Positions 1 to 42,969 of a stretch of 42,969 nt of DNA are shown one piece after another. The position numbers were made by a program, and so were the translations under genes. The stretch spans positions 1 to 42,969 of the forward strand of contig JAMPEU010000022.1 in the NCBI GenBank assembly GCA_023664865.1, in the 5' to 3' direction. Every line of letters starts with the position of its first letter. The stretch's first letter is position 1. This stretch comes from Butyrivibrio sp. (lineage in GTDB: Bacteria; Bacillota; Clostridia; Lachnospirales; Lachnospiraceae). The notes under the pieces are model-generated. The model searched no databases and was not told the origin of the DNA. It worked only from the letters and a program-made list of their open reading frames with translations.

Positions 1-137
1 CCCATCTGCTTTTGAATCATTCTATGGATACGCCCGCCTTCCTGCATGGCATCCGGCGTCTGAGCCTTACGATTGTCTATATCGCCCGAACGCAGAATAA
101 ACTCTACCAGACCTCTAACGGAAATCTGAATCTCCAT
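1..137 (-). CDS. ATP-dependent DNA helicase, DinG/Rad3-like (N-terminal fragment)
   Basis: Only the first 45 codons are inside the window; the gene runs off the left edge. The N-terminus reads MEIQISVRGLVEFILRSGDI and continues into an MQEGGRIHRMIQ stretch. I recognise this as the opening of the large clostridial Rad3/DinG-type superfamily 2 helicases that carry a PD-(D/E)XK-like nuclease segment at the N-terminus. The role would be DNA unwinding in repair, but neither the helicase motifs nor the iron-sulfur cysteines can be seen here. The family call rests on recall of the N-terminal sequence and is an inference. The ATG is the only good start in this frame. Confidence 0.55.
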   Translation of the reverse strand, partial: MEIQISVRGLVEFILRSGDIDNRKAQTPDAMQEGGRIHRMIQKQM

Positions 138-200
138 AATGCTGTATTTCCCTTCCCATGTATCTATAATATTTAATCATCTATTTTCATCACAACGTTT

Positions 201-268
201 AGACAAAATGAACAAAATAAGGAACGACTTGCCACTGCATCGGAGTTCCGTTTTTGTTCATTTTGTCT
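201..268. repeat. 68-bp imperfect palindrome between helicase and HPr-like gene
   Basis: The outer 17 bases (201-217, AGACAAAATGAACAAAA) are exactly complementary to 252-268. An inner GGAAC/GTTCC pair continues the stem. It lies downstream of the HPr-like gene and just upstream of the helicase start. It could act as a second transcription terminator or as an mRNA-end hairpin. It does not share the core of the repeat family described elsewhere in the window. Confidence 0.6.
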
Positions 269-289
269 ACACTCGTGACAGCAAATGAT

Positions 290-332
290 AAAAACTCCCT
301 ACTAAGATAGTACGCTATCTTGAATAGGGAGT
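290..332 (-). terminator. Rho-independent terminator of the HPr-like gene
   Basis: Read on the minus strand, ACTCCCTA pairs with TAGGGAGT and the stem continues through AAGATAG/CTATCTT around a four-base loop. A run of five T residues follows. It begins 36 bp after the stop codon of the HPr-like gene. Confidence 0.8.
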
Positions 333-367
333 CAACGTAAAGTCCTTTATGAAATTATATTATTAAA

Positions 368-595
368 TTAGCATGCTGCTGCAAATCTCTGAAGATATTC
401 CTCAAATCCGGCATCATAACCGTTGCAGGAAACAGTCAATATTTTATCAAAGTTCAGTCCCAAAACCCCGATGATGGATTTGGCATCTACTATAAAGCTG
501 TTATATGAAATATCTACATCAAACAGGCACTTAGAAGCTGCCGCTACAAAGTCTCTTACCTCATCCGGTCTTAACATAATTCTGTGTTGAATCAT
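368..595 (-). CDS. HPr-like (Crh-like) protein without the active-site histidine
   Basis: A 75-residue protein with the HPr fold pattern: an AKSIIGVLGL segment around residues 38-47 (the HPr Ser46 region) and an acidic C-terminal helix. In HPr the catalytic motif is HARP; here R9 and P10 are kept, but the phosphoryl-acceptor histidine position is Met7, so PTS phosphotransfer from EI is not expected. Ser40 aligns with the HPr kinase target serine, so a regulatory role like that of Bacillus Crh is plausible (inference). The start is set by an AGGAGGG site eight bases before the ATG at 595; an ORF extends upstream but lacks such a site. The gene has its own sigma-A type promoter and terminator. 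Confidence 0.7.
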   Translation of the reverse strand: MIQHRIMLRPDEVRDFVAAASKCLFDVDISYNSFIVDAKSIIGVLGLNFDKILTVSCNGYDAGFEEYLQRFAAAC

Positions 596-733
596 TCTAA
601 ACACCCTCCTTCTGATTCTTTGAAAGCTGTAACCGTTCAATACTTTCACAGTTACTAAAATTTACTCTTTACTCATTATTCCCATAAATCAAGTTACTAA
701 AACACAGTAAATCAATTTATATTTATTGTTGTT

Positions 734-761
734 ATTATACGTCATCTAATTTATTTGTAAA
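734..761 (-). promoter_or_regulatory. Sigma-A type promoter for the HPr-like gene
   Basis: On the minus strand there is TTTACA, a 16-bp spacer and TATAAT, about 140 bp upstream of the HPr-like start. The rest of the 596-862 gap is AT-rich leader with a repeated AGTTACTAAAA motif and shows no other gene. Confidence 0.7.
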
Positions 762-862
762 GAGCGAATTTAACCAAGTATGGTATTTTTTTGGCAAACT
801 ATTTGTCAGTTTTGACTATAAACTCTTATATGTGACAGTTTAAGCAAGCAGTATAGGCACAT

Positions 863-1645
863 TTATTCGCCAAATTCTACCATATATTTCCGGAACCTGA
901 GCGGGAGCATCTGCTGTTGAAGCCCCGGATTTTTACGTGCCTTTATTGCTATTGTATTACAGAAGGATGTAAAAAGTTTCTGATATTCCGTCTCGGCATC
1001 AGATATTTTATATAAATTTTCAACAAAATCCTCATAACCCGTCACCAGATACCAGTCCATCTTCGCCGGATGTACCCCATACACTCTATGGTTCTCATCA
1101 TAGATAATGAAATTCTCAAGCGGAAGCCTATTAGAAAAATGCGGCATGATAAAAGGCATAATGTTGCACGACGGTCCTATTTTAGAAAACAGAGTCCCCT
1201 GTTCAAGCTCTTCAAATCTGATAAACTCAAGCATACGGTGCGACTCATTTGACACATTCCGCGCAAGACGGAACGTAAGCTCAACATAAGGATTGGTCAG
1301 CTTTTCCATAACATGTCTGCCGCTTCCTGCCGTAATACCGTCTACCACAGTCATATATGCCGCCTGCCCTTTCCCACTGTCATTTGCCGCAAGTGCGCGG
1401 CATATATCAAGATACGTTTCCTCCCCCAGCCGCCTGCGTATAGTTTCGGCAACCTTTACAGCCTTCACGCGGTCCGGTGACACATTAAGATAGACGGCAA
1501 ACAGTCTTAAGTTTTCTTCTTCCCCAATCTGTATATGAAGATGCTCATGCCCCTCCCTAAGAGCGTAAGCATCATATATTCCCGTGAAGACTCCTTCTAT
1601 GGAGTCTTCACATATTAAATACTTCTCTTCCGGCATATCTATCAC
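863..1645 (-). CDS. Probable DNA metabolism protein, TIGR03915 / DUF4130 family
   Basis: The 260-residue product begins near YLICEDSIEGVFTGIYDAY and ends with LRFRKYMVEFGE. This matches the TIGR03915 family, which is found beside the radical-SAM family TIGR03916 and is sometimes fused to a uracil-DNA-glycosylase domain. No glycosylase domain is present here. The biochemical role of the family is not established, but the association points to repair of damaged or modified bases. It follows the radical-SAM gene by 102 bp on the same strand and should share its SOS promoter. The start may be GTG at 1645 or ATG at 1636; an AAGGAAG site fits the GTG better. Confidence 0.8.
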   Translation of the reverse strand: MIDMPEEKYLICEDSIEGVFTGIYDAYALREGHEHLHIQIGEEENLRLFAVYLNVSPDRVKAVKVAETIRRRLGEETYLDICRALAANDSGKGQAAYMTVVDGITAGSGRHVMEKLTNPYVELTFRLARNVSNESHRMLEFIRFEELEQGTLFSKIGPSCNIMPFIMPHFSNRLPLENFIIYDENHRVYGVHPAKMDWYLVTGYEDFVENLYKISDAETEYQKLFTSFCNTIAIKARKNPGLQQQMLPLRFRKYMVEFGE

Positions 1646-1747
1646 TATCCTGTTCTTCCTTATTTAAATCTATACTGTTATTCTCCTAACCCGGACAAGC
1701 CGGAACCAAAATTCTGCCATTTTACGCAGGATTTCATTCTTAAGCGC

Positions 1748-3049
1748 CTAAGAAAACAGCGACATCTGCTCATATCTCATTCCGTCTGCAGCAAAAATCT
1801 GCCTTTCCCTGCCGCTTAGCTGGTTAGCTCCGCTCAGGTTCCTTACAATATAATTTTCTTCTATTTTAGTAGGATACATCATCTTTCCGTTACAGGTAAT
1901 AAAGTACAACGCCCGTTTTAATACGACTCCAATCTTCTTTAAATCATCAAAATTCAGCCGTCCAAAACGCCTTGCTTTAACAATCCTCTTGGCGCTTTTA
2001 ACCCCTACGCCCGGTATCCTTAACAAAAGCTGATAATCCGCACGGTTAATCTCTACCGGAAAAAGTTCAAGATGCCTGACTGCCCAATCAGCCTTAGGAT
2101 CTATCATCATGTTAAAATTAGGTCTGTCCTCTGTCAACAGTTCTTCCACCTTAAAGTCATAAAATCTGATCAGCCAGTCAGCCTGATACAGCCGATGCTC
2201 CCTAAGAAGCGGCGGGCCGCCGGGCAATGCCGGCAGCTCCTTATCTTCATTGACATTGACAAACGCTGAATAGTATACTCTTTTTAATGAAAACTTCTGA
2301 TACAGACTCTCCGCCACTGCCATAATCTGATAATCGCTCTCCGGCAGCGCGCCTATAATCATCTGCGTAGACTGTCCTGCTTCACAAAAACGCGGCGCAT
2401 GGTTATATACCACGATTTCGTCACGGTTTGCAGTAATGCCGTTCTGAATCTGCTTCATAGGACGCAGAATATTCTTCCTATGTTTATTAGGCGCCAATCT
2501 CTGCAGCCCCTCCGCCGTTGCCAACTCCAGATTCACGCTTATCCTATCCGCAAGAAAACCCGCTTTTTGTATAAGCGCAGGATCAGCCCCCGGAATCGCT
2601 TTCACATGGATATAGCCTTGAAAATTATGCTCCGTCCTCAGCTTATAAAGCGTCTGGCAAAGCAGTTCCATAGTATAATCGGGACTGTATAAGATGCCTG
2701 AACTTAAGAACAAGCCTTCTATATAATTGCGTCTGTAAAACTCCATCGTCAGCCTGCATACTTCATCAGGCGTGAAAGAGGCTCGCGGCACATCATTAGA
2801 TTTTCTGTTCAGGCAATACTTGCAATCAAATATACATTCATTTGTAAAAAGAATCTTAAGAAGTGAAATACACCTGCCGTCTGCGGCAAAACTATGGCAA
2901 AGCCCCGCCTTAAGCGTATTGCCGATTCCTTTTCCGTCTCCACTTCTGGAAGAACCGCTGGAACTGCATGAAACGTCATACTTAGCTGCGTCTGCAAGAA
3001 TATTCAGTTTATCCATAATTGACATCTCATTCGCAATCCTTAGTTCCAT
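1748..3049 (-). CDS. Putative DNA modification/repair radical SAM protein, TIGR03916 family
   Basis: A 433-residue protein with the radical-SAM cluster motif CIFDCKYC (CxxxCxxC) at about residues 73-80. A helix-hairpin-helix type segment, LLLRIPGVGVKSAKRI, lies near residue 345 and suggests DNA binding. A Ser-rich CSSSGSSRSG stretch near the N-terminus is typical of the family. The [4Fe-4S] cluster would cleave S-adenosylmethionine to make a radical; the substrate is unknown, with DNA inferred from the HhH domain and the TIGR03915 partner. The start has GAGG nine bases upstream. Two LexA boxes flank the promoter, so SOS control is likely. Confidence 0.88.
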   Translation of the reverse strand: MELRIANEMSIMDKLNILADAAKYDVSCSSSGSSRSGDGKGIGNTLKAGLCHSFAADGRCISLLKILFTNECIFDCKYCLNRKSNDVPRASFTPDEVCRLTMEFYRRNYIEGLFLSSGILYSPDYTMELLCQTLYKLRTEHNFQGYIHVKAIPGADPALIQKAGFLADRISVNLELATAEGLQRLAPNKHRKNILRPMKQIQNGITANRDEIVVYNHAPRFCEAGQSTQMIIGALPESDYQIMAVAESLYQKFSLKRVYYSAFVNVNEDKELPALPGGPPLLREHRLYQADWLIRFYDFKVEELLTEDRPNFNMMIDPKADWAVRHLELFPVEINRADYQLLLRIPGVGVKSAKRIVKARRFGRLNFDDLKKIGVVLKRALYFITCNGKMMYPTKIEENYIVRNLSGANQLSGRERQIFAADGMRYEQMSLFS

Positions 3050-3066
3050 AGCGGTTTTCCTCGTGT

Positions 3067-3078
3067 GAACGTTTGTTC
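3067..3078. promoter_or_regulatory. LexA (SOS) box, promoter-proximal
   Basis: GAACGTTTGTTC is a perfect GAAC-N4-GTTC Gram-positive LexA site. It sits seven bases downstream of the -10 element of the radical-SAM promoter, where bound LexA would block initiation. Confidence 0.8.
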
Positions 3079-3085
3079 TGATATT

Positions 3086-3114
3086 ATTTTACCACGTTCC
3101 GCAGGATATTGCAA
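3086..3114 (-). promoter_or_regulatory. Promoter of the radical-SAM/TIGR03915 operon
   Basis: On the minus strand: TTGCAA, a 17-bp spacer, TAAAAT. LexA boxes lie on both sides (3067-3078 and 3124-3135). Confidence 0.65.
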
Positions 3115-3123
3115 TAGTTTTTA

Positions 3124-3135
3124 GAACATTTGTTC
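3124..3135. promoter_or_regulatory. LexA (SOS) box, promoter-distal
   Basis: GAACATTTGTTC is a second perfect GAAC-N4-GTTC site, nine bases upstream of the -35 element. Read on the minus strand with its flanks it is CGAACAAATGTTCT, close to the Bacillus consensus. It lies just past the 3' end of the DUF2798 gene. Confidence 0.8.
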
Positions 3136-3142
3136 GGTTTTA

Positions 3143-3715
3143 TTAATTTTCCATCGCTAATTTTCTATTCGTTTTTCTTTCCCTGACAAATATTGCTTTA
3201 AATACAGTTCGGATAAGCGGCTGTATGAAAAACAACTGCGAAAAGAAGGCAAATGGGAAGTTTAAACATACCAGTTTAAGCCAGTTTGCTAAAAAAGTGA
3301 ATACGTTGAATCCCATATAATAAGGATAGTAAATGACTGCTGCAAGAAAGCTCATGGCAGGGCACATAATCCCCACCGTGGCACAGATAACAGCCGTTTC
3401 GAACAATACCGGATTCGTTGTCTTAAGGTCAAAAACCTTGCTGGCAAGCTTGAATGAAAGCGGACTACCTACCGTACACTCCAACGCATAGGCAAGGCAG
3501 AACTCAACCAGGACTACCGCCCATATCGGCAGCGGACGTCCAAACATCATTACTCCTCCATTACGGTTAATGCCGTCTATCACGCCTGTCGCTCCCTCAA
3601 TCGAGGCAAAAAAGCTTCCGTTTACAACATAAAGGCTGTAAAAAACGTAAGCGTGAACAGTTACAACTACAGTAAGTAATGCGAATATCATTCGCTGAAA
3701 TTGATTTTGTGGCAT
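3143..3715 (-). CDS. DUF2798 family membrane protein
   Basis: A 190-residue protein with four predicted hydrophobic segments arranged as two tandem two-helix units, the pattern of DUF2798. The N-terminus (MPQNQFQRMIFALLTVVVTV) matches that family. The C-terminus is basic (RERKTNRKLAMEN) and probably cytoplasmic. Function is unknown. The start at 3715 is supported by a GGAGGAG site; an upstream start eight codons earlier would place that site inside the gene. It is transcribed divergently from asnA. Confidence 0.75.
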   Translation of the reverse strand: MPQNQFQRMIFALLTVVVTVHAYVFYSLYVVNGSFFASIEGATGVIDGINRNGGVMMFGRPLPIWAVVLVEFCLAYALECTVGSPLSFKLASKVFDLKTTNPVLFETAVICATVGIMCPAMSFLAAVIYYPYYMGFNVFTFLANWLKLVCLNFPFAFFSQLFFIQPLIRTVFKAIFVRERKTNRKLAMEN

Positions 3716-3915
3716 AATAAGCTCCTCCTTTTTTGACACAAAAATAAGCAGTACATATGCAGTAAATCGGAAAGCGTACCGTAATCAGATTTACGTGCAA
3801 AGCACTACTTGTGTCGTTTTTCTTTACTTTATTTTTTCAACGTTTCTTATTATATTTGCCAAAAATTTAAAAGTCAATAAAAATTTTTTCAAATTTTTCT
3901 CAAATATTGTGGTAG

Positions 3916-3943
3916 TTGACAATAGTGGTAAATGTGTTAAAAT
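3916..3943 (+). promoter_or_regulatory. asnA promoter
   Basis: TTGACA, a 16-bp spacer, TAAAAT. The element and its surroundings are almost identical to the promoter at 5071-5098. The 311-bp divergent gap 3716-4026 otherwise holds AT-rich leader; I see no T-box or other riboswitch features in it. Confidence 0.7.
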
Positions 3944-4026
3944 AAGCAAAAATTAATCTTCGACGCATATAACTGGTATATAGAAATAAAGTAAATATAG
4001 AAGCAAATTTTTAACAGGAGGTATAT

Positions 4027-5037
4027 ATGAACAACTTAATAATTCCCAAGGATTACCACTCCGCGCTGAATCTCTATGATACGCAGATTGGCATTAAGAC
4101 CGTCAAAGACATTTTTCAAAAGCTGTTAGCAGAAAGGCTTCATCTGCTGCGCGTTTCCGCCCCGCTATTCGTTGATCCGGATTCCGGCCTAAACGATAAC
4201 TTAAACGGTGTGGAACGCCCTGTCGTATTCGGCATCAAAGAACAGGACGACGCTCCGGCAGAAATCGTACATTCGCTGGCTAAATGGAAACGTTATGCCC
4301 TGCAAAAATACGGCTTTTCATACGGCGAAGGGCTTTACACGGATATGAGCGCAATCCGCCGCGACGAACAGACCGATAATATCCACTCCATCTACGTTGA
4401 CCAGTGGGATTGGGAAAAGATTATTTCCAAGCAGGAGCGCAATCTTGATTTTCTAAAGGAAACCGTGCGTACGGTGTATAAGGTACTACGCAAGACTGAG
4501 AAGTATATGGCGATACAGTATGATTACATAGAAGAAATACTGCCGCATGATATTTTCTTTATTACCACGCAGGAACTTGAAGACATGTTCCCGAACACAA
4601 CTCCTAAGGAAAGGGAATATCTGATAACTAAGGAAAAAGGCGCTGTCTGCCTTATGCAGATTGGCGATTTGCTTAAGTCGGGAGAAAAGCACGACGGACG
4701 TGCGCCGGATTATGATGATTGGGCGTTAAATGCTGATATCGTCGTGTATTATCCAGTCCTCGACATCGCGCTTGAGCTTTCTTCTATGGGAATCCGCGTG
4801 GATAAGGAGTCTCTCTTAAGCCAGCTTGATAAGGCGGGCTGCCCTGAAAGGGCTAAGCTTCCTTTTCAAAAGGCGATTTTAGACGACGCTCTTCCGCTGA
4901 CAATCGGCGGCGGCATCGGACAGTCGCGTATCTGTATGTTTTTCCTGCGCAAAGCGCATATCGGAGAAGTGCAGTCGTCCCTCTGGCCGGAAGAAGTCGC
5001 AAAAGAAGCACTAGCGCATGGGATACAGCTTTTATAA
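4027..5037 (+). CDS. asnA: Aspartate--ammonia ligase (asparagine synthetase A)
   Basis: A 336-residue protein of full family length. It makes asparagine from aspartate, ammonia and ATP in the cytoplasm. Recognisable AsnA segments are the N-terminal YDTQIGIKTVKDIFQKLLAE, the RLHLLRVSAPLFVDPDSGLN region, YVDQWDWEK, and the C-terminal GGGIGQSRICMFFLRKAHIG motif shared with class II aminoacyl-tRNA synthetase-like folds. An AGGAGG site lies seven bases before the ATG. The gene is monocistronic, with no obvious terminator before the next promoter 34 bp downstream. Confidence 0.95.
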   Translation: MNNLIIPKDYHSALNLYDTQIGIKTVKDIFQKLLAERLHLLRVSAPLFVDPDSGLNDNLNGVERPVVFGIKEQDDAPAEIVHSLAKWKRYALQKYGFSYGEGLYTDMSAIRRDEQTDNIHSIYVDQWDWEKIISKQERNLDFLKETVRTVYKVLRKTEKYMAIQYDYIEEILPHDIFFITTQELEDMFPNTTPKEREYLITKEKGAVCLMQIGDLLKSGEKHDGRAPDYDDWALNADIVVYYPVLDIALELSSMGIRVDKESLLSQLDKAGCPERAKLPFQKAILDDALPLTIGGGIGQSRICMFFLRKAHIGEVQSSLWPEEVAKEALAHGIQLL

Positions 5038-5070
5038 ACAATAAGCAGTAAATTTTTTATGGTTTAATAG

Positions 5071-5098
5071 TTGACAAGAGTGATAAATGTGTTAAAAT
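5071..5098 (+). promoter_or_regulatory. Promoter of the Rpn nuclease gene, near-copy of the asnA promoter
   Basis: TTGACA, a 16-bp spacer, TAAAAT, with the same spacer sequence as the asnA promoter apart from two substitutions. The identity starts at TAGTTGACAA and runs to AAAATAAG. Confidence 0.65.
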
Positions 5099-5200
5099 AA
5101 GTACAAAGCATATCACTTTCTAGATTATTATATCAAATCGAACATTCTTATGTTTTTCAGAAAATCTATGCTTTTATTCCAATTAATACTAATAATAAAA

Positions 5201-5241
5201 GCAGGAGATTTTCAAGTATGATATACATTGTTTTCTCCTGC
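5201..5241 (+). other. Hairpin over the alternative start of the Rpn gene
   Basis: GCAGGAGA (5201-5208), which is the ribosome site of the upstream ATG at 5218, is complementary to TCTCCTGC (5234-5241). If the hairpin forms in the mRNA it would mask that site and leave the ATG at 5257 open. Confidence 0.4.
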
Positions 5242-5256
5242 GGAACAGGAGAAGAC

Positions 5257-6144
5257 ATGAACTTTATTTCTTTAAAAAATGACTATGCGTTCAAGGAACT
5301 GTTTACGCATGAAAACATCAGGAAACAGTTTGTCAGCGACGTGCTTGGCATTCAGATGGAGCATATTAAATCCGTAAGGCTTACAACGCCGTTTCTATGG
5401 AAACGCTACCGTCTGCAGAAACAGGGGATTATGGATTTGGCGCTGGACATTAAACTGGATGAAGATGCCAAAGCAGGCATTGAAATGCAGGTGAGGGTGC
5501 AGAAGAATTGGACGAAAAGAACCTTATTCTATCTGGCAAAGATGTATACCGACAATTTAAAGGCGGGACAGGACTATGGCAGGCTGCGGAAATGTATAAG
5601 CATCAGTATCTTAGATTTTAATTTAGTGGACGGCGACGAATACCATACGGTATACAGGCTGCGCGATAAAAATGGAAAAGACCTGACTGATTTGTTTGAA
5701 GTACACATCATAGAATTAGGCAAAAAACTGGGCGGAGCGAAAGCTGTTGATGACTGGATACGGCTGTTCAATGCGGAAAGTGAGGAGGACCTCAAAATGA
5801 TTAAATCAAAAAGTGTAGGAATGAATGAAGCGATTAGGGAGCTTAAAACAATGAGTCTTGGCAAAACATTACGTTATATGTATGAAGAACATTTGAAAGC
5901 AGTAAGGGACCGCAGGGCAGAGGACGAATATGTGCGCGACCTTGGAAAAGCAGAAGGAAGGGCAGAAGGAATAGCGGTATCCGTTTTGCAGCTTTTGAGT
6001 GATTTAGGTGATCTCTCCGAAGAGTTATCAGAAAGAATTATGAGTGAAAAAGACCTTGACACCTTGAAACGTTGGTTAAAAATGGCTGCGAAAGCAGAAA
6101 ATATAGATCAGTTTATTTCAGGCATGGAAATTATGGACAGCTAA
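5257..6144 (+). CDS. Rpn family PD-(D/E)XK nuclease / putative transposase
   Basis: A 295-residue protein starting MNFISLKNDYAFKELF, the hallmark of Rpn (recombination-promoting nuclease, formerly transposase_31-like) proteins. Nuclease residues are visible in the GIMDLALDIK strand (Asp) and the GIEMQ strand (Glu-x-Gln). The C-terminal half contains an acidic and charged helical region with GKAEGRAEGIA. Such proteins act as DNA endonucleases and promote RecA-independent recombination; many are present as multicopy families. The start at 5257 has AGGAG five bases upstream. An in-frame ATG at 5218 also has an AGGAG site, so a 308-residue form is possible. Confidence 0.85.
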   Translation: MNFISLKNDYAFKELFTHENIRKQFVSDVLGIQMEHIKSVRLTTPFLWKRYRLQKQGIMDLALDIKLDEDAKAGIEMQVRVQKNWTKRTLFYLAKMYTDNLKAGQDYGRLRKCISISILDFNLVDGDEYHTVYRLRDKNGKDLTDLFEVHIIELGKKLGGAKAVDDWIRLFNAESEEDLKMIKSKSVGMNEAIRELKTMSLGKTLRYMYEEHLKAVRDRRAEDEYVRDLGKAEGRAEGIAVSVLQLLSDLGDLSEELSERIMSEKDLDTLKRWLKMAAKAENIDQFISGMEIMDS

Positions 6145-6197
6145 ATCCAAGGTGCATGAAGATTTTAATTAGAAGAAAAGACAAACAGCTCAACACG

Positions 6198-6268
6198 AAC
6201 AACATGGACGCATATGTTTCTTTTGCGGCACACTCTCGTTCCATGAAAACATATGCGTTCATGCTGCT
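6198..6268. repeat. Palindromic repeat, copy F (truncated)
   Basis: Left arm ATGGACGCATATGTTT pairs with right arm AAACATATGCGTTCAT. Between them lies CACTCTCGTTCCATGAAAA, which matches one end of the conserved core seen in the full copies (minus orientation). The centre of the core is missing. It begins 9 bp beyond the stop codon of the ABC permease gene, between convergent genes. Confidence 0.7.
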
Positions 6269-6277
6269 TGTCATTTT

Positions 6278-7498
6278 CTACCTTCCCGAAACCTGAAATC
6301 GTTCGTACACAGGTTTTCCAATAGCCGCAATTACCACACATAAAACAAAATAGATTATCGGCACAGCCTGCCACGGAGTCAGATGATGGCTGAATATGGA
6401 AAGCGTATAACAGCCGAACACATTCCACACCGAAAGAAAGTTCCACGGAGACCATCTCCATATCTGTGCTAACACGCGGTACTGCAGCGGAACGCTATAT
6501 ATCATAGGGCTAATCAATAACACAGTCGAAACCGACAGTGCAGCGATATTACTATGCAGCATTTCTGAGAGAACCATCACAAATATACTTATCAAAACCG
6601 CAGTAACTATCATATTCAAATATTCAATTATTGTTGCCTGCCCGCAGGTAATGGGATCCGAATTATCAACGTATATCAGTTGAAAAAACGCATTAAAACC
6701 GGCTGCCCCATATATACATAATATAATAACATATGTGATTAAATAAAAAATAGTGCTTGTTATTATTGCAAAACTGATGCCTGCCGCTATCTTAGCCGGA
6801 TATAGCTTCGCTTTTCCCAAAGGGCTGCTTAAGATTAGCTGGTCTGTTTTTCTTGTATGCTCGTCTGCAAAAATTCCCGATAAGCATATTGTAATCAACA
6901 ATAATTCAAACATGCTGACTGTTTGAAAATATCCATTTCCCATTATTATATTAGAGCCTTCATATTCTTGAAAAATATAGGGAGTTTTTATCTGTGCTTC
7001 CCGTTTTTGCCAAAACTCCTTTTCTCCTTCCGACAACCGATAATCTTCCCACACTGACGCCAGATGTATCTGCCTTTTAGCATACAAATCTTCTTCGCTT
7101 GGCTCCCATGAATACATCATTTCCAATGTCTGCATACCTGTGGTTTTGCGTATAAAATTAAATATCTCACTATACGGACGCGCATATTTCCAGTATTCAT
7201 CAGTTGATGTATAATGCTTATCCAGCGTCTCAGGAATTTTTCTATAGCCGGCTATTGTTTCTTCTATCAGGCTTTGGTCTATTGCCCTGCCGCTCAAGGC
7301 TTCTTCATAATGCTTGTTATTTTTATATAAATTATAATTTGTATCTAGCAGTATTTCGTCTACATAATAGTTGCCATACATTTGTATAAACGGCGGAAAT
7401 ATAGTAGTCCCTAAGCAGAAAAAGAAGAAAATCCAGACTATCTTTTTGCTTAAAAGCTTTTTCCACTCGTAGCGGTACATAACTCCGAAATTATTCAT
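6278..7498 (-). CDS. ABC-2 type transporter permease
   Basis: A 406-residue integral membrane protein. One transmembrane segment near residues 20-40 is followed by a long extracytoplasmic region (about 40-190), then five or so hydrophobic helices in the C-terminal half. This is the ABC-2 exporter layout. A cytoplasmic DEHTRKTDQLILSSPLGK segment near residue 215 matches the family motif. It follows the ATPase directly; its ribosome site lies inside the last ATPase codons, suggesting translational coupling. Substrate is unknown; a peptide, lipid or antibiotic exporter linked to cell-envelope stress is inferred from the sigma factor at the head of the operon. Confidence 0.8.
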   Translation of the reverse strand: MNNFGVMYRYEWKKLLSKKIVWIFFFFCLGTTIFPPFIQMYGNYYVDEILLDTNYNLYKNNKHYEEALSGRAIDQSLIEETIAGYRKIPETLDKHYTSTDEYWKYARPYSEIFNFIRKTTGMQTLEMMYSWEPSEEDLYAKRQIHLASVWEDYRLSEGEKEFWQKREAQIKTPYIFQEYEGSNIIMGNGYFQTVSMFELLLITICLSGIFADEHTRKTDQLILSSPLGKAKLYPAKIAAGISFAIITSTIFYLITYVIILCIYGAAGFNAFFQLIYVDNSDPITCGQATIIEYLNMIVTAVLISIFVMVLSEMLHSNIAALSVSTVLLISPMIYSVPLQYRVLAQIWRWSPWNFLSVWNVFGCYTLSIFSHHLTPWQAVPIIYFVLCVVIAAIGKPVYERFQVSGR

Positions 7499-7499
7499 A

Positions 7500-8219
7500 T
7501 TAATGACTATGCTCCTTTCCCTTGACTTGCTCGCCGATATGCTTTAGATAAAAATCCTCCAAATCGCCTTTGTCATCACTCCACTTATCCTGATAAATAA
7601 GCCGTCCTTCTTTCATTATCAACACCGTGTCCGCAATATGCTCAACGTCCGATACGATATGCGTGGACAAAAGCACAATGCTCTCTTTGCCAAGCTCCTC
7701 TATCATATTGCGGAAACGCACTCTTTCTTTTGGATCAAGCCCCGCCGTCGGCTCATCTAACACAAGGAGTTTAGGCTTACCAATAAGCGCCTGCGCTATT
7801 CCTAACCGCTGTTTCATGCCGCCGGAATATGTTTTGATTTTCTTTTTTGCCACGTCCTGCAGGGACGTAAGCTCTAAAAGTTCCGCCGCCCTTTTCTTCG
7901 CCTGCGGTTTTTCAATCCCCTTAAGAGCCGCCATATATATAAGAAAATCCTGCCCCGTAAACTCCGGATAGTACCCAAAATCCTGCGGCAGATAACCGAG
8001 CATGGAACGATAGCCTTCTTCTTTTACGTCAATTCCATCAAATGAGACTGCACCCTCTGTCGGCTTCAAAATACCGCAAATAATTCTCATGAGCGTTGTT
8101 TTGCCCGCGCCGTTTTCACCCAACAGCCCATGTACTCCCTTTTGAAATTTCACGCAGATATTGTCAACCACTGTTTTGTTTTTATACTGTTTCGTCACTC
8201 TGTCAATTATAAGTTCCAT
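7500..8219 (-). CDS. ABC transporter ATP-binding protein
   Basis: A 239-residue ATPase. Walker A is LLGENGAGKTTLM, the Q-loop GYLPQDFG, the signature YSGGMKQRLGIAQ, Walker B KLLVLDEPTAGLD and the H-loop LLSTH. It energises the permease encoded next. Its start overlaps the end of the preceding membrane-protein gene by 13 bp, so the operon is tightly coupled. Close relatives sit behind sigma factors in many Clostridia. Confidence 0.93.
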   Translation of the reverse strand: MELIIDRVTKQYKNKTVVDNICVKFQKGVHGLLGENGAGKTTLMRIICGILKPTEGAVSFDGIDVKEEGYRSMLGYLPQDFGYYPEFTGQDFLIYMAALKGIEKPQAKKRAAELLELTSLQDVAKKKIKTYSGGMKQRLGIAQALIGKPKLLVLDEPTAGLDPKERVRFRNMIEELGKESIVLLSTHIVSDVEHIADTVLIMKEGRLIYQDKWSDDKGDLEDFYLKHIGEQVKGKEHSH

Positions 8220-8980
8220 GCCAATTCCTCCGTCTGTTTTACTGTACGATAGGTTTCATATATCATTCCGAGCGTTAATAATAAGGCAAAAATAAGCCAC
8301 CATTTCAAATAATAAAACTGATATATATAATCAGGCTTAGTACATAGCACGATATTCGCGCCGCTGACCATCACTGCCGCGCTCATACAGGCATAAATAA
8401 CTTCCCTGCCGTGAAAATGGCGTGTAATCCACAGGCTGATATTGACAGTCAGCAGATACGGCGTCAAAATATAAACCCCCGTCTGAATAAGCGACAGACT
8501 GCTGTTCATATAGCACAGCGGTACAAAACAACAAAGAATAAAAGCATCGAGCAGCCCTAAAACGCTCATTCTTGCAAGCATTATGCTTTTTAGGGAAAAG
8601 CGCGCAGCCATTTCAAATTCGTCCATGCCATATGTTGTCGAGCGTTTGCTTTCGGCAACAGCCAAAATCGCAAGAAACGGAATAAACGCCGATATAAGCC
8701 ATAAGTCGCCTGTTCTAATGCTATTTGCGCCGTTTAGTGTAGGGAGCATATTGGCGTCTTTTAGCACTGAGAGCATATTAGCGCCGTACAATGCAGGAAA
8801 TAATAGAAGTATTGATAAAAATAACGTCCGTTTTCTTATATATGATGCCTGTATCAGAATAAATTTCCACATGCTGATAGTTGGCTGCGGAAGCGTTTTT
8901 AAAAGTTCTTCCTTTTTCCGATAATCAGGTTTTGGCGCTTCAAACGCCGTTTTAATCATCTTCTTTAAGTGACTCTTCAT
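8207..8980 (-). CDS. Membrane protein of the ECF sigma/ABC operon (possible anti-sigma role)
   Basis: A 257-residue protein: a basic cytoplasmic N-terminus of about 45 residues (MKSHLKKMIKTAFEAP) followed by about six hydrophobic helices. Its position directly after an ECF sigma factor and before the ABC genes suggests it may anchor or inhibit the sigma factor, or act as part of the exporter; neither is shown by sequence. The start has an AGGAGAGG site. That start region is the last of three imperfect 35-bp tandem repeats. Confidence 0.65.
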   Translation of the reverse strand: MKSHLKKMIKTAFEAPKPDYRKKEELLKTLPQPTISMWKFILIQASYIRKRTLFLSILLLFPALYGANMLSVLKDANMLPTLNGANSIRTGDLWLISAFIPFLAILAVAESKRSTTYGMDEFEMAARFSLKSIMLARMSVLGLLDAFILCCFVPLCYMNSSLSLIQTGVYILTPYLLTVNISLWITRHFHGREVIYACMSAAVMVSGANIVLCTKPDYIYQFYYLKWWLIFALLLTLGMIYETYRTVKQTEELAWNL

Positions 8981-9070
8981 TCAAATAACCTCTCCTTTCT
9001 TAACCGACTCTTTATTCAGACAACCTCCCCTTCTTTATCTGTCTCTTCACCCAGATATGCCTTCCTTCCC
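8971..9070. repeat. Three imperfect ~35-bp tandem repeats spanning the sigma stop and the next start
   Basis: The units begin at about 8971, 9005 and 9041 (GACTCTTCATTCA, GACTCTTTATTCA, GTCTCTTCACCCA). The unit nearest the membrane-protein gene provides its ribosome site and ATG. The middle unit carries an equivalent AGGGGAGG site followed by ATA instead of ATG. The third unit contains the sigma stop codon. Confidence 0.65.
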
Positions 9071-9508
9071 TAACTCTTCCTTTAACCTCTTCACAGCTTT
9101 CTGCAGCCTACGGTAGACGCTGAACCGCGATATTCCTAAAGTTTTACATATCAAAGCAACGGAGACTTCATTCACATATCGCAAGAATAACAATTCCTGT
9201 TCTTCCTTCGGCAGTCTTCCCATTGCGGATTTCACAGCCAGATTATTCACCCACTCGCCAGATATATCAACGCCTGCCGTTTCTTCAATATCTTTTATGT
9301 CATCAAACGGTTTCTTACGAAACTCGTCCACACACAAATTCTTAGCAATCGTATATAAATACGCTGTCTCCCTGCCGTTATCAAGGGATAAACCCCGTCC
9401 GTAAAAGCGAAGAAAGGTTTCCTGTGTGATATCCTGTGCCAGTTGCACATCACGCAGCTTAAAATAGCAATATCGGTATATCTTGTCGTATTGTTCTGCA
9501 ATATCCAT
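9047..9508 (-). CDS. ECF-type RNA polymerase sigma factor
   Basis: A 153-residue group 4 sigma factor. Region 2 covers about residues 6-60 (YRYCYFKLRDVQLAQDITQE). Region 4 covers about 95-150 with the DNA-recognition helix ALICKTLGISRFSVYRRL. It would direct RNA polymerase to a small regulon that probably includes its own operon. It heads the operon sigma, membrane protein, ABC ATPase, ABC permease. The ribosome site GGGAG is twelve bases before the ATG, rather far. Confidence 0.9.
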   Translation of the reverse strand: MDIAEQYDKIYRYCYFKLRDVQLAQDITQETFLRFYGRGLSLDNGRETAYLYTIAKNLCVDEFRKKPFDDIKDIEETAGVDISGEWVNNLAVKSAMGRLPKEEQELLFLRYVNEVSVALICKTLGISRFSVYRRLQKAVKRLKEELGKEGISG

Positions 9509-9593
9509 GCGCTGTGAAATCTCCCTTTATAATGTTTAACGGATAAAAACCGTAAAATGTGCGGGTTATTTTTATTTTTCCCTAAAAAAACAG

Positions 9594-9770
9594 CAGTTCA
9601 GCGTAAGCGGCATGGAGTAATATGCCTGCTCATGAGATCCTTGGAAAACGCCGGTAGTTAGTGAAAAAGCTGCTTTTAAGCTTTTGAACTTAGTACCGCT
9701 GCGATTTTCCACGGAGTGAGAGCGTACCTCATGAGCAGGCATATGAGTCCATGCCGCTTGCGCTGAACTG
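9594..9770. repeat. Palindromic repeat, copy A (177 bp, core on + strand)
   Basis: Outer arms from GTTCAGCG to CGCTGAAC pair over about 40 bp. The core (ACGCCGGTAGTTAGTGAAAA and ACTTAGTACCGCTGCGATTT) matches copies B-E. Read on the minus strand the palindrome is followed by GCTGTTTTTTTA, so it can serve as an intrinsic terminator for the RsiV-like gene 62 bp upstream. The rest of the 324-bp gap 9509-9832 is the AT-rich leader of the sigma gene with a small ACGG/CCGT hairpin. Confidence 0.85.
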
Positions 9771-9832
9771 TTACAATAGATAACGGCGAAATGGTTTCTG
9801 CCAAGTCGCCGCCGTTTTCTTACTATATATCC

Positions 9833-10849
9833 CTACTTCCTTATATCCTTCACCACTTCTTCCGGTATCACGAACTCCACAGTTCCCATATACATTGGCG
9901 CGACATCTCCTTCGTTGAACCCTATTACCAAATTGCCGTCTGCATTCAGATAGAAAGAAGTTTCATCCGTAATGGATTTAAAGTTCCATTCGTCAATATC
10001 ATCATGCAGCCAGTAAATCACATTCTCGTCCGCATCCATCTGCGCCTGCATCTGTTCCTTAATGTTCTCGCTGATTGGCGTAATATAGTCCGCGCCTTCT
10101 TTAAAAACATCTTTTAGCTTCAAGCGTTCACCTGTGGTTAAATCAATAGTATAAAAATAATTCCATTCATACCCGCTTCCCGCCCCCTGATAGCAGATAA
10201 GCTTTAGCGTAAAATATTCGTCAGTTGTCGCCAAAACCTCGCTATTTACATAAATGTCCTGATAGCCCTGTTCGTTTTTCATATTTTCTTCAAACTCTTC
10301 TATCAGCTTATCAGTAATCTCCTGTATCTCTGCATTTATCTCTTCCGTTGTACGCTCCAGCTTTTCCAGCACATCATTATCTTGTATCTGTACGCTGTCC
10401 TGCATCTGTCCGTTACCCTGTATCTGCCCGCTCTCCTGCGCCTGAGAGCTTTCCGTCTGCCCTTCCGCTATCGTTTCCGGCGCCTTTATCTCAGGGACTT
10501 TTACATTCGCCATATTCCTGTCCGTTTCATACTGATAATCACGGAATGTTACCACCTCAACAAGCTGCCCGATAATCGGTATCTTCTCCATCGCATTTGC
10601 AACCGATGCGGATGTATTGGGCAGAATTATGAAAACCCCCGCTATCATTGCCGCCGTTGCCGCAAATTTTATGATTTTGATATTCCTGCGCTCATTTCTT
10701 TCCGCCCTGTCCGCTTCCTTCATCTTAGCACGCAGTTTTTCCAACTGTTCCTGCGACATTTTTGGCTTCATATATTCTTCTTTAAGCAGCCCTAAGACTT
10801 CCTCAACCGAATCGCCCTGCCTGTCAATCTTAGTAAAATCTCTAATCAT
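9833..10849 (-). CDS. RsiV-like anti-sigma factor with DUF3298 domain
   Basis: A 338-residue single-pass membrane protein. The cytoplasmic N-terminal region (1-58) should bind the sigma factor. A transmembrane helix follows at about 60-80 (IIKFAATAAMIAGVFIILP), then a Gln-rich linker with short repeats (SGQIQG, NGQMQD, SVQIQD) near residues 130-155. The C-terminal DUF3298-type domain contains YFTLKLICYQGAGSGYEWNY and LVIGFNEGDVAPMYMG. In Bacillus, RsiV binds lysozyme and is cleaved to release SigV; the same role is inferred. It begins 5 bp after the sigma stop codon. Confidence 0.82.
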   Translation of the reverse strand: MIRDFTKIDRQGDSVEEVLGLLKEEYMKPKMSQEQLEKLRAKMKEADRAERNERRNIKIIKFAATAAMIAGVFIILPNTSASVANAMEKIPIIGQLVEVVTFRDYQYETDRNMANVKVPEIKAPETIAEGQTESSQAQESGQIQGNGQMQDSVQIQDNDVLEKLERTTEEINAEIQEITDKLIEEFEENMKNEQGYQDIYVNSEVLATTDEYFTLKLICYQGAGSGYEWNYFYTIDLTTGERLKLKDVFKEGADYITPISENIKEQMQAQMDADENVIYWLHDDIDEWNFKSITDETSFYLNADGNLVIGFNEGDVAPMYMGTVEFVIPEEVVKDIRK

Positions 10850-10854
10850 GCGCT

Positions 10855-11394
10855 CTACCCCTTTCCCTTTACTTTCTCTGCGTCTGCATTATCCGAAAGA
10901 ATATCTTTCAGCTTTTTGATGCTGCGGTACAGCCTGCTTTTAACCGTACTGACATTTTCATCAAGAATTACTGCAATCTCTTCCAGTTTCTTTTCTTCAA
11001 AATACTTCATAATAATTACAACCCTGTCTTTATCCTGAAGTGCGCCAAGCGCCCTCTGTAAGTCTATATCTGCATAATAATCCTCGGTATATTCTGTCTT
11101 TGCTTCGTTTTCTTCCTGAAGTTTCTCGTAGGAAACCTGTTCGGGACGTTTCAGATATTGAAAACATTCATTCAGCATAATGCGGTATACCCAGCTCTTG
11201 GCATATTCAGGTTCCTTTAGGGCATTAGCGCTCCTAATCGCCTTATATGCGCCGTTTTGCACGATATCGCCCGCGTCCGCCTCACTCTTGGTATAGCTGT
11301 AAGCGAGCCTATAGTATTGATTATAATTTTCTAAAATGATATTTTCGATTAAAGCTTTATTTGCTGCATTCTTTTTTCCGGAAGATAAATGCAC
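10855..11394 (-). CDS. ECF-type RNA polymerase sigma factor, SigV-like
   Basis: A 179-residue group 4 sigma factor. Region 2 includes NQYYRLAYSYTKSEADAGDI and the AKSWVYRIMLNECF segment. Region 4 is RVVIIMKYFEEKKLEEIA followed by a helix-turn-helix, VSTVKSRLYRSIKKL. It is paired with an RsiV-like anti-sigma gene, so cell-envelope stress (lysozyme) response is likely. The start is taken as GTG at 11394 because a GGGAGG site lies eight bases upstream; the GTG three codons earlier overlaps that site. An ECF-type promoter lies about 35 bp upstream. Confidence 0.88.
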   Translation of the reverse strand: MHLSSGKKNAANKALIENIILENYNQYYRLAYSYTKSEADAGDIVQNGAYKAIRSANALKEPEYAKSWVYRIMLNECFQYLKRPEQVSYEKLQEENEAKTEYTEDYYADIDLQRALGALQDKDRVVIIMKYFEEKKLEEIAVILDENVSTVKSRLYRSIKKLKDILSDNADAEKVKGKG

Positions 11395-11427
11395 GTTATC
11401 CACCTCCCTTATGGCGTTCTATAATAT

Positions 11428-11455
11428 TAGATGTTTGCCAAATATAAAAAGTTTC
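11428..11455 (-). promoter_or_regulatory. Candidate ECF-type promoter of the SigV-like operon
   Basis: On the minus strand GAAACT, a 16-bp spacer beginning with TTTT, and CATCTA. This resembles the AAC/CGTC pattern of Bacillus ECF promoters and aligns without gaps with the element at 13079-13106, so autoregulation is likely. Confidence 0.5.
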
Positions 11456-11494
11456 ATTTATAATTTTAAAAGTTCCTATTCACAATCTTTAAAA

Positions 11495-11641
11495 GGCATG
11501 AACTCATATACTTCCGCTTGAGGTACGCTCTCGCTCCGTGTAAAATCGCAGCGGTACTAAGCTCAAAAGCTAAAAAGCAGCTTTTTCACTAAGCACCGGC
11601 GTTTTACAAGGACCTCAAGTGGAAGTATATGAGTTCATGCC
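11495..11641. repeat. Palindromic repeat, copy B (147 bp, core on - strand)
   Basis: Arms GGCATGAACTCATATACTTC and GAAGTATATGAGTTCATGCC are perfect complements. The core matches the other copies in inverted orientation. It lies 37 bp after the stop of the anti-sigma-like gene at 11679 and is followed on the minus strand by TTTTAAAG. Confidence 0.85.
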
Positions 11642-11678
11642 ATATAAAAACTATGATGCAATTTCGATTATAAACCGC

Positions 11679-12578
11679 TTAGTGCTCGCCTCCTGCACTG
11701 GTATGCAGAATGCTGCCATCTATCGCGTCAATCGTACATGTGTAGCCGGAACGGTCAACCGGATTGCCAAAACCTATGATATAGGCAATGTCATTATCAT
11801 GCGCATAAGCTGTCTGTCCTGATATATCATATGGCCTTACCGCTATTGTGCCGTCGTTATATCTCAATAGTTCTTTTCCTTCTGCCTTGTCTCCAAGTTC
11901 CAGTTCCATTTGCGCCTGCGCAATTTCTATTGCTTCTTCCGCACTGATTCCGCCTGATTCCTGAATGATTTTATTAAGCTGCTCTTCTTCCATTTCCATT
12001 TCTGCCCTTGCTTCCATAGCCGCCGGACTCTGCTCAACAGCATACTTCATTTTATGCTGGAGGTCAATGATTTCCAGAAGTTCCTCGTCTGTCATTTCCC
12101 GCTCCGGCAGATAAAAATCCCCGGTAACATTCACATAGCAAAGTTCTCCTTCTATTACTGCATCTATGCTGTCCACCTGAATAATTTCTTTTTCCGGGAA
12201 GGTTCCGTTCTCATAAGCCTGCCACAACTCATGGCTGCGCTCTTCTTCATTCTCGGAATACACCCTGGAAAAGCCGTCCGCTACTGCATCCTGTGCTCTT
12301 ATCATGTCCAATGTCTCCTGAACTTTCTCCTTAGGTATGCTCTCCATTCTCGCCTTTACAAAGCTGCTTACCATCGCCTGTGCTGGAGATGGCAGCAAAA
12401 TACTGATAATGCCTATTGCAAGTACAAAAGATGCCGCCGCTGCCGCTATTTTCTTTATATTCCACGCCTTTTTCTTTCCGTGTTTCATCTGTTTTTTAAC
12501 ATTCATAATAATCTCCTCCTGCATTTTAGGTGAAATATGTATCTGCTCCATTACTTCTTTTAACTCTAAACCGTCCAT
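11679..12578 (-). CDS. Membrane-anchored protein paired with an ECF sigma factor (probable anti-sigma)
   Basis: A 299-residue protein. The N-terminal cytoplasmic part (1-43, MDGLELKEVMEQIHISPKMQ) is followed by one hydrophobic helix at about 44-65 and a long extracytoplasmic domain. The latter has an acidic Met/Glu-rich helix (AEMEMEEEQLNKII) and a C-terminal segment, IIGFGNPVDRSGYTCTIDAI, that resembles PepSY-type repeats. It starts 2 bp after the sigma stop codon, with the ribosome site inside the sigma gene. Anti-sigma function is inferred from topology and position; no ligand can be named. Confidence 0.7.
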   Translation of the reverse strand: MDGLELKEVMEQIHISPKMQEEIIMNVKKQMKHGKKKAWNIKKIAAAAASFVLAIGIISILLPSPAQAMVSSFVKARMESIPKEKVQETLDMIRAQDAVADGFSRVYSENEEERSHELWQAYENGTFPEKEIIQVDSIDAVIEGELCYVNVTGDFYLPEREMTDEELLEIIDLQHKMKYAVEQSPAAMEARAEMEMEEEQLNKIIQESGGISAEEAIEIAQAQMELELGDKAEGKELLRYNDGTIAVRPYDISGQTAYAHDNDIAYIIGFGNPVDRSGYTCTIDAIDGSILHTSAGGEH

Positions 12579-12580
12579 TG

Positions 12581-13057
12581 CTATATGCCTCCTTCCATAT
12601 TAACCGCTTCCCTCATTTGTTTTCTTCCCCGCCAAAGCCTTGTCTTTACCGCGCTTTCCGTGATTCCCAGAATATCCGCAATCTCTTTGGCTTGATAACC
12701 TTCGATATAATGCAGATAAAGCACTGTTTTCTGCTTAACGGGCAGTTCGAGAAGTTCTTCCAATATTTCTTTTTGTTCCGGCGCCACAAGGTCGTTCTCC
12801 ACCTCGTCAATATAAACCTTCGGATGCCGCACTCTGAAACGCATCATGTCACGGCAGATGTTCGTCGCCACCTTAATAAGCCACGCTTTCTTATGCTCCT
12901 TATCGCGAAACTTCGGTTTCTTTTCCAGATATCTGCAAAATGTATCCTGAATAGCGTCCTGAACGTCCTGTTCATTACACAGTATAACGATACATACTCT
13001 ATAAAGTACGTCGCTGTATTCCATGACCGCTTCTCTTATGTCCTTCTCCATATCCAT
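12581..13057 (-). CDS. ECF-type RNA polymerase sigma factor
   Basis: A 158-residue group 4 sigma factor. Region 2 contains DVLYRVCIVILCNEQDVQDA and the IQDTFCRYLEK segment; region 4 contains VLYLHYIEGYQAKEIADILG and ESAVKTRLWRGRKQMRE. The start at 13057 is set by AGGAGG eight bases before an ATG; a second ATG two codons later is possible. This is the third ECF factor within 4 kb, and an ECF-type promoter lies immediately upstream. Confidence 0.9.
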   Translation of the reverse strand: MDMEKDIREAVMEYSDVLYRVCIVILCNEQDVQDAIQDTFCRYLEKKPKFRDKEHKKAWLIKVATNICRDMMRFRVRHPKVYIDEVENDLVAPEQKEILEELLELPVKQKTVLYLHYIEGYQAKEIADILGITESAVKTRLWRGRKQMREAVNMEGGI

Positions 13058-13078
13058 GCCCCTCACCTCCTTTATTAC

Positions 13079-13106
13079 TACACGTTTGAAAAGAGTAAAA
13101 GGTTAC
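13079..13106 (-). promoter_or_regulatory. Candidate ECF-type promoter of the third sigma operon
   Basis: On the minus strand GTAACC, a 16-bp spacer with TTTT at its start and CAAA at its end, and CGTGTA. It has the same layout as the promoter at 11428-11455. Confidence 0.5.
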
Positions 13107-13137
13107 TTTCTTTTTCAAAATAATTTTAGCATAAAAT

Positions 13138-13284
13138 GGCAGAGACACATATGCCCACTGGAAAGGTCCTTGAAAAACGCCGGTACTTAGTGAAAAAGAC
13201 GCAAAACGGCTTTTGAACTTAGTACCGCTGCGATTTTTCACGGAGCGAGAGCGTGCCTTTCCAGTGAGCATATGTGTCTCTGTC
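13138..13284. repeat. Palindromic repeat, copy C (147 bp, core on + strand)
   Basis: Arms around CAGAGACACATATG and CATATGTGTCTCTG pair within this copy but differ in sequence from the arms of other copies. The core (CGCCGGTACTTAGTGAAAAA, GAACTTAGTACCGCTGCGAT) is conserved. It lies 23 bp after the gltD stop codon. Confidence 0.85.
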
Positions 13285-13307
13285 GTCTGTAATCTGCACT
13301 TATAAAA

Positions 13308-14801
13308 TTACTGTATATACAAATTCGTATACCCCATCAAACTTTCATCAACTTCTCTTGCACATTCGCGTCCCTGGCGGATAGCTTTAACCACAAGAGA
13401 CTGTCCCGTGTGCATATCGCCTGTCACAAATACGTTATCCACGCTTGTTTTAAAGTTGCCGGGAGCTGTTTTTACATTAGTTCTGTTATCCAGCTCCACC
13501 TTAAAAGCGTCGGTTACATATTTCTGGCTGCCTAAGAAACCCGCGGCAATCAGCACGATATCCGCGTCCAACGTCTTTTCCGAACCGCTTACTTCTTTCA
13601 TGTTCATACGCCCTGTCGCAGCATCCTTTTCCCATGTAAGGCTGACAATCGTTACCGCTTTCAGGTTTCCATCCTTATCTTTGACAAACTCCTTCACTGT
13701 AGCCTCATAGATACGCGGATCATGACCATAAAGCGCGATTGCTTCCTGCTGGCCGTAATCGGTCTTGCAGATTTTAGGCCACTCCGGCCACGGATTATTC
13801 TGCGCCCGCTCATCCGGCGCTTTAGGCATCATCTCTATCTGCGTCACGGATTTCGCACCGTGGCGGACTGCCGTACCCACACAGTCATTTCCGGTATCGC
13901 CGCCGCCTATGATTACCACGTTCTTATCCTTGGTATCGACATATTGCTTATCCTTAAAGTCAGAGTCTAACAAGCTCTTAGTGTTTCTGCTTAAGAAATC
14001 AACTGCAAAGTATATGCCTTTTGCGTCTCTGCCGGGAGCGTTTATATCTCTTGGATTGGACGAACCGCAGGCAAGCACCACGCGGTCAAAGTCTTTTAAC
14101 AGTTTCGCCGCCTTCACGCTTTTCCCGATATCCGCATTGGTTTCAAATACAACGCCCTCTTCTTCCATTACCTTAATCTTGCGCTCAATGACATGTTTCT
14201 CAAGCTTCATATTCGGAATCCCATACATGAGCAGTCCTCCTACTCTGTCCGAACGCTCGAATACGGTCACGGAATGTCCTCTTTTGTTAAGCTGATCCGC
14301 CACGGCAAGTCCGGAAGGACCGCTACCTACCACGGCTACTGTTTTGCCGGTTCTGGTCTTAGGCGGCTTAGCCGCAGCATAGCCTTTTGCATATGCGTTT
14401 TCTATTATTGCATACTCGTTCTCCTTAGTAGATACCGGCTCTCCTGTCAGGTTACAGGTACACGCTGCCTCACACAACGCCGGACACACCCTTGAGGTAA
14501 ACTCCGGGAAATTGTTGGTCTTATGCAGACGGTTGTACGCCTGTTTCCAGTTGCCGGTATATACCAAATCATTCCATTCTGGCACCAGATTGTGCAGCGG
14601 ACAGCCCGAGGTCATGCCGGCAAGCGTCATTCCCGACTGGCAGAACGGCACGCCACAGTCCATGCAGCGCGCTCCCTGAAGCTGCTGCTCTTCCATAGAA
14701 AGATGTTCATGAAATTCATTAAAATTTTTTATACGCTGTTTCGGACTCACATCGACCGAAACCTTACGCTCATAATCCAAAAATCCGGTAGGTTTTCCCA
14801 T
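13308..14801 (-). CDS. gltD: Glutamate synthase (NADPH) small subunit
   Basis: A 497-residue flavoprotein that passes electrons from NAD(P)H through FAD and iron-sulfur clusters to GltB. The N-terminal cysteine-rich region (CMDCGVPFCQ, GCPLHNLVPEWNDL, VCPALCEAACTC) binds the two [4Fe-4S] clusters. The FAD motif is VAVVGSGPSGLAVADQL at about 150-166. An NAD(P)H motif, VVIIGGGDTGNDCVGTA, is near residue 295. A GDMHTGQSLVVKAIRQGRE segment closes the FAD fold. It lies 38 bp after gltB on the same transcript. The length is normal for the family. Confidence 0.96.
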   Translation of the reverse strand: MGKPTGFLDYERKVSVDVSPKQRIKNFNEFHEHLSMEEQQLQGARCMDCGVPFCQSGMTLAGMTSGCPLHNLVPEWNDLVYTGNWKQAYNRLHKTNNFPEFTSRVCPALCEAACTCNLTGEPVSTKENEYAIIENAYAKGYAAAKPPKTRTGKTVAVVGSGPSGLAVADQLNKRGHSVTVFERSDRVGGLLMYGIPNMKLEKHVIERKIKVMEEEGVVFETNADIGKSVKAAKLLKDFDRVVLACGSSNPRDINAPGRDAKGIYFAVDFLSRNTKSLLDSDFKDKQYVDTKDKNVVIIGGGDTGNDCVGTAVRHGAKSVTQIEMMPKAPDERAQNNPWPEWPKICKTDYGQQEAIALYGHDPRIYEATVKEFVKDKDGNLKAVTIVSLTWEKDAATGRMNMKEVSGSEKTLDADIVLIAAGFLGSQKYVTDAFKVELDNRTNVKTAPGNFKTSVDNVFVTGDMHTGQSLVVKAIRQGRECAREVDESLMGYTNLYIQ

Positions 14802-14839
14802 ATTTTTTACTTCCCTTCTATAATCTTGTTTTTTTCAAC

Positions 14840-17800
14840 CTATTTCGCCATGTTTGCATAAAAAGCCTCAATCTGCGCCTGTTCCGCGCTTAAGCCTTTC
14901 TCTTCCATCTGCACGATAAGCTTCAACATACGCTCATAGTCATGCGGAATTATCTTCTTGAACTTAGGAAGATATTCTCCGAAGTTATCCAGAATTTCCT
15001 TCCCTTTGACCGAGTTAGTCAAAGCAACATGTTCCTTAATCATTTCCTTAAGTTCAATAACATCATATTTGGAAGTAATTTCATAGGAAGAAACCATTTC
15101 CTTATTGACTTTGGTGTATAAATCGTTGTTCTCGTCCAGCACATAAGCAATACCGCCGCTCATGCCTGCGGCAAAGTTCTTGCCTGTCACGCCCAAAACT
15201 ACCACGCGCCCGCCGGTCATATATTCGCAGCCGTGGTCGCCTACGCCTTCAACGACGGCTATCGCGCCTGAATTACGCACGCAGAAACGCTCTCCCGCCA
15301 CTCCGTTGATAAACGCCTTGCCAGAAGTCGCCCCATAAAGCGCCACATTGCCTATAATAATATTTTCATCCTGCTTAAACTTAGAGCCTTTAGGCGGATA
15401 CACGATTAATTTTCCGCCGGAAAGCCCTTTGCCGAAGTAGTCGTTGGAATCCCCGACAAGCTCTAAGGTCAGCCCTTTCGGTATAAACGCCCCAAAACTC
15501 TGTCCGCCCGAACCGTTGCATAAGATACGATATGTATCTTCTTCCAGCGTATCGCCAAATTTTCTGCTAATCTCGGAACCGAGAATAGTGCCGAAAGTAC
15601 GGTCTGTATTGGACACATCAACTTCAAGGCTCCTCTTAGCCCCCGTCTCCATCGCTTTAGAAAGCTGTTTTAACAAAACTTTTTCATCCAGCGTCTTTTC
15701 CAGTTCAAAATCATATACCTGTTTCGGATCGAAAATCACTTTATCTTTACTGCCCTCGTAAGGATTAGTAAGGATAAGGCTTAAATCTATTTTTTTCAAT
15801 TTTTCCGGCAGATTGTCCTTTACCTTAAGTAAATCCGTCCTGCCGACCAGCTCATCAACGGTACGAACGCCCAACGCCGCCATATACTCTCTGAGTTCCT
15901 GCGCTATAAACTTCATGAAATTTTCCACATACTCAGGTTTGCCCTTAAAGCGTTTCCTAAGTTCCGGATTCTGCGTCGCCACGCCTACGGGACAGGTATC
16001 CAGATTGCAAACCCTCATCATGACGCAGCCCATCGTAACAAGCGGCGCAGTGGCAAACCCAAACTCTTCCGCGCCGAGGATTGCCGCGATAGCAACATCC
16101 CTGCCGCTCATTAGCTTACCGTCCGTCTCAATACGCACCTTATTTCTTAAGCCGTTCTGAATCAAGGTCTGGTGTGTTTCGGCAAGCCCAAGTTCCCACG
16201 GCAGCCCCGCATTATGAATAGAGCTTCTGGGAGCCGCACCCGTACCGCCGTCATAACCCGACACCAGAACTACCTGCGCGCCCGCTTTCGCCACGCCTGC
16301 CGCTACCGTGCCTACGCCTGCCTCGGAAACAAGCTTAACGGAAATCCTCGCCCTCGTATTGGCATTCTTCAAATCATATATAAGCTGCGCCAAGTCTTCA
16401 ATCGAATAAATATCATGATGCGGCGGCGGCGAAATCAGGCTTACGCCTGCCGTGGAATGTCTGGTCTTAGCTATCCACGGATATACCTTTCCGCCCGGAA
16501 GATGCCCGCCTTCACCCGGCTTTGCACCCTGCGCCATCTTAATCTGAATTTCCTGCGCACTGTTCAAATATTCGCTTGTTACGCCGAAACGTCCGCTCGC
16601 TACCTGCTTGATGGCGGAACACCTGTTTAGCCCGTCCGCTCCTATGCTTAATCTTTCCTTATCCTCGCCGCCTTCGCCGGAATTGGATTTACCTTTAAGC
16701 CTGTTCATTGCAATCGCCATTGTCTCATGCGCCTCTTTGGAAATCGAACCATAAGACATCGCGCCTGTCTTAAATCTTGTGACAATAGTGTCAACACTCT
16801 CCACTTCCTCTATTGGCACGGGTTTCTTTGCATAATTAAAATCCATCAGCCCTCTCAGCGTCTTAATGCTGTCTTCATTATTGACCGCCTGGGTATATTG
16901 CTTAAACATCTCATAATCGCCGCGTTTCGTAGATTCCTGCAGCAAATGGATAGTCTCAGGATTATAGAGATGTTCGTCTGCACCGCTCCGCATCTGATGA
17001 TGCCCGGGGCTGTCAAGCGCTAAGTCAGTAGACAGACCAAGCGGGTCAAAAGCCATAGAGTGTAAAGTGTCCACCTCTTTTTCGATGTCTTTTAAGGTAA
17101 TTCCGCCCACACGGCATACTGTATTGGTAAAATACTTATTAATCACTTCTTTATCAATGCCTATCGCCTCAAATATCTTAGAACCCTGATAGGACTGGAT
17201 GGTAGAAATCCCCATCTTGGAGGCGATTTTGACTATTCCATGCAAAATAGCGTCATTATAATCATTTACCGCCGCATAATAGTCTTTATCGAGCATATGG
17301 TTATCAATCAATTCGCGTATACTCTCCTGCGCCAGATAAGGATTAATTGCAGACGCCCCGAAACCAAGCAGGGTTGCAAAATGATGCACCTCCCTCGGCT
17401 CCGCCGACTCAAGCACGATTGCCACACTGGTTCTTTTCTTTGTATTGACTAAATGCTGCTGCAATGCCGATACGGCAAGCAGTGAAGGAATCGCTACACG
17501 GTTCTCGTCCACGCCCCTGTCAGAGAGTATAAGTATGCTCACGCCGCCGCGGAAAGCCCTGTCCACCTCGACAAACAGCCTGTCAATCGCCTTCTCCAAA
17601 CTTGTATTTTTATAATAAGTAATCGGAACTACTTCTACTTTAAAGCCTTCCGACTTCATATTTTTAATCTTTAACAAGTCCGTATTAGTCAAAATCGGAT
17701 TATGCACCCTGAGCATATTGCAGTTTTCAGGCTTTTCTTCTAAGAGGTTTCCGTCTTTTCCCAGATACACGGTAGTGGAAGTGACGACTTCCTCACGGAT

Positions 17801-19387
17801 TGCGTCAATCGGCGGATTAGTCACCTGCGCAAAAAGCTGCTTAAAATAGTGGAAAAGCGGGTGATGTGCTTTAGAAAGCACAGGAAGCGGAGTATCCACG
17901 CCCATTGCCGCAATCGCCTCAGCACCGTTTTTCGCCATAGGCAGTATGCTGGTCTTTAACTCCTCATAGCTATAACCGAAAGCCTTCTGCATACGCTGTC
18001 TTTCCTCATAAGTAAACTCCGGCACTCTTTGATTAGGAATCTTCAAATCCTTAAGCGCCACCATATTATTATCCAGCCACTCGCCGTAAGGCTGCGCGGA
18101 CGCATAGGTTTCCTTTAGTTCATCATCGTCAATCACCCGCCCCTGAACCATGTCAACCAAGAGCATCTTACCGGGATGCAGTCTCTCCTTTATTACGACT
18201 TTCGCCGGATCGATATCCAAAACGCCTACTTCCGAAGAAAGAATCAAAGTATCGTCGTCCGTAATCATATATCTGGAAGGGCGCAGACCATTCCTGTCAA
18301 GCACAGCCCCCATTATGTCGCCATCGGAAAAGAGAATGGATGCCGGACCATCCCATGGCTCCATCATTGTCGCATAATACTGGTAAAAGTCTTTCTTCGT
18401 CTGGCTCATGGTCTTATTATTCTCCCACGGTTCGGGAATGGTAATCATGACTGCCAACGGCAGCGGCATTCCGCTCATTACCAAAAATTCCAGCGTATTG
18501 TCCAACATCGCGGAGTCTGAACCCGACGCGCTGATTGCCGGCAGAACTTTATGGAGCTGCCCTGATAAATGCTCGGATTCCATCGTTTCTTCCCGCGCAA
18601 GCATCTTATCCGCATTGCCGCGAATAGTATTAATCTCGCCATTATGTACTATAAAGCGGTTCGGATGCGCACGCTCCCAGCTCGGATTGGTATTCGTGGA
18701 AAAACGCGAATGTACTATCGCAAGCGCCGATTCAAAATCTTTATCCTGTAAATCCGGGAAAAAAGTGCGAAGCTGCCCTACGAGAAACATTCCTTTATAA
18801 ACAATCGTCCTGCTGGACAGTGAAACCACATAGGTCACGTCAGTAGACTGCTCGAAAGTCCTTCTTAAAATGTACAACTTTCTGTCGAAATCAAGCCCTT
18901 TTGCCATACCCGCAGGTTTCTTTATAAATGCCTGCATGATACAGGGCATACATTCCACAGCCTTATGCCCCAGCACAGAAGGATTGGTCGGCACGCTCCG
19001 CCAGCCCAAGAATTGCAGTCCCTCTTTTTCCACAATAATCTCGAACATTTTCTTCGCCTGATTTCGCTGCAATTCATCCTGCGGAAAGAAAAATGCGCCT
19101 ACGCCGTACTCTCTTTCCCTGCCAATCTGTATCCCCAGCTCTTGCGTTACCTTAAGCATGAATTTATGCGGAATCTGGGTTAAAATGCCTACGCCGTCAC
19201 CCGTCTTGCCTTCCGCGTCCTTACCCGCCCTATGTTCCAGATTTTCCACAATCTTCAAAGCATTTTCAACCGTGGCTCTGCTTTTCTGCCCTTTGATATT
19301 GACGCATGCGCCAATACCACAGTTGTCATGCTCAAATTCCATCCTATGAAGCGGTGCCGCCGGAACAGTCATTTTTGCATCAAACAT
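14840..19387 (-). CDS. gltB: Glutamate synthase (NADPH) large subunit
   Basis: A 1515-residue protein of full length that makes two glutamates from glutamine and 2-oxoglutarate. The N-terminal class II amidotransferase domain starts after a short propeptide at the Cys of HDNCGIGACVNI (residue 23). The FMN synthase domain contains YGSISKEAHETMA and GEGGHLPGGKV. The [3Fe-4S] motif is CNLDTCPVG. The C-terminal GXGXG beta-helix contains CNGSGGQSFGAFIPKG. The start at 19387 has AAGGAG eight bases upstream; an ATG six codons earlier overlaps the ribosome site and is less likely. Confidence 0.97.
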   Translation of the reverse strand: MFDAKMTVPAAPLHRMEFEHDNCGIGACVNIKGQKSRATVENALKIVENLEHRAGKDAEGKTGDGVGILTQIPHKFMLKVTQELGIQIGREREYGVGAFFFPQDELQRNQAKKMFEIIVEKEGLQFLGWRSVPTNPSVLGHKAVECMPCIMQAFIKKPAGMAKGLDFDRKLYILRRTFEQSTDVTYVVSLSSRTIVYKGMFLVGQLRTFFPDLQDKDFESALAIVHSRFSTNTNPSWERAHPNRFIVHNGEINTIRGNADKMLAREETMESEHLSGQLHKVLPAISASGSDSAMLDNTLEFLVMSGMPLPLAVMITIPEPWENNKTMSQTKKDFYQYYATMMEPWDGPASILFSDGDIMGAVLDRNGLRPSRYMITDDDTLILSSEVGVLDIDPAKVVIKERLHPGKMLLVDMVQGRVIDDDELKETYASAQPYGEWLDNNMVALKDLKIPNQRVPEFTYEERQRMQKAFGYSYEELKTSILPMAKNGAEAIAAMGVDTPLPVLSKAHHPLFHYFKQLFAQVTNPPIDAIREEVVTSTTVYLGKDGNLLEEKPENCNMLRVHNPILTNTDLLKIKNMKSEGFKVEVVPITYYKNTSLEKAIDRLFVEVDRAFRGGVSILILSDRGVDENRVAIPSLLAVSALQQHLVNTKKRTSVAIVLESAEPREVHHFATLLGFGASAINPYLAQESIRELIDNHMLDKDYYAAVNDYNDAILHGIVKIASKMGISTIQSYQGSKIFEAIGIDKEVINKYFTNTVCRVGGITLKDIEKEVDTLHSMAFDPLGLSTDLALDSPGHHQMRSGADEHLYNPETIHLLQESTKRGDYEMFKQYTQAVNNEDSIKTLRGLMDFNYAKKPVPIEEVESVDTIVTRFKTGAMSYGSISKEAHETMAIAMNRLKGKSNSGEGGEDKERLSIGADGLNRCSAIKQVASGRFGVTSEYLNSAQEIQIKMAQGAKPGEGGHLPGGKVYPWIAKTRHSTAGVSLISPPPHHDIYSIEDLAQLIYDLKNANTRARISVKLVSEAGVGTVAAGVAKAGAQVVLVSGYDGGTGAAPRSSIHNAGLPWELGLAETHQTLIQNGLRNKVRIETDGKLMSGRDVAIAAILGAEEFGFATAPLVTMGCVMMRVCNLDTCPVGVATQNPELRKRFKGKPEYVENFMKFIAQELREYMAALGVRTVDELVGRTDLLKVKDNLPEKLKKIDLSLILTNPYEGSKDKVIFDPKQVYDFELEKTLDEKVLLKQLSKAMETGAKRSLEVDVSNTDRTFGTILGSEISRKFGDTLEEDTYRILCNGSGGQSFGAFIPKGLTLELVGDSNDYFGKGLSGGKLIVYPPKGSKFKQDENIIIGNVALYGATSGKAFINGVAGERFCVRNSGAIAVVEGVGDHGCEYMTGGRVVVLGVTGKNFAAGMSGGIAYVLDENNDLYTKVNKEMVSSYEITSKYDVIELKEMIKEHVALTNSVKGKEILDNFGEYLPKFKKIIPHDYERMLKLIVQMEEKGLSAEQAQIEAFYANMAK

Positions 19388-19448
19388 CTTTATATCTCCT
19401 TCCATCCCTTTAATTCATAATTCCCTTATGCGTTCCTGCACATAAAAA

Positions 19449-19489
19449 GAGTCGCAAAACAGCCATTAAGCGGCGCGCCTTTGCGACTC
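19449..19489 (-). terminator. Terminator-like hairpin in the gltB leader
   Basis: On the minus strand GAGTCGCAAA pairs with TTTGCGACTC and is followed by TTTTTATG. It lies about 60 bp before the gltB start and begins within about a dozen bases of the predicted transcription start, so it could attenuate or stabilise the gltB transcript. It may also end read-through from the CPBP gene. Confidence 0.65.
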
Positions 19490-19501
19490 AAAACTATAAC
19501 T

Positions 19502-19530
19502 ACTATACACTAGTTTGCAACAGTTGTAAA
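19502..19530 (-). promoter_or_regulatory. gltBD promoter with an overlapping palindromic operator
   Basis: On the minus strand TTTACA, a 17-bp spacer, TATAGT. The -35 is part of a near-perfect 17-bp palindrome at 19514-19530 (TTTGCAACAGTTGTAAA), a good candidate binding site for a repressor or activator. The rest of the 344-bp gap 19388-19731 is AT-rich, with no other feature that I can name. Confidence 0.65.
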
Positions 19531-19731
19531 TAACAAATTTTTACATAGTTGTCAGATAATTTGACAATTAGCATAATTCGTAAATATTGTCTGATTAATT
19601 ATAATAATTGTACTAATATATGTTTGGTTATTTCTATTTATTGCATTCAGTATCAATGAATAATTTCTTTTGCTAATTTGTTAATTATATAATTGCATTT
19701 GTTCATACTATTCTAACTCTTATATAAAAAT

Positions 19732-20595
19732 CTATCGCTTTTCCTTATTCATCAACCACAGCATAACCGCAGCTATTACTGCTAATGCCACACAGATATA
19801 CGGCGTCATTACCACATTATATACTGCTTCATTGGAAGTAATCATATAGACCGTAATATTAGCTGCAGAATGAAATAAAAAAGCATGAATGAAACTTCCA
19901 AACTGCTCATAAGTATAGGCAATCAGAATACCCATAAGAAATCCGTAAGCTCCCTGTACTATATTTCCATGATATAGTCCGAAAAGAAACGCAGATAAAA
20001 TAACAGCAGTAACCACTGGATAATCTTTTCTTATCTTATTATAAATGATGCCGCGAAACACTACTTCTTCCGCAAATGGTGAGACAAGCCCATACAGAAT
20101 AATGCCTATGATAAAGCTCACACCATACTGATGCTCGGCAACACGGCTGTAGGTTTCAGAAGTTTCAAGTATGTGCAGTCTGATAAATATGAAGTTGATT
20201 ACAACAGAGCTGGCAATAGCAAGTGTTATTGTAATTGGGACAGATTTATATAGCGCGACTTTTACATCTCCTAAATGTACGCGCTGTTCCTTTCGTATAT
20301 CTGTCTTGATTTGCCTGCATGGAACATTTTGTCTGTATTCCCCTCTTTTCCTTACTTCCTGCCTGAAATCCGCAATAAGCGGCAAAGTCCCTATCAGCAT
20401 GGATATGCCGCCAAGAATCCCCCTAATTGTTATTTCATGTTCAGGGATATATTTATCCAAATGTACAATTTTAGTGACCAACGTAGTCAATACGATGTAT
20501 GTAAGGAAATAGGTCAAATAATAAATAACAAGTGGTATTATTATTTTTCCGATGTCTTTTATTAATTTTATAGATATATTTTTCATAGTATCCAT
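19732..20595 (-). CDS. CPBP family intramembrane glutamic endopeptidase
   Basis: A 287-residue membrane protein with about seven hydrophobic helices. The CPBP (Abi, CAAX protease-like) motifs are present: EEVVFRG at about residue 172, FLFGLYHGN, and HAFLFHSAANI, giving the Glu, His and His/Asn active-site residues. Substrate is unknown; relatives process prenylated proteins or protect against bacteriocins. It follows the HAD gene by 71 bp. It lacks a clear ribosome site, and its start region duplicates a sequence 41 bp upstream. Confidence 0.85.
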   Translation of the reverse strand: MDTMKNISIKLIKDIGKIIIPLVIYYLTYFLTYIVLTTLVTKIVHLDKYIPEHEITIRGILGGISMLIGTLPLIADFRQEVRKRGEYRQNVPCRQIKTDIRKEQRVHLGDVKVALYKSVPITITLAIASSVVINFIFIRLHILETSETYSRVAEHQYGVSFIIGIILYGLVSPFAEEVVFRGIIYNKIRKDYPVVTAVILSAFLFGLYHGNIVQGAYGFLMGILIAYTYEQFGSFIHAFLFHSAANITVYMITSNEAVYNVVMTPYICVALAVIAAVMLWLMNKEKR

Positions 20596-20646
20596 TTTTT
20601 AATATCCAGTTTCAATATCCGGTTCTTAGTATCCATTTTTTAATAT
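20586..20646. repeat. 20-bp direct repeat at the CPBP start codon
   Basis: TAGTATCCATTTTTTAATAT occurs at 20586-20605 and again at 20627-20646. On the minus strand each copy contains an ATG GAT ACT start. The upstream copy opens a 17-codon ORF whose TGA overlaps the internal ATG (codon 4) of the CPBP gene. Confidence 0.7.
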
Positions 20647-20666
20647 ATACTCTAACTCAAACTCTT

Positions 20667-21386
20667 CTAACTTATCAGTAATTTCCCCAGTTCTTCAACA
20701 GTATCCACAATATAGTCCGCTCCCGCCTGTTCCAATTCATCCGGTGCCGCATACCCATAAGAAACGCCTATAGAGACTATTCCGAATTTTTTAGCAGCAT
20801 TAATGTCAAATTTCCTGTCGCCTATCATGACAAAATTCTCATCTGCCTTATCCCCATGCTGCAACGCCGACTCGCTTTGCACTTCCGGCTCATTCTGCTG
20901 CAAAGCTTTCAGCCTATTTAATGCCTCTTCCACTACTTCATTCTTTTGTGAACGTGTTCCGTCCAGTTCACTTCCTACTATTACGTCAAAATACTGTTCT
21001 ATATTGAAATACTGCAAAATTCGGTTGACATAAATCGTAGGTTTGCTGGAAGCAATAGCCAGCGTCCTTCCTTCTTCTTTCAAACGTGCAAGCAGTTCTT
21101 CCATGCCGCCATATATCTTATTCTCAAATATGCCGACATCGCCAAAACGCTCCCTGTAGAACACTACCGCCTCCGCCGCCTTCTTCTCATCAAAACCATA
21201 AAACTCATTTAAACTCTCTATAAGCGGCGGTCCGATAAAAGGCTCAAGCTTATCCAAATCCGGCTCATCAATTCCGAACTTGCCCAAAGCATATTGTACG
21301 CAACGGGTAATTCCAACCTTCGGATCCGTCAGCGTACCATCCAAATCAAATAAAATATATTGAAATCTTCCGTCTGCTATTTTCAT
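20667..21386 (-). CDS. HAD family hydrolase, phosphoglycolate phosphatase-like
   Basis: A 239-residue protein. HAD motif I is LFDLDGTLTD near residue 12, motif II is AIASSKP, and motif IV is MIGDRKFDINAAKK. A helical cap lies between motifs I and II, as in the PGP/Gph-type and 5'-nucleotidase-like HAD enzymes. There is a low-complexity insertion (ALQQNEPEVQSESALQHGDK) before motif IV. The substrate cannot be read from sequence. The start at 21386 has AAAGGA about eleven bases upstream; a TTG start 15 codons earlier is less likely. Confidence 0.85.
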   Translation of the reverse strand: MKIADGRFQYILFDLDGTLTDPKVGITRCVQYALGKFGIDEPDLDKLEPFIGPPLIESLNEFYGFDEKKAAEAVVFYRERFGDVGIFENKIYGGMEELLARLKEEGRTLAIASSKPTIYVNRILQYFNIEQYFDVIVGSELDGTRSQKNEVVEEALNRLKALQQNEPEVQSESALQHGDKADENFVMIGDRKFDINAAKKFGIVSIGVSYGYAAPDELEQAGADYIVDTVEELGKLLIS

Positions 21387-21535
21387 GTATGTAAATATCC
21401 TTTCATGAGTATTTAAAATAAGCAATTGCAAAACAATCCCTATAATATTGCAGCCATATATTCGTATGGATATTCATATAGAAATCCAAGCCGCTATTAA
21501 TTGTAACATAACCAACACACAAATCCAATATTTCC

Positions 21536-21564
21536 TTGACAATCCTTCTGCAAAGATTTATAGT
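21536..21564 (+). promoter_or_regulatory. Promoter of the thiT riboswitch transcript
   Basis: TTGACA, a 17-bp spacer, TATAGT, ending a few bases before the TPP aptamer. It is close to the sigma-A consensus. Confidence 0.8.
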
Positions 21565-21571
21565 TAAGTAA

Positions 21572-21668
21572 ACTTGCTAGGGGAGCACATCGCTGAGATT
21601 GAAATATGCCCGCATATTTCTAACCCTCACTACCTGAACCGGATAATACCGGCGGAGGGAAGCAAAGC
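21572..21668 (+). ncRNA. TPP (thiamine pyrophosphate) riboswitch aptamer
   Basis: The conserved THI-box segments are all present: GGGGAGC, GCTGAGA, AACCCT, ACCTGAACCGGATAATACCG and GCGGAGGGA. The P1 helix closes with CTTGCT and AGCAAAG. The optional P3 hairpin is GAAATATGC/GCATATTTC. Binding of TPP should switch off thiT downstream. Confidence 0.96.
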
Positions 21669-21715
21669 CTTGATATAGATAGCTTATGTTATCTATATTT
21701 GGGGTTTGATGCTGT

Positions 21716-21746
21716 TCCTCCTCGCACAAACGAAGGAGGTTTTTTT
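21716..21746 (+). terminator. Riboswitch expression platform: hairpin that ends in the thiT ribosome site
   Basis: CCTCCT (21717-21722) pairs with AGGAGG (21734-21739) and is followed directly by seven T residues and the ATG. The 3' arm is the Shine-Dalgarno sequence itself, so the same stem could terminate transcription and also block translation. A second stem, ATATAGATA/TATCTATAT, lies at about 21672-21697. Confidence 0.8.
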
Positions 21747-22439
21747 ATGTCACTATTTATCAATCAGGAAGATGGCTATTATTCATTAACGGGCGCAGGC
21801 ACAATAACTTTCGTCGTAATCATCTTCATTCTAATCGCACTTATCGCATTCTTAAGGAATACGAAAGCCGATACCGAATCAGTACAAGCTAAAATATTTT
21901 CTACCAAACAGCTTGTCTTTTCTGCAGTTGCGCTTGCACTCGGCTTTGCCACATCCTATATCAAAATCATTGATATGCCGTGGGGCGGCTCGGTAACGCT
22001 CTGTTCCATGCTCTTTGTCACTCTGATAGGCTACTGGTATGGACCAAAAATCGGTTTAATCGCGGGATTTGCATACGGCATACTGCAATTTATCCAGGGC
22101 GGCGGAGGCTATATACTTTCACCGCTGCAAGCATGTCTGGACTACATAGTTGCCTTTGCGGCTCTTGGGTTGTCCGGTCTTTTCTATAAAAAGGAACATG
22201 GTCTGCTTAAAGGCTATCTTTTTGCCATCTTTATGCGGGGATTATTCCATTCTATCGGCGGATATCTGTACTGGATGGACTATATGCCGGATAATTTCCC
22301 TAAATCCTTAACAGCGATATATCCGATTGCATATAATTATGCGTATATTCTTGCAGAAGGCGTGCTAACAGTTGTTATTTTATCATTGCCGCCTGTAATA
22401 AACGCTATGTCTAATGTAAAGAAGATAGCTACAGAATAA
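21747..22439 (+). CDS. thiT: Thiamine ECF transporter S component
   Basis: A 230-residue membrane protein with about six hydrophobic helices. It has the ThiT signature region MPWGGSVTLCSMLFVTLIGY and conserved aromatic residues in the C-terminal GGYLYWMDYMP segment that line the thiamine site. It captures thiamine and works with the shared energising EcfAAT module encoded elsewhere. The start is fixed by AGGAGG seven bases before the ATG at 21747. TPP riboswitch control agrees with the assignment. The short ORF extension upstream runs through the riboswitch and is not coding. Confidence 0.95.
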   Translation: MSLFINQEDGYYSLTGAGTITFVVIIFILIALIAFLRNTKADTESVQAKIFSTKQLVFSAVALALGFATSYIKIIDMPWGGSVTLCSMLFVTLIGYWYGPKIGLIAGFAYGILQFIQGGGGYILSPLQACLDYIVAFAALGLSGLFYKKEHGLLKGYLFAIFMRGLFHSIGGYLYWMDYMPDNFPKSLTAIYPIAYNYAYILAEGVLTVVILSLPPVINAMSNVKKIATE

Positions 22440-22497
22440 TTAAAAATATGGTATGTACTATCAGCCATTAGAAACGTGCGCCATCGGATGTACTAAA

Positions 22498-22529
22498 AAA
22501 TCCTCATTTGATAAATCAAATGAGGATTT
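22498..22529. terminator. Bidirectional terminator between thiT and the convergent small gene
   Basis: AAATCCTCATTTGAT pairs perfectly with ATCAAATGAGGATTT around two bases. T-rich tracts lie on both sides, so it can end thiT on the + strand and the gene at 22554 on the - strand. Confidence 0.85.
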
Positions 22530-22553
22530 AATAATTAAAATACTTAAAAATAT

Positions 22554-23009
22554 CTACGCTATCATAAACATCTCATATGCCTGTATCGCTCTCTGCATCA
22601 TTGAAAAGCCCGAAGTATTGCCCGCTGTTGCTGTATCGTTTTCATTCGCTGCCGTGACTGATATTGCATTTTCCACTGCCGCCGCATCTTCTGATTTATC
22701 TTTTGCCTTTAATGCTGCGACATTAGTTTCTTCCTTGTCTTCAACCGGTTTCAATCCTTCCGGCATAACCTTTGCCGCACGGTTTCGCCCTTCCTGCATC
22801 TGCTTTGCAAGCATTCCCTCAAAGTCAATTGTCTGCCCTTTCTTCAAAGGATTCTCATTCTCTTTCTTGGCTTCGACTCCGGAATAATCGACTTTCTTAT
22901 CCAAAACATCATCGGATATTCTGGAGAGCTTATTCATGCTCTTAGAACTTACAGTCACAGGATTATATACATAAGTAGGATATACACTACTAAGACCACC
23001 TATTCTCAT
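22554..23009 (-). CDS. Unrecognised small soluble protein
   Basis: A 151-residue protein I do not recognise. It starts MRIGGLSSVYPTYVYNPVTV, has a basic and polar middle (KKENENPLKKGQTIDFEGML) and an Ala/Glu-rich low-complexity stretch (about 95-130), and ends IQAYEMFMIA. There is no transmembrane segment or signal peptide. The start at 23009 is chosen because GAAAGGAG precedes it with the same 13-base spacing seen at three other genes here; an in-frame ATG four codons upstream is too close to that site. It has its own promoter and terminator. Confidence 0.7.
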   Translation of the reverse strand: MRIGGLSSVYPTYVYNPVTVSSKSMNKLSRISDDVLDKKVDYSGVEAKKENENPLKKGQTIDFEGMLAKQMQEGRNRAAKVMPEGLKPVEDKEETNVAALKAKDKSEDAAAVENAISVTAANENDTATAGNTSGFSMMQRAIQAYEMFMIA

Positions 23010-23067
23010 ACAAACAACCATACTCCTTTCATAACCTACCTGCATTACCACAATTACAACTAGAAAT

Positions 23068-23096
23068 ATTATACTCCTCTTATTTTCATATGGCAA
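23068..23096 (-). promoter_or_regulatory. Promoter of the small gene at 22554-23009
   Basis: On the minus strand TTGCCA, a 17-bp spacer, TATAAT. Together with repeat copy D it accounts for the 322-bp gap 23010-23331; the remainder is AT-rich. Confidence 0.7.
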
Positions 23097-23156
23097 GATT
23101 ATTTAACATTTTTATATATTTAATCATGATTTAACATTATTATTTGCAGTCTATAA

Positions 23157-23295
23157 GCGGTATGGACTCACATAATTTCTCTTGAGGTCCTTGGAAAACG
23201 CCGGTACTTAGCGAGGTTTTTTCGAGCTTAGTACCGCTGCGATTTTTCATGGAGCAAGAGCGTGCCTCAAGAGAAATTATGTGAGTCCATACCGC
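23157..23295. repeat. Palindromic repeat, copy D (139 bp, core on + strand)
   Basis: Arms GCGGTATGGACTCACATAAT and ATTATGTGAGTCCATACCGC are perfect complements. The core matches copies A-C and E, with a shorter apical loop (GCGAGGTTTTTTCGAG). It lies 36 bp after the stop codon of the DUF308 gene. Confidence 0.85.
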
Positions 23296-23331
23296 ATTCA
23301 GCCATATACGAACCATGAATAATAACAACTC

Positions 23332-23922
23332 TTACTTAACTTCCTTTCCCTCAACTTCCAGCGCTTCCGCTTCCTGTTTCATCTGTTTCGCCACATGGGA
23401 CACTCTTGAAACTATCCAGATATCCGAAACTCCATCATAAATAAGAAAAACACCGATAAATATAATAAGCGTTTCGACTGCCGCAAAGGGATTGAAGATA
23501 AGCAGTACCCCGAAACCCACAGTTATAATTCCAAGCAGCAGCGCAATCCACCATTTATCGTACTTGTTCTGGCACAACGTCACTGTCTGCTGCAAGTCGT
23601 TAATCCCATGGATAATAACGATAATTCCCACTAATATCGGAATCAGTTCAATAATCTGGTCCGGTCTGAATAAAATCCACGCGCCTATCAAAAGCACAAT
23701 AACACCTGTAATCAAATTCATTCGCGAGTATATGCTGTTATCTTTTCCAAAAATAAATGTACACAATCTGTTCACACCACTGACAACCAGTACGAAACCG
23801 ATAATCATACACACAGTACGCACGGTACGTCCCGGCCACACCACCAGAATAATTCCGAGAATAATGCACATTAACGCCGATACTATGGCATTTGCCTTGA
23901 TTTTCTTTAATAAAGATTCCAT
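23332..23922 (-). CDS. DUF308 (HdeD-like) membrane protein
   Basis: A 196-residue protein with six hydrophobic helices arranged as three pairs, e.g. SALMCIILGIILVVWPG, GVIVLLIGAWILFRP and LLLGIITVGFGVLLIFNP. The repeated G-(I/V)-L-L...P pattern is that of the HdeD/DUF308 family (acid-resistance membrane protein in E. coli; role unknown in Firmicutes). The start at 23922 has GGAGG seven bases upstream. The sequence before that start consists of four 25-bp tandem repeats. Confidence 0.82.
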   Translation of the reverse strand: MESLLKKIKANAIVSALMCIILGIILVVWPGRTVRTVCMIIGFVLVVSGVNRLCTFIFGKDNSIYSRMNLITGVIVLLIGAWILFRPDQIIELIPILVGIIVIIHGINDLQQTVTLCQNKYDKWWIALLLGIITVGFGVLLIFNPFAAVETLIIFIGVFLIYDGVSDIWIVSRVSHVAKQMKQEAEALEVEGKEVK

Positions 23923-23933
23923 AACTAATCCTC

Positions 23934-24033
23934 CATTCCTACTATACATTAAATAATTTATTCTTACTATACATTAAATAATCTATTCTCCCTATGCATT
24001 AAACAATCCATTCTTATTATATATTAAACAATC
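23934..24033. repeat. Four 25-bp tandem repeats between the dehydrogenase and DUF308 genes
   Basis: On the minus strand the unit is GATT(G/A)TTTAAT followed by (A/G)YATAG(T/G)(A/G)(A/G)GAAT(A/G). Four copies run from the end of the dehydrogenase gene to the ribosome site of the DUF308 gene; the terminal copy passes into GGAATGGAGG, which supplies that site. Confidence 0.75.
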
Positions 24034-25007
24034 TCCCATTTATTCTCTTTTCCTTCCATGAAAAGCTTACAACTAATCAGCGAATCCCTTACCACAGTCT
24101 CCACGCAATTATCGGTATAAAAAGCCATGTGGTGTGAGACGGTCACATTGGGGAAACCTCGCAGGATTGCCAATTCCCTGTTATTTAATATATCAGATTT
24201 ATGGTCGTAATAGTATAATCCGAACTCATTTTCTACAACGTCCAGGCCTGCCGCCCCGATTTTGCCGGACTCAACCGCACTGATAAGCGCCTGCGAATCT
24301 ATCAGCGCGCCCCTTGCCGTGTTAATTATAACTACGCCGTCTTTCATTACGGCTATGCTCTTTTCATTAATCAGATGATAATTATCATCAGTAAGCGGCG
24401 TATGCAGCGTAATCACATCAGCCTCTTTAAAAAGCTGCTCAAGCGGCACATACTCTGCATATTGCTTTACCTCGTCCTGCTCATATATATCATATGCAAT
24501 TATTTTGCAGCCAAAACCCGACAGATTACGAATTACAGTCTTTCCTATCCTTCCGGTTCCTATAACTCCTACGGTTAAATCTTTCAACTCTCTCCCCTGT
24601 ATCCCGGCAAGAGTATAGTCCTGTATATTAGTGCGCTCCATTATTCTTTTCATCTTCCGTATAGACATAAGAATCAGCATAACCGTATAATCTGCAACTC
24701 CATGCGGTCCATAAGGCGCATTTCCGACCTTGATGCCGAATTCCCTCGCTGCGTCTATATCTATATGGTCGTACCCAATCGTCCTTGTAATCAGATATTT
24801 CACTCCGTTTTCATGAAACGCCGCCATCAACTCTCTTGTTATTTTAGATGTGATAATATCCACACACTCGCTGTCTTTAGTCAACTCCACATTTTCTAAC
24901 GAAGGAGGCTGCGCACACAGATTAAGTTCCAACCCTAACTCCTTCGCATAACGGATAAACAGTTCCTTTTCATCAAATTCCCTGCAATTATATACAGTAA
25001 CCTTCAT
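24024..25007 (-). CDS. D-2-hydroxyacid dehydrogenase (D-lactate dehydrogenase-like)
   Basis: A 327-residue NAD-dependent enzyme that interconverts a 2-keto acid such as pyruvate and the D-2-hydroxy acid. The dinucleotide motif GVIGTGRIGKTVIRN is near residue 147. Catalytic residues are seen in INTARGALID (Arg), GLDVVENEFG (Glu) and VSHHMAFYT (His). The N-terminal MKVTVYNCREFDEKELF matches fermentative D-LDH enzymes. The start is taken at 25007; GAAAGGAG lies 13 bases upstream, an unusually long spacing that recurs in this window. It follows the YtvI-like gene by 25 bp. Confidence 0.88.
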   Translation of the reverse strand: MKVTVYNCREFDEKELFIRYAKELGLELNLCAQPPSLENVELTKDSECVDIITSKITRELMAAFHENGVKYLITRTIGYDHIDIDAAREFGIKVGNAPYGPHGVADYTVMLILMSIRKMKRIMERTNIQDYTLAGIQGRELKDLTVGVIGTGRIGKTVIRNLSGFGCKIIAYDIYEQDEVKQYAEYVPLEQLFKEADVITLHTPLTDDNYHLINEKSIAVMKDGVVIINTARGALIDSQALISAVESGKIGAAGLDVVENEFGLYYYDHKSDILNNRELAILRGFPNVTVSHHMAFYTDNCVETVVRDSLISCKLFMEGKENKWEIV

Positions 25008-25032
25008 GTCAATAACCATGCTCCTTTCCACA

Positions 25033-26238
25033 TTACTCCTTCTTCTGCATTTCCTTCTGGTAAGAATCCTTCATCTCTTTCTCATACTCATTTACCATCT
25101 GCTTATCCTGATTATTCAGCCGCCTGAATCTGTTAAACCCTGAATATAGAATCCTTAAACTCTCTTTAGTCGTATCGAACACGCCCTCCTGATACAGATT
25201 AATAAATATTATGCCAATCGGCAGCACGAAAATCATACCCAGCACGCCCGCCACCTTATAACCGATATAAAGAAGAAACAGGGTTGGAATCGGCTTAATG
25301 CCTATGGAATCACCCATAATCTTAGGCTGTATGAGCTGGCGTACAAGCTGGCTTACACCCCATATGATTAAAAGCCCTATCGTCATTTTATATTCGCTGC
25401 CTAAAAGGGCAATTACCGCCCACGGAAACATTACGGTGCCTGTTCCGAAAACCGGCAGCAAATCCAGAAAGGCAATGCCAAATGCAATTAAAAAGGCGTA
25501 ATTCACATTTAAAATCATCAGCCCGATAAACACAATAATATATACCCAGACCTCTATCTTAAACTGCGCCTTGAAATAACCTCCAATTGCATTCTGAAAG
25601 CTTCCGCGTATAAGCTCATATTTATATGAAATCGAAGCGGGCATATTCTTTTTAATAAATTCGGACAGCGAAGCCTTATTTGCAACAAAGAAATAAGAAG
25701 ATAACAATGTCATGATAATTGCCATAAATACGTCAGGCAGCCGCTTCGCGATATTACCTACCGCGGTAAACGTAGGCGTTCCGATATCACCGATAAACTG
25801 TGAAAAAAATTCTTCCAGTCTATTGCCTATGAGAACCAGTCTTTCCTGTATATCTGCCGGCAAGCGTTTATAAAATACATTCAGCTTATCCCCTATCTGA
25901 TTAAATTCAAGTTCCAGCTTATGCCATAAATCAGGCAGCCCGTTGACAAAGCCTATCGCCTCATTAACAAGCTTGGCAGATATGCCATATACGAGCAGCA
26001 CGACGCACGCCAGAACTGCAATAATCACAAACACAGACACAGCCTTGCGCTTAATCTTTAATTTTTCCTCAAGAAATCTTGCTAAAGGAGCGGCAATCAG
26101 CGAAATAATCCAGCCTATAACAAAAGGCATAAAAAACATAATTGCACGCGGCAGCAAAAAGATGCACAGCAAAAGCACGACCAGCGCGGTAACGATATTC
26201 AGGACAGCTTTTATATATGTTATAACTTCAGGTTTCAT
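25033..26238 (-). CDS. AI-2E family transporter, sporulation protein YtvI-like
   Basis: A 401-residue membrane protein with about seven or eight hydrophobic helices. The central soluble stretch (about 95-150, DLWHKLELEFNQIGDKLNVF) and the C-terminal helices with ALLGSEYKMTIGLLIIWGVS fit the AI-2E transporter family. In spore formers, YtvI members are sporulation-associated. The transported substrate is unknown. The charged C-terminal tail (EKEMKDSYQKEMQKKE) is cytoplasmic. The start at 26238 has AGGAGG ten bases upstream; a longer ORF to 26328 runs into the ysxC end and is not needed. Confidence 0.82.
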   Translation of the reverse strand: MKPEVITYIKAVLNIVTALVVLLLCIFLLPRAIMFFMPFVIGWIISLIAAPLARFLEEKLKIKRKAVSVFVIIAVLACVVLLVYGISAKLVNEAIGFVNGLPDLWHKLELEFNQIGDKLNVFYKRLPADIQERLVLIGNRLEEFFSQFIGDIGTPTFTAVGNIAKRLPDVFMAIIMTLLSSYFFVANKASLSEFIKKNMPASISYKYELIRGSFQNAIGGYFKAQFKIEVWVYIIVFIGLMILNVNYAFLIAFGIAFLDLLPVFGTGTVMFPWAVIALLGSEYKMTIGLLIIWGVSQLVRQLIQPKIMGDSIGIKPIPTLFLLYIGYKVAGVLGMIFVLPIGIIFINLYQEGVFDTTKESLRILYSGFNRFRRLNNQDKQMVNEYEKEMKDSYQKEMQKKE

Positions 26239-26324
26239 AAGCAGGCATCCTCCTTCGTTAAGCAATCTCAAAGTTCTATTATGACTAAACCCATAACAGC
26301 AAATGCAGGGTTCACAATTAACTG

Positions 26325-26912
26325 TCAACCCTCGTGTAATTTGTCAATAAGTTCGTAAATTTCTTCCCTTCCCTGCTTGGTAAGCGACGAATACGGTATT
26401 ATTACAGTGTCTTCTTCCAGATTAAGGGTATCACGGATAACCGCCAGATGCTTATCCACCTGGCTTTTCTTAATCTTATCGAGTTTTGTTGCAATTATCA
26501 CAGGCTTATGCCCCCTCCCAACAATCCAATCATACATAATGCAGTCATTTTCGGATGGGGCATGTCTTATGTCAACCAAAAGGAAGACCGCCTTTATCTT
26601 TTTCGACTGATAAAGATAATCTTCAATCATCTTCCCCCACTGAGCCTTAACTTTGACATTGGCGGTCGCATATCCGTATCCCGGCAAATCTACGAAATAC
26701 ATCTCATTATTTATGTTATAGTAATTTATCGTCTGCGTTTTGCCGGGTTTGGAACTTGTTCTTGCTAAAGACTTACGATTCATAAGCCCATTTATCAACG
26801 ATGACTTGCCTACATTGCTTTTCCCCGAAAAAGCAATCTCCATCAGCTTGTTATCCGGTATTTTGCTTGTAATCCCACAAACAATCTCCAAATTTACGCT
26901 CCTTATTACCAT
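26325..26912 (-). CDS. ysxC: Ribosome biogenesis GTPase YsxC/EngB
   Basis: A 195-residue GTPase needed for large ribosomal subunit assembly. G1 is FSGKSNVGKSSLI, the G2 region is KPGKTQTINYY, G3 is DLPGYGYA, G4 is TKLDK, and a G5-type segment is PYSSLTKQG. The length is normal. AGGAG lies seven bases before the ATG. It follows clpX, the common Firmicute order (lon is absent here). Confidence 0.95.
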   Translation of the reverse strand: MVIRSVNLEIVCGITSKIPDNKLMEIAFSGKSNVGKSSLINGLMNRKSLARTSSKPGKTQTINYYNINNEMYFVDLPGYGYATANVKVKAQWGKMIEDYLYQSKKIKAVFLLVDIRHAPSENDCIMYDWIVGRGHKPVIIATKLDKIKKSQVDKHLAVIRDTLNLEEDTVIIPYSSLTKQGREEIYELIDKLHEG

Positions 26913-26953
26913 AAGAATGCTCCTTTCCCGACATTTTCCATGCTTTTATACCC

Positions 26954-26987
26954 AAAACGCCGCCTGAATCTTCTCAAACGGCGTTTT
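26954..26987. terminator. Hairpin after clpX
   Basis: AAAACGCCG pairs with CGGCGTTTT around a 16-base loop, 5 bp after the clpX stop codon. The minus-strand side ends in TTTT, making it a weak intrinsic terminator or a partial attenuator before ysxC. Confidence 0.55.
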
Positions 26988-26991
26988 AATT

Positions 26992-28251
26992 CTATTCTGC
27001 CTGCAGCAGTCTGTTTCTATAGTGAACAAGCGGTCCGCTTTTTCCCTCTACTGAATCCTTGGTAACGACACATTCCGAAATATTATCGTCGGAAGGAATC
27101 TCGTACATAATATCCATCATGACATTTTCCATGATGGAGCGGAGCCCTCTTGCCCCCGTCTTTCTTTCAACGGCAAGTTCCGCGATTTTCTCAATGGCGT
27201 CGTCCTCGACCTTCAAATTGACTTCGTCAAACTCGAATAGTTTCTTATACTGTTTAATAAGCGCATTCTTAGGCTCGACCAGTATTTTGATAAGCGCGTC
27301 TTTATCAAGCCCCTCAAGCGTTACCGTAATCGGTACACGTCCGATAAATTCAGGAATAAGACCAAACTTCATCAAATCCTGCGGCGCGGCTTCTTTTAAA
27401 ATCGCGCCTATATCCTTAGTGCTTTTTTCAACAATCTCGGCGTTGAAACCGATGGAATTTCTATCCAGACGCTCTTCGACAATCTTCTCCAGACCATCAA
27501 ATGCGCCACCGCATATAAACAGGATATTGGAAGTGTCAATCTGTATAAGTTCCTGATGCGGGTGCTTTCTCCCACCCTGCGGCGGAACGCTCGCCACCGT
27601 TCCTTCGATAATCTTTAACAGCGCCTGCTGCACGCCTTCGCCGGAAACATCCCTTGTTATCGAAACGTTTTCGCTTTTCTTAGTAATCTTATCAATTTCA
27701 TCAATATAAATTATGCCAAACCTCGCGCGCTCAATATCATAATCGGCTGCCTGTATAAGCTTAAGCAGGATATTTTCAACATCTTCACCCACATATCCGG
27801 CCTCAGTAAGCGTCGTAGCGTCGGCAATCGCAAAAGGGACATTGATAATCTTGGCAAGGGTCTGCGCAAGGTATGTCTTGCCTGAACCCGTAGGCCCTAT
27901 CATGATTATATTGCTTTTCTGCAGTTCCACTCCGTCGTCGTCCGGCGGCGCCATTACCCTCTTATAATGATTGTATACGGAAACCGCAAGGACTTTTTTG
28001 GCTTCTTCCTGTCCTATAACGTAGTCGTCAAGAAATTTCTTTATTTCTGCCGGCTTTAACAGGTTAATATCCAGTTCTTCCACTATTTCCGGTTCGTCTT
28101 CATATTCTTCCTCTATGATATCGGCGCAGACGTCTACACACTCGTCACAGATATATACGCCGCCCGGTCCGGCTATCATTTTCCGAACCTGGTCCTGCGT
28201 CTTATTGCAAAAAGAACATCTAACTTTATTGTCAGAATTTTTTCCTGCCAT
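26992..28251 (-). CDS. clpX: ATP-dependent Clp protease ATP-binding subunit
   Basis: A 419-residue AAA+ unfoldase that feeds proteins to ClpP. The N-terminal zinc-binding domain has CSFCNKTQ and CDECVDVC. Walker A is [12 protein letters not shown]; Walker B is [10 protein letters not shown]. The ClpP-docking tripeptide region is [10 protein letters not shown] and the sensor-2 motif is [11 protein letters not shown]. It begins 17 bp after clpP. The length is normal. Confidence 0.97.
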
Positions 28252-28268
28252 TTTAATTGCCTTTCCTA

Positions 28269-28865
28269 TTATTTTGCCGCCTCGGCATGATTTGTGATAA
28301 TGCGGTCAATCAGACCATATTGAAGCGCTTCCTCGGCGGTCTTCCAGTTATCCCTCTCGGTATCCGCCATAACCACTTCGTAATCCTGACCTGTATTTTC
28401 CGCCATTATCCTTGCCATCTTCTCTTTAATGGCAAGAATATGTTTAGCAGTAATCTCAATCTCGGTTGCCTGTCCCTGAGCCCCGCCTGCCGGCTGATGA
28501 ATCATAACCTCGGCATTCGGAAGCGCCATTCTCTTGCCTTTAGCCCCACCCGCAAGCAAAAATGCGCCCATGCTTGCCGCCATGCCTATACATACTGTAG
28601 AGACGTCGCACTTAATGAACTGCATCGTGTCATAAATAGCCATGCCCGCGGTAATAGAGCCGCCCGGACTGTTGATATATAAGTGAATGTCTTTTTCAGG
28701 ATCCTCAGACTCCAAAAATAACAGCTGTGCCACTACCAAGCTTGCCGTAACATCGTTCACTTCTTCCCCTAAGAAAATAATTCTTTCTTTTAAAAGCCTT
28801 GAATAAATATCATATGAGCGTTCTCCCTTTGAAGTCTGCTCAATGACAACCGGTACTAATGACAT
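28269..28865 (-). CDS. clpP: ATP-dependent Clp protease proteolytic subunit
   Basis: A 198-residue serine protease that forms the double-ring degradation chamber. The catalytic Ser is in [14 protein letters not shown], the His in VMIHQPAGG and the Asp in DTERDNW. It lies between tig and clpX, 34 bp after tig. Confidence 0.97.
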
Positions 28866-28899
28866 AATAATCCCTCCATTTAATGTAAACGCCTATATA

Positions 28900-30186
28900 C
28901 TATTTTTCCTTAGCATTTTCCACTACAAAATCTACCGCTTTCTTCACAGCAAGGTCTTTTCTGATATTCTCCGCCTCTTTCTTGCTAAGCATCTCTTTAA
29001 CCTTTGCCGTTTCCATCTGGTAGACTTCCGCCATAGTCTTTATTTCTTCCTCGTATTCTTCGTCAGTTACTTCAATATTCTCCGCCGCAGCTACAGCCTC
29101 CATTACGAGCCTGGACTTTATTCTGGTTTCCGCCTGCGGTTTAACTTGCTCTAACATCTTCTCATAGCTGGTGCCTGTAAACTGGAAATATTGCTCCATA
29201 GGAATGCCCTGCATGGACATTCTCTGTGCAAACTCTTCTACCATCTGCCTTTGCTGTGTCTCTATCATAGCTTCCGGTATCTCCATTTCAGATGTCTCAA
29301 TAATAGCGTCAACGACCGCTTCTTCTTTTGCCGTCTTTGCTTCTTTTTCCTTCTTCTCAAGCAAGTCCTTCTTAATGTCTTCCTTATATTCAGCTAATGT
29401 ATCAAATTCAGATACTTCACTGGCAAATTCGTCGTCTATATCAGGAAGTTCCTTCTCCTTGATTTCCTTAACGGTACATTTGAAAACTGCTGCCTTGCCT
29501 TTCAACTTCTCTTCGTGGTACTCTTCGGGGAATGTGACATTTACGTCCACTTCTTTACCGATTTCCACTCCGATAAGCTGCTCTTCAAAGCCCGGAATGA
29601 ATGCGCCAGAACCGATTGTCAGCGGATAGTTTTCTCCTTTTCCGCCATCAAACGCCACTCCGTCAACAAAACCTTCAAAATCAATGACTGTGATATCACC
29701 GTCTTTTACCGGTCTGTCGTCTACGGAAATATTTCTCGCATTATTCTCGCGTTCTCTTTCAATAACCTCGTTTATGTCGTCGTCCGTAACTTCCACATCA
29801 ATTTTATCTACCTTAACGCCTTTGTATTTTCCTAATTTTACTTCCGGTTTCAAGGCAACCAACGCAGTAAAGATAAAAGGTTTTCCTTTTTCTATCTGAG
29901 TCACTTCTATCTTAGGTGAAGACACAATATCCTCTTCGCACTCGTCTAATGCCTTATCATAAGCCGTAGGAATCAGTTCATTCGCCGCATCCTCGTAAAA
30001 TACTTCTTTTCCATACATTCTCTCAACCAGCTGACGCGGCACTTTACCCTTTCTAAATCCCGGAATGCTTATTTTTCCTTTCTGTTTCTGATAAGCCGAA
30101 TCAATAGCTTTTTCCAGCTCTTCCGCGCTTGCCTCGATTGTCAGTTTTGCCATGTTCTTCTCTAATTTTTCCACCTGTAAACTCAT
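28900..30186 (-). CDS. tig: Trigger factor (ribosome-associated chaperone)
   Basis: A 428-residue peptidyl-prolyl isomerase and chaperone at the ribosome exit tunnel. The ribosome-binding signature is PGFRKGKVPR near residue 43. The FKBP-type domain (about 150-245) includes VDGVAFDGGKGENYPLTIGS and FIPGFEEQLIG. The C-terminal helical arms are charged. The start at 30186 has GGAGG ten bases upstream. A dedicated promoter with an extended -10 lies about 90 bp upstream. Confidence 0.96.
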   Translation of the reverse strand: MSLQVEKLEKNMAKLTIEASAEELEKAIDSAYQKQKGKISIPGFRKGKVPRQLVERMYGKEVFYEDAANELIPTAYDKALDECEEDIVSSPKIEVTQIEKGKPFIFTALVALKPEVKLGKYKGVKVDKIDVEVTDDDINEVIERERENNARNISVDDRPVKDGDITVIDFEGFVDGVAFDGGKGENYPLTIGSGAFIPGFEEQLIGVEIGKEVDVNVTFPEEYHEEKLKGKAAVFKCTVKEIKEKELPDIDDEFASEVSEFDTLAEYKEDIKKDLLEKKEKEAKTAKEEAVVDAIIETSEMEIPEAMIETQQRQMVEEFAQRMSMQGIPMEQYFQFTGTSYEKMLEQVKPQAETRIKSRLVMEAVAAAENIEVTDEEYEEEIKTMAEVYQMETAKVKEMLSKKEAENIRKDLAVKKAVDFVVENAKEK

Positions 30187-30274
30187 AAGTTGGTTTCCTC
30201 CTTCAATTACCTCTGCAACATATATCACTTATAATAGGAACATTTACGGAATGCCTAGTCACAGTCATTTTAAG

Positions 30275-30282
30275 ATTATAGC
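30275..30282 (-). promoter_or_regulatory. tig promoter (extended -10)
   Basis: On the minus strand TGCTATAAT forms an extended -10; the -35 region (TAGTAT) is poor. The site directly follows the stop codon of the TM1266-type gene. Confidence 0.55.
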
Positions 30283-30300
30283 ACAATCACTTGAAAAATA

Positions 30301-30555
30301 CTAGCATTTCTTTCCATAAATCACTTTTGAATTAATTCCCTTAAGCATACCCAATTTTCCGGACAAAGAACTTATCTTATCCTGCGGCGCATCCATCACG
30401 ATGCTGATGATATTTACCTTTTTCCTGCTATAAGGAATCCCCATTCTTCCGATTATATATTCAGAGTATTCATGCAGCATCCTGTTCAGTTTCTCCACTT
30501 CGTCTGTGTTTTCTACGATAATTCCGAGTAATGCGACTCTTGTTTCTGTGTCCAT
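30301..30555 (-). CDS. TM1266-type putative iron-only hydrogenase system regulator
   Basis: An 84-residue ACT/NikR-C-like protein starting MDTETRVALLGIIVEN, with the conserved MGIPYSRKKVNIISIVMDAP segment. It matches the TM1266 family (TIGR03959), often linked to [FeFe]-hydrogenase maturation genes; none is visible here. The start at 30555 has AAAGGAG ten bases upstream. An ORF extends further upstream through repeat copy E, but that part is not coding. Confidence 0.8.
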   Translation of the reverse strand: MDTETRVALLGIIVENTDEVEKLNRMLHEYSEYIIGRMGIPYSRKKVNIISIVMDAPQDKISSLSGKLGMLKGINSKVIYGKKC

Positions 30556-30603
30556 GTAAATTTTGCTCCTTTCAGATTGTGGGGGTAGTCTATAAGTTCC
30601 GTG

Positions 30604-30761
30604 ATGACGGCATAAACGCATATGTTCCATAGAAAGACACGCTCCCGCTCCGTGAAAAATCGCAGCGGTACTAAGTTCAAAAGCCATAAAACGGGCTTTT
30701 TCCCTAAGTATCGGCGTTTTTCAAGGGTCTTCCCATGGAACATATGCGTCTATGCCGTCAT
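30604..30761. repeat. Palindromic repeat, copy E (158 bp, core on - strand)
   Basis: Arms ATGACGGCATAAACGCATAT and ATATGCGTCTATGCCGTCAT are almost perfect complements (one G-T pair in this stretch). The core matches copies A-D in inverted orientation. The right arm overlaps the last four bases of the ABC permease-ATPase gene, including its stop codon. Confidence 0.85.
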
Positions 30762-32260
30762 AATTGCACTGCTTCTAAATCTACCTTGACTGCCCCTAAA
30801 AGTTCAACGTCTTCTTCCCTGTGTGTTGTCACGATTAGCGTCCTGCCGTTTAGGTTATCAAGAATATATTCCGCTGTCTTCCTGCGGTTTTCATCGTCTA
30901 ATCCTGTGAAAGGCTCGTCCATAATTATAAGTTCGGAATCAGAGAGCAGCGCCCGCAGTATGGCGCAGCGCCTTCTCATACCCCCGCTTAATTCGCTTGC
31001 CTTCTTTGTCAGACATTCTTCGGGCAGGATACGCGATGCTTCTTTTTTTATTGTTTCTGAAACTGCCTTTCTACTATGTTTGGTTTCATTTATATTGTTT
31101 TCCCTTTTAGATATTGCTTTCTTATTATATTCTTTTTTTCCACTTTGCTTTTTGTAATATTTGCATTTCATGATTAACATAATATTGGTGATAACATCAT
31201 ATTCCTCGCATAGCCTGTCCTCTTGAAAAACCGTGCCTATGCGTTTCGGGAGTCCTTCTATCGTCCCAGAATCCGCCTGCTCAATCCTGTTCATAAGCCT
31301 TAAAAGCGTAGTCTTTCCGCTGCCTGAAGGAGCCATCAGACAATAACGTCCGCCGCTTTCTATCATATATGTAAAGTTTGTTAAAACCTGCTGTTCTCCG
31401 TAACTTTTACTTAGATTACAGATGCGGATGTCCGGCACGGCAGCATCCGCATCGTTTCTCGAAAGCGCCACAAGCGGATACGGTTTCCACTCTGCGAATA
31501 TTTTCAGCAGATAAAGCACTGCTTTCTCAAAAATAAAGCTTAAAAGTATAACCATAAGCGTCCAGGCAAATAAATCCGCCGTATCCAGATAAATCTTAGA
31601 CATATAGAGCCGCTCTCCCAAAGAAAACCGCGGCATGCCGATTACTTCCGCCGCTACGCCCGACTTCCAGCTCATACCGAGTGAATTTTTTAAACTGCTT
31701 GCCAGATAGGGCATAAACGCCGGCCTGTACAGATATAAAAAACGGTTGAACCCCTTGACGCTAAAGACGTCAGCCATCTCAAGCAGCTGCCTGTCCACGC
31801 TTTTAAAGCCGGATACCGTATTGACATACACATTGGGGAATACGATTAAAAAGCTGCAGAAAAAAGACAACGCCGCAGAGCCAAACCATATAAGCAAAAG
31901 CACGACAAAAGAAGCTACCGGAATCGACTTAAGCGTCATTACAAGCGGCTCAAGAAACATTTCCACAAACTTAAACTTATACCCAAGCGCGCCAAGAATA
32001 AACCCCAACAGAAGAGCCAGCAGAAATCCTGCGCCTATACGGGCGAAAGAATATATAACGATTTTCCAAAAATCTGCTCCGACAATATTCCTAAGCAGAG
32101 CCTTTATAACTTCAATCGGCCCTACCAAAAGAATATTATTGTGCATCATGGCCGCAATAAGCTGCCAGAGGCTCAGCCAGAACAGAATGATTATACACTT
32201 TTGAACTAAATTCTTGCGAAAAAGCCCACTCATTTTGCTGTACAAATAATTATTTTTCAC
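30758..32260 (-). CDS. Fused ABC importer: permease plus ATPase (NitT/TauT type)
   Basis: About 500 residues combining two proteins that are usually separate. The N-terminal half is a BPD-type permease with about six helices and an EAA-like loop, AAEVIGMPRFSLGERLYMSK. The C-terminal half is an ATPase: Walker A APSGSGKTTLLR, Q-loop VFQEDRL, signature ELSGGMRRRCAIL, Walker B LIIMDEPFTGLD, H-loop VTTHREED. A Lys-rich insertion of about 40 residues (KCKYYKKQSGKKEYNKKAIS onward) lies between Q-loop and signature. The start is uncertain: GTG at 32260 has GAGGTG four bases upstream; ATG at 32272 lacks a site. It follows the binding protein by 78 bp. Confidence 0.85.
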   Translation of the reverse strand: MKNNYLYSKMSGLFRKNLVQKCIIILFWLSLWQLIAAMMHNNILLVGPIEVIKALLRNIVGADFWKIVIYSFARIGAGFLLALLLGFILGALGYKFKFVEMFLEPLVMTLKSIPVASFVVLLLIWFGSAALSFFCSFLIVFPNVYVNTVSGFKSVDRQLLEMADVFSVKGFNRFLYLYRPAFMPYLASSLKNSLGMSWKSGVAAEVIGMPRFSLGERLYMSKIYLDTADLFAWTLMVILLSFIFEKAVLYLLKIFAEWKPYPLVALSRNDADAAVPDIRICNLSKSYGEQQVLTNFTYMIESGGRYCLMAPSGSGKTTLLRLMNRIEQADSGTIEGLPKRIGTVFQEDRLCEEYDVITNIMLIMKCKYYKKQSGKKEYNKKAISKRENNINETKHSRKAVSETIKKEASRILPEECLTKKASELSGGMRRRCAILRALLSDSELIIMDEPFTGLDDENRRKTAEYILDNLNGRTLIVTTHREEDVELLGAVKVDLEAVQL

Positions 32261-32338
32261 AAAGCACCTCATGATTTCGGTATCTGCACAAAGCAGCCTA
32301 ATACCCTGTCGCAAGTTAAAGTAGTATCAAACTTACAT

Positions 32339-33337
32339 TTATGGAATATAGTAAAAATCATCATCCGGCAGGCTGCCGCCTACGGAAGCTGCGTCCTGTC
32401 CATACAATACTTCCAGATACCCGGCAAGAGCCTGTTTCATAGCTACGCCGTCTATATATGTTATGTTGCAATACGGCATTGCCTTAACTGCTATGGGCGC
32501 TTTTTCAATTATGCCGTACTTTGCCACAAGTTCTGCCGCCTCTTCCACATTATCGTTAGCATACTCCGCGCTTGCCTTATGCTCTTTTAAAAATTCCGCT
32601 ACCGCTGCGGGGTTTTCGTTAAGAAAATCCTTTCTGACTACGGTAACGCCTGTCACAAGGCTGCTGCCGCCTTCCCCTTGAACAGCCGCCCACTCTGCAG
32701 TCATATCAATGACAATCGACAATTCTTCATTCTGCATACATGCCGCCGTCACGAAAGGCTGCGGCAATACGCCCACTTCGTCGGAATTTTCTGCAAGCAC
32801 TGCCGCTACCTCGGTTGCTTCAGACTTATATTCCAGCGCAACGTCGTCCGCCGTAATTCCGTTTTCAGATAAAAGATACTGCAATACATAGTCCGGCGTA
32901 GTTCCTTTTCCCGTAAGGTAAACTGTTCTGCCCTTTAAATCTTCCATAGACTGAATTGATTCATCTCCTGATACCATGTACAGAACCCCGAGCGTATTAA
33001 TATCAATAACGGAAACTCCGCCTTCGGTTTTATTATATAACACGCTCGCCACATTGGACGGCACCAGCACTATATCCATATCGCCGGAAACCATCTTCGG
33101 CAGCAGTTCGTCAGCCGCCGCTGCCATTGTAAATGAATAATCGTTTGCCGTTTCGCCGTTTTCGGACTGGTCCATTAAATATACAAGCCCAATAGATGTA
33201 GGTCCTTTTAATGAACCGACGCGCACCTGCGTCTTAGACTGCTCATTTACCGCAGTCTTTGAATCTTCTCCGCACCCTGTCAAAAATAATACACAAAGCG
33301 CAATACTCATAATTACCGTTAATATTCTTCTCTTCAT
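32339..33337 (-). CDS. ABC transporter substrate-binding lipoprotein (NMT1/THI5-like)
   Basis: A 332-residue protein with a lipoprotein signal peptide (lipobox LTGC at about residues 19-22). The mature part has the SsuA/NMT1-like pattern: VGSLKGPTSIGLVYLMDQ, a MVSGDMDIVLVPSNVASVLY segment, and GRTVYLTGKGTTPDYVLQYL. It would capture a small ligand outside the cell for the fused permease-ATPase. The ligand is unknown; this family includes taurine, thiamine-precursor and guanidine/urea-type binders. GAAAGGGG lies 13 bases before the ATG. Confidence 0.87.
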   Translation of the reverse strand: MKRRILTVIMSIALCVLFLTGCGEDSKTAVNEQSKTQVRVGSLKGPTSIGLVYLMDQSENGETANDYSFTMAAAADELLPKMVSGDMDIVLVPSNVASVLYNKTEGGVSVIDINTLGVLYMVSGDESIQSMEDLKGRTVYLTGKGTTPDYVLQYLLSENGITADDVALEYKSEATEVAAVLAENSDEVGVLPQPFVTAACMQNEELSIVIDMTAEWAAVQGEGGSSLVTGVTVVRKDFLNENPAAVAEFLKEHKASAEYANDNVEEAAELVAKYGIIEKAPIAVKAMPYCNITYIDGVAMKQALAGYLEVLYGQDAASVGGSLPDDDFYYIP

Positions 33338-33378
33338 ATTAACAACTATGCCCCTTTCTTTGGCTGTTCCATTTCCAC

Positions 33379-33399
33379 AAAAAAAGCGCCAAAAGGCGC
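33379..33399 (-). terminator. Intrinsic terminator in the leader of the ABC importer
   Basis: On the minus strand GCGCC-TTTT-GGCGC is followed by seven T residues. It lies about 40 bp before the binding-protein start and downstream of its promoter, as in riboswitch or attenuator leaders. Confidence 0.85.
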
Positions 33400-33421
33400 A
33401 CTTAATATTTGCAGAATATAC

Positions 33422-33503
33422 AACGGCCTTTCCTCTCAGAACGAATCTTCAAGCGTCAGTAATTTTTTAAGATTTTCCGTCAGGACGAACCTTTCAGATT
33501 ATC
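33422..33503 (-). ncRNA. Candidate riboswitch/attenuator leader of unassigned class
   Basis: On the minus strand, between promoter and terminator, there are two related motifs, GGTTCGTCCTGACGGAAAA and GATTCGTTCTGAGAGGAAAG, separated by an AATCTT...GAAGATT pair. The arrangement (promoter, structured segment, terminator, ABC importer) is that of a transcription-terminating riboswitch. I cannot match it to a class I know with confidence. Confidence 0.5.
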
Positions 33504-33510
33504 ACAAACT

Positions 33511-33539
33511 AGTATAGCATATTGCCGCCAAAAAAACAA
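33511..33539 (-). promoter_or_regulatory. Promoter of the ABC importer leader
   Basis: On the minus strand TTGTTT, a 17-bp spacer, TATACT. The -35 lies within the T-tract of the preceding SASP terminator. Confidence 0.6.
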
Positions 33540-33559
33540 CCCGCCTGTTTCCAAGCGGG
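33530..33559 (-). terminator. Terminator of the SASP gene
   Basis: On the minus strand CCCGCTTGGAAACAGGCGGG forms a stem and is followed by TTGTTTTTTT. It starts about 30 bp after the SASP stop codon. Confidence 0.85.
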
Positions 33560-33590
33560 CCGTTCTCTTTTCCCTTATTAAGAAGAAAGC

Positions 33591-33791
33591 TTATTTCATC
33601 TGCTCTTCCTGCTTCTTGATCATTCTACGAACCATCTCTCCACCGATAGAACCGGCTTCCTTAGATGTCAGGTCACCATTGTAACCTTCCTTAAGGTTTA
33701 CGCCTAATTCAGAAGCAACCTCTGTTTTGAAACGATCCATAGCTGCCTTAGCTTCCGGAACTTCAACTCTATTAGTTTTGTTACTTGCCAT
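33591..33791 (-). CDS. Alpha/beta-type small acid-soluble spore protein
   Basis: A 66-residue SASP that coats and protects spore DNA. The germination-protease site is in FKTEVASELG; the C-terminal conserved block is GSIGGEMVRRMIKKQEEQ. GGAGG lies before the ATG. Its presence shows that the organism forms endospores. Expression in the forespore under sigma-G is expected from the family, but I could not identify a clear sigma-G promoter. Confidence 0.96.
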   Translation of the reverse strand: MASNKTNRVEVPEAKAAMDRFKTEVASELGVNLKEGYNGDLTSKEAGSIGGEMVRRMIKKQEEQMK

Positions 33792-33834
33792 TTCTTTTCA
33801 CCTCCGAAAATACATTCATCTTTTATCTATATTT

Positions 33835-33864
33835 GAGATAAGCGATTGTAACAACGCTTATCCC
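33835..33864 (-). other. Hairpin in the SASP leader
   Basis: On the minus strand GATAAGCG pairs with CGCTTATC around a ten-base loop, about 45 bp before the SASP start. It may stabilise the mRNA or end an upstream transcript. The rest of 33792-34007 is AT-rich. Confidence 0.5.
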
Positions 33865-34007
33865 AGAAAATTTAATGTTAATTCGAAACCGAATTACGCT
33901 ATCTGTTTAAGCGTGCTTATATCACTTATCTTGATGTTAGTATTAACGGATTGAAAGAAAATATTTTGGTAAGTTTTGCTAGTAAATAACATTAGAAATT
34001 TATTTTT

Positions 34008-34559
34008 CTATTGTTGAAAAACCAGCTTTTCCTTCATTAAAGATACAGCCTCTTCACCCTTAAGCTGTTCCAAAATAGCAAGTCCGAAGTAAACCGCCGT
34101 ACCCATGCCACGGCTGGTAATTATCTTCCCTGATACGACAGCCGGAACGTTCTTTACGTCTGCCCCTTCCAAGTGGCTCTCAAACGACGGATTAGAACAT
34201 GCGGCCTTGCCCTTAAGCATGCCTTTGTGTCCTAAGATGCTTGGAGCCGCGCAGATTGCCGCAACATATTTTCCTTCTGCATAAAAAGAGTCCACCTGTT
34301 TCATTAAAGGCTCATAAGCTTCCAAATTAACAGTTCCCGGCATTCCGCCCGGCAGAACAATCATATCTACCGCCGCAAAATCAACTTCTTCAAATAGTTT
34401 GTCCATTTCCACGGTAATTCTGTGCGAACCCGTTACTTTTTTCTCTCCTGTAATCGAAACCATATCCACGTCTATTTCCGCCCTGCGCAGAATATCCACC
34501 ACGCTCAACGCCTCGATTTCTTCAAAACCTGTTGCAAAAAATACGCATACTTTGCTCAT
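34008..34559 (-). CDS. DJ-1/PfpI family protein (YajL/ThiJ-like)
   Basis: A 183-residue protein. The nucleophile elbow is AAICAAPSILG (Cys near residue 104) and the conserved Glu is in ATGFEEIEAL near residue 15. GRKIITSRGMGTA-like sequence near the C-terminus (SGKIITSRGMGTAVYFGLAI) is typical of the DJ-1 clade. Members act as stress-related deglycases or chaperones; the exact activity is disputed. AGGAG lies twelve bases before the ATG. Confidence 0.9.
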   Translation of the reverse strand: MSKVCVFFATGFEEIEALSVVDILRRAEIDVDMVSITGEKKVTGSHRITVEMDKLFEEVDFAAVDMIVLPGGMPGTVNLEAYEPLMKQVDSFYAEGKYVAAICAAPSILGHKGMLKGKAACSNPSFESHLEGADVKNVPAVVSGKIITSRGMGTAVYFGLAILEQLKGEEAVSLMKEKLVFQQ

Positions 34560-34626
34560 TTTATTGTAATGCTCCTTTCGTGTGAATATATTAATTAGGT
34601 AATTGTAAGCTATAATGTATTGTTAC

Positions 34627-34647
34627 GAGTTCATACAAAATGAACTC
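34627..34647. terminator. Small hairpin between sbcC and the DJ-1 gene
   Basis: GAGTTCAT pairs with ATGAACTC around a five-base loop. There is no clean T-tract on either side, so it is only a weak terminator candidate for sbcC. Confidence 0.4.
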
Positions 34648-34664
34648 ATCTTTATATAAAAATA

Positions 34665-37600
34665 CTATAAGCCACATTCAATAGTAATCTGACTTCCCTC
34701 TTTTGTTTTCTTAACTTTAATCTGCTGTGGAATATTCTCCACAAGTTCTTCCCTATGGCTGATAATTCCCACCAGCTTATTGCTTCCTGTCAAATTTATT
34801 AAAATTTCCATCGCACTATCTATTGATTTCCGGTCTAACGTTCCAAATCCTTCATCCACAAAGAGTGCATCCATCTGCACACCGCCAAGATTAGACGATA
34901 CTGTATCAGACAGTCCCAGAGCAAGACTCAGTGAAGCCTTAAAGCTTTCTCCACCAGAAAGATTTCCCACAGGTCTTCTGTGTCCTGTATAATTGTCCAA
35001 TACTTCAAGGTCAAGGAAATTATTACTTTTCATACCAAGAGAATTCTCCTGACGATACAGTTCATATTGACCATCACTCATTGGCAGCAACCGCCTATTT
35101 GCAGCAGCGATAATCCCATCAAATCCCGCAGCCTGTATGTACTGCTCCAGTGTAATTTTTCCGTTTCCGGTTGTGCCTTTAACTAAATTATAAAGCCGCC
35201 GGCAAATTTCATTCTCTTTACGCGCTTTTTCTAATTCCTCTCTCCTGTCAAGAATACTCTTCTGTTTCTCTTCATTTGTATGTATTCTGTTTTCGCTATT
35301 ATTACAACGCTTCCTGATTAAATCTACATTTGTACCCTGAGCATCACATACAGCTTTTAATGCTTCAATGTCTATAACCTTTTTTCCTTTTGCTTCCAGC
35401 TCTGCATCTGAAAACAGTTTTTTATTAGTCTCAACATCCTGCTTATACTCATTAACAACTTTGTCTGACGATGTAATAACATCTTCACTCACAACGTATC
35501 TTAGCATCTCCTCTACAGAAGAAAATTCATTTGCACTGACTTCTTTATCCAACTGCTTTCTCAAAGTTTCTTCAGCCTTTTCCTGCTGTTCCAAACTACC
35601 TTTCAAGGTCTCCAGTTTTGAACTTGCAGCAGTAACATTGCTGGCAGCCTTTTTATTTTCTTCCTCTGCCTTAGTGATATCGTTTAATATCCTATTTTTC
35701 TTCGTCTCTGCCTGTTTTCTTTCTTTTTTTGCTGTTTCCCAATCTGGAAAACTCAATTTATCAAGCGCCTTTAATGTAGCTCTAATTTCCGTCAGTTCCT
35801 GTTTAATTTTTTGCTTGTTTTCATCAAGTTTCTCTTTCTTAGAATTGAGCCTATCTGTTTCATCTCCTTGTGCAGTTTCAAGTTCTTTTTCAGCCTTCCT
35901 AAGTTTCTTGCAATCCTCATCAAGGGAATTACATTTTTTAATATTCTCCTTTGTTCTTGCCTCAGTCTGTGTTTTCGCTTCCTTTACCGCCTTAATCAGT
36001 CCTTCAAGAGATTCATCCCCTATATCCATATCCAGAAATGGACTTTCAATACAGTCCAATATATTTATCCTAAACTGTCCCTCAAATTCTTCCAACGAAG
36101 TCTTTGCTTTTTCCGCCTCAGTATTTGCATTGTTCTTTTTCTCTTGAAGTTCGGATTCCTCTTCTTGAAGTTTTTTAAAATAGTCTTCTGAAATTGAAGC
36201 TTCTTTAATCTTAGCCGGCTCTGGATGATGCACAGAACCGCACACAGGACATTTTTCCCCTTCTACAAGTTTTTTCGCTAAAATTCCAGCTCTGCTATCT
36301 TCAAGAATATGCTCAGTTTCTTCTCTTTTGCCACTCGCCTCTTCATATTTGCTGCGTACATCTAAAAATGCTTGTTGTTTTTTATCAAGCTTCTTTTTCC
36401 TTGTTTCTCTTTCTGCAATCTGAATTTCTATTATTGTATCTAAATTTTTCAATAACTCTTTCAGATTTTCACCATCGTTTTTTACCTCTTTCAACTCAAT
36501 AGGCTTATCTTTTAATTCCTTAACCGTCTTATTAAGGTCTGCTACCTTTTTCTTAAGCAATTTTTCATATTCTTTTAAATCTGTTTCTTCCTTATTAATA
36601 TTTTTTTCAGATTTCTCAAGTTCTTTCAGATTTCCTTCAAGTTTTTCTTTTTGCTGATATTTCTGTTTTTCATCATCAATCCTATTTATCGTTTGTTTTA
36701 ATTTCTCAATCTCCGGTTCCTGCTTTTTAGTTTCGTCAAGTGCATCTTTCGCTTGTTTTTCGGTTGTTAAAGCTATATTTAGCTTTGTTTCTGTTTCTTC
36801 AATCTGCTTTTTGGTCAAAGACAGCTCTTCACGCTTTTTAGTCCACTCATTATAAGACGGTCTCACATTACGGACGGCTTTCTTTTGTTTATCTAAAAGC
36901 CTGATTATTTCATCAATTTCCGTCTTTCTTTTTTCAAGTTCTTCTTTTTCCTTTTCAAGTTTATCTCTTTTCTCAATAAAGCTATTATTGACCTTAGCCT
37001 GCGCAAGACTCTCCTTATTCTTATTTAACTCCGCCTCTGATTTTTTCAAATCTGCTTTAATGCGCTTTAGTCTTTCTTGGTCTGACAAAATCAAACGCTC
37101 CATCACATCTAAAATTTCATTCAGATTCCATGCACCTTCGGATTGTACTGCTCTACGCTTAAGTTCTTCCAGTTCATCCAAAAGTTCATCTTCTTCATCT
37201 ATCGATACGTCCTCAAAATGCTGAATAATACTGTTTTCAGCATTTGCCTTAATCTTATAGCTTGCATCCACCCGGTCTTTCAACTTGTCCTCTATGTTTT
37301 TATAACCGTTCGTTAAAAATATTGTACGCAATATCTCTGTTCTCTGCTCCGTTTTAGCATTCAATAAATCCCAGAATTCCCCCTGCGCAATCATCACAAT
37401 CTGTTTAAACTGCTTCTCATTAATGCGCAGCAATTCCTTTACAGCATTATTAACCTGAGTCAATCCTTCTATAGGTCTCTGCCCATCTTCATAAAGAATT
37501 GCCTTTTCCTTTTCTAATATCACACCGGAGCCACGTTGTTTTTGCCTTTCATAAGAAGGCTGCCGCCAAATGCGAAATTCGCGTCCCTGATGTGAAAAAT

Positions 37601-37847
37601 AAAATTCCACATAGCTCTGAGCAGAATCTTCGGCATATTCACTTCTTAAATTTTTCGTGTCCCTGTATGTTCCGCTGGTCGTTCCATATAACGCAAAACA
37701 TATAGCGTCAAATATCGTAGTTTTTCCTGCGCCAGTGTCTCCTGATATCAAAAACAATCCCTTTTCTTTAAAAGCATCAAACTCTATCTCCGGAATCTTC
37801 CCCGCATATGGACCAATTGCACTTATAATCAGTTTAATCGGCTTCAT
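34665..37847 (-). CDS. sbcC: Exonuclease SbcCD, ATPase subunit
   Basis: A 1060-residue Rad50-like SMC ATPase. Walker A is GDTGAGKTTIFDAI; long Lys/Glu-rich coiled coils (about 190-460 and 540-860) flank the zinc hook CPVC in GEKCPVCGSVHHPEP. The signature is LSGGESFKASLSLALGL and Walker B is ALFVDEGFGTLD. With SbcD it processes DNA hairpins and double-strand ends. Its start overlaps sbcD by 14 bp. The gene looks richer in A and T than its neighbours, mostly because of Lys/Glu codons in the coiled coils. Confidence 0.94.
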   Translation of the reverse strand: MKPIKLIISAIGPYAGKIPEIEFDAFKEKGLFLISGDTGAGKTTIFDAICFALYGTTSGTYRDTKNLRSEYAEDSAQSYVEFYFSHQGREFRIWRQPSYERQKQRGSGVILEKEKAILYEDGQRPIEGLTQVNNAVKELLRINEKQFKQIVMIAQGEFWDLLNAKTEQRTEILRTIFLTNGYKNIEDKLKDRVDASYKIKANAENSIIQHFEDVSIDEEDELLDELEELKRRAVQSEGAWNLNEILDVMERLILSDQERLKRIKADLKKSEAELNKNKESLAQAKVNNSFIEKRDKLEKEKEELEKRKTEIDEIIRLLDKQKKAVRNVRPSYNEWTKKREELSLTKKQIEETETKLNIALTTEKQAKDALDETKKQEPEIEKLKQTINRIDDEKQKYQQKEKLEGNLKELEKSEKNINKEETDLKEYEKLLKKKVADLNKTVKELKDKPIELKEVKNDGENLKELLKNLDTIIEIQIAERETRKKKLDKKQQAFLDVRSKYEEASGKREETEHILEDSRAGILAKKLVEGEKCPVCGSVHHPEPAKIKEASISEDYFKKLQEEESELQEKKNNANTEAEKAKTSLEEFEGQFRINILDCIESPFLDMDIGDESLEGLIKAVKEAKTQTEARTKENIKKCNSLDEDCKKLRKAEKELETAQGDETDRLNSKKEKLDENKQKIKQELTEIRATLKALDKLSFPDWETAKKERKQAETKKNRILNDITKAEEENKKAASNVTAASSKLETLKGSLEQQEKAEETLRKQLDKEVSANEFSSVEEMLRYVVSEDVITSSDKVVNEYKQDVETNKKLFSDAELEAKGKKVIDIEALKAVCDAQGTNVDLIRKRCNNSENRIHTNEEKQKSILDRREELEKARKENEICRRLYNLVKGTTGNGKITLEQYIQAAGFDGIIAAANRRLLPMSDGQYELYRQENSLGMKSNNFLDLEVLDNYTGHRRPVGNLSGGESFKASLSLALGLSDTVSSNLGGVQMDALFVDEGFGTLDRKSIDSAMEILINLTGSNKLVGIISHREELVENIPQQIKVKKTKEGSQITIECGL

Positions 37848-38991
37848 TTATGACACCCGCCTCTCTTGCTGCTGTCCTCATGACATCCATTTCTTCCTCT
37901 GTAATCTCACAACCATACATCTGTCTGTAAAAATCACCAATTAACTCTGTAAATGATTTGTTTTCGGCGATTCTGCTGATATCCACCTGCTCAATCTCTC
38001 GTGTATGTGAATTGTCATAATCAATATGAACTGTATTCGGATATGCCTGCCTAAATATTCCCATTGCATCATTAATGATATCTTCATCTGTCAATGTTGC
38101 ATAAATGAAATCCTCTGGTGCTTTTACATTCTTACTATCCAAAAGCTCTTTCAGCGTTCCCTTTATATGCCGCATATTCCTCGTCGGCTTTAAGGGAACA
38201 AGCTCTATTCTAACTCCTTCATCTGCTGATACTGTAATAAGAGGAATCGACTTTTCGTTATTTGCTTCGCTAAGCGAATATTTAAGAGGAGAACCCGAAT
38301 ACCGAATCTCATCTCTTCCAACTCTCTGGGGTGAATGAATATGACCTAATGCTACATAGTCAAAATTATCAAAGCAGTCATATCCAATTTTTTCAACCAT
38401 ACCCACGCTCTGTGTTCCAACACTTTCAGAACCTGCAAGTGCAGGATCCTCTCCCTTCCCTGCAACAAATTGATGTGCCACCAGAATGTTTTTCTTATTT
38501 TTATTTATGAGCGTGTTTTTTATGATGATCCGGACAGCATCATCATAGCTCTCTATATCCTCATCTGGAAAATATTGTCTTACATGAGAAGCTTTTACAA
38601 ACGGAAGCATATATATATCAATTTCTGTATCTCCATTAGTCATGCTCTGCTTATGAAGTGTTCCGTCAAAGACTGCCGATATAAATATCTGATTAGATGC
38701 AAACAAAGTACTCCCGTAGTTCAAACGTTCATCCGAATCATGGTTTCCACTCACTATAAATACCTCTATTTCCTTTTTTGCCAGTTTACTCAGAAAATAA
38801 TCCAAAAGTTTTGTAGCTGCTTCGCTTGGAATAGATTTATCATACACATCTCCTGCGATAAATACTCCGTCTATAGATTCTTTTTCTGCAATATGAAGAA
38901 TCTGATCAAGAATATATCTCTGATCCTCAATCAAATCAAACCCATTCAGTGTTTTCCCTAAGTGTAAATCGCCTAAATGTAAAAATTTCAT
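37834..38991 (-). CDS. sbcD: Exonuclease SbcCD, nuclease subunit
   Basis: A 385-residue Mre11-like phosphoesterase. Metal-binding motifs are HLGDLHLGK, AGDVYDKSIPS, GNHDSDER, AHQF and GHIHSPQ. It cleaves hairpins and DNA ends with SbcC. The start at 38991 has GAGGA five bases upstream; an ORF extension of four codons is not needed. Confidence 0.95.
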   Translation of the reverse strand: MKFLHLGDLHLGKTLNGFDLIEDQRYILDQILHIAEKESIDGVFIAGDVYDKSIPSEAATKLLDYFLSKLAKKEIEVFIVSGNHDSDERLNYGSTLFASNQIFISAVFDGTLHKQSMTNGDTEIDIYMLPFVKASHVRQYFPDEDIESYDDAVRIIIKNTLINKNKKNILVAHQFVAGKGEDPALAGSESVGTQSVGMVEKIGYDCFDNFDYVALGHIHSPQRVGRDEIRYSGSPLKYSLSEANNEKSIPLITVSADEGVRIELVPLKPTRNMRHIKGTLKELLDSKNVKAPEDFIYATLTDEDIINDAMGIFRQAYPNTVHIDYDNSHTREIEQVDISRIAENKSFTELIGDFYRQMYGCEITEEEMDVMRTAAREAGVINEAD

Positions 38992-39056
38992 GCTTTTCCT
39001 CATGTTTTTTCATTAATATATAGTCTGCTGACTTCTATTGATAGCATACTATCATT

Positions 39057-39320
39057 TTACTTATCTCTATAATGCGAACCACATTGAACAATTTTTATAA
39101 CATTATCTTCTATACGATAAACAATGCGATTTGCATCGTCTATCCGTCGACTCCAATAAGCTGCCAAATCACCACTCAACCTCTCCGGCTTGCCTATTCC
39201 ATCATACCCATTCCGGTCAATATCTTTCAATAACTGAAGAATGCGTCTTAATGTTTTCTTGTCCTGTTTCATCCAATATTCAAAATCTTCCCATGCTGCA
39301 TCTGACCATGACTTAATCAT
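39057..39320 (-). CDS. YoeB family toxin (ribosome-dependent mRNA interferase)
   Basis: An 87-residue protein: IKSWSDAAWEDFEYWMKQDK at the N-terminus, RIVYRIED and a C-terminal CGSHYRDK, the YoeB/Txe pattern with the catalytic C-terminal His-Tyr pair. It would cut mRNA at the ribosome when free of its antitoxin. Its ATG overlaps the antitoxin gene end by 8 bp, indicating translational coupling. Confidence 0.93.
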   Translation of the reverse strand: MIKSWSDAAWEDFEYWMKQDKKTLRRILQLLKDIDRNGYDGIGKPERLSGDLAAYWSRRIDDANRIVYRIEDNVIKIVQCGSHYRDK

Positions 39321-39564
39321 CAAAATTCACCTCATGTACTGTACCGCCAGTAGCTTCCATTTGTGCCACCGACTCCTTAAGCCTAGCCATATTTTCCTGC
39401 GAATAAAAAGGATCTACGGATACTTCAAATGGTATCCTTTTCTCTCTCCCTAATTTTTTTAGATAGATGTTAATAGCTGTGGATAAAGACATTCCAATAT
39501 CAGCACAAGCCTGCTCTGCTTTTTTCTTTACATCATCCTCTATGCGTAAACTGATTTGAGCCAT
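39313..39564 (-). CDS. RelB/DinJ-type antitoxin
   Basis: An 83-residue protein with a ribbon-helix-helix N-terminus (MAQISLRIEDDVKKKAEQAC, then DIGMSLSTAINIYLKKL) and a C-terminal toxin-binding tail. It should bind YoeB and repress its own promoter. AGGAG lies seven bases before the ATG. The pairing with a YoeB toxin rather than a YafQ or RelE toxin is worth noting. Confidence 0.92.
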   Translation of the reverse strand: MAQISLRIEDDVKKKAEQACADIGMSLSTAINIYLKKLGREKRIPFEVSVDPFYSQENMARLKESVAQMEATGGTVHEVNFDD

Positions 39565-39593
39565 CCTATCACTCCTTTATCTATGATGTTATT

Positions 39594-39622
39594 AGTATAC
39601 CCTATATTATAGCATTTGTAAA
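39594..39622 (-). promoter_or_regulatory. Promoter of the toxin-antitoxin operon
   Basis: On the minus strand TTTACA, a 17-bp spacer, TATACT, about 30 bp before the antitoxin ATG. The spacer itself contains TATAAT. Autoregulation by the antitoxin complex is expected for this family. Confidence 0.65.
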
Positions 39623-39715
39623 GCATTTTGCTACACAATTATTTGAATTGCATTTTTGAAAGGATAACGACAACCTAAATTCAGAAATAATAGAATAGAA
39701 GATTTTTAAAGTTTG

Positions 39716-39741
39716 AGGTGCCCGACAAATTTCGGGCACCT
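39716..39741. terminator. Terminator-like hairpin after the split paralogue
   Basis: AGGTGCCCGA pairs with TCGGGCACCT around a six-base loop, about 40 bp after the stop codon at 39780. The minus-strand side lacks a strong T-tract. Confidence 0.6.
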
Positions 39742-39779
39742 TCATCATAACATAGGACAAAAATGTCCGTCTTGATTTT

Positions 39780-40436
39780 TCAATAAAACATCGCCGACCA
39801 GTACTGTAACATTCTGTTAATGCTGCCGGCATTATTGACATTTAACAGATTAAGCACCGTAGTATTTTTACTATTGCCTGACGCATAATTTACAAGCAGG
39901 TTCTGCAGGCTGTCAAAAATATTTTTAGCGCTATCGTCTTTATTCATCAATTTGTCAAAGAGCGCCTGATAATCTTCTTTCAAGTCTTTTTCCTCCTGCT
40001 CCGTATGCTTTACTCTGCCAATCTGCTGATACGCTTTCGTCCGCTCCTGTGATTGACGCACATCCGCACTCACACCTGTTGCATTAGGTGCAGGAATATT
40101 TGCCATTGCTTCACTGTACCAGTCAGCGCTGTTTTTGTGATTTTCAACGGTTTTAATGTTATAGTTCTCATACTCCTTAACCAGCTCTTTAAATAAATCC
40201 CTTGTGTCCCCCGATAAACGTGTATCTGCAAAATAGTTCAGTGCATTAACCGAAGATACTAAATCCAGCTTTGCCGCTTCATGAGACATGCTGTTATCCC
40301 AGCGTCCAGCATCTAGTGAGCCTCTAATGCTGTCCATGCCGGAAGTAATATCTTTCAGCATATCTTCTATTTTTCCTGCCTCTTCGTCGTCCATGCCGTC
40401 ATAAAAATGTTTGTCATAGAGAAATTTGCTAAACAC
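39780..40436 (-). pseudogene. Detached C-terminal part of an unknown protein (separated by an in-frame stop)
   Basis: A 218-codon open frame that continues the frame of the gene at 40443-41210 after one TAA and two further codons. Its sequence (DDEEAGKIEDMLKDITSGMD; LVNYASGNSKNTTVLNLL; MLQYWSAMFY) matches the C-terminal half of the neighbouring protein at 41276-42223 (DDEALQVDRILSDITSGMN; ASGNSKNQSLLQYV; ARQYWSLLINE). The first possible start is GTG at 40436 with no ribosome site. I therefore regard it as the cut-off end of one longer gene, unless read-through occurs. Confidence 0.7.
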
Positions 40437-40442
40437 AAGATA

Positions 40443-41210
40443 TTACGTCGGCTCATTTTGGCTCAAATCCCCTCTGTAATCAAAAGGGCTCCACGGATTT
40501 TCCGCCTCCAGCCTTGCCTTCTCAGCCGCCTGTGCCGCTTTGCGTTCAGCAACCTGCGCCATAAACTCTTGTGAATCAGGTGAAAAGTCAACAGTCAGCT
40601 TGTCAGCATGAATCCCCATATCCTCATAAGTTTTCTTACGTTCCTCCGTTGAGATAGCTGCTTCCGCTTTTTTAACCAACTCTACAAACCTTGCACCAAA
40701 TTTTTCACCATCGCCGCTATGGTTAAGTGCATGGTCAAGGATATTCTGCATCAAATCATCCAGTTCATCACATACATCGGGTGCCTTCTCCTTCAAAGTA
40801 TCATGCCAGCTTATATGTGCATTAATCTCATCATTTGCAGAAACTTTCCGGTATGTACCTTCAAGCTGTGTCACCATATCATCTGGAACAACCCTCTGTT
40901 CCGGCGTCCCAGCCATGATTTTATCAAGCTCGGCTCCGTTGCTGCTTTTCTTGTTCTCTACCAGTGCCGCCATTCCGTCACCGGAAAACTCCACGATTAC
41001 ATCATCGCCATACTGTGAACGAATGTCTTTCATGGTTTGTATGGTTTCTTCCCTGCTCATTTTATCCATTATCTTGTTGCCATTTTCGTCCGTGGTGTTG
41101 AACCGATATTTCACTAAAGTATCCTTCTTCACCGCTGAATTGCCGTAACTTTTTAACTTCTCTGTTCCTGCGTAAAACTGGCTGTAATCCTGATTAACAT
41201 TCATTGACAT
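40443..41210 (-). CDS. Unknown protein, N-terminal part of a split paralogue
   Basis: A 255-residue product, not recognised. It begins MSMNVNQDYSQFYAGTEKLK, is polar with no signal peptide or membrane helix, and ends in a stretch (LTVDFSPDSQEFMAQVAERK, AAQAAEKARLEAENPWSPFD) that aligns with residues about 48-90 of the protein at 41276-42223. The next codon is TAA and the frame stays open for another 220 codons with matching homology. The ribosome site GGAGG supports the start. The extra N-terminal 200 residues are absent from the neighbouring paralogue. Confidence 0.7.
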   Translation of the reverse strand: MSMNVNQDYSQFYAGTEKLKSYGNSAVKKDTLVKYRFNTTDENGNKIMDKMSREETIQTMKDIRSQYGDDVIVEFSGDGMAALVENKKSSNGAELDKIMAGTPEQRVVPDDMVTQLEGTYRKVSANDEINAHISWHDTLKEKAPDVCDELDDLMQNILDHALNHSGDGEKFGARFVELVKKAEAAISTEERKKTYEDMGIHADKLTVDFSPDSQEFMAQVAERKAAQAAEKARLEAENPWSPFDYRGDLSQNEPT

Positions 41211-41275
41211 TTCCTAATCCTCCATGATTAAACAATTTTAATTGAAATCCGTTTCATATTTTATATAGTATATCG

Positions 41276-42223
41276 TCACTTTCCGGCGTTTTCATTAATA
41301 AGCAGACTCCAGTATTGTCTTGCGTTCTCAAGGGAAAATGAGTTCCACTTACTGACATATTGAAGCAGACTTTGATTTTTACTATTTCCGGACGCAAGCG
41401 CATTTAAGGCATCCTGCATCATTGTAATAGAATCGTCCACGGATTTTTCGCCGCTTGCAAGCATTTTTAACTGCTCTCTCCAACTTTCAACTGCATTGGC
41501 AATATCGGATTCTTCTGCCTTCACTTTTCCGGCTTTTTGAATATTTTTTTCTTCCTCGTCCATTGGAATCGCCCTTTTAGAAGCCGTCCAATCGTAAAGA
41601 GTAGCTAAAAGTTCATTGGAAATCTCACGCGAAGAACGATATCCTTCCAGAATCTTAGCATTATGCTCGTAATACTGGTCGATCAGGTTACTAAAATCTT
41701 CCCGCATTTCTTCCGGCACAAATTTTTCAGAAAATTGTCTTAGCGCGGCTGTTGACGATTCCAATTCAAATCTGGCGGCATAGGAAGATAATTGTTCGGA
41801 ATCAGGCTGTACTTCTCTCACGTTTCCGCAGACACTGTTCATGCCGCTGGTAATGTCGGATAAGATTCGGTCAACCTGTAAGGCTTCGTCATCGCTCAGA
41901 TTATCGTAAAATCCCATTCCCGATAAAGCGTCGCTGATAATGCCAAACTGCGTATCAATCCGGTTAAATGCGTTTTCCGGATTTAAAAAACCGTATTCCT
42001 GACGTATGCGTTCCTCTTCGGCTCTCTGTGCTTCTTTCCGCTCTTTAACGCCGTCCAAAAATTCAACCGATTCCGGTGAAATTGTTACATTGACGCCTTT
42101 TAACTTTTCCTTTAAGGCTTCCACGGCGGTATCCGCGGCTTGCCGCTCTTCCGGCGTGGAAAAATCGGAAAAAGCCTGAATATTAATTTGTGTGTTTATT
42201 CCATTGATACTGTTAATTGTCAT
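41276..42223 (-). CDS. Unknown protein, intact paralogue
   Basis: A 315-residue polar protein that I do not recognise. The N-terminus is MTINSINGINTQINIQAFSD. A charged helix (EFLDGVKERKEAQRAEEERI) is followed by a helical region with SDDEALQVDRILSDITSGMN and a C-terminal ASGNSKNQSLLQYV...ARQYWSLLINE block. There is no signal peptide or membrane helix. It is paralogous to the split gene immediately downstream. AGGGGG lies eight bases before the ATG. Confidence 0.75.
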   Translation of the reverse strand: MTINSINGINTQINIQAFSDFSTPEERQAADTAVEALKEKLKGVNVTISPESVEFLDGVKERKEAQRAEEERIRQEYGFLNPENAFNRIDTQFGIISDALSGMGFYDNLSDDEALQVDRILSDITSGMNSVCGNVREVQPDSEQLSSYAARFELESSTAALRQFSEKFVPEEMREDFSNLIDQYYEHNAKILEGYRSSREISNELLATLYDWTASKRAIPMDEEEKNIQKAGKVKAEESDIANAVESWREQLKMLASGEKSVDDSITMMQDALNALASGNSKNQSLLQYVSKWNSFSLENARQYWSLLINENAGK

Positions 42224-42256
42224 TTTCTTTTCCCCCTTTATGCCTGTAAATCTAAA

Positions 42257-42379
42257 TTAGAACCAATCAGCGTTGTCTGCTTTTGTAGCTGCATTGCTCT
42301 CTGTCTGCTTTTTTCTGTCTGTTCCGTTTGTGTAGGTACTTGCATAACTGTTGTATGCGCTGCTGATTTCCATTGCCAT
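42257..42379 (-). CDS. Very small protein of unknown function
   Basis: A 40-residue product, MAMEISSAYNSYASTYTNGT..., with a strong AGGAGG site eight bases before the ATG. It lies 33 bp before the gene at 41276-42223. The N-terminus resembles the start of longer proteins of this cluster (polar, Tyr/Ser-rich), so it may be a truncated member or a true small protein. Confidence 0.5.
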   Translation of the reverse strand: MAMEISSAYNSYASTYTNGTDRKKQTESNAATKADNADWF

Positions 42380-42437
42380 AATTTCGTCCTCCTTGAACTT
42401 TTTGTTTGAAATTCCATTTTCTTGTTGCATTGTTGAT

Positions 42438-42969
42438 TTACAAAATGTACTTAAAAATATAATCAAAAAAGAAATTGTCTCTGTTTACATAGGGGATTAT
42501 CAACTCTGTTTCGCTTCCGCTATAATCCACATATATCACATTTGGGACGTCTCCAATTCCCGGCAGTTTGGTATAGGTTCCAAACCCAAGCCAAAAATCG
42601 TCCATATCTTCATATACTCCATTCTCTCTAAGAACATTTTGAAATGCAGACCTGTCAATATATACATATTGGCTATCTGTACGGAATGCCTGTTCCAGAG
42701 TATCACTATCAGCCAGATTAAAGTATTCCCCTGCTTCATTTACCAAACCTACATCCATCCACTCTATGTACTTTGGATATGAAATTTCCCGCATGAGTAT
42801 AAAAGTTCCTGACAAAAGCATCAGACATACTAAGTTGAGAATGCCTGTTCCCATTTCCCAATAAGGCTTATATTCCGCAACTTTTGTAATACGGTGTTTC
42901 AAATCCAAATAATTCTTATCTCCCACAAAAGTAGCAAACATATTAAAATCTTCACTTTCTGCCTGCAAT
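42438..42969 (-). CDS. Membrane-protein fragment, possibly M56/BlaR1-like (C-terminal part)
   Basis: An open frame of about 176 codons that runs off the right edge. It contains LDLKHRITKVAEYKPYWEMG, one hydrophobic helix (ILNLVCLMLLSGTFILM) and an extracellular C-terminal domain of about 110 residues. The segment before the helix resembles the cytoplasmic loop of M56 (BlaR1-type) metallopeptidases, but the peptidase motif would be outside the window, so the call is tentative. Confidence 0.4.
   Translation of the reverse strand, partial: LQAESEDFNMFATFVGDKNYLDLKHRITKVAEYKPYWEMGTGILNLVCLMLLSGTFILMREISYPKYIEWMDVGLVNEAGEYFNLADSDTLEQAFRTDSQYVYIDRSAFQNVLRENGVYEDMDDFWLGFGTYTKLPGIGDVPNVIYVDYSGSETELIIPYVNRDNFFFDYIFKYIL

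Follow-up and report, generated by a model that had tools for sequence, protein, structure and literature searches.

The long palindromes dispersed through this stretch of Butyrivibrio sp. DNA (42,969 nucleotides, hereafter the window) are probably copies of non-autonomous, MITE-like insertion elements, an explanation that accounts best for the evidence as a whole. Hairpin-forming MITEs are known, and as a rule it is the ends that define them; in the present case, an inner fold recurs across genomes while ends and arms differ. The presence of the same core inside differently ended mobile elements of related gut bacteria points to evolutionary conservation of the folded core as such.

Copies in the window and their fold

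A covariance model built from copies A–E plus 31 other copies detects all five complete elements of the window. The five full copies lie where the initial annotation had placed them, with slightly wider ends for B and E:

6192..6273, minus strand: copy F, a deleted stub with outer arms and GNRA hairpin, core hairpin gone (33.5 bits)
9594..9770, plus strand: copy A, complete element (arms and core)
9716..9723, plus strand: two-bp hairpin of copy A with GNRA loop (G-T-GAGA-G-C; the second pair is G-U here)
11480..11656, minus strand: copy B, complete element
13138..13284, plus strand: copy C, complete element
23157..23295, plus strand: copy D, complete element with a short-loop core variant
30595..30770, minus strand: copy E, complete element

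Three parts make up the conserved core of ~70–90 nt: the base of the arms; a long hairpin, CGYCGGTACTTAG...CTTAGTACCGCTRCG, whose bulges are fixed; and a small GNRA-capped hairpin, GGAGCGNRAGCG, present on one strand. A core common to all six copies had been proposed, which holds for A–E but not for F, where the CGCCGGTACTTAG...CTTAGTACCGCTGCG part is lost; moreover, the core word given as CGCCGGTACTTAG actually reads CGCCGGTAGTTAG in copy A. The supposed one-sided bulge GAGCGAGAGCGTG is indeed one-sided, but rather than a plain bulge it holds the two-bp hairpin with its GNRA loop. As originally described, the arms are complementary within each copy (84–100% over 27–45 nt in A–E) and differ in sequence from copy to copy, and the inner stem displays compensatory changes (GG/CC in A, GT/AC in B, GA/TC in C and E, and a G-T pair in D). 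Single-copy folding of A and D gave −114.5 kcal/mol (z = −14.9) and −86.5 kcal/mol (z = −13.3), respectively, with none of 200 shuffles folding equally well in either case. Copies A–E score 160–185 bits on the listed strands and 45–71 bits on the opposite strand; thus, the core has a strand.

No Rfam family matched the window copies above its gathering score. The best sub-threshold matches (copy A, L128, and L092) were microRNA-type and other generic hairpin models. The sole Rfam match of the window is a TPP riboswitch, located away from the copies. Viral contigs scanned with one exact pattern contained no match to the core, nor did plasmids and phages queried with the 91-bp core of copy A only, and no description of this element was found in the literature searched, whose coverage mostly excluded subscription journals.

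Recurrence and covariation of the core

The initial annotation had called for a genome copy number. In the genome to which the window belongs (G000), the covariance model matched at least 149 distinct places: scoring ended at 150 candidates and all 150 matched, one as an opposite-strand reading, the places being counted by score rather than inspected one by one. Within this genome, two families that differ in their arms have the core in common. Beyond this genome, the inner core (long hairpin plus two-bp GNRA hairpin) recurs under 35 genome labels with arms unrelated in sequence, and whereas the arms differ beyond recognition from genome to genome, the core can still be read in assemblies that bear the labels Blautia, Butyrivibrio, [Clostridium] symbiosum, and Candidatus Fimimorpha. 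Because these named assemblies were found via a core-derived pattern, the invariance of their core is partly due to choice; the model-found relatives were chosen otherwise. The GNRA loop is present in 80 of 81 parsed reads from G000 and in 42 of 45 parsed reads from the model-found relatives.

Covariation supports the fold in both parts of the element. In the arms it is strong, with 36 of 54 pairs covarying and none of 500 shuffles reaching the covariation score when kinship of the copies is ignored. In the core (47 sequences, 35 genome labels), 23 of 31 pairs covary, kinship again ignored; 92.7% of core cells are paired compared to 75.6% after shuffling (0 of 500 shuffles as good), and pairing is maintained across genomes in the lower stem despite its variable sequence.

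Whether RNA or DNA carries the fold was probed by counting one-sided G-T against A-C departures from pairing. The counts were 41:25 for the outer arm (p = 0.06) and 45:26 for the inner arm (p = 0.03), while those for the core hairpin (4:2 and 26:17) were not significant. A looser filter gave 57:45 for the outer arms and 82:38 for the rest in G000, and 64:47 and 104:60, respectively, in other genomes. At one pair, U-A occurs 16 times, U-G 11 times, C-G 9 times, and C-A never, whereas another core pair shows C-A 27 times, against an RNA-type wobble. The GNRA loop speaks for RNA and the strand test is weak; the core may act as RNA or as folded DNA, of which we think RNA the likelier. The earlier suggestion of a structured RNA is retained for the inner core only, where cross-label covariation and the GNRA loop support it.

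Position, mobility, and turnover

None of 115 copies in G000 lies inside a called gene. In its 82 co-directional spacers, the median distance past the stop codon is 19 nt, and the upstream stop codon is the nearer end for 65 copies (p = 9e-8). Both orientations occur, with a leaning toward antisense relative to the upstream gene (54:28, p = 0.005); a sense RNA with a 3′-UTR function would not predict this. At named loci outside G000, nearness to the stop codon (22 of 39) was not significant, and orientation (24:15 antisense) had no clear leaning. The proposal of a 3′-end element stands as a description of position in G000, whereas a 3′-end function is conjectural. The same placement, close behind stop codons, is what speaks for host-encoded, non-mobile 3′-end elements (terminators or messenger stabilizers). 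We regard such an origin as very improbable, as copies differ or are missing between two relatives, occur in both orientations, end without a T-run as judged by eye, and are associated with target duplications in G022 and in some copies of G016 and G039. Terminator identity was likewise set aside by eye on the missing T-run.

In the wider family, the option of a miniature mobile element is supported by terminal repeats with target duplications, which are clear in G022 and less so in G016 and G039. The G022 copies end in 18-bp terminal repeats, and 13 of 19 terminal-repeat pairs are flanked by exact 10-bp target duplications, with 9 bp at one other pair. This genome also contains four full-length elements of ~1.7 kb with PF01609 transposases, insertion sequences that we take to be of the IS4 family; their ends differ from those of the copies by 0–2 mismatches, and the core is not recognizable in any of the four. 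A 158-bp G022 derivative with one arm missing is nevertheless flanked by a perfect 10-bp target duplication. In G016 and G039, the core lies behind other ends, with a terminal repeat of at least 22 bp; 12 terminal-repeat pairs are 223–226 bp apart, two of them with exact 9-bp duplications, and a PF01609 search of both genomes returned no match.

For the window's own family, TTACTATTCACAG termini are recognizable at both ends (≤4 mismatches) in 25 of 115 G000 copies, compared to a shuffled control of 9 of 115 at ≤4 mismatches at one end. An offset scan of the 115 copies revealed no convincing target duplication, the best offsets probably reflecting inner symmetry. At one site (L289:18370), a 7-bp direct repeat, GACAAAA, flanks the element and occurs once at the corresponding G020 site, where the element is absent. 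PF01609 matches number two in G000 and one in G020, none of them between TTACTATTCACAG termini.

Presence and absence at orthologous sites of G000 and G020 provide further support for mobility. Among 15 sites, the core is absent from G020 at 10, replaced by an altered or different core element at 3, and identical at 1, and 1 (copy F) is deleted in both genomes; with two genomes compared, absence in G020 may mean loss there or gain in G000. Five of the 10 core-free sites keep arm stubs, indicating deletion, and the others keep none. At copies A, B, and C, G020 lacks the core and retains an arm stub; at D it has a different copy with other arms and another loop, at E another hairpin without the core, and at F a similar stub. 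At L293:6957, the outer arms of the two genomes are alike and the inner stem and loop are different. At L289:4109, G020 has an element whose outer arm is similar to the left flank in G000, and nesting may occur.

The apparent inner exchange at L293:6957 and the ten core-free G020 sites out of 15 would also fit ordinary MITEs whose core is passive and functionless, alike merely by descent and gene conversion. We consider this unlikely, since the core remains readable across labelled genera in which the arms are unrecognizable, and its lower stem still pairs. The arms might instead stem from palindromes that were already there when the element inserted; this was set aside for G000, because the arms have a consensus across its copies.

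Two further alternatives were weighed. An enzyme could recognize the core as folded single-stranded DNA, as happens with attC sites and REPs, the RNA-like features being incidental. The outer-arm departures (41:25), which are not clearly unequal, and the antisense leaning (54:28), which does not favor sense RNA, are compatible with this, yet G022 elements have moved without need of both arms, as the one-armed copy attests, and no Y1 transposase (PF01797) was found in 8 of the 14 genomes examined, among them the copy-rich G000, G020, G016, G039, and G043. We judge this reading unlikely, slightly more so than a passive core; the same RNA-or-DNA doubt is expressed about the long-stem motif MRSC-65-2 in the available part of its description (PMC11109978). 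REP/BIME elements moved by a RAYT (Y1) transposase would likewise be dispersed extragenic palindromes, and G000 has four neighboring inverted pairs, arranged alike in all four. This origin is extremely improbable: PF01797 is unmatched in the five copy-rich genomes and in G059, G041, and G012, and the elements measure ~140–225 bp, against 20–40 bp for REPs as given in the accessible text of PMC3733652. PF01797 matches are present in the six other genomes searched.

Proposed history and comparison with known elements

In the MITE-like explanation that we prefer, a full-length insertion sequence would supply the transposase that recognizes the terminal inverted repeats in trans, and the window's own family, whose TTACTATTCACAG termini are recognizable but worn, presumably moved as the G022 elements did. 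The elements sit between genes, in G000 mostly just past a stop codon, and would be lost by deletion inside the palindrome. Their long complementary arms would diverge freely in sequence while the core stays conserved, and inner parts appear to be swapped between copies, possibly by homologous recombination. Complementarity of the arms may be maintained in part by template-directed correction, as described for E. coli quasipalindromes in the part of PMC7202029 available to us. Such correction could produce the outer-arm pattern too; therefore, to say that selection has kept the entire 150-nt hairpin claims too much where the outer arms are concerned, given their departures (41:25, p = 0.06) and the 158-bp one-armed derivative with its duplication.

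Once transcribed, the core most likely acts as RNA, perhaps by folding past the stop codon into a stable hairpin that proteins bind or RNases process at the 3′ ends of messengers; its function is the least certain part of the proposal. That the host tolerates the insertion owing to such a hairpin is possible, but less likely than not. A bolder version, which we likewise think unlikely, takes selection to act on the core itself: as a selfish structured nucleic acid, it would have outlived several transposon families by moving, through swaps between palindromes, from one pair of terminal repeats to the next, and a host or transposon protein would read its fold (GNRA side hairpin and long stem). 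The idea that the conserved part of a mobile element is a folded RNA or DNA becomes testable here, and with at least 149 of them in a single genome, mostly a short distance behind genes, these elements could shape messenger 3′ ends in gut bacteria.

Several known systems resemble these elements in part. The PF01609 insertion sequences of G022 have nearly the same 18-bp ends as the small G022 element; the latter differs in lacking a transposase, and the core was not recognized in the insertion sequences. REP/RAYT systems, as portrayed in the accessible text of PMC3733652, also consist of extragenic palindromes in many copies, but the window's elements are much longer and no Y1 transposase was found in their main host genomes. 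MRSC-65-2 likewise has a long stem with covariation, copy numbers that often reach dozens per genome, a selfish character as judged by its authors, and an undecided RNA or DNA nature; it differs in its single long stem, its occurrence in diverse phyla, and its conserved UYCCGG repeat (available part of PMC11109978), whereas in the window's element, compared with it by description only, the conserved words are different and a GNRA side hairpin is present. Bacterial MITEs with hairpin transcripts, namely NEMIS/Correia, ERIC, and YPAL/RU-2, also resemble them. According to the portion of PMC2229807 available, these are likewise small, mostly intergenic, and non-autonomous, with inverted repeats and long-hairpin transcripts; YPAL targets span or adjoin dyad symmetry, and ERIC influences the stability of the upstream messenger in an orientation-dependent way. 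As described in that portion, they differ from the window's elements in residing in other hosts and in having no described core common to different arms and ends.

Hairpin copies in the window and in its genome

The initial annotation had described six palindromic elements that share a core; five of these (A–E) are real and complete, and the sixth (F) is a stub. The folds of copies A and D lie far beyond chance.

Features of the window
3913–3952 and 5068–5107: direct repeats of 40 nt, 90% alike, upstream of an asnA-like gene (4027–5037) and a PD-(D/E)XK nuclease-family gene (5218–6144); each repeat has TTGACA and an AT-rich stretch about 17 nt on; possibly duplicated promoters
6192–6273 (−): copy F, stub
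9047–9508, 10855–11403 and 12581–13066 (−): three genes for sigma-70-like sigma factors, spanning about 4 kb
9594–9770 (+): copy A
11480–11656 (−): copy B
13138–13284 (+): copy C
21569–21677 (+): TPP riboswitch, 65.5 bits, directly upstream of a thiamine transporter gene (21699–22439)
23157–23295 (+): copy D
23935–24034: 25-bp AT-rich unit, four in tandem
30595–30770 (−): copy E
34665–39003 (−): sbcC and sbcD homologues (PF13476/PF13558; PF12320/PF00149), in the same window as the six hairpin elements

In E. coli, SbcC and SbcD are nuclease subunits that attack long hairpins.

A covariance-model search, the route to a genome copy number proposed initially, places at least 149 distinct matches in the window's own genome (G000; 3.82 Mb in 180 contigs). 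The model was built from 36 copies and places were counted by model match; all 150 scored candidates matched, one being the opposite-strand reading of another. In a set of 60 genomes from the window's genus, own genome included, 57 have matches; G007, G012 and G021 gave no counted match, weak matches having been checked in part. The core is visible by eye in 29 of 30 loci printed from 12 of these genomes; L090 was printed without the match because a contig end cuts the locus.

Structure and covariation of the core and arms

Three parts make up the core: an arm base, the hairpin CGYCGGTACTTAG...CTTAGTACCGCTRCG and, confined to the 3′ side, a small GC-GNRA-GC hairpin. In the first of these hairpins, the lower stem differs in sequence between copies yet stays paired. 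Aligned windows span 83–104 nt, six or seven arm bases per side included. Of the 81 own-genome reads parsed by script (drawn from 117 alignment rows, 112 unique, some of them opposite-strand readings), 80 have a small loop of the GNRA form, as do 42 of the 45 that could be parsed from model-found relatives; AAGA occurs once in each set, and the other exceptions, GAAG and AAAC, are possibly misparsed. GNRA loops in loci from named species genomes are partly a product of the search pattern. The stem of the small hairpin is GC/GC in 65 of the 81 own-genome reads, AC/GT in 12, GT/AC in 2, and GT/GC and AT/GT in one each. RNAalifold favors another register on a wider set, and the exact pairing of the small hairpin is therefore putative.

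The covariation read initially from the window copies holds in larger alignments. The alignment of 36 own-genome copies has both-side change at 36 of its 54 pairs and 98.0% of cells paired, and the covariation score was reached by none of 500 shuffles. The core alignment (47 sequences, 35 labels) shows both-side change in 23 of 31 pairs (0/500 shuffles); it derives from 50 sequences under 36 labels, at most two per label, leaving out one long-loop and two redundant sequences, and its labels may overlap, since 11 are handles that may coincide with named assemblies. In the arms, 55 nearest-neighbor pairs of own-genome copies differ on both sides at 75 arm pairs (65 Watson-Crick to Watson-Crick) versus 10.6 expected at random, so arm changes are coupled; 84 further pairs differ on one side, as intermediates alongside the coupled change. 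Either compensatory selection or template-directed correction of the arms could account for this coupling.

One-sided departures were compared by strand in the 79 of 117 alignment rows kept as forward readings. G-T departures stand to A-C departures as 41 to 25 in the outer arm (p = 0.06), 45 to 26 in the inner arm (p = 0.03), 4:2 and 26:17 in the lower and upper core hairpin, and 2:0 in the small hairpin. That the core acts as RNA is our favored, though unproven, reading.

Element ends, target duplications and turnover

The initial suggestion of a miniature mobile element is borne out in relatives; for the window's own copies, we infer mobility. In G022, where loci were fetched for 30 of 261 end matches, elements of 189 bp (one of 187 bp) have 18-bp ends CAATGTCATTAAGTTAAG, and 13 of 19 end pairs read are flanked by exact 10-bp target duplications, one more by 9 bp. 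At least five G022 end pairs have a spacing of 158 bp; L266, the one of them that was read, has lost one arm with its duplication still perfect. Four full-length G022 elements of about 1.7 kb carry PF01609 transposases between ends with 0–2 mismatches, and no core is recognizable in these four. In G016 and G039, the core lies behind other ends, CACGGAAATCAATTTTCAGTCA (up to four mismatches allowed), 223–226 bp apart; 2 of 12 have an exact 9-bp duplication and, by eye, a few more have one with a single mismatch. The own-genome family end, TTACTATTCACAG, is worn; a scan of 572 kb gave 53 such sites at up to two mismatches, 37 of them no more than 260 bp from a core. A second own-genome family has the same core, other arms and five hits (L291:6547–6700, L293:5054–5207, L303:8880–9030, L035:1217–1370 and L295:438–588). 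By eye, one of its ends resembles TAATTGCAAAACTC, a feature shared with elements in the JAAUZU and JAIDHX assemblies.

Fifteen own-genome sites were compared with the relative G020, where the core is absent at ten (A, B, C, E; L289:6613, 12700, 14418 and 18370; L293:5054 and 10204). Arm stubs remain there at A, B, C, L289:6613 and L293:5054; at stubless sites, this two-genome comparison fits either a G000 gain or a G020 loss. At L289:18370, GACAAAA stands on both flanks of the filled allele and singly in G020. Opposite copy E (30600–30764, in L122), G020 (C12) carries a different, coreless hairpin, possibly a further palindrome family. Copy F is deleted in both genomes, G020 has different core elements at D and at L289:4109, L293:6957 has common outer arms with differing inner stem and loop, and L293:15833 is identical.

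Genomic position and distribution

None of 115 own-genome copies lies inside a gene called by a simple codon-score script (35 of 150 rows were omitted, 34 without usable fetched flanks and one duplicate reading). The 82 in co-directional spacers have a median separation of 19 nt from the stop codon of the upstream gene and of 108.5 nt from the start of the downstream gene, with 65 nearer the stop (p = 9 × 10⁻⁸) and 54 antisense to 28 sense (p = 0.005); the others occupy 14 convergent and 14 divergent spacers, and five have a single neighbor. Elsewhere, no testable copy is inside a gene (0/10 in G022, 0/18 in G016/G039, 0/67 in named loci; 14 further copies at locus edges fall outside this set), 4/6, 6/10 and 22/39, respectively, are nearer the stop codon, and pooled orientation is 34:21 antisense.

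Scanning named species genomes with a pattern gave at least 103 stretches. The 80 loci listed are labeled Lachnospiraceae (31), Clostridiales (16), Blautia (7), Muribaculaceae (7), Candidatus Fimimorpha (6), Butyrivibrio (5), "bacterium" (3), Eubacteriaceae (2), and Clostridiaceae, [Clostridium] symbiosum and Mogibacterium (one each). The Muribaculaceae label of seven loci is probably wrong, since the one assembly bearing it is apparently G016, listed in the window's genus. No viral contig, plasmid or phage matched the queries used. The elements are a MITE-like family of mobile hairpins, in which a conserved structured core is common to differently ended elements.
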